A stretch of 23,607 bases of DNA from positions 1-23,607 of the IMG/VR virus record IMGVR_UViG_3300006810_012570. One strand, given 5' to 3'. Of this stretch, positions 1-23,607 are shown in pieces. Both the position numbers and the translations under genes were made by a program. Below the pieces are notes generated by a model that was not told where the DNA came from, searched no databases, and saw only the letters and a list, made by a program, of their open reading frames with translations. The stretch is from a virus. How positions within the stretch are numbered: position 1 is the stretch's first letter; every line of letters starts with the position of its first letter.

Positions 1-641
1 CTGTATTTGGAGGTACAACAGCTACCGGTGGCGGTGGTGGCGGCTATTGGAACCAAAGTTCTGGTACTGAAAGTCGTTCGGGAGGATCGGGCGGCGGAGC
101 AGGATCGTCAGGAGATAACGGTAGTAGATATCGATTAAGCGGTGGTCCTGGAACTCAAGGACAAGGATTTCCAGGAGGTTCTGGAACAAGATTTAATAGG
201 CAAAGCGACAACGGACACTTATCAGGTGGCGGCGGAGGAGCAGGCGGCCCTGGTTTAGGTGGAAGTGACATGCGTGAAGATGGAATAGCAGCTAATGGCG
301 GTGCAGGTGCAGGTAGTGACATTCTTGGAGAAATTTTATACTTTGCTGGAGGCGGTGGAGCAGGACCACATCTATCACCAGGCGGTGCAGGCAATGGCGG
401 CATTGGTGGCGGTGGAGGCGGTGGTGCCCATCATGGTGCTCCTCAAATGCCACCTAATTTTCCTAGACTATTAGGTAGAGGCGGCAGACAAGCAATAAAT
501 AATGGACAACCTGGAGTAAGCCAAACCACAGGCGGTAATGGTGGCGCAAACACCGGCGGTGGTGGCGGTGGTGGAAACAACGGAAATTCAGGATCAGCTC
601 ACCAAAATGGCGGAAGCGGAATAGTTATAGTGAGGTACTAA
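1..641 (+). CDS. Glycine-rich tail fibre/adhesin-like protein, 5'-truncated
   Basis: The reading frame is open from base 3 to the TAA at 639-641, so the gene begins upstream of the window. The visible 212 residues are dominated by Gly runs broken by Ala, Ser, Asn and scattered His, Trp and Tyr, and they end in GGSGIVIVRY. It is a paralogue of the next gene: both have VFGT near the start of the shared part, then GQGFPGGSG, DILG..LYF.GGGGAG and the same C-terminus. Such glycine-rich domains are found in marine phage tail fibres, and in T-even phages polyglycine sandwiches form the receptor-binding adhesin. A distal tail fibre or adhesin role is inferred. The frame overlaps the next start by one base (TAATG), so the two are translationally coupled. 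The GGN codons make it more GC-rich than the rest of the window. It could also be a minor structural protein. Confidence 0.75.
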   Translation, partial: VFGGTTATGGGGGGYWNQSSGTESRSGGSGGGAGSSGDNGSRYRLSGGPGTQGQGFPGGSGTRFNRQSDNGHLSGGGGGAGGPGLGGSDMREDGIAANGGAGAGSDILGEILYFAGGGGAGPHLSPGGAGNGGIGGGGGGGAHHGAPQMPPNFPRLLGRGGRQAINNGQPGVSQTTGGNGGANTGGGGGGGNNGNSGSAHQNGGSGIVIVRY

Positions 642-1762
642 TGGCAAATTTACTAGATACAAATATTAATGACACAGGATTTTTGACACTACCGGTCGGT
701 GCTGCAGGACAAAGATCAGCTGCATCACAAGGAATGGTTAGATATAGTACTGACACTAACACATTAGAATTTTATGACGGTAGTCAGTGGCGTCCTGTAA
801 CAGGATTCAGTAAAGGAACAGTAGGTACAGGTGGTAACTCTATTGTTTACGGAAATAACGGAATTTCACATCTATTTACAAGCACAGGTTCACATACGTT
901 CACACCTACATTTACAGGAACTATACAAGTACTAGTAGTTGGAGGTGGTGGTGGTTCTGGATATGACTGGGCTGCTGGAGGCGGTGGAGGCGGAGTTGTA
1001 TACAACCGTTCGTACCCTGTTACAGCAGGATCTGGTATCTCGATTACAGTAGGTGACGGCACAGGAAGTCATTACGGTCCAGGATGGAGTCAAGGATCTA
1101 CACCAGGACAAAATTCAGTATTTGGAACTATTACAGCTAACGGTGGCGGCGGATCAGGTTGTTGGGGACATCCACCGAGTGGTAGAGGTGAACCTAGTTG
1201 GAGTGGCCGTCCAGGAGGTTCTGGAGGCGGTGGAGGTAACACCGGAGATGGAACAGATAGTCGTAGAAGAGTAAGAGAAGGTGACGGAACTGCGGGCCAA
1301 GGATTTCCTGGAGGATCAGGAGTAAGATTTAACACGTCTGGTGATAATTGTCACTGGGGCGGTGGCGGTGGCGGTGCTGGCGGTAGAGGTCGCGATGCTG
1401 CTGACGAGAGACAAAATGCAATGGATGATCCAATGGGTGGTCCAGGATCAGCTACAGATATTTTAGGTCCTACACTTTATTTTGGTGGTGGTGGCGCTGG
1501 TGGCGCACATCACGGACATGGATTTTGTAACGGCGGTATTGGCGGTGGTGGCGGTGGTGGAATCTACCATGGCTCTCCATATCGTCCTGGCACCGACAGA
1601 CAAGGAGCAGGTGGCGGCCAAAGTCTTAACCACGGTCAGCCGTCAGGTGCACATAGAAATAGAGCAGACGGTGGCAACGGTGGTACTAATACTGGCGGCG
1701 GTGCTGGCGGAGGACAATGGGGTCAAAAAGGTGGCTCTGGTGTTGTTATTGTAAGATATTAA
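641..1762 (+). CDS. Glycine-rich tail fibre/adhesin-like protein with fibre-type N-terminus
   Basis: The 373-residue protein has three parts. Residues 1-55 carry the virion-fibre signature GMVRYSTDTNTLEFYDGSQW, which also recurs in the structural protein at 20449. Residues about 72-105 form a beta-rich segment (HTFTPTFTGTIQVLVVGGGG) typical of the glycine-rich domain. The remainder is polyglycine with interspersed His, Trp, Tyr, Arg and Asp, ending in GGSGVVIVRY. The start is set by the TAATG overlap with the upstream paralogue. No signal peptide or membrane segment is seen. The likely role is a tail fibre or receptor-binding adhesin. The glycine scaffold is conserved with the upstream copy while aromatic and charged residues differ, as expected of variable recognition loops. 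Its stop overlaps that of the halogenase gene on the other strand by four bases. Confidence 0.8.
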   Translation: MANLLDTNINDTGFLTLPVGAAGQRSAASQGMVRYSTDTNTLEFYDGSQWRPVTGFSKGTVGTGGNSIVYGNNGISHLFTSTGSHTFTPTFTGTIQVLVVGGGGGSGYDWAAGGGGGGVVYNRSYPVTAGSGISITVGDGTGSHYGPGWSQGSTPGQNSVFGTITANGGGGSGCWGHPPSGRGEPSWSGRPGGSGGGGGNTGDGTDSRRRVREGDGTAGQGFPGGSGVRFNTSGDNCHWGGGGGGAGGRGRDAADERQNAMDDPMGGPGSATDILGPTLYFGGGGAGGAHHGHGFCNGGIGGGGGGGIYHGSPYRPGTDRQGAGGGQSLNHGQPSGAHRNRADGGNGGTNTGGGAGGGQWGQKGGSGVVIVRY

Positions 1763-3315
1763 TCTTTGTAATAATTTGTATAAAGAAAATCTTTTAATGA
1801 CGGCAACTCTTTAACAGCATTATTCCATTCAGCCTTGCGCATATCTAGACCCACAATAGCCTTTCTATACCAAACTTTATTATCTTCAATTTCTTGGTTG
1901 AATCCATTGATTATGATTTCATCCATAGGATACCAATTCATACCTGCAGCAAGGCATAATAAACCATTATCTAAAGGCAATTGCCAATCGTTAAATTTTT
2001 TCCAGATGGTATGATGTAATAGGCGTTGTGTTTGTAATTCGCCTAAATTTGCAAGTTCTGATAGATAAGATCTTGACGTCACATCTTGCCAATATGAAGT
2101 ATCATTTCTATGAGACAGAGCGTAGTGCATACAAACAAACTGCGCAAAGTAATCAAACTGGTCTATACTAGTAGAATTATATTCGTCAATATCCCATTGG
2201 CTTATGTTTTTTCTTCTAAGAGCTCTGCATAAATTTATGGCAAATTCGTATACTGTTACAAGTCCTGTGCTTTCTAAAGGTTCAATAAATGCTGCACTTA
2301 AACCTACAGCAACCACGTTGTTAACCCAAAGTTTTTTGTGCCTTCCTACACGCATCTTTATATCACGAAACTCTAAAGAATCAGTTTGATGTCCTTTGTT
2401 ATTGAGATATTGTTTAAATTCCTTTAAAGCATTTTCAGAGGAAATGTGTTTGTCGCTATACACATAGCCTGTTCCAACTCTACTCCATAAAGGTATATTC
2501 CAAACCCAGCCATAATCTATAGCTGTACACTCTGTAACTGATTGCAATTCTTTATCTTTATCAATATAAGGAACTCTAGTAGCCCAAGCGCGATTATTTG
2601 GTAATAAGTTTTCATATGAAATAAAAGGTTCTTGTAATGATTCTCCTAACAACAAACTTTTAAATCCTGTACAGTCCACGTATAGATCAGCTGACAATTT
2701 CTCTCCATTTGATAATTGTAGATATTTTATTTGTCTATTTTTTACAACAGGAGATACATCTGCAACTATATGTTTTACACCGTTTGGTAAACAGATATGA
2801 TTTTTCAACCAAACACCAAACTTACTTGCATCAAAATGAAATGCCGTATCTTCATAAAATTTAAAATCTGGAATGTTTGGGTCAACAGAAATTTTATTTT
2901 GTTTTACTAAACTCATTTGAGGGTAATAACAATCTGTCATATCATATTCTGGTGTATCTGGATGTAGAGATTTTTTAACAAACCAATCATTACGATTGTA
3001 AATATTTTCTTTTAGATGTGGTCCACCAAATGGATAATACCATGTATTACCTTTCTCATAAAAGTTATTAAATTTAATTGCTAACTTATAACTAGCATCT
3101 GTCTCTTTTACAAATTCTTCGTCTTTTATTCCTATCATGCGCATCCACCTGCGGATACCGCCTACAGTGCTTTCTCCTACTCCCACAGTTGGAATATCAC
3201 TGCTTTCAACTAATGTTAATTCTACATTTTTTATTTGTTTTACAATCGTAGAAGCAGTCATCCATCCTGCACTTCCTCCTCCTACGATTATTATTTTTTT
3301 AATTGGTGTTGCCAT
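1759..3315 (-). CDS. Flavin-dependent tryptophan-type halogenase (Hal-1)
   Basis: The protein has 518 residues, the normal size for the tryptophan halogenase family (PF04820; PrnA, RebH, VirX1). The N-terminal Rossmann FAD-binding motif is GGGSAGW (12-18), followed by VGVGEST (44-50). The conserved lysine that forms or holds the haloamine/HOX species is K77 in DASYK. The WxWxIP signature is WVWNIP at 270-275, and the substrate-side FxxPxxSxG motif is FIEPLESTG at 343-351 with its catalytic-type Glu. All expected catalytic residues are present, so activity is likely: FADH2, O2 and halide would halogenate an aromatic substrate. Substrate and halide cannot be read from sequence; the phage relative VirX1 prefers iodide. 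It lies 63 bases downstream of the 213-aa gene in the 6204->1759 minus-strand block. Hal-2 is its nearest relative in the window. Confidence 0.93.
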   Translation of the reverse strand: MATPIKKIIIVGGGSAGWMTASTIVKQIKNVELTLVESSDIPTVGVGESTVGGIRRWMRMIGIKDEEFVKETDASYKLAIKFNNFYEKGNTWYYPFGGPHLKENIYNRNDWFVKKSLHPDTPEYDMTDCYYPQMSLVKQNKISVDPNIPDFKFYEDTAFHFDASKFGVWLKNHICLPNGVKHIVADVSPVVKNRQIKYLQLSNGEKLSADLYVDCTGFKSLLLGESLQEPFISYENLLPNNRAWATRVPYIDKDKELQSVTECTAIDYGWVWNIPLWSRVGTGYVYSDKHISSENALKEFKQYLNNKGHQTDSLEFRDIKMRVGRHKKLWVNNVVAVGLSAAFIEPLESTGLVTVYEFAINLCRALRRKNISQWDIDEYNSTSIDQFDYFAQFVCMHYALSHRNDTSYWQDVTSRSYLSELANLGELQTQRLLHHTIWKKFNDWQLPLDNGLLCLAAGMNWYPMDEIIINGFNQEIEDNKVWYRKAIVGLDMRKAEWNNAVKELPSLKDFLYTNYYKD

Positions 3316-3378
3316 TGTTTTTCCAAATTGTATAACTATCGTATCTTTCTTTTAATGGCCTATATTTGTTTTTATTTC

Positions 3379-4020
3379 TTATCTCGTTACAAGCAATAAT
3401 TCAATCCATGGTACTGGATTTTTTTTCAATTTAACAATATTCTCATCTAAAAATTTAAAATAAGCCAAAGCATCGCCTTTTTTTATTGATATTTTTTCTA
3501 TAGTATTTTCGATTTCAAATACTAACTCTAAAGGCCTCACCCATTTGCTAATATCGTATTCACCAGGAATAACCTTTGTCTTTTTTGTAAAATCGTTATA
3601 GTGTAAGAAGGCTGGAAGTGTTTGCAAAATAATAGAATGTTTGCAAGTAAATGTATTAAGAAAGTCTATTCCTAATAAAGGAAAAGGACTTATACCTTTT
3701 TCTTTTTTGTCAAAAAAACGTATATCTATCATTTGGTCAAAAAATTCTTGATCTACATTATTACACCATACGCTTGCATCATTTTTATCAACTTTAATTT
3801 CTATATTTAAATCCATTGGACTACAAAACACAAATGTATTTTTAAAAAAATCTGTGACCGCTGGACATTTGGCATATGTTACGCCTTTTCTGTTTTTCAT
3901 TAAGTCTTTAAATAATGGTTGATATCCATTATAGTCTTCAGTAATAAATCTTTTTGCTGAACTAGGATTATCTAAATTGTATTCATGTCCTGTGTGAAAA
4001 GACCAATTAACTGTTTTCAT
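3379..4020 (-). CDS. Protein of unknown function next to Hal-2 (213 aa)
   Basis: I do not recognise the family. It is soluble-looking, without signal peptide or membrane segment. It appears distantly related to the 242-aa protein on the other side of Hal-2. Both share a Cys-x-x-x-T/D region followed by an N/F..V...P.DL.IE strand (here from CPAVTDFF at about residue 53), and a later I/F-x-K/A-G segment running into a hydrophobic strand (KKGDALAYFKF). The start codon overlaps the end of Hal-2 by 14 bases, so it is translated as part of the same mRNA. The tight coupling suggests a partner or substrate-recognition factor for the halogenase, but this is inference only. Confidence 0.7.
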   Translation of the reverse strand: MKTVNWSFHTGHEYNLDNPSSAKRFITEDYNGYQPLFKDLMKNRKGVTYAKCPAVTDFFKNTFVFCSPMDLNIEIKVDKNDASVWCNNVDQEFFDQMIDIRFFDKKEKGISPFPLLGIDFLNTFTCKHSIILQTLPAFLHYNDFTKKTKVIPGEYDISKWVRPLELVFEIENTIEKISIKKGDALAYFKFLDENIVKLKKNPVPWIELLLVTR

Positions 4021-5479
4021 TTGCTACTCGGTATTGTTCGTGTATTCTGTTTAGAGTACTTAAATGGTCTATACTATTTTCCGCAATATATTTTTCTTGT
4101 AAAATATATTCTGCTAATAATTTTTCTCTTGACTCTTCTTCTGAAAATCCAGTATGTCTCTTAGCTACATCAAAATTCATTTGACATAACCAAGTTGTCC
4201 AATTACACCCAATAAATATACTGTTAAAATGACCATCATAGGGCAAAGGATGATTATTGTTTTTTAGCATTTCTATATAAAATTTCATTCTGTCAGTTTT
4301 AACAAATGTTTCATTTACCCAATTCCAAAAATTAGTTTTACGTTTGTTGTCGTAATAGTGCATACTTACAAAATCTACGCAATCTTCAAAAAGTATTTGC
4401 ATTTGTGTATTAAAATATTTTATATCAAGTTCTGTTATAAATTGTTCTCTAATAGCATTAGCCAGTTGTGTTATACCACTTGTTATCATAGCAACACCTG
4501 TGCTTTCTAAAGGTTCAATAAATCCTGCACTTAAACCTATGCATACTCTATTTCCTTCCCACATATCCTTGTAATAGTAAGGAGTCCAGTCTAATACTTT
4601 GACATCATTAACAGTAATTCTGTTGTCCCAATAATTAACAAAATATTTCTTTGCTTCTTCGATATCAGTAATTTTACGATTAAAAACAAGTCCGCTACCA
4701 ATTCTTGAATATACTGGTATATTCCAAATCCAACCATGATCTACTGCTTCGCTAATTACATAAGGGTGAAGTTCCTTTTGTTTGTCTTTATATGGTACAT
4801 GTCCTGCTATTGCGGTATTGCAAAACAATCGATCCTGCAAATCGATCTTATACTTAGGTGCACCTAAAATATTTTTCCAACCAGTACAATCTACAAATAA
4901 ATTACTTGTAATATTTTTTCCATTTTCTAATTCTATAGATGTGATGATATCATTATCTTTGTTGACAACAACAACTTCGCTGTCTATGTAATTAATTTTA
5001 ATTTTATTTTGAATGTATTTTACTAATTTACCGCAATCGATATGAAATGCATAGCTTTTTAATGAATTATTATTAACTTTATTTTCAATACTGGCTTGGT
5101 ATAATGCACTAGCATATTTCTTAAAGTCTAAATCTTGATTTTGTGACCACAAATCTTGTAGCCTAAACTTTTCATTTATTTTCGTTGGCCTTTTAAAAAA
5201 TGGGTGCCAAATATCCTTGTTTTTTTCCTGCCAATTTTTAAAAAGAATACTGCTTTTGTATGATGCATCTGTCTCTGTAAACCATTCAAAAAAAGGAAAA
5301 CCACATTCTTCTAAAAAATCACCAATGTTTAAAAGTGTTCCCTCGCCCACTCCCACGGTTTGAGAAATTTTTTTATCTATTAACGTAATATCTAAATGTG
5401 GAATTTGATTCTTTAAATAAGCAGCAGTTAACCATCCAGCAGTTCCACCGCCTATAATAGCTATACTATTAATTTTCAT
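4007..5479 (-). CDS. Flavin-dependent tryptophan-type halogenase (Hal-2)
   Basis: This 490-residue protein has the full set of halogenase signatures: FAD motif GGGTAGW (10-16), VGVGEGT (42-48), the conserved lysine K75 in DASYK, WIWNIP at 250-255, and FIEPLESTG at 320-328. It should therefore be an active FADH2-dependent halogenase. It shares with Hal-1 the canonical S-x-G form of the second motif and a 43-base DNA stretch, encoding that motif, with only one difference. Its start overlaps the upstream 242-aa gene by four bases, and its end overlaps the downstream 213-aa gene by 14 bases, giving a tightly coupled three-gene unit. The physiological substrate is unknown. Confidence 0.93.
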   Translation of the reverse strand: MKINSIAIIGGGTAGWLTAAYLKNQIPHLDITLIDKKISQTVGVGEGTLLNIGDFLEECGFPFFEWFTETDASYKSSILFKNWQEKNKDIWHPFFKRPTKINEKFRLQDLWSQNQDLDFKKYASALYQASIENKVNNNSLKSYAFHIDCGKLVKYIQNKIKINYIDSEVVVVNKDNDIITSIELENGKNITSNLFVDCTGWKNILGAPKYKIDLQDRLFCNTAIAGHVPYKDKQKELHPYVISEAVDHGWIWNIPVYSRIGSGLVFNRKITDIEEAKKYFVNYWDNRITVNDVKVLDWTPYYYKDMWEGNRVCIGLSAGFIEPLESTGVAMITSGITQLANAIREQFITELDIKYFNTQMQILFEDCVDFVSMHYYDNKRKTNFWNWVNETFVKTDRMKFYIEMLKNNNHPLPYDGHFNSIFIGCNWTTWLCQMNFDVAKRHTGFSEEESREKLLAEYILQEKYIAENSIDHLSTLNRIHEQYRVANENS

Positions 5480-6204
5480 TTTTTACCTTTGTTCTTTTTT
5501 GATAAAATACTTTTTGCTCTTGCATATCCGTCAACAAAAAACGGAAAACTTAAATTATTCATTACTCTTTGAATTTCATCATCTCCTACAAGATGACATT
5601 TTAATTCAATATTATCATCTGTCATAGGTATTAGATGCGCCATCGGTCTTCCAGCTTTGAAAAAATATTTTGCACCTTTACGTAAAAACATATTAATATT
5701 AGTAGTGTGTTGATACTTGTATTCAACTAATCCGGGAGGAGTGCATTGATTCATTAAGTCTCTTGGATGATTCCAAGGTAAATCCATATATAAAAAATTT
5801 ACTCCTGTTTTTTCTTTAATTCTCCAAGGGCTTATAATTTTTGTATGTGTATATTGAGAAAATTCTTCACCTAGTTGATCCAAAGGATGAAATCCCACAG
5901 TACTCATATTGTCTGCAAATTGATAGGCAAAGTCAGCACCTCTAGTTTCAATGAGTAGGTCGCTCCATAAAGGTAAAACAATTCCGTTTCTATATAAATT
6001 TGTTAGTCCGGCGCAGCCTTTCATTGTTCTTTGAGGAATGACTAGTCCCTGAGCAGTTTCTGTTTCAAAATTATTTGGTAATTTTTTCCACCATTCGGGT
6101 AAAAAATGAGTTGCTTTTTTTATAGGAAATAAATCATGTGAATACGCATGATTTGTAAAGCAATCTATTGTTATTGTTTTTCTCTTTTTAAATATTGTGA
6201 ACAT
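5476..6204 (-). CDS. Protein of unknown function, first gene of the Hal-2 operon (242 aa)
   Basis: I do not recognise a named domain. The N-terminus has a short basic stretch, then DLFPIKKATHFLPEWWKKLP (about residues 25-44). A Cys-x-x-x-T motif follows (CAGLTNLYRN) with a DLLIE strand, and near the C-terminus there is FFKAGRPMAHLIPMTD. The order of these elements parallels the 213-aa protein downstream of Hal-2, so the two look like distant paralogues flanking one halogenase. The start at 6204 has a Shine-Dalgarno AGAGGT about six bases upstream (6210-6215 on the complement). It is the first gene of the 6204->1759 block and overlaps Hal-2 by four bases. A role with Hal-2, as adaptor or enzyme, is inferred from coupling alone. 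Confidence 0.7.
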   Translation of the reverse strand: MFTIFKKRKTITIDCFTNHAYSHDLFPIKKATHFLPEWWKKLPNNFETETAQGLVIPQRTMKGCAGLTNLYRNGIVLPLWSDLLIETRGADFAYQFADNMSTVGFHPLDQLGEEFSQYTHTKIISPWRIKEKTGVNFLYMDLPWNHPRDLMNQCTPPGLVEYKYQHTTNINMFLRKGAKYFFKAGRPMAHLIPMTDDNIELKCHLVGDDEIQRVMNNLSFPFFVDGYARAKSILSKKNKGKK

Positions 6205-6274
6205 TTTTTACCTCTATGTAATTTACTTATCTGATATGAAGTGGCCATAAAAATTTTCTACTAAATATCTTACA
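6205..6274. promoter_or_regulatory. Divergent intergenic promoter region with late-type element
   Basis: These 70 bases separate the Hal-2 block (minus) from the four-oxygenase block (plus). On the plus strand CTAAATA lies at 6261-6267, matching T4/cyanophage late promoters, only seven bases before the ATG at 6275. Transcripts from it would be nearly leaderless. For the minus strand only a weak GATAAGTA (complement of 6224-6231) is seen. Promoter use is inferred from motif and position. Confidence 0.45.
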
Positions 6275-6868
6275 ATGCATATTATAGATGAGTTTTTACC
6301 AAAAGTCAAGTTCAATAACCTTGCAAATTTTGTAATGTCGAACAAATTTCCATGGTTTTATGCCGATCAAGTATCTTTGCCACCGGAGGAACATAATATT
6401 AACGATCCGTACGCATTAGAAACAGATGGTTGGTACCATATGCTGTACTCAGATGACGAAGATTACAAAAATGGCGGCATGTTCTTTGATGCATTTTTAG
6501 ATTTTTTTGAAAAACTTTCTCAGACTTTTGGATACACGCAAGACGATTTGTTAAGAGCAAGACTTGGGTTAAAAGTTCCTAAATTAGGATACAATAAAGA
6601 AAATTATAATTTGCCCCACATTGATGTAAGATCTTCGCACGACACAATCATTTATTATTTAAATGACAGTGACGGAGATACTAGAATTTTTGAGGAAAAT
6701 TATAGGGATTATAATGATAAAGAGCCCACAAAATTTACTGTTAAAGATACTGTTCAACCAAAAGCTAATCGATTATTACTAATTGACGGATTTCAGTATC
6801 ATACAGCTAGTAATCCTATACATGTAAATAGACGTATAGTACTGAATGTGAATTTAAAATGCAAGTAG
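6275..6868 (+). CDS. 2OG-Fe(II) oxygenase, prolyl-hydroxylase-like (197 aa)
   Basis: This is a compact double-stranded beta-helix oxygenase that would hydroxylate a substrate using Fe(II), O2 and 2-oxoglutarate. The visible ligands are H115-x-D117 (PHIDV), the distal H176 (QYHTAS) and R187 in RRIVLNVN as the 2OG-carboxylate anchor, in the usual order and spacing. The DSDGDTRIF segment after the HxD strand is typical of cyanophage and bacterial P4H-like enzymes. It resembles the oxygenase at 11803-12459, sharing GWYHMLY/GLYHMLY, DSDGDT and YHA/YHT, so the two are paralogues beside different halogenases. It is the first of four plus-strand genes and overlaps the next by ten bases. The substrate could be a protein side chain or a small molecule. 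Confidence 0.85.
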   Translation: MHIIDEFLPKVKFNNLANFVMSNKFPWFYADQVSLPPEEHNINDPYALETDGWYHMLYSDDEDYKNGGMFFDAFLDFFEKLSQTFGYTQDDLLRARLGLKVPKLGYNKENYNLPHIDVRSSHDTIIYYLNDSDGDTRIFEENYRDYNDKEPTKFTVKDTVQPKANRLLLIDGFQYHTASNPIHVNRRIVLNVNLKCK

Positions 6869-7467
6869 AAAATATCTTTCCAACACCAATTTTAAAATTT
6901 GATCTACCTGGATCGTTAATAGAAAAAAGTTTAGATTTAGCAGAGAAATTTGTTGGAAAAAATAAATGGTATGAAAAGAATCATTTAGGAAGTACAATTA
7001 CAACGTATCACGAAGACATAGAGAGAAACTATTGCGGTAATAATGACAGTGATTTATCAGAGCATGTTATAGAGATGATTAGAAAATATTTACACGGAAT
7101 AGGTTTTGACCCAAATTCTAGCATAAGATTAGAAAGTTGGTTGAATTTAAATAAACCAGCCACACACCACAGCGTACACGAACATTATGGTAGTTTTGTA
7201 AGTGCAGTAGTGTGGCTAAAGACAAGTAAAGATAGCGGAAATTTTGTATTTCACGAACCGCTTGGTGTAAAAGCACAAAATTTTACTCAATACTTGTTTG
7301 CTAAAAAAGAAGAAAATATGTACAATTATCCTTTGTATAGTTTAAATCCTAAATCAGGTAACGGAATAATTTTTCCGTCTTGGATGCCTCATCAAGTACA
7401 GCCAAATAAATCTAATCAGGATAGATATAGTGTTGCCTTTAATGCATGGATGATAAAAGATGGCTAA
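6859..7467 (+). CDS. Putative 2OG-Fe(II) oxygenase, PF13759/TIGR02466-like (202 aa)
   Basis: It begins with the family-typical FPTPILKF. The core strand HEHYGSFVSAVVWL and the following SGNFVFHEP match the 'HxH-gS-x-SGvyYl...G...f.dP' pattern of this family. Candidate metal ligands are H107 and H109, with distal H178 (MPHQVQPN) and R189 (DRYSVAFN) for 2OG. The first pair reads H-x-H rather than H-x-D here and in two sister genes (7460 and 10176), so which residue replaces the acidic ligand is unclear. The start overlaps the previous gene by ten bases, and its end overlaps the next start by eight. Such proteins are widespread in cyanophages, and their substrate is not established. Confidence 0.8.
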   Translation: MQVENIFPTPILKFDLPGSLIEKSLDLAEKFVGKNKWYEKNHLGSTITTYHEDIERNYCGNNDSDLSEHVIEMIRKYLHGIGFDPNSSIRLESWLNLNKPATHHSVHEHYGSFVSAVVWLKTSKDSGNFVFHEPLGVKAQNFTQYLFAKKEENMYNYPLYSLNPKSGNGIIFPSWMPHQVQPNKSNQDRYSVAFNAWMIKDG

Positions 7468-8041
7468 TATAGAACTTTGGTTTCCCACGCCGATTTATAT
7501 TCAAAAAAATCTATTTCCAACAAGTTTCAACAAAGAAATAGAAAATGAAATATTAAAATGGCCTAATACAATACCTAGTGGTGGTACAGATTGGGAAGGA
7601 GGAACATATACAACTCATATTACACACGATTTATCTGAAAGTAAATTACTAGAACCTGTTATAGAATGTGTTACTGAGCATGTTAATGATTTTGCTAAGG
7701 CACATAATAGTATGTATGAATATAAAATGGAACACAGTTGGGCTAATATTTCACGACCTGGTAATTTCCAAGAATTTCATACACATGACGGCAGTATTTT
7801 TAGTGCTGTGTATTATGTAACAGTGCCTAAAGGTAGTGGAAATATAATTTTTGAAGATCCTAGAGCTCCTGATATGTTACCGTTAAAAGAAATAAAAGAT
7901 AGAAACGAGTTATCTTATGTAAAAGTAGGATATACACCCGAAGTAGGTACCCTAGTTATTTTTAGATCTTACGTAAGACATTGTGTGCAAACAGGCACTA
8001 ATGTAGAACCTAGAATAAGTTTAGCATTAAATTATGGATAA
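7460..8041 (+). CDS. Putative 2OG-Fe(II) oxygenase, PF13759/TIGR02466-like (193 aa)
   Basis: A paralogue of the preceding gene, it opens with LWFPTPIYIQ and has the core FHTHDGSIFSAVYYV followed by GSGNIIFEDPR. The first ligand pair is H107-x-H109, the distal His is H174 (VRHCVQ) and the 2OG-binding Arg is R185 (PRISLALN). The length and the order of motifs fit the family. The ATG at 7460 lies inside the end of the upstream gene (8-base overlap), so it is translationally coupled. The following gene starts three bases after its stop. It is likely a hydroxylase of unknown substrate that acts with its block neighbours. Confidence 0.8.
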   Translation: MANIELWFPTPIYIQKNLFPTSFNKEIENEILKWPNTIPSGGTDWEGGTYTTHITHDLSESKLLEPVIECVTEHVNDFAKAHNSMYEYKMEHSWANISRPGNFQEFHTHDGSIFSAVYYVTVPKGSGNIIFEDPRAPDMLPLKEIKDRNELSYVKVGYTPEVGTLVIFRSYVRHCVQTGTNVEPRISLALNYG

Positions 8042-8044
8042 ACT

Positions 8045-8665
8045 ATGTCTAGTTTGTTTGATTTTACAACCCATAACACAAAAAAAATTAGTGTTTTAAA
8101 CACTAATATCTATATAATAGACAATTTTTATAAAAAACCGCAGAGCGTCTTAGATATAATTGAAAGCCATCCGTGGAATAAGTGGAAAAGTTGGGATAAC
8201 CCGTCTTTTAATGGAAAATATTTTTTAGATCATAGACATGATTTTGTAGATGAAAGGTCGTGTGTGTACAATAACTTTTTTGAAACTCTTACAGAACAAA
8301 AAATAGCTCAACCTGGAAGAATAGTAACAAATTGTATGCGTTTTTATGACAAAACATTTAATGATTACACAAAATATTATTGGGCACCTCACAGTGACTT
8401 AGGATTTACAGGATTGATTTATTTAAATAATTTTGAAAGTGAAGGCACTAATTTTTACAAACAAATTTGTGAAGATTCTTGGAATACTCCTGAACATTTT
8501 GAACCTTGGCGGCAAAAAAATCGTTACGAATTAATATATTCAGTACCGGCAAAATTTAATAGATTAGTTTTATTTGATGGGAAAGCATTATGTCATGGCA
8601 TGGCTGTAGACAGTGATATGTTTTTCCATAATACAAGAATTAATCAAGCAATTTTTTTGATGTGA
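8045..8665 (+). CDS. DUF6445-like 2OG-Fe(II) oxygenase-fold protein (206 aa)
   Basis: The protein has an oxygenase-like arrangement: H116-x-D118 (APHSDLG) entering TGLIYLN, then a G-T-N-F-Y turn, then FNRLVLFDGKALCHGM with distal H184, and R198 in NTRINQAIFL. The layout resembles the DUF6445 family, and I assign it from pattern memory only. The intact HxD...H...R set suggests real 2OG-dependent chemistry. It is the fourth gene of the block and starts three bases after its neighbour. Its last 22 bases overlap the end of Hal-3, which converges from the other strand. Confidence 0.72.
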   Translation: MSSLFDFTTHNTKKISVLNTNIYIIDNFYKKPQSVLDIIESHPWNKWKSWDNPSFNGKYFLDHRHDFVDERSCVYNNFFETLTEQKIAQPGRIVTNCMRFYDKTFNDYTKYYWAPHSDLGFTGLIYLNNFESEGTNFYKQICEDSWNTPEHFEPWRQKNRYELIYSVPAKFNRLVLFDGKALCHGMAVDSDMFFHNTRINQAIFLM

Positions 8666-10128
8666 TTTTCTCTAATTATATCTAGAAATAATTTATGCTT
8701 CAATGAAGGCTGTTGCAAATCGAATTCTCTAACAGTTTCCAACACTTCTTCTGCATGGTCTTTAATAAAAGGATGCATAGAATTATATTCATTTTTTATT
8801 GCTTCTATATTAAATAGATCTAAACCATATAAAATTTGTATATAATGAGGCGCACCAAAAAGAGCATATTTAGAAATATCTCTAAAATCTTCCTCGATAG
8901 GCAAATTAGTTTTAAAAGATTCTAATTTATCTTGCAAACTAGTTGGTATTTGTAATTTTGAAACATCTTTCCAGAATTGAGTGTTGTCTTTTTTAGTTAT
9001 GTAATGTAAAATTATAAAATCTCTTATGTTTTCCATTATATCTGTTATATCACGATTGTAAATTTCAATAGTTTTTTGTGTGTAATTAGGTAATCTATGC
9101 ATTAAAAGAAACATTTGTTGAATTGTTGTGCCTATACTTGTTGCTTCTAAAGGTTCAACAAAGTTAGCACAAAGGCCCACTGCACAACAGTTGTTTATCC
9201 ACACTTTGTTTAAAGCACCTGGATCAAAATTAATTTGTTTCTTAATTTCAATGTCTTTATTAAATAAACTGTCAACTTCTTGTTTAGCTTGATCAGCATT
9301 TATGTAATCGGAATCAAAGATATAACCGTTGCCAAATCTTCCATATACAGGAATTCTAAATAACCATCCGTAATCCATTGCCTTTGCTAAGGTCCAAATT
9401 GGAATCTCATCCTGCTCTTCTATAGGAAATACTATAGCAGATTTCATTTTAAGATATTTGTTATAGCTTTGCCACTTTGCTCCGAGTTTTGTAATTAATA
9501 ATCTACTAAACCCTGTGCAGTCAATAAAAAAGTCAGATTTATAATTATTTTTTAAACCATAGACAATATCGATTTCATCGTTTTCATCTATTTTTACATC
9601 TGTAATTTCGTCATCTATAACTTTTATACCTTTCTCTATTGCAGTTCTTGTGAGAAAGTCGTTCAACTTATGTGTATTAAAATGAAATTGATTGAAGGGC
9701 GAATGTATATCTTTATCCTGTGCGAAATGTGAAGGAAGTTTACTTCGCCAAACTCTTTTTGGATTCATATCACATTTAGGACTTTTTTCTGCAATTATTT
9801 TTCCGTAAACGTGATAATATTGGCCGTTTAACTTTGCGTAATCTCCTGAAGTACTGTGTAAAAAATTTTCTTCACTCCATCCTTCAAACATTATACCTGA
9901 TTTAAATGTAGCATCACATTCTACTATTATATCTTGCCATGTTTTACCTATATAATGCATAAATTCTGCCCAATGTTCTGTACTTCCTTCTCCTACACCA
10001 ATAATGCCTATCTTTGTTGATCGTATTACTTGTACGTCAACATGAGGGAAACGTGTCTTAAGAATTAGTGCAGATACAAATCCAGCTGTACCGCCTCCTA
10101 TAATATTACAGGTTTTAATATTTTTCAT
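8644..10128 (-). CDS. Flavin-dependent tryptophan-type halogenase (Hal-3)
   Basis: The 494-residue protein has FAD motif GGGTAGF (11-17), IGVGEGS (43-49) and the conserved lysine K76 in DATFK. The WxWxIP signature is altered to WLFRIP at 255-260, with the second Trp replaced by Phe. The second motif is FVEPLEATS at 323-331, so the S-x-G of the canonical form becomes A-x-S while the Glu is kept. It shares STKIGIIGVGE with Hal-4, its closest relative here. The lysine and glutamate argue for retained halogenation, with a different substrate pocket. It stands alone on the minus strand, with divergent and convergent oxygenase genes on either side. The start codon has only a weak purine-rich upstream sequence. 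Confidence 0.9.
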   Translation of the reverse strand: MKNIKTCNIIGGGTAGFVSALILKTRFPHVDVQVIRSTKIGIIGVGEGSTEHWAEFMHYIGKTWQDIIVECDATFKSGIMFEGWSEENFLHSTSGDYAKLNGQYYHVYGKIIAEKSPKCDMNPKRVWRSKLPSHFAQDKDIHSPFNQFHFNTHKLNDFLTRTAIEKGIKVIDDEITDVKIDENDEIDIVYGLKNNYKSDFFIDCTGFSRLLITKLGAKWQSYNKYLKMKSAIVFPIEEQDEIPIWTLAKAMDYGWLFRIPVYGRFGNGYIFDSDYINADQAKQEVDSLFNKDIEIKKQINFDPGALNKVWINNCCAVGLCANFVEPLEATSIGTTIQQMFLLMHRLPNYTQKTIEIYNRDITDIMENIRDFIILHYITKKDNTQFWKDVSKLQIPTSLQDKLESFKTNLPIEEDFRDISKYALFGAPHYIQILYGLDLFNIEAIKNEYNSMHPFIKDHAEEVLETVREFDLQQPSLKHKLFLDIIRENHIKKIA

Positions 10129-10154
10129 TTCTTTTTTTCTCAGTTACCTATATC

Positions 10155-10162
10155 AATAAATA
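10155..10162 (+). promoter_or_regulatory. Late-promoter-like AATAAATA
   Basis: The octamer lies in the 38-base gap between Hal-3 (minus) and the oxygenase gene (plus). T4-type late promoters start transcription about six bases downstream, close to the ATG at 10167. That favours the second ATG at 10176 as the start. No equally good element is seen for the minus strand. Confidence 0.4.
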
Positions 10163-10175
10163 TTGTATGATTAAA

Positions 10176-10787
10176 ATGCAACAACACCAAATATTTGTTA
10201 CATCTTGTTATGTTACTTATCTTGAACCCGATAATCATAACCAGCTTATTGAAAACATTCGCAGTATAGCAATGAATACATTAAGTAACAGTAGAAGTAA
10301 TCAAGGCGGATATCAATCATATCCCTATCAAAATCCAAAATTTGATAATCCTATAATAGAAAAGCTCTTTGTTAACACCATTCAACCAGCAGCACAAGAA
10401 ATAATGGATAGCTGGGGATTGCATAGTATTAAGATGGAGAAATACTGTTACTGGTACAATATAAACCACAAATATACATATAACTCTCCCCATACACACC
10501 CTGAAAGTTATGTTAGCGGAGTATATTATGTTAAGGTTCCGAAAAAGTCAGGTAATATTGTATTTGATAGATCAGAATCTGAAAGAGACAGAATGAGTCA
10601 TCAATCAAGTGTAATTATTCAGCAAGGATTAAAAATAGACAATTCTAATATTAATACAGAACACTGGTTTACGCCTAAAGAAGGTATGTTGATAATGTTT
10701 CCTGGACATTTAACACACTATGTACAACAAAATTTAACTAATGAAGAGGACTCTGATAGAATTTCATTTAGTTTTAATTTTTTCTAA
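10176..10787 (+). CDS. Putative 2OG-Fe(II) oxygenase, PF13759/TIGR02466-like (203 aa)
   Basis: This is the third member of the subfamily seen at 6859 and 7460. The core is PHTHPESYVSGVYYVKVP followed by SGNIVFDRS, with H106-x-H108 as the first ligand pair, distal H181 (LTHYVQQN) and R195 (DRISFSFNFF). I chose the ATG at 10176 because the resulting N-terminus MQQHQIF lines up with MQVENIF of the paralogue at 6859, and because a late-type promoter lies just before the alternative ATG at 10167, which would add three residues. It is a single-gene block facing away from Hal-3. It overlaps the end of the 349-aa oxygenase gene by 24 bases on the opposite strand. Confidence 0.8.
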   Translation: MQQHQIFVTSCYVTYLEPDNHNQLIENIRSIAMNTLSNSRSNQGGYQSYPYQNPKFDNPIIEKLFVNTIQPAAQEIMDSWGLHSIKMEKYCYWYNINHKYTYNSPHTHPESYVSGVYYVKVPKKSGNIVFDRSESERDRMSHQSSVIIQQGLKIDNSNINTEHWFTPKEGMLIMFPGHLTHYVQQNLTNEEDSDRISFSFNFF

Positions 10788-11813
10788 TTTATTTTTGTAA
10801 GCAATTATTTCTGATTCATGAGACATATTTCTAAACTTTTCTTCAATTAAATTTGCATATGCTATTTCTATTAATTCTTTTTCAAAACAGTTATCATTTA
10901 ATAATTGTTCATCTCTATTTGTTAAAGAACAAAATTTAAAAACTAAATCTTCAGCACTATCCCCAATGATAGTTTTAATATTTTCACGATCTAATAAAAG
11001 CTGATCAAAAAATTCTGTACCATATACCGAATGAAACATACCTGCTAAACATGTGTCTTCAGATCTTTTTTGAATTTTCAAAATCCGCCAAGTATTTTTT
11101 AAATGTTCATATAAGGTTGATTCACTGTGCTTTATGTTTGAACAAATTTTTTGCAAAAACTCTAAAGCATTTATTTCCCGTTCAGTAAGCACTACATTTT
11201 CATCAAAAAAATCAGAAATTGGAAAATCAGTATAATAATCTTTGTGGTTAGGGTGTGTAAATTTTAATGTAAGTACGTACCTAAAATCTTTTGCAAAAAA
11301 ACTAGGTTGAGAAGATTTGTGCGGAATTGTTCCTGTAAATAACACAACTCTGTTTGGTTTAAAAGAACAACTGTGTATAATTTCTTGTCCTAAAGTATCA
11401 CCAAAATGTGTTTCTCCTTCCCAATTTTCTTCCCATGCTGTATTGCAGTAATATAATAATGTAAAATCATCATCAATATTGCTGTCAACATGATAATGAT
11501 ACACATCTTGAGCTGTACTTAAATTGACATAAGCTCGATGTAATCTAAAATTATGTGTTTTAATTTTATCTCTTAAGAATTTTAAATTAGGTGCTGTAAA
11601 AAAATTAATTTTTAATAAGTCATGTATGTTAAATTCACTTAATAAAGTCTTAAATTGTTTATCTTGAGGCACAGAACTACTAGCTGTGCGATTTAATCTA
11701 TAAGCACAATTTTTTACAAATTCGTACAAGTAACAATGCTGTGAAAAATCAAAAACATCGTCATAAATGTCAATAAATTTTGTTTCGTCTACTTTTATTT
11801 TTCTATGATTCAT
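10764..11813 (-). CDS. 2OG-Fe(II) oxygenase fused to a DUF6817-like (HD-type helical) domain (349 aa)
   Basis: Residues about 1-195 form a P4H-like oxygenase: H108-x-D110 (YHVDSN), WEGETHFGD, distal H165 (TIPHKSS) and R178 (FRYVLTL). Residues about 215-345 are a separate helical domain with HSESTLYEHLKNTWRIL, then CLAGMFHSVYGT (H261) and a later IGDSAEDLVFKFC. This matches my recollection of DUF6817, an HD-phosphohydrolase-like fold whose usual His-Asp reads His-Ser. The fusion is twice the length of the other oxygenases here. It is the last gene of the Hal-4 block and its start overlaps the upstream oxygenase by 11 bases. The second domain may bind a nucleotide-like or carrier-linked substrate. 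The oxygenase call is firm and the DUF assignment moderate. Confidence 0.8.
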   Translation of the reverse strand: MNHRKIKVDETKFIDIYDDVFDFSQHCYLYEFVKNCAYRLNRTASSSVPQDKQFKTLLSEFNIHDLLKINFFTAPNLKFLRDKIKTHNFRLHRAYVNLSTAQDVYHYHVDSNIDDDFTLLYYCNTAWEENWEGETHFGDTLGQEIIHSCSFKPNRVVLFTGTIPHKSSQPSFFAKDFRYVLTLKFTHPNHKDYYTDFPISDFFDENVVLTEREINALEFLQKICSNIKHSESTLYEHLKNTWRILKIQKRSEDTCLAGMFHSVYGTEFFDQLLLDRENIKTIIGDSAEDLVFKFCSLTNRDEQLLNDNCFEKELIEIAYANLIEEKFRNMSHESEIIAYKNKLEKIKTK

Positions 11814-12459
11814 TTTTTTCTACAAAGTCAAAGTTAATAACAATCCTTTTACCATATGTAATTGGATAATTTCCTGCATGGTATCTATTTCCGTTAAAAA
11901 CTATTGCTTCTCCTTTTTTTGGTGTGTGTTTATATACCACTGTTAATTCTTCATCGAGAAAAGGATCATATTCATCAATTCCTGGTTTATGAAATTTACT
12001 AAACAATATTGTATCGCCGTCGCTGTCATCTACATAGTAAATTAGTGTTTTAAAATCTATATCATCATTAAAATCAACATGCGGTGCCGCATATTTGGTG
12101 TTGTTATGACCAGGAATAGGATGAGTGTACCGCATTCTTATTCTAAAAATTGTTTGTATATGTTTATCAAATATATCACAATAATTCTTTAATATAGGAG
12201 CAAAAAAATCTAAATCCTCCGACCTTTTTATGCCTTCATCATATAACATATGATATAAACCGCCAAAGTCACTTACATTTTTATCTTTATAAGGACTTTT
12301 GTTGTCGGTTGAATATTGGTTATGTCCAATTTTATCTATTGTATACCAAGGAAAGCTATTGTCTCCTTTTATTTTTTCTAGAATACTTTTTTGATACTCT
12401 TGTGGGATAATGTTTTTGATTACAAAGATATCATCTTGTATATTTTTTACATTATACAT
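11803..12459 (-). CDS. 2OG-Fe(II) oxygenase, prolyl-hydroxylase-like (218 aa)
   Basis: The ligands are H127-x-D129 (PHVDFND), distal H194 (RYHAGN) and R205 (GKRIVINFDF), the complete set for a 2OG-dependent hydroxylase. It is a paralogue of the gene at 6275: both contain G-x-YHMLY, a DSDGDT turn after the HxD strand, and a late YHA/YHT strand. It overlaps the end of Hal-4 upstream by eight bases and the 349-aa oxygenase downstream by 11 bases, so halogenase, hydroxylase and hydroxylase fusion are made from one message. The coupling suggests that both chemistries act on the same molecule or in sequence; this is inference. Confidence 0.87.
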   Translation of the reverse strand: MYNVKNIQDDIFVIKNIIPQEYQKSILEKIKGDNSFPWYTIDKIGHNQYSTDNKSPYKDKNVSDFGGLYHMLYDEGIKRSEDLDFFAPILKNYCDIFDKHIQTIFRIRMRYTHPIPGHNNTKYAAPHVDFNDDIDFKTLIYYVDDSDGDTILFSKFHKPGIDEYDPFLDEELTVVYKHTPKKGEAIVFNGNRYHAGNYPITYGKRIVINFDFVEKNES

Positions 12460-13993
12460 GTTTTTCTCTTAGTTTTCTAAAATAGTTTATCATTTCATTC
12501 CAAGTAGCATTTTTGGAATATTGCTCATGCCATTGTTTTTGCATGTACAGATAATTTTCTTCAACTGATTTATAGATGTTACCTAACCTGGGTGCATCAA
12601 AATTGATTTCTTTAAATGCAAGATCTCTATCAATTACTCCTATACCTTCCATTACGTAACTATATAGCGGCCATCCTGCTGCACCATAATATTTTGGAAA
12701 ATCATTAACATTAGGATATCTTACTTTTGCTGTTTCTATTAAATTTTCTACAAACTCTGTTCTAGTCGCTCCAGATTTAATATGTTTCCAAAACTCTGTA
12801 TCGGTTCGTCCTCCCATATAATGCATAACCAAAAAATCTTTGAAGTCGTCAAACATTGTTCTAGTACGTTTATTGTAAATATTAACTGTTCCTGAATTGA
12901 TTGTAGATTCTAAATCGTCTCGTAAGTAATCAAAGGTAAAGTTTTTTATTTGGACTATTGTAGAATGAATACTTGTTGCTTCTAAAGGTTCTAAAAATGC
13001 ACTTGATAAACCAATAGCAAGACAGTTATTAATCCAAGATGATTTTTGTCTTCCTGTGTTAAATTTGATTACTTTTTGCACATCAATTTCTCTTCCTAAT
13101 CGTTGTTCAATTTCTTGATGAGCTTTCTCTGGAGTAGTAAAATCGTCACAGAAAACATATCCGTTTCCTATTCTATCTAATAAAGGTATCTGCCACATCC
13201 ATCCTGCATCTTGAGCCCAGGCATGTGTATGCGGCATTGGCAGTTCATCTTCTTTATAGTCTAGTAAAAATGGTAAGCCTGTGTTGACCGGTAGATGTTT
13301 TTGATAACTTACCCAGTCATTACCTGGCATTTTACTAATAAGTAGTCTTGAAAATCCCGAACAATCAATAAAAAAATCTCCTTCTATTTTCCTACCGTCT
13401 TCTAATATAATATTATTAATAAACCCTTTTTCATTTAATGTACAATCTAATACCTTTGCGTCTATGTGCGAAGTATTTGGTTTTCGTAAAGTAACTTTTT
13501 GAAAATATTTTCCAACTAAATGGGCATCAACATGCATTGCATGTGTAAGATCTACAAACTGACCAGTAGATAAGTCAAAATTTGTATATCCTTTGTTAAT
13601 GTAGTTACCAGTTTCTGAAACTTTTACAAGATCTTTTTTTGCAAGATTAGCACATCCGTATGCAAAAAATATATCAGGTGTGTGTTCTTTGGTAAGACTG
13701 CCGTCAATTGGTCCTATATAATAGTCATTAGTGTCTGGAGTCCAACCTGTAAACTTAATACCATATTTGATTGAGGCGCCCGTTTCTGCAATAAACTCAT
13801 TGTGATCACAACCAAAATCCCACAAATGGTTATTAAGTAAATCACTTAGTAATCCTGTAGTGCTTTCCCCTACACCTATGATTCCTATCTTAGTAGACTC
13901 TACAACTTCAATCTTATGATTAGGATGTCTACTAGATAACATAAGTGCAGCCATCCAACCTGCTGTACCACCACCGACAATAACTATTTTCAT
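12452..13993 (-). CDS. Flavin-dependent tryptophan-type halogenase (Hal-4)
   Basis: The protein has 513 residues, with FAD motif GGGTAGW (7-13), IGVGEST (39-45) and the conserved lysine K76 in GASIK. WMWQIP at 265-270 is the intact WxWxIP signature. The second motif is FLEPLEATS at 333-341, the A-x-S variant also found in Hal-3, with the Glu retained. It should be an active FADH2-dependent halogenase with a pocket closer to that of Hal-3 than to Hal-1 or Hal-2. The start has an AGGAAG Shine-Dalgarno (complement of 14001-14006) and lies downstream of a minus-strand CTAAATA element at 14025-14031. It leads a three-gene block with two oxygenases. Confidence 0.93.
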   Translation of the reverse strand: MKIVIVGGGTAGWMAALMLSSRHPNHKIEVVESTKIGIIGVGESTTGLLSDLLNNHLWDFGCDHNEFIAETGASIKYGIKFTGWTPDTNDYYIGPIDGSLTKEHTPDIFFAYGCANLAKKDLVKVSETGNYINKGYTNFDLSTGQFVDLTHAMHVDAHLVGKYFQKVTLRKPNTSHIDAKVLDCTLNEKGFINNIILEDGRKIEGDFFIDCSGFSRLLISKMPGNDWVSYQKHLPVNTGLPFLLDYKEDELPMPHTHAWAQDAGWMWQIPLLDRIGNGYVFCDDFTTPEKAHQEIEQRLGREIDVQKVIKFNTGRQKSSWINNCLAIGLSSAFLEPLEATSIHSTIVQIKNFTFDYLRDDLESTINSGTVNIYNKRTRTMFDDFKDFLVMHYMGGRTDTEFWKHIKSGATRTEFVENLIETAKVRYPNVNDFPKYYGAAGWPLYSYVMEGIGVIDRDLAFKEINFDAPRLGNIYKSVEENYLYMQKQWHEQYSKNATWNEMINYFRKLREKHV

Positions 13994-14018
13994 TTAATTT
14001 CTTCCTATTAACTACTAA

Positions 14019-14031
14019 GATAAATATTTAG
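14019..14031. promoter_or_regulatory. Bidirectional late-promoter-like element between Hal-4 and the Hal-5 block
   Basis: GATAAATA on the plus strand (14019-14026) overlaps CTAAATA on the minus strand (complement of 14025-14031). Together they form a near-palindrome centred between the two divergent blocks. The plus ATG at 14048 has GGAG at 14039-14042 and the minus ATG at 13993 has AGGAAG at 14001-14006. Both directions are therefore plausibly expressed together, late in infection. Confidence 0.5.
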
Positions 14032-14047
14032 TGAAATTGGAGCCACC

Positions 14048-14644
14048 ATGGAAAAAAACTTGTTCTTAGAAACATATTATATGGATGAAAGTATATGCGA
14101 GAGGTTGATTAAAACGTTTCATGCACACCCAAGAATGGATCCTAAACAAAAACCTATGAATTTTGAAGGCGGCAAACTGGTAACAGCATCTCCATCTGTA
14201 AAAGAATCTACTGATTTATCATTAACAATAGACGATAGTTTAGATTTTCCTGTTGTTGCTGAATATGTTGAACAATTACAAAAATGTGTCGAAAAATATA
14301 TAGAAAAATACCCATCTTGTGATATGTATGCTCCATGGAGATTGCTTAGACCATTAAATATACAATGGTATAAACCTGGGCAAGCATACCATGCATGGCA
14401 CACTGAACGCTGTAGTGGCAATCCTATTACAGTTACTAGGCATTTAGTTTTTATGACATATTTGAATAATGTTACGGATGGAGGAGGAACAGAATGGCTA
14501 AATCAAAAACTTACTGTAAATGCAGAAATTGGAAAAACTGTTATTTGGCCAGCTGATTGGACTTTTACACATAGAGGAATCCCTTCTCCGACACAAGAAA
14601 AATATATCATTACAGGTTGGTTTAATTACGTGGACGAAACATGA
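14048..14644 (+). CDS. 2OG-Fe(II) oxygenase-like protein with HxE metal motif (198 aa)
   Basis: The double-stranded beta-helix core is clear: NIQWYKPGQAYHAWHTE, then LVFMTYLNNVTDGGGTEW, then GKTVIWPADWTFTHRGIPSP. The metal-binding pair is H118-x-E120 instead of the usual HxD, the distal His is H175, and the 2OG-anchoring position ten residues later is K185 rather than Arg. Both substitutions are chemically tolerable (some family members use HxE, and some bind 2OG by Lys), so activity is possible but not certain. The stop overlaps the Hal-5 start by four bases (ATGA), making the two a coupled pair. Its own start has GGAG six bases upstream, after a late-type GATAAATA. Confidence 0.82.
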   Translation: MEKNLFLETYYMDESICERLIKTFHAHPRMDPKQKPMNFEGGKLVTASPSVKESTDLSLTIDDSLDFPVVAEYVEQLQKCVEKYIEKYPSCDMYAPWRLLRPLNIQWYKPGQAYHAWHTERCSGNPITVTRHLVFMTYLNNVTDGGGTEWLNQKLTVNAEIGKTVIWPADWTFTHRGIPSPTQEKYIITGWFNYVDET

Positions 14645-15819
14645 AAAAAATTGCAGTATTAGGTACAGGGACAGCAGGAGTTGTTTCATTAGCTCATTGT
14701 TTAGCATTTTTTACAAATGAATGGCAGATTACTTCAGTATATGATCCAAATATTCCTATGTTAGGAATAGGAGAAAGTACAAGCACTCAAATACCAACAA
14801 CATTATTTTATGGTGCAGATCTAAATTTTTTACAAGATATGTCTGAACTTGATAGCACAATTAAACATGGAGTAAAATATGTAAATTGGAGGGAAAAAGA
14901 CTTTTTTACTAAAATACCTCCTCCTTTTTATGCTATGCATTTCAATAACTTTAAACTTAAAGAATTTGCATTTAAAAGATTTAAAGAAAAATGGAACAAT
15001 AAGTTCCAAGTATTAGAAGGTGAAATAAAATCTTTAGATAATTTACAACAAAAAGCTGTAATTAATTTTGTAGATAATACCAGTCATGATTTTGATTATG
15101 TCATAGATTGTAGGGGATATCCTAAAGATTATTCAGAATACGAAATGGTAGATATTCCTGTTAATCATGCCATTGTAAATATGATACCAAAGCCGGGAGA
15201 TTGGAATTATACGTATCATTATGCACATCCTAATGGTTGGATGTTTGGTATTCCGTTGCAGTCAAGACAAGGATGGGGTTATTTGTACAATGATAAAATT
15301 ACAACAAAAGATGAGGCAATAGATAACATTGCTGAAATATTCAATACAGATAAAAACAAACTTAATTTACGTGAATTCTCATTTAAGAATTATAAAGCAA
15401 AAAAGTTTATAGACGGAAGGATTATAAAAAATGGAAATAGAGCTATATTCTTTGAACCGTTAGAGGCTCTATCTGGTTGGATGTATGATTCTATAATAAG
15501 AACTTTTTTTGATGTAGTGTTAGCGAATGTTCACACAGAAGAAACCGCAAATATTCATTTACACAACTTAGCCGAAGACTATGAATTATTCATCAATTAT
15601 ATGTATCACGGCGGCTCTACTTTTGATAGCACATTTTGGCAAATAACATCAAAAAAATGTAAAGAAAAGTTAGAATCTAATCCTAAATGGCAACAACATG
15701 TTAATACTATGAAAGGATTAGAACCAGCATATTATACAAACCAAACTTTAGTATTTCCATTTCCGGCAGGAGTTTGGAAAAATCTAGATCAAGACATGCA
15801 GTATCATTATTTTGATTGA
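14641..15819 (+). CDS. Short flavin-dependent halogenase-like protein (Hal-5)
   Basis: The protein has 392 residues, about 100 fewer than the family norm. The reading frame is uninterrupted, so the shortening is not a frameshift. It keeps FAD motif GTGTAGV (8-14), LGIGEST (41-47), the conserved lysine K75 in DSTIK, and a Glu in FFEPLEALS (270-278). The WxWxIP signature is WMFGIP (200-205), with the second Trp replaced by Phe as in Hal-3. The missing part lies mainly between K75 and the signature and at the C-terminus. It starts inside the end of the HxE oxygenase gene (four-base overlap). It is probably a compact halogenase with a more open substrate site; a related flavin monooxygenase activity cannot be excluded. 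Confidence 0.82.
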   Translation: MKKIAVLGTGTAGVVSLAHCLAFFTNEWQITSVYDPNIPMLGIGESTSTQIPTTLFYGADLNFLQDMSELDSTIKHGVKYVNWREKDFFTKIPPPFYAMHFNNFKLKEFAFKRFKEKWNNKFQVLEGEIKSLDNLQQKAVINFVDNTSHDFDYVIDCRGYPKDYSEYEMVDIPVNHAIVNMIPKPGDWNYTYHYAHPNGWMFGIPLQSRQGWGYLYNDKITTKDEAIDNIAEIFNTDKNKLNLREFSFKNYKAKKFIDGRIIKNGNRAIFFEPLEALSGWMYDSIIRTFFDVVLANVHTEETANIHLHNLAEDYELFINYMYHGGSTFDSTFWQITSKKCKEKLESNPKWQQHVNTMKGLEPAYYTNQTLVFPFPAGVWKNLDQDMQYHYFD

Positions 15820-15845
15820 CACAAATAGATTGAAATAAGTATACA
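15816..15845 (+). promoter_or_regulatory. Sigma-70-like promoter before the PKHD oxygenase genes
   Basis: TTGACA at 15816-15821 and TATACA at 15840-15845 are separated by 18 bases, in the only gap of this plus-strand stretch that lacks an ATAAATA element. The -35 overlaps the Hal-5 stop codon. AAAGGA at 15853-15858 is the Shine-Dalgarno for the ATG at 15866. If it is used, this sub-block would be expressed earlier than the late-promoter blocks. The call rests on motif match only. Confidence 0.45.
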
Positions 15846-15865
15846 TATAACTAAAAGGACTAACT

Positions 15866-16486
15866 ATGGATAACGAATCGACATTTGAACAAAACAGCGG
15901 ATTTACAGATGCTGCTGTACAAGAAACTACATCAACTAAACTTGCAAGTTTAGATATTTTATCAGTAAACGTAGCAGAACTTTTTAATGATGAAGATTGT
16001 AAAACAATACTAGACGGATGTTTAGAAGATCTTTGGATTAAATCAAGAGTAGTTGGTGAGAAAGAATTGCACTCTTCTAAACGTCAAAAAATTAGAGGAG
16101 AAGTTGAAGGATTTCCCTTTCAACATATTAGATCTATTACAAAACAAGCCAATGACGAGATCTACGATTTTAGATTATTAGGAATTATTGATCAAGATTT
16201 TCCGCAAATTTTTAAATACAGTGAAAATGACTATTATGATTGGCACATAGATATTACTCCAATGGCTACTACTCGTAAAATGTCATTTATTATAAATTTG
16301 TCAGATAAAAGTGAATATCAAGGCGGAGAATTAGAATTTTTAAATACAGACACTTCAAAAATTGATTGTAATACTAAAGGATCAATTGTTATTTTTCCTA
16401 GTTTCTTAACTTGGAAAATAAATTCTGTTACCAGCGGCGAAAAAAATATTATCTTAGGACATGTTCATGGAGCAATTTTTAGATGA
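15866..16486 (+). CDS. PKHD-type 2OG-Fe(II) oxygenase homologue lacking key residues (206 aa)
   Basis: The first 35 or so residues are a polar, low-complexity leader. The core follows the PKHD-hydroxylase plan: H127-x-D129 (WHIDI), KMSFIINLSD, YQGGELEF, then IVIFPSFLTW and VTSGEKN. Compared with the intact neighbour at 16483 (FPSHIYHQVTPVTSGTR), the distal metal ligand His is W183 and the 2OG-binding Arg is K193. Two of four canonical catalytic residues are therefore changed while fold-defining residues remain. It may be a non-catalytic partner of the next gene, whose start overlaps its stop by four bases, or may use altered chemistry. It follows a sigma-70-like promoter and a good Shine-Dalgarno. 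Confidence 0.83.
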   Translation: MDNESTFEQNSGFTDAAVQETTSTKLASLDILSVNVAELFNDEDCKTILDGCLEDLWIKSRVVGEKELHSSKRQKIRGEVEGFPFQHIRSITKQANDEIYDFRLLGIIDQDFPQIFKYSENDYYDWHIDITPMATTRKMSFIINLSDKSEYQGGELEFLNTDTSKIDCNTKGSIVIFPSFLTWKINSVTSGEKNIILGHVHGAIFR

Positions 16487-17277
16487 TTTTAAACTATAAT
16501 TACTGGTATTTTGTTTCTGCATTGCCTGAAGAGGTATGCGATAAAATTATTGAAACCGGGTTAGAAAAAATGTCGGAAGCAAAACGTAATTATGGAAATT
16601 ATGCAGTTGAAGGCACTACAGGCGATTGGAAGGCAAAGTCCGATTTAGATCCTAATTTAGTTAAAGATGCCGCTGACATTACCCTAGAAGAAGCACTCAA
16701 AGACGGTGACGATGTAAATAATTTTGCACTAAGAGATAGTGAAGTTTCGTGGTTAAATGATGATTGGCTGTACAAAACTATTTGGCCGTTTATTCATGAG
16801 GCAAATAGGCAAGCAGGCTGGAATTTTGATTGGGATTTTACCGAAGACATACAATTTACAAAATATGGTTTAAATCAATATTATGGTTGGCATGCCGATT
16901 GTGGTGTATTACCTTATGAAAAATATGATCCTGCAATCCATTCAACCAAAAAAGATAAAGATGGTAACGACATGCTGAATGCCTTTGGTGATCCGTTGCC
17001 CTTAGAAAGTCATGTTACTGACAATCCTCAGATGTGGAACAAAATTAGAAAACTTAGTGTAACAATTAGTCTATCAGATCCTAATGATTATACAGGCGGA
17101 AACTTAAAATTTGACTTAGGACCACATAGACCAGATAGATATCACGAGTGTGAAGAGATCCGTCCTAGAGGAAGTATAGTTGTTTTTCCGTCGCATATAT
17201 ATCATCAAGTTACACCTGTAACATCTGGAACACGATATAGTTTAGTTTGTTGGAGTTTAGGAAAACCATGGAAATAG
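16483..17277 (+). CDS. PKHD-type 2OG-Fe(II) oxygenase (264 aa)
   Basis: This is a complete prolyl-hydroxylase-like enzyme of a type common in T4-like cyanophages. H137-x-D139 (GWHADCG) and H241 (IYHQVTP) bind iron, and R251 (GTRYSLVCW) ten residues later binds 2-oxoglutarate. The conserved LSVTISLSD and YTGGNLKF strands lie between them. An insertion of about 45 residues after the HxD strand, rich in Lys, Asp and Pro, makes it longer than its neighbours and may form a substrate lid. Its start overlaps the degenerate homologue upstream by four bases, so the two could form a heteromer. The substrate is unknown; a host or phage protein is likely for this family. Confidence 0.9.
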   Translation: MILNYNYWYFVSALPEEVCDKIIETGLEKMSEAKRNYGNYAVEGTTGDWKAKSDLDPNLVKDAADITLEEALKDGDDVNNFALRDSEVSWLNDDWLYKTIWPFIHEANRQAGWNFDWDFTEDIQFTKYGLNQYYGWHADCGVLPYEKYDPAIHSTKKDKDGNDMLNAFGDPLPLESHVTDNPQMWNKIRKLSVTISLSDPNDYTGGNLKFDLGPHRPDRYHECEEIRPRGSIVVFPSHIYHQVTPVTSGTRYSLVCWSLGKPWK

Positions 17278-17921
17278 TAAATCATAAAAATTTTCAAGAA
17301 AACAGATATATTGCTCTACAAGGGATTATACCAAAAGATATTTGCAATATTACTACACAATATTGTCTATTGCAAGAAACCGTAAACCCAAAAAAAGAAG
17401 ATGATAATGGTCAAGTTCCCTACTCTCATAGTATATACGCTGATACATTAATGGAAACATTGATGGTTTTTATGAAACCGCATATGGAAAAGTATACCGG
17501 ATTAGAACTTTGCCCAACTTATTCTTATTTTAGAGTTTACAGACCCGGAATGGAATTAGAGCGTCACACAGATCGTCCAAGTTGCGAAATTTCTACAACA
17601 ATATGTTTTGGATTTAATTATTTAGATGTAGATTCTAGTTATAACTGGGGCATGTATGTTGATCCTACCTATAGACACAATATACATGATCAAGACTTTA
17701 TTTCTAAAGGTAATAAGGGTATAATGACCCCTCAACAGCCGGGAGATTGTATAATATATAGAGGATGCGAAATAGAACATTGGAGAGATCCATTTGAAGC
17801 AGGCTCTAACAGTTATCAAGTACAAGGGTTCTTTCATTACATAAATAAAAATGGGCCATATTACCCTGAATTTGCTTACGATAAAAGACCTGGTGTTGGT
17901 TTCAATTCAAATAGCAAGTAA
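17268..17921 (+). CDS. 2OG-Fe(II) oxygenase, P4H-like (217 aa)
   Basis: The motifs are YFRVYRPGMELERHTDRPSC with H100-x-D102, a CFGFNYLD strand, then GDCIIYRGCEIEHWRDPF with distal H171, and YQVQGFFHYI closing the core. The EHWR-to-HY arrangement occurs in bacterial and phage P4H-like enzymes and seems to place a Gln (near residue 186) where others have the 2OG Arg. The start was set at 17268 rather than the in-frame ATG at 17247: TAGGA ends six bases before it and the overlap with the upstream gene falls to ten bases. The C-terminal tail NGPYYPEFAYDKRPGVGF is polar and probably flexible. Confidence 0.87.
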   Translation: MEIVNHKNFQENRYIALQGIIPKDICNITTQYCLLQETVNPKKEDDNGQVPYSHSIYADTLMETLMVFMKPHMEKYTGLELCPTYSYFRVYRPGMELERHTDRPSCEISTTICFGFNYLDVDSSYNWGMYVDPTYRHNIHDQDFISKGNKGIMTPQQPGDCIIYRGCEIEHWRDPFEAGSNSYQVQGFFHYINKNGPYYPEFAYDKRPGVGFNSNSK

Positions 17922-17923
17922 AT

Positions 17924-17931
17924 GATAAATA
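17924..17931 (+). promoter_or_regulatory. Late-promoter-like GATAAATA
   Basis: The octamer sits in the 36-base gap before the tail assembly chaperone gene. A short palindrome CTTTATATAAAG (17933-17944) and a Shine-Dalgarno AGGA (17947-17950) lie between it and the ATG at 17958. It matches the T4-type late consensus with G in the first position. Confidence 0.5.
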
Positions 17932-17957
17932 CTTTATATAAAGTGTAGGAAAGAAAC

Positions 17958-18377
17958 ATGCTTAAAGATCTAACTATTGAATCAGTATCCTTAATACAGC
18001 GAGGAACTGATATGATAAATGACATATATTGCCATATAAAATTTGCTGAAATTTCAGAACCAATAGCATTTTGGGCTAAAAAAGATTCTACAGATGAATT
18101 TAGTAGTGCTATGTGGATAAAATTAGACAACGGCGACTACGGCGAAGTATCATTTCCTCCTACTAATTATAGCTCACATCCTATGACAGAACAAGAAAAA
18201 GCTGCAGAAATTAGAGCCGAACGCGACGACCGACTATTAAAAAGTGATTGGACTCAAATTAGTGGAGAATTAAGCGACTCAAAAAAAGCGCAGTGGGCTA
18301 CTTATAGAACTGCGCTACGTGATGTACCAAATCAAGTTAGTTTTCCATTTGAAATAAATTGGCCTTCTAAACCTTAG
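17958..18377 (+). CDS. Tail assembly chaperone-like protein (Phage_tail_APC type, 139 aa)
   Basis: The C-terminal half shows the pattern of phage tail assembly chaperones (PF16778-like): RAERDDRLLKSDWTQ, then KKAQWATYRTALRDVPNQ, then FPFEINWPSKP. This reads as R..lL..tDW..., yR.aLRDi, fP..i.WP. The N-terminal 70 residues are a beta-rich part, SVSLIQRGTDMINDIYCHIK, common in marine phage relatives. It likely helps fold or attach a tail or fibre protein in the host cytoplasm. It has its own late-type promoter and Shine-Dalgarno, ends the plus-strand run, and overlaps the end of groEL by four bases. Confidence 0.72.
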   Translation: MLKDLTIESVSLIQRGTDMINDIYCHIKFAEISEPIAFWAKKDSTDEFSSAMWIKLDNGDYGEVSFPPTNYSSHPMTEQEKAAEIRAERDDRLLKSDWTQISGELSDSKKAQWATYRTALRDVPNQVSFPFEINWPSKP

Positions 18378-20047
18378 TCTGTATTATTAAATTCTCTTGG
18401 TAACTCATGTCCTGCAGGCGGAGATGGTACAAATCCGCTTTTTGTTGCTTCATCGGGTATCTCGTAAATTGCACAATCAGTTGTTAATAGCAATCCTGCT
18501 ACTGATCCTGCATTTAACATAGCTGCTTTTACTACAGTTGTAGGATCAATAATACCAGTTTCAAACATATTACCATACGTTCCATTACTTGCGTCAAATC
18601 CGTATTCATCACTGCCGTTTAACACTTCATTCATTACTACATCTGGTTTATCACCTGCATTATGTGAAATAGTTCTTAATGGTTCTGTCAATGAATTTAT
18701 AACAACTTGAATACCTGCTCTTTGCTCTTCATTTTTTGGTTCGATAGTTTCTAGATGTTTAATTAATCTTAAATATCCTACTCCGCCACCAGCAACTACA
18801 CCTTCTTTAATAGCTGCCCTTGTAGCGTGAATACTGTCATCGTATCTGTCCTTCTTTTCATTGATTTCAACTGTTGTTGGACCACCTACTCTAATAACAG
18901 CAATACCGCCTTGTAGTTTTGCAATTCTTTCTTCTAATTGCCATTTAGGAAATGTTTTTGGACCTATTTTGTATTCGTCTATTTCCATTTGGATGCCTTC
19001 TATACGGCTTTCAATTTTGTTCTTGTCACCATGACCGCCAATAATAGTTGTCATATCTTTAGTAATTTCTACTCTGTTAGCTTGTCCTAGATCTGTTAGT
19101 TCTGCTTTTTCTGGTCTCATACCATTTTCATCACTCAGTACTACACCTCCTGTTAAAGCTGCTACATCTTCGATTAGGTACTTGCGTTTTTCACCCTTCC
19201 AATCCGGTGATCTTACAGCACAGCATTTAACATGACCTTGTGCATTGTTTAGAATTAGTGTTGCTAAAGCATCATTATTAATCTGTTCAGCCATGATTAA
19301 AAATGATCTACCAGATGCCGCTAATTTTTCTAAAATTGGTACTAGGTCATTAACATTTAAAACAGGTCTATCTAATATTAGAATGTAAGGATTTTCTAGA
19401 ACACATTTTTGTTTGTCTGAATTTATAAAATAAGGAGAATAGAACCCGTGATCATAACTCATACCAGATACAAAATCAAGTTCGTCAGTTAATTGAGTAC
19501 TGTTTTCTACTGTAACTGCACCTATATGTCCTACTTTGATTAATGCCTCTGATATAAGTTCACCCATGTGTTCATCACCGTTTGCACTTATAGTAGCAAC
19601 TTGCTTAATTGTTTCAGGTTCTTTGCATTCTTTAGAAATTGATTCTAATTTTTCTACTGCTTGTGCAAGTGCAAAATCTATTCCTCTTTTTAAATTTATT
19701 GGACTAATACCAGCAGTTACAAACTTCATACCTTCTTTTATCATAGCTTGAGCAAGTACAGTGGCCGTTGTTGTTCCATCACCGATATCATCTGCTGTTT
19801 GATTAGCTGCTTGTTTAACAAGCCTAGAACCTGTATCTTGAAGTGTGTCTTCTAAAAATATTTCTCTTGCCACAGTTACACCATCTTTAGTAACCTGAGG
19901 TGGTCCGTAGGTTCTTTGAATTATAACATTTTTTCCTTTAGGTCCTAATGTGGTTTTTACAGCATCTGCAAGTATGTTTGCACCTTCTATAAGTTGTTCT
20001 CTTGCTTGAGAACCTAAAATAACTTTTCTTGGATTTATACCAGCCAT
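18374..20047 (-). CDS. groEL: Phage-encoded chaperonin GroEL
   Basis: The 557-residue protein aligns along its whole length with bacterial GroEL (548 in E. coli). It has TLGPKGKNV, the ATP-binding GDGTTTATVLAQA, SPYFI in the apical domain, and YDDSIHATRAAIKEGVVAGGG with the catalytic Asp. Differences are visible. The usual APGFG turn reads SPDWKG at 280-285, there are about three extra residues in the stretch around EYKIGPKTFPKWQLEE, and the C-terminus is GHELPREFNNTD with no Gly-Gly-Met repeats. It overlaps groES by one base (TAATG) and has its own AAGGAGA Shine-Dalgarno (20055-20061, complement). A phage chaperonin is expected to fold phage structural proteins, as T4 gp31 does with host GroEL. 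Confidence 0.97.
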   Translation of the reverse strand: MAGINPRKVILGSQAREQLIEGANILADAVKTTLGPKGKNVIIQRTYGPPQVTKDGVTVAREIFLEDTLQDTGSRLVKQAANQTADDIGDGTTTATVLAQAMIKEGMKFVTAGISPINLKRGIDFALAQAVEKLESISKECKEPETIKQVATISANGDEHMGELISEALIKVGHIGAVTVENSTQLTDELDFVSGMSYDHGFYSPYFINSDKQKCVLENPYILILDRPVLNVNDLVPILEKLAASGRSFLIMAEQINNDALATLILNNAQGHVKCCAVRSPDWKGEKRKYLIEDVAALTGGVVLSDENGMRPEKAELTDLGQANRVEITKDMTTIIGGHGDKNKIESRIEGIQMEIDEYKIGPKTFPKWQLEERIAKLQGGIAVIRVGGPTTVEINEKKDRYDDSIHATRAAIKEGVVAGGGVGYLRLIKHLETIEPKNEEQRAGIQVVINSLTEPLRTISHNAGDKPDVVMNEVLNGSDEYGFDASNGTYGNMFETGIIDPTTVVKAAMLNAGSVAGLLLTTDCAIYEIPDEATKSGFVPSPPAGHELPREFNNTD

Positions 20048-20349
20048 TAATTATTCTCCTTTAAAATTGCTAAAATTTCTGTTTGGCTTAAAATAAGTCT
20101 TTCTTCACCTTCAATTTTAATAGGATGTCCAGAATACTTTGGAAAGAGTACAATATCACCAATTGAAAGTTTCATGGGTAATAATTTACCCTCGTCATTT
20201 ATTTTTCCTTCTCCAACAGCAAGGATTTCGCCTTTTGTTGGACGTTCTGCTACGTCATCTGGTAAGACTAACCCAGATTTTGTTTTTTGATCATCTTCAA
20301 TTTTTTTGATAAAAACATTATCCGATGTTGGTAAAACTTCTATTGTCAT
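20047..20349 (-). CDS. groES: Phage-encoded co-chaperonin GroES
   Basis: The protein has 100 residues (97 in E. coli) and is recognisable throughout: LPTSDNVFIKK, a mobile loop with SGLVLPDD (the tripeptide LVL corresponds to the IVL that contacts GroEL), RPTKGEILAVGEG, IGDIVLFPKYSG in the roof region, and ILSQTEILAIL at the end. It caps the GroEL encoded directly downstream, and their one-base overlap ensures balanced translation. The start at 20349 has AGGAG (20355-20359) five bases upstream. Transcription is probably late, from the TATAAATA at 20383-20390 on the same strand. Confidence 0.96.
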   Translation of the reverse strand: MTIEVLPTSDNVFIKKIEDDQKTKSGLVLPDDVAERPTKGEILAVGEGKINDEGKLLPMKLSIGDIVLFPKYSGHPIKIEGEERLILSQTEILAILKENN

Positions 20350-20382
20350 TATAACTCCTATAAACTGATAGTTTAACTATGA

Positions 20383-20390
20383 TATTTATA
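20383..20390 (-). promoter_or_regulatory. Consensus T4-type late promoter TATAAATA for groES-groEL
   Basis: The minus strand reads TATAAATA, a perfect match to the T4 late-promoter consensus, 33 bases before the groES start. A 13-base palindrome (ATAGTT-T-AACTAT, 20368-20380) lies just downstream in the expected 5' untranslated region, before the Shine-Dalgarno at 20354-20359. Confidence 0.65.
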
Positions 20391-20419
20391 TAAAAGAACT
20401 TCCTAGTGATCTGTTATTG

Positions 20420-20427
20420 AATAAATA
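20420..20427 (+). promoter_or_regulatory. Late-promoter-like AATAAATA for the structural protein gene
   Basis: AATAAATA lies 21 bases before the ATG at 20449 and is followed by the Shine-Dalgarno AAGGA at 20437-20441. With the minus-strand TATAAATA 30 bases away it makes this gap a divergent late-promoter region. Confidence 0.5.
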
Positions 20428-20448
20428 TACTAAGCTAAGGAATAAAAA

Positions 20449-21711
20449 ATGGCAAGCAATCAAGCACCTATTGTAGATAGAATTAGAATTATACCCAGAC
20501 CAGATGATTTTCTAGATCGTAACGTGGGTAACAGTGGTGAAGTGTTTTTTGATAAGCAGTCTAATACACTTAGACTATATTCTGGCAATGATGCTGGAGG
20601 ATTTAGTGTAATTACAAACTCTAATATCACAGAACATCTAATTGATAGTGGAGTTGGTGTAGTAGAATACACAGTAACAGTAGGTGTAGATCCTGATGGT
20701 TTAGAAGCCGGCAACAAATACTTTATTAACGGAGTATACAAACCTACTCTTACTTTTGTGCAGGGATTTACCTACATTTTTAACCAAAATGACTCAACAA
20801 ACGAATTTTTTCCAAATCCAACAGGCTCTACAGCCAGCATTCATGCTCTAAATTTTAGTAGTGACAATATAGATGGAGAAAGAGCCGGAGGCACAACCTA
20901 TTTAACAAAAGTAATTTATAAAATTAATAATGATCCTGTAAATAAACAAACATATTTTGATAAATTTGCAGCGGCTTCACAGAGGAGTGTTCAGATAACA
21001 GTAACAGCTGCAACTCCTTCTACACTCTATTATTGGTGTACAAGCCATAATGGAATGGGTAATGAAATATCAACAGCTGCTCCAGGATCAGGTGCCGGCG
21101 ATACAAGTATAAGTGTATCAGAAACTGTTCCTGAAAGTCCTACAAATGGATCTATTTGGTTTGATAGTTCTACTGCAAAACTTTTTGTATATGTAGAAGA
21201 TGAAGATAGTAACCAATGGGTACAGCCAGTTTATCCAGTCATTAACACCTTGACAGATTTAGGTATTACTGACGGCACAGTAGGTCAAATTTTGACAACA
21301 GACGGTGCCGGCAATTTTACTTTTGAAGATGCAGCCGGTGGAGGTGGTATTGGTAATTTTACTCTATCTAATAGTGTAATAGACACAGATGATAGTAGCG
21401 GTATTACTTTTACGCCACCAGTAACAACTTCGTCAGATCTAACTGTAGAAAATGATCTTAGTGTACGAAATACTGCATATGCAAACAACTTTGTAACGAC
21501 TTCTGCAGGTACTCCTAAAATTGACAGCGCAAGCACTTTAACAATAAGTGCTCCAGACGGAGTTATATTACAAAATTCAGCATTGCGCATGGCAAGTTTT
21601 ACAACAACTGCAAGAGATGCACTAGTACCACAAAACGGAGATATAATTTACAACACAACTGACAACAAATTTCAGGGTTATGAAAACGGTAGTTGGGTAA
21701 ATTTAATTTAA
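20449..21711 (+). CDS. Virion structural (fibre-like) protein with cupredoxin-like motif (420 aa)
   Basis: The protein contains three or four copies of a short fibre-type motif: GEVFFDKQSNTLRLYSG (about 30-46), GSIWFDSSTAKLFVYVE, and GDIIYNTTDNKFQGYENGSW at the C-terminus. The same motif starts the glycine-rich protein at 641. Between them, residues about 75-205 form a beta-sandwich ending in YYWCTSHNGMGN. H132, C197, H200 and M203 reproduce the His-Cys-His-Met ligand set of blue-copper-like domains, a module often seen in marine phage virion proteins, though copper binding is untested. The LTDLGITDGTVGQILTTDG segment resembles tail fibre linkers. It is expressed from a late-type promoter, and the subtilase gene starts two bases after its stop. 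Confidence 0.78.
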   Translation: MASNQAPIVDRIRIIPRPDDFLDRNVGNSGEVFFDKQSNTLRLYSGNDAGGFSVITNSNITEHLIDSGVGVVEYTVTVGVDPDGLEAGNKYFINGVYKPTLTFVQGFTYIFNQNDSTNEFFPNPTGSTASIHALNFSSDNIDGERAGGTTYLTKVIYKINNDPVNKQTYFDKFAAASQRSVQITVTAATPSTLYYWCTSHNGMGNEISTAAPGSGAGDTSISVSETVPESPTNGSIWFDSSTAKLFVYVEDEDSNQWVQPVYPVINTLTDLGITDGTVGQILTTDGAGNFTFEDAAGGGGIGNFTLSNSVIDTDDSSGITFTPPVTTSSDLTVENDLSVRNTAYANNFVTTSAGTPKIDSASTLTISAPDGVILQNSALRMASFTTTARDALVPQNGDIIYNTTDNKFQGYENGSWVNLI

Positions 21712-21712
21712 A

Positions 21713-23607
21713 ATGATAGAAAAAGAATATACTGTAATTGTAAAACAGGGTATAGATTTAACTGAAATTGAAGCTGAATTAACAGCGTCAACGGGTGAAG
21801 GTCCTATTCCTAAAAGGAGTGTAGATATTGCTAATGCCCGTCCTGGAAGCCGACGCCAAACACATTTTATGCTGACTGACGAAGAAGCACAGTTATTGAA
21901 GAATGATCCGAGAATACTTGATGTAGAAATACCGCCAGATCAAAGAACTGATATTCAAATTGGTTTGAAATCTACTCAATTGTCAAACTTCACAAAACCT
22001 ATAACACTAGATAGTAATCAATATGTAAATTGGGGCATGAAAAGAACTGTTATGCCTACAAATTTGTACGGAGATTCTAAAGTAACAAATAATAGATATG
22101 AATATGCCCTACAAGGAAGAGGTGTAGATTTAGTTGTCCAGGACAGCGGATTAGAACCTACACATCCTGACTTTCAGTCAGCAGACGGAACTAACAGATA
22201 TCAATACATCGACTGGTATGAAGCTTCGGGCTTGCCTGGTTCTCAAAGTCCAAACTACCACAGAGATTTTGATGGTCATGGTACATTGTGTGCAAGTATA
22301 GTTGCTGGTAAAACATATGGCTTTGCGAAAGAAGCAAACATATATTCAATGAAAATAGCAGGATTAGAAGGCACAGGAGATGCCGGCACTGGAATTAGCC
22401 CTACAAATTGTTTTGATGCAATTAGATTATGGCATGAAGCAAAACCTATTGATCCTGCGACCGGATACAAAAGACCAACAATAATTAATGCAAGTTGGGG
22501 GTATTTCAGTCAACTAATTGGTGATCCTACAAGTGGTAATTATAGAGGTACTAGTTGGGTTTATGGTGTGGATTATTCAAATGATGGTACTCTATGGCTA
22601 GGTACTGGTTTAGTAGTACCTTTGTCAGGATCCACAAGGTTTATTCCTCTAAGAGTTTCTTCTATAGATGCAGATGTTGAAGATGCAATAGATAGCGGTA
22701 TACACGTTTTTATTGCTGCAGGTAATGATTATTTCAAAGGTGATATTAGCACCGGACTTGATTATAATAACACAGTAGTATACGGTTCAAGTACGTATTT
22801 TTATCATAGAGGTTCTAGTCCTCATTCAGATGAGGCGTTTATTGTAGGCAATATCAATACGAATACATACAACGATAACGGCGTAGACAAAGATAGAACA
22901 GCAAGTTCTAGTAGTAGAGGTCCTAGAGTAAATATTTGGGCACCAGGTACAAATATAGTTGCGGCAACTAGCACAATCAATAACAAAACAGATGCAGAAT
23001 ATCCATTAAATGAAAACTTTAGAATAGGTATTAATAGTGGTACAAGTTTTGCTGCACCTCAAGTTTGTGGAGTAGCAGGATTACATCTTGAAGCACAACC
23101 AGGAGCAACACCTGCACAACTTAAAACAAAAATGGAGGCAGATGCAAAGCCGTTGATGTATGATGGTGGTACAGACTATAATCAGATTAGTACGAATCTA
23201 ATGGGAGCATCTAATAAAATTTTATTTTCAAGATATGCAAGACAGCCTGTAGAAGTGAACGGAGCAAATCTTAAATTACAGGGAATTTTCCCTAATTATA
23301 CTCCTGCAGAAGTTCCAGCAGTACCAGTAGTAGAAGCAGATCCAGAATACAACAATGGTGCAATTATTAATGTTGTTGGCGATGGTAGTGACTTCTTTAA
23401 ACGGGAAGTTACTGTAAATGGTGTAAGGATAATGGGTGCTGGCACAGTAGGCGGACAAACAGCAGTTCCAGATGCGTGGTTAGAAAAAGTAGCACGTATG
23501 TTTGAATTGTTTACAGATCCAAATGGCGCAGGTATTAACGAAGAATACCAAAGAAACTTAATCAAAACACTAAGTGGCGACACAGGAACTTATCACGCAG
23601 GCTTACC
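21713..23607 (+). CDS. Subtilisin-family serine peptidase/virion-associated protein, 3'-truncated
   Basis: The frame is open from ATG 21713 to the window end (631 codons visible). An N-terminal region of about 130 residues with a propeptide-like EYTVIVKQGIDLTEIEAELT precedes an S8 catalytic domain. The triad is D144 (VVQDSGLEPTHPDF), H189 (DGHGTLCASIVAG) and S445 (SGTSFAAPQVCGVAG), with oxyanion Asn N338 in AAGND. All are present, so it should be active. After about residue 500 comes a different, non-peptidase part with VTVNGVRIMGAGTVGGQTAV and DAWLEKVARMFELFTD, which looks like a virion structural module. It may process prohead, tail or fibre proteins or degrade host surface protein. No signal peptide is seen. 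The start follows the upstream stop by one base. Confidence 0.9.
   Translation, partial: MIEKEYTVIVKQGIDLTEIEAELTASTGEGPIPKRSVDIANARPGSRRQTHFMLTDEEAQLLKNDPRILDVEIPPDQRTDIQIGLKSTQLSNFTKPITLDSNQYVNWGMKRTVMPTNLYGDSKVTNNRYEYALQGRGVDLVVQDSGLEPTHPDFQSADGTNRYQYIDWYEASGLPGSQSPNYHRDFDGHGTLCASIVAGKTYGFAKEANIYSMKIAGLEGTGDAGTGISPTNCFDAIRLWHEAKPIDPATGYKRPTIINASWGYFSQLIGDPTSGNYRGTSWVYGVDYSNDGTLWLGTGLVVPLSGSTRFIPLRVSSIDADVEDAIDSGIHVFIAAGNDYFKGDISTGLDYNNTVVYGSSTYFYHRGSSPHSDEAFIVGNINTNTYNDNGVDKDRTASSSSRGPRVNIWAPGTNIVAATSTINNKTDAEYPLNENFRIGINSGTSFAAPQVCGVAGLHLEAQPGATPAQLKTKMEADAKPLMYDGGTDYNQISTNLMGASNKILFSRYARQPVEVNGANLKLQGIFPNYTPAEVPAVPVVEADPEYNNGAIINVVGDGSDFFKREVTVNGVRIMGAGTVGGQTAVPDAWLEKVARMFELFTDPNGAGINEEYQRNLIKTLSGDTGTYHAGL

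Follow-up and report, generated by a model that had tools for sequence, protein, structure and literature searches.

The window, by which we mean the whole 23,607-nucleotide stretch analysed, covers positions 1 to 23,607 of IMGVR_UViG_3300006810_012570 and comes from an uncultured phage. Between 1759 and 17921 it carries an island of 18 ORFs, namely five PF04820 flavin-dependent halogenases, eleven 2OG-oxygenase-like genes and two accessory genes, unkA and unkB, with the halogenases and oxygenases arranged in strand-alternating blocks. The initial annotation had placed 16 of the 18 ORFs in two oxidative enzyme classes and the other two on either side of the second halogenase. Both statements held at the same positions, with weaker evidence for four of the oxygenase-like genes. 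The assembly chimera raised there as an objection was ruled out, because a 61-kb contig is 99.9% identical to the window and diverged contigs repeat the gene order.

The halogenase and 2OG genes sit directly behind glycine-rich tip genes on the plus strand. The 3' part of one occupies 3..641, with its start outside the window, and corresponds to a tip of 369 aa, encoded at 39387-40496 in the 61-kb contig, that matched phrog_2295 (E 1.4e-53) and, weakly, phrog_863 'tail fiber assembly' (E 3.9e-4). The next (641..1762) encodes a fibre-tip protein of 373 aa with 31% Gly, a candidate substrate, matching PF21722 over the cut-off (E 9.9e-9) and phrog_2295 (E 1.5e-46). Beyond the island lie a tail fibre assembly chaperone (17958..18377, plus strand, 139 aa; PF16778, E 6e-21; phrog_4912) and, on the minus strand, a phage GroEL (18374..20047, 557 aa; PF00118, E 5.1e-77; phrog_5725, E 1.6e-146) and GroES (20047..20349, 100 aa; PF00166, E 5.7e-27).

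All five halogenases exceeded the curated PF04820 cut-off (110.6 to 369.7 bits versus 21) and matched phrog_2928 'tryptophan halogenase'. Hal-1 (1759..3315, minus strand, 518 aa, E 2.8e-110) is VirX1-like: its best PDB sequence match was VirX1 (6qgm, E 6e-104), and it grouped in the tree with the syn9 pair. Hal-2 (4007..5479, minus, 490 aa, E 2e-83) and Hal-3 (8644..10128, minus, 494 aa, E 5.9e-92) belong to ortholog groups with S-SSM7 and P-SSM2, respectively. Hal-4 (12452..13993, minus, 513 aa, E 2.2e-99) gave a dN/dS of 0.06 against its G018 ortholog. Hal-5 (14641..15819, plus, 392 aa), a short-type halogenase that matched PF04820 in two stretches (E 1.1e-31), also gave 0.06 and grouped with the short S-SSM5 halogenase. 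The five fall into five ortholog groups in the tree, each with a cultured relative. Every one has the GxGxxG FAD motif, and the active-site lysines named in the initial annotation (K77, K75, K76, K76 and K75) were confirmed, all in one invariant alignment column. The catalytic Lys and Glu, which we take to be the equivalents of PrnA K79 and E346, were present in 5/5 window halogenases and in 52/52 aligned halogenases (window included, G001 left out). The WxWxIP motif is intact in Hal-1, Hal-2 and Hal-4, while Hal-3 and Hal-5 have F in place of its second W; this position holds W in 33 and F in 19 of the 52. The five proteins are predicted flavin-dependent halogenases with intact catalytic residues.

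Seven of the eleven oxygenase-like genes passed a curated Pfam cut-off. Three matched PF13759 (6859..7467, 202 aa, E 7.3e-22; 7460..8041, 193 aa, E 2.2e-21; 10167..10787, 206 aa, E 1.1e-21) and three PF13640 (14048..14644, 198 aa, E 7.2e-9; 15866..16486, 206 aa, E 5.1e-10; 16483..17277, 264 aa, E 1.7e-12), all on the plus strand. The seventh, counted as 2OG-like, is a DUF6445 protein with an HSD motif (8045..8665, plus, 206 aa; PF20043, E 2.2e-8; phrog_1644, E 8.5e-29). In the product of 15866-16486 the distal iron-binding His is replaced, as it is in the three close orthologs listed, and the gene has a dN/dS of 0.12. The remaining four fell below the Pfam cut-off. Two of them, 6275..6868 (plus, 197 aa, HID motif; phrog_274, E 1.1e-31; best Pfam DUF6445, 13 bits versus a cut-off of 24) and 11803..12459 (minus, 218 aa, HVD motif; PF13640, E 8.5e-4, 20.7 bits; phrog_274, E 6e-31), share 34% identity over 162 aa, and profile sets iterated from both drew in 8045-8665. 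A direct profile comparison between 8045-8665 and the set built from 11803-12459 (E 1.8e-26) was withdrawn as circular, because all eight members of the former were already included in the latter. Counting 2OG genes by phrog_274 was dropped as well, because its matches run through stops and fit the name endonuclease V. The third, 10764..11813 (minus, 349 aa), is a fusion of a 2OG oxygenase (PF13640, E 1.1e-5, 26.8 bits against a cut-off of 27) with DUF6817 (E 7.6e-20). The fourth, 17247..17921 (plus, 224 aa from TTG, HTD motif), had no Pfam match and matched phrog_2954, named 'ferrochelatase' (E 1.2e-42). In its family H107xD109 and H178 are invariant in 10 members. Its profile comparison gave E 3e-5 to 2e-4 with sets from three window oxygenases and E 0.0013 and 0.029 with sets from two more, versus 0.11 to 0.46 with the unkA, Hal and DUF6445 sets; the oxygenase sets overlap each other, and none includes a member of this family. 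An HxD or HxE motif is present in eight of the eleven oxygenase-like genes, and the three PF13759 members have HxH in the matching stretch, as judged by eye.

The two genes flanking Hal-2, both on the minus strand, form one family by profile iteration. unkA (3379..4020, phrog_17480) encodes an accessory protein with a predicted dUTPase-like fold, shortened in the window to 213 aa by a one-base difference at 3401, versus 240 aa in the 61-kb contig. For the model of the 240-aa form (pLDDT 83.7), all 50 of the VIA matches listed were dUTPases (Z 7.6-9.1), and the best Foldseek match had E 3.3e-3. The model of unkB (5476..6204, 242 aa, phrog_7084) was too weak to use at pLDDT 67, and its best matches were also dUTPases (E 6.6e-3). 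Degenerate 2OG oxygenases were considered for the pair and found unsupported: the HxD motif is missing, the unkA model is dUTPase-like, and unkA had no match among the oxygenase profile sets (best E 0.016). An assignment to DUF6065 was likewise rejected; a Pfam search of 17 family members gave no match at E up to 10, and the papers listed in a literature search do not contain the term. Of 133 pattern matches for bacterial homologs of unkA, none was confirmed.

The initial annotation had read the island as a dedicated multi-enzyme modification system and not a stray metabolic gene. This reading is supported because the layout recurs, the five halogenase ortholog groups are conserved, and all nine testable island genes are under purifying selection (dN/dS 0.06-0.20). 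The layout searches covered 30 of 50 loci in one set and 19 of 30 loci plus four phages in another, short or repeated contigs being dropped. Among the 20 window proteins scanned, we found no scaffold-building enzyme (NRPS, PKS or RiPP maturase), no PF02543/PF16861 carbamoyltransferase and no sugar enzyme.

Clusters of this kind are not new, since cyanophages with one to three halogenases and 2OG genes are already known. The figure of one halogenase per cyanophage in the initial annotation is too low, as syn9 has two and S-RIM44 three. Salmonella phage S16 gp38 and T2-type gp38 resemble the window in that glycine-rich tip proteins adjoin fibre genes; we know of no modifying enzymes beside them. 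In the syn9/Syn10 block (VirX1, PDB 6qgm), as in the window, halogenases follow shortly after PF21722 genes and precede a series of genes of 2OG and related type, but the block holds two halogenases of one group on a single strand, whereas the window holds five of five groups on alternating strands. The S-SSM6a/S-SSM7 cluster (Iyer et al. 2021, PMC7824862) follows closely on three PF21722 genes and precedes gp13, and also combines a halogenase with 2OG tailoring genes. Its single full-length halogenase contrasts with five in the window, and its sugar genes and two carbamoyltransferase genes have no counterpart among the 20 window proteins scanned. A metabolite or capsule role was predicted for one cluster of this type in that review (Iyer et al. 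2021, PMC7824862). What is new here is the tie of halogenase-hydroxylase clusters to glycine-rich (PF21722) fibre-tip genes.

S-RIM44 (Vellamovirus) gives a view of this tie within one phage species. Four isolates carry an exchangeable block, like the window in its make-up, in which three tips and two halogenases are joined by an unkB relative, three 2OG genes over the cut-off, two weaker oxygenase-like genes and a JmjC_2 (PF08007) gene. The block has fewer enzymes than the window, the JmjC_2 gene is additional, and the third S-RIM44 halogenase lies about 65 kb away. At the same site the other four isolates encode one protein that is not glycine-rich and carry a single 2OG gene and two small genes. 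Across the eight isolates the three tips, the two halogenases and most block oxygenases come and go together, and the neighbouring fibre gene also differs between the forms. Each set of four is near-identical internally, and past the block the two sets share 96.5-98.6% identity. The eight isolates are only two haplotypes and so represent one exchange. In P-RSM4, whose genome gave no PF04820 match, carbamoyltransferase and 2OG genes occupy the slot behind the tip. A search with the P-RSM4 tip found 24 loci, of which 18 have the order tip, carbamoyltransferase-sized gene, 2OG genes, and the two of these carbamoyltransferase-sized genes that were scanned were both PF16861/PF02543. S-SSM5 shares the P-RSM4 layout, yet its short halogenase is about 32 kb away; the third S-RIM44 halogenase, the short S-SSM7 one and those of P-SSM2 and Syn1 are also far from tips. 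Over 16 cyanophage genomes, co-occurrence of halogenase and PF21722 genes was not significant (5 with both, 2 and 3 with one alone, 6 with neither; one-sided Fisher P 0.16).

We measured the linkage in 80 loci picked on halogenase similarity alone, of which 79 were used and 69 remained after merging at 90% identity; one of the 69 (L195) was a contig already seen before the test. Tip-like genes numbered 24, 20 and 9 at 0-2, 2-4 and 4-6 kb from the halogenase and 0 at 6-10 kb in the 173 kb available. Only the longer contigs contribute to the outer bins, and overall ORF density there drops with distance as well, from 15.5 to 8.1 per 10 kb. The median tip gap was 2.2 kb versus 2.9 kb for random anchors (35 loci), with 7/2000 simulations as good. 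No tip-like gene was present in 31/69 loci, or in 12/36 of those of at least 12 kb, and 2OG genes, found in 62/69, have a tighter tie to the halogenases than tips have. Nine single- or two-halogenase contigs, two of which (G009 and G016) appear to belong to a single lineage, gave a median gap of 1.8 kb versus 6.4 kb at random (2/4000 simulations as low). Where islands and complete genomes carry several halogenases, this gap was taken from the one closest to a tip, which favours short gaps. Among the 26 chosen loci that were annotated, six (L020, L024, L027, L036, L106 and L107) have a single halogenase that is separated from preceding glycine-rich genes by one or two others, and no match to our oxygenase profiles in that stretch. 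In single-halogenase contigs, the gene of 409-449 aa that precedes the halogenase had no Pfam match and no PDB match below E 0.1, and its PHROG matches were all of unknown function. Island contigs with three tips carry 4-5 halogenases and those with one tip 2-3 (Spearman 0.84 between the two numbers, n=10, two near-duplicates left out). A PF21722 profile search matched 25/50 halogenase-bearing IMG/VR records, window included, a count in which many records are short and some glycine-rich genes (G012, G022) are missed by the profile. Mean Trp per glycine-rich core was 3.1 in three-tip islands (24 cores), 7.5 in one-tip islands (4), 3.0 in single-halogenase contigs (19), and 1.8 and 1.0 in cultured phages with (11) and without (3) a halogenase; Trp enrichment was set aside as evidence because it is confounded by lineage and small numbers.

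We propose, with a probability of roughly 0.6, that the island enzymes decorate adhesin tips as a tip-decoration module. Late in infection, glycine-rich PF21722 tips, likely polyglycine-helix tips like S16 gp38, would be made from the genes beside the island. Before or during their mounting, the halogenases would chlorinate, brominate or iodinate exposed residues (Trp, Tyr or similar) of variable tip loops and the 2OG oxygenases would hydroxylate side chains there, with unkA and unkB as possible accessory or substrate-handling proteins. In other lineages a carbamoyltransferase, methyltransferase or JmjC-type oxygenase would fill the same slot. The outcome would be a tip chemistry beyond the genetic code that changes receptor binding or stability. 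What we observed is the gene content, the intact catalytic residues, the conservation, the tip linkage and, in one phage species, the shared occurrence of tips and enzymes; enzyme activity, the tips as substrate, the residues changed, the timing and the benefit are inferred from these. Passages in PMC6851490 and PMC12892980 relate loop variation in glycine-rich gp38 tips of S16-type and T2-type phages to host range. Somewhat short of an even chance, in our estimate, is the wider proposal that aquatic tailed phages diversify receptor-binding tips through enzyme chemistry in addition to sequence, by exchangeable tip modules with halogenases, hydroxylases and carbamoyl- or methyltransferases of their own. 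Virions would then have halogenated and hydroxylated adhesins, and the five window halogenases would serve different sites or tips.

The initial annotation had named both tail or fibre proteins and a halogenated host metabolite as candidate targets; linkage to the tip genes strengthens the case for fibre proteins, the metabolite is supported less, and both stay candidates. A diffusible metabolite bearing halogen and hydroxyl groups, made from small molecules including host amino acids and serving as an antibiotic, signal or host-fitness factor, with the fibre proximity accidental, would fit the sugar genes of the S-SSM7 cluster and the in vitro halogenation of many small aromatics by VirX1, which forms part of the account in PMC8407142. 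We consider it unlikely, as the scan of the 20 window proteins turned up no enzyme to build a scaffold and the tip tie, the lone halogenases behind tips and the joint exchange in S-RIM44 would be left unexplained. A different target (further virion proteins, the proteins or glycans of the host envelope, or nucleic acids) is more doubtful still: the repeated neighbours in the drawn loci are tip genes, although certain halogenase and 2OG genes are distant from PF21722 tips and have other structural or fibre-assembly genes nearby (Syn1, P-SSM2), and PMC3037559 includes a proposal of a 2OG role in DNA repair.

Tips and enzymes could also share a site without joint function, if the variable fibre-to-neck interval simply collects cargo. 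This interval does differ between forms of one phage (S-RIM44), and metaviromic islands described in PMC3909814 contain fibre, lectin, terminase and Fe(II) oxygenase genes. Nearly all identified island cargo, however, consists of oxidative or other tailoring enzymes, the same enzyme kinds recur as ortholog groups in diverged lineages with the tested genes under purifying selection, and lone halogenases again sit behind tips. We regard hitch-hiking of this kind as very improbable.

No consensus target has emerged in over a decade for phage halogenases or for the many 2OG oxygenases of phages; the proposals include antibiotic protection, a part in DNA repair, a balancing of 2-oxoglutarate and nitrogen, and secondary metabolites. 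A role in tip decoration is testable on described cultured isolates, best on the two S-RIM44 forms, between which the entire module differs. If tip decoration is correct, it would give a reason for the open active site of VirX1, genes now called 'auxiliary metabolic genes' would become host-recognition genes, and post-translational chemistry would join the phage-host arms race.

The window is a linear IMG/VR virus fragment of 23,607 bases whose plus strand reads, in order, two glycine-rich fibre-tip genes (PF21722-type, the first truncated at the window edge), the island at 1759-17921 and a tail-fibre assembly chaperone. GroEL and GroES follow on the opposite strand, and after them come a fibre-like gene and a subtilase (S8) gene. 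The chaperone and the phage GroEL/GroES (17958-20349) directly adjoin the island and perhaps fold fibre proteins or enzymes. The initial annotation had described the island as five halogenases and eleven 2-oxoglutarate-Fe(II) oxygenase-like (2OG) genes, with two other genes flanking the second halogenase, Hal-2, and profiles and motifs bore out this inventory, with seven of the eleven 2OG genes scoring over the Pfam cut-off and four resting on weaker evidence. The five are PF04820 flavin-dependent halogenases (E 1e-31 to 3e-110), 28-36% identical pairwise in local alignments. All carry GxGxxG and the Glu of the FxEPLE motif, and alignment upheld the claim that each keeps the catalytic Lys. The closest PDB entry to Hal-1 is VirX1, while Hal-5 is of a short type missing about 65 profile positions.

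The genes on either side of Hal-2, unkA (3379-4020) and unkB (5476-6204), form one family by profile iteration. The predicted model of a 240-aa form of unkA (pLDDT 83.7) is similar to dUTPases, which is evidence of fold, not of function. One 2OG-like protein (15866-16486) lacks the distal iron-binding His, as do three close orthologs; its gene is under purifying selection (dN/dS 0.12), and it is perhaps a non-catalytic partner. Another gene (10764-11813) is an unusual fusion of a 2OG domain with DUF6817. Since 2OG-like window proteins match the PHROG families named 'DNA endonuclease V' (phrog_274), 'minor coat protein' (phrog_1644) and 'ferrochelatase' (phrog_2954), annotations taken over from these families may mislead.

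An assembly chimera had been raised as an objection to the island, and it does not apply. A 61,061-base contig (IMGVR 3300008012_000030) spans the whole window at 99.9% identity, differing from it by 22 mismatches and a single gap. In a second contig, of 42,809 bases, the copies of those window halogenases looked up are 100% identical. The single gap, at window position 3401, shifts the frame of unkA (213 aa in the window versus 240 aa) and is either a sequencing error or a recent mutation. In the 61-kb contig, two fibre genes (L062:1949-3892 and 3919-9504) encode five and six CBM5/12 carbohydrate-binding modules, a possible clue to the host surface. The phage's tail is contractile, and among the matches listed its sheath comes closest (42-48% identity) to Agrobacterium, Pseudomonas and Sinorhizobium jumbo phages. 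Over 270 bases (23338-23607) the window matches a Synechococcus phage S-RIM2 gene, named either baseplate wedge or hypothetical, at 89-90% identity; this is the window's only near match in the phage collection and a possible recent exchange.

Beyond being confirmed in the window, the island recurs in other contigs. We searched PF04820 in 53 records (30 of 50 and 19 of 30 loci from two sets, plus 4 phages). Having been picked for their resemblance to the window, these do not form a random sample, and several are near-duplicates; with split matches merged, 18 held at least three halogenase genes and 11 at least four. Large islands are nevertheless uncommon, because in a later sample only 6 of 69 loci held at least three halogenases within the fetched stretch. 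Layout was compared across twelve contigs pieced together from fetched stretches, some of them near-duplicates (G001, G019, G021, G022, G024, G025, G027, G033, G035, G042, G043 and G045). Each reads from fibre-sized genes through one or three glycine-rich genes into an enzyme block, followed in the eight three-tip contigs by chaperone-sized and GroEL-sized genes (the family being identified in the window only). Contigs with three tips carry four or five halogenases, and those with one tip carry two or three.

In a tree of 66 halogenases, in which long branches leave some deeper joins unsure, the window's five fall into five ortholog groups, each with a cultured relative: Hal-1 with syn9, S-RIM44 and Sf-CH11; Hal-2 with S-SSM7; Hal-3 with P-SSM2; Hal-4 with Syn1, the third S-RIM44 gene and the second Sf-CH11 gene; and Hal-5 with the short S-SSM5 gene. 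The island is therefore a gathering of five old subfamilies and not a set of recent copies. The Lys and Glu are retained in all 52 aligned halogenases. In comparisons with contig G018, Hal-4 and Hal-5 each had a dN/dS of 0.06, and seven oxygenase-like genes ranged over 0.06-0.20, values that are rough because dS was 1.3-2.7.

Apart from 2OG genes, the constant neighbour of the halogenases is a glycine-rich tip gene. The fairest test of this linkage used loci retrieved afterwards by halogenase alignment alone, the best 80 of at least 577 ranked on Hal-1, so that the sample represents mainly the Hal-1 type. Of these, 79 were used (one was a repeat), leaving 69 after merging at 90% identity, one of which (L195) was a previously seen contig. 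Genes counted as tip-like (at least 140 aa, 17% Gly and three GGG) numbered 24 at 0-2 kb from the halogenase, 20 at 2-4 kb and 9 at 4-6 kb, whereas the 173 kb of sequence available at 6-10 kb contained none, the outer bins being drawn from the longer contigs only. Over distance, density per 10 kb fell from 7.1 to 0.3 for 2OG-like genes and from 15.5 to 8.1 for all ORFs. Random placement of the anchor gave equally short gaps in 7 of 2000 simulations (35 loci; median 2.2 versus 2.9 kb random). The Trp content of the tips lay in the expected direction but is confounded.

Several results speak against the tie to tips. Across 16 T4-like cyanophage genomes (the set of Sullivan et al. 2010), the association between halogenase and PF21722 presence was not significant (P 0.16). 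A PF21722 match was found in 25 of 50 halogenase-bearing IMG/VR records, and a tip-like gene was absent from 31 of the 69 loci and from 12 of the 36 that span at least 12 kb. The halogenases of P-SSM2, Syn1 and S-SSM5, the third of S-RIM44 and the short one of S-SSM7 lie at least 30 kb from the nearest PF21722 match.

Enzymes and tips also occur in reduced combinations. Six contigs (L020, L024, L027, L036, L106 and L107) carry a single halogenase that follows glycine-rich genes at a distance of one or two genes, and their fetched stretches gave no oxygenase profile match; two others of this type (L016 and L021) do have one. The tie between halogenase and tip therefore does not run through 2OG genes alone. 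Directly or one gene ahead of the halogenase, single-halogenase contigs encode a conserved protein of 409-449 aa with several Cys (L036:8769-10004, L027:8760-10004, L016:6293-7642 and L021:8191-9420), for which scans of four gave no Pfam match. Conversely, 18 of 24 loci retrieved with the tip of P-RSM4, a phage without a PF04820 match, read from the tip to a 538-559 aa gene on the opposite strand and on to 2OG-like genes, and their stretches contain no halogenase. Both of the 538-559 aa genes scanned are carbamoyltransferases (PF16861, PF02543). S-SSM5 shows this layout, yet has its short halogenase about 32 kb off. Carbamoyltransferases also lie within the islands of G022, G024, G025 and G027 (read from sequence; two scanned), and a methyltransferase within that of G043; in the islands of these related contigs, two carbamoyltransferases and a methyltransferase map to L069:223-1938, L072:4807-6513 and L115:6995-7675. 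The position behind the tips is thus taken by tailoring enzymes whose combination varies from one lineage to another.

Tips and enzymes were exchanged together in S-RIM44, whose eight isolates take two forms. Form 1 (KX349291, 293, 294 and 296; 99.5-99.99% mutual identity across 14 kb within the block) and form 2 (KX349292, 295, 297 and KU594607; at least 99.9%) are 96.5-98.6% identical to each other in the sequence that follows the block. The form 1 block holds three glycine-rich genes, two halogenases, an unkB relative, three 2OG genes over the Pfam cut-off, a JmjC_2 (PF08007) gene and two weaker oxygenase-like genes, while that of form 2 holds a 294-aa protein with 12% Gly, one 2OG gene and two small genes. 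The JmjC_2 oxygenase gene (L187:25080-25805 in KX349291, E 4.7e-19) is annotated as hypothetical and lies within the exchangeable block. Members of PF08007 include protein hydroxylases of ribosomal proteins, and its presence there fits a protein target. Both forms have another halogenase elsewhere in the genome, and the fibre gene next to the block also differs between them. Two haplotypes amount to one exchange, hence one strong example, not a statistic.

A halogenase (prnA) and multiple 2OG genes have been catalogued in T4-like cyanophages since 2010 (PMC2984593, PMC3037559), one survey of 153 cyanophage genomes reports that 20 have halogenase-like genes (PMC10452541), and VirX1 is described as an active halogenase with an open active site that prefers iodide (PMC8407142). 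Iyer et al. predicted a halogenated metabolite or capsule decoration for the S-SSM6a cluster (PMC7824862); the similar cluster of S-SSM7 lies directly behind three PF21722 genes. Other cyanophage papers restate the antibiotic or DNA-repair ideas, or list protein modification among several possible 2OG roles (PMC9146016, PMC9964418), and Mizuno et al. placed eight Fe(II) oxygenase genes of metaviromic islands under host recognition with no mechanism given (PMC3909814). In the passages covered by our literature searches, largely from non-preprint papers outside subscription journals, we found no statement of tip modification by these enzymes.

The gene kinds are known, and the island of five halogenases and eleven oxygenases represents an expanded version of a phage cassette already on record. 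From the linkage, the decoupling and the joint exchange, we infer that the role best supported for it would be to modify the glycine-rich fibre tips encoded next to it, a reading to which we assign a probability of roughly 0.6.
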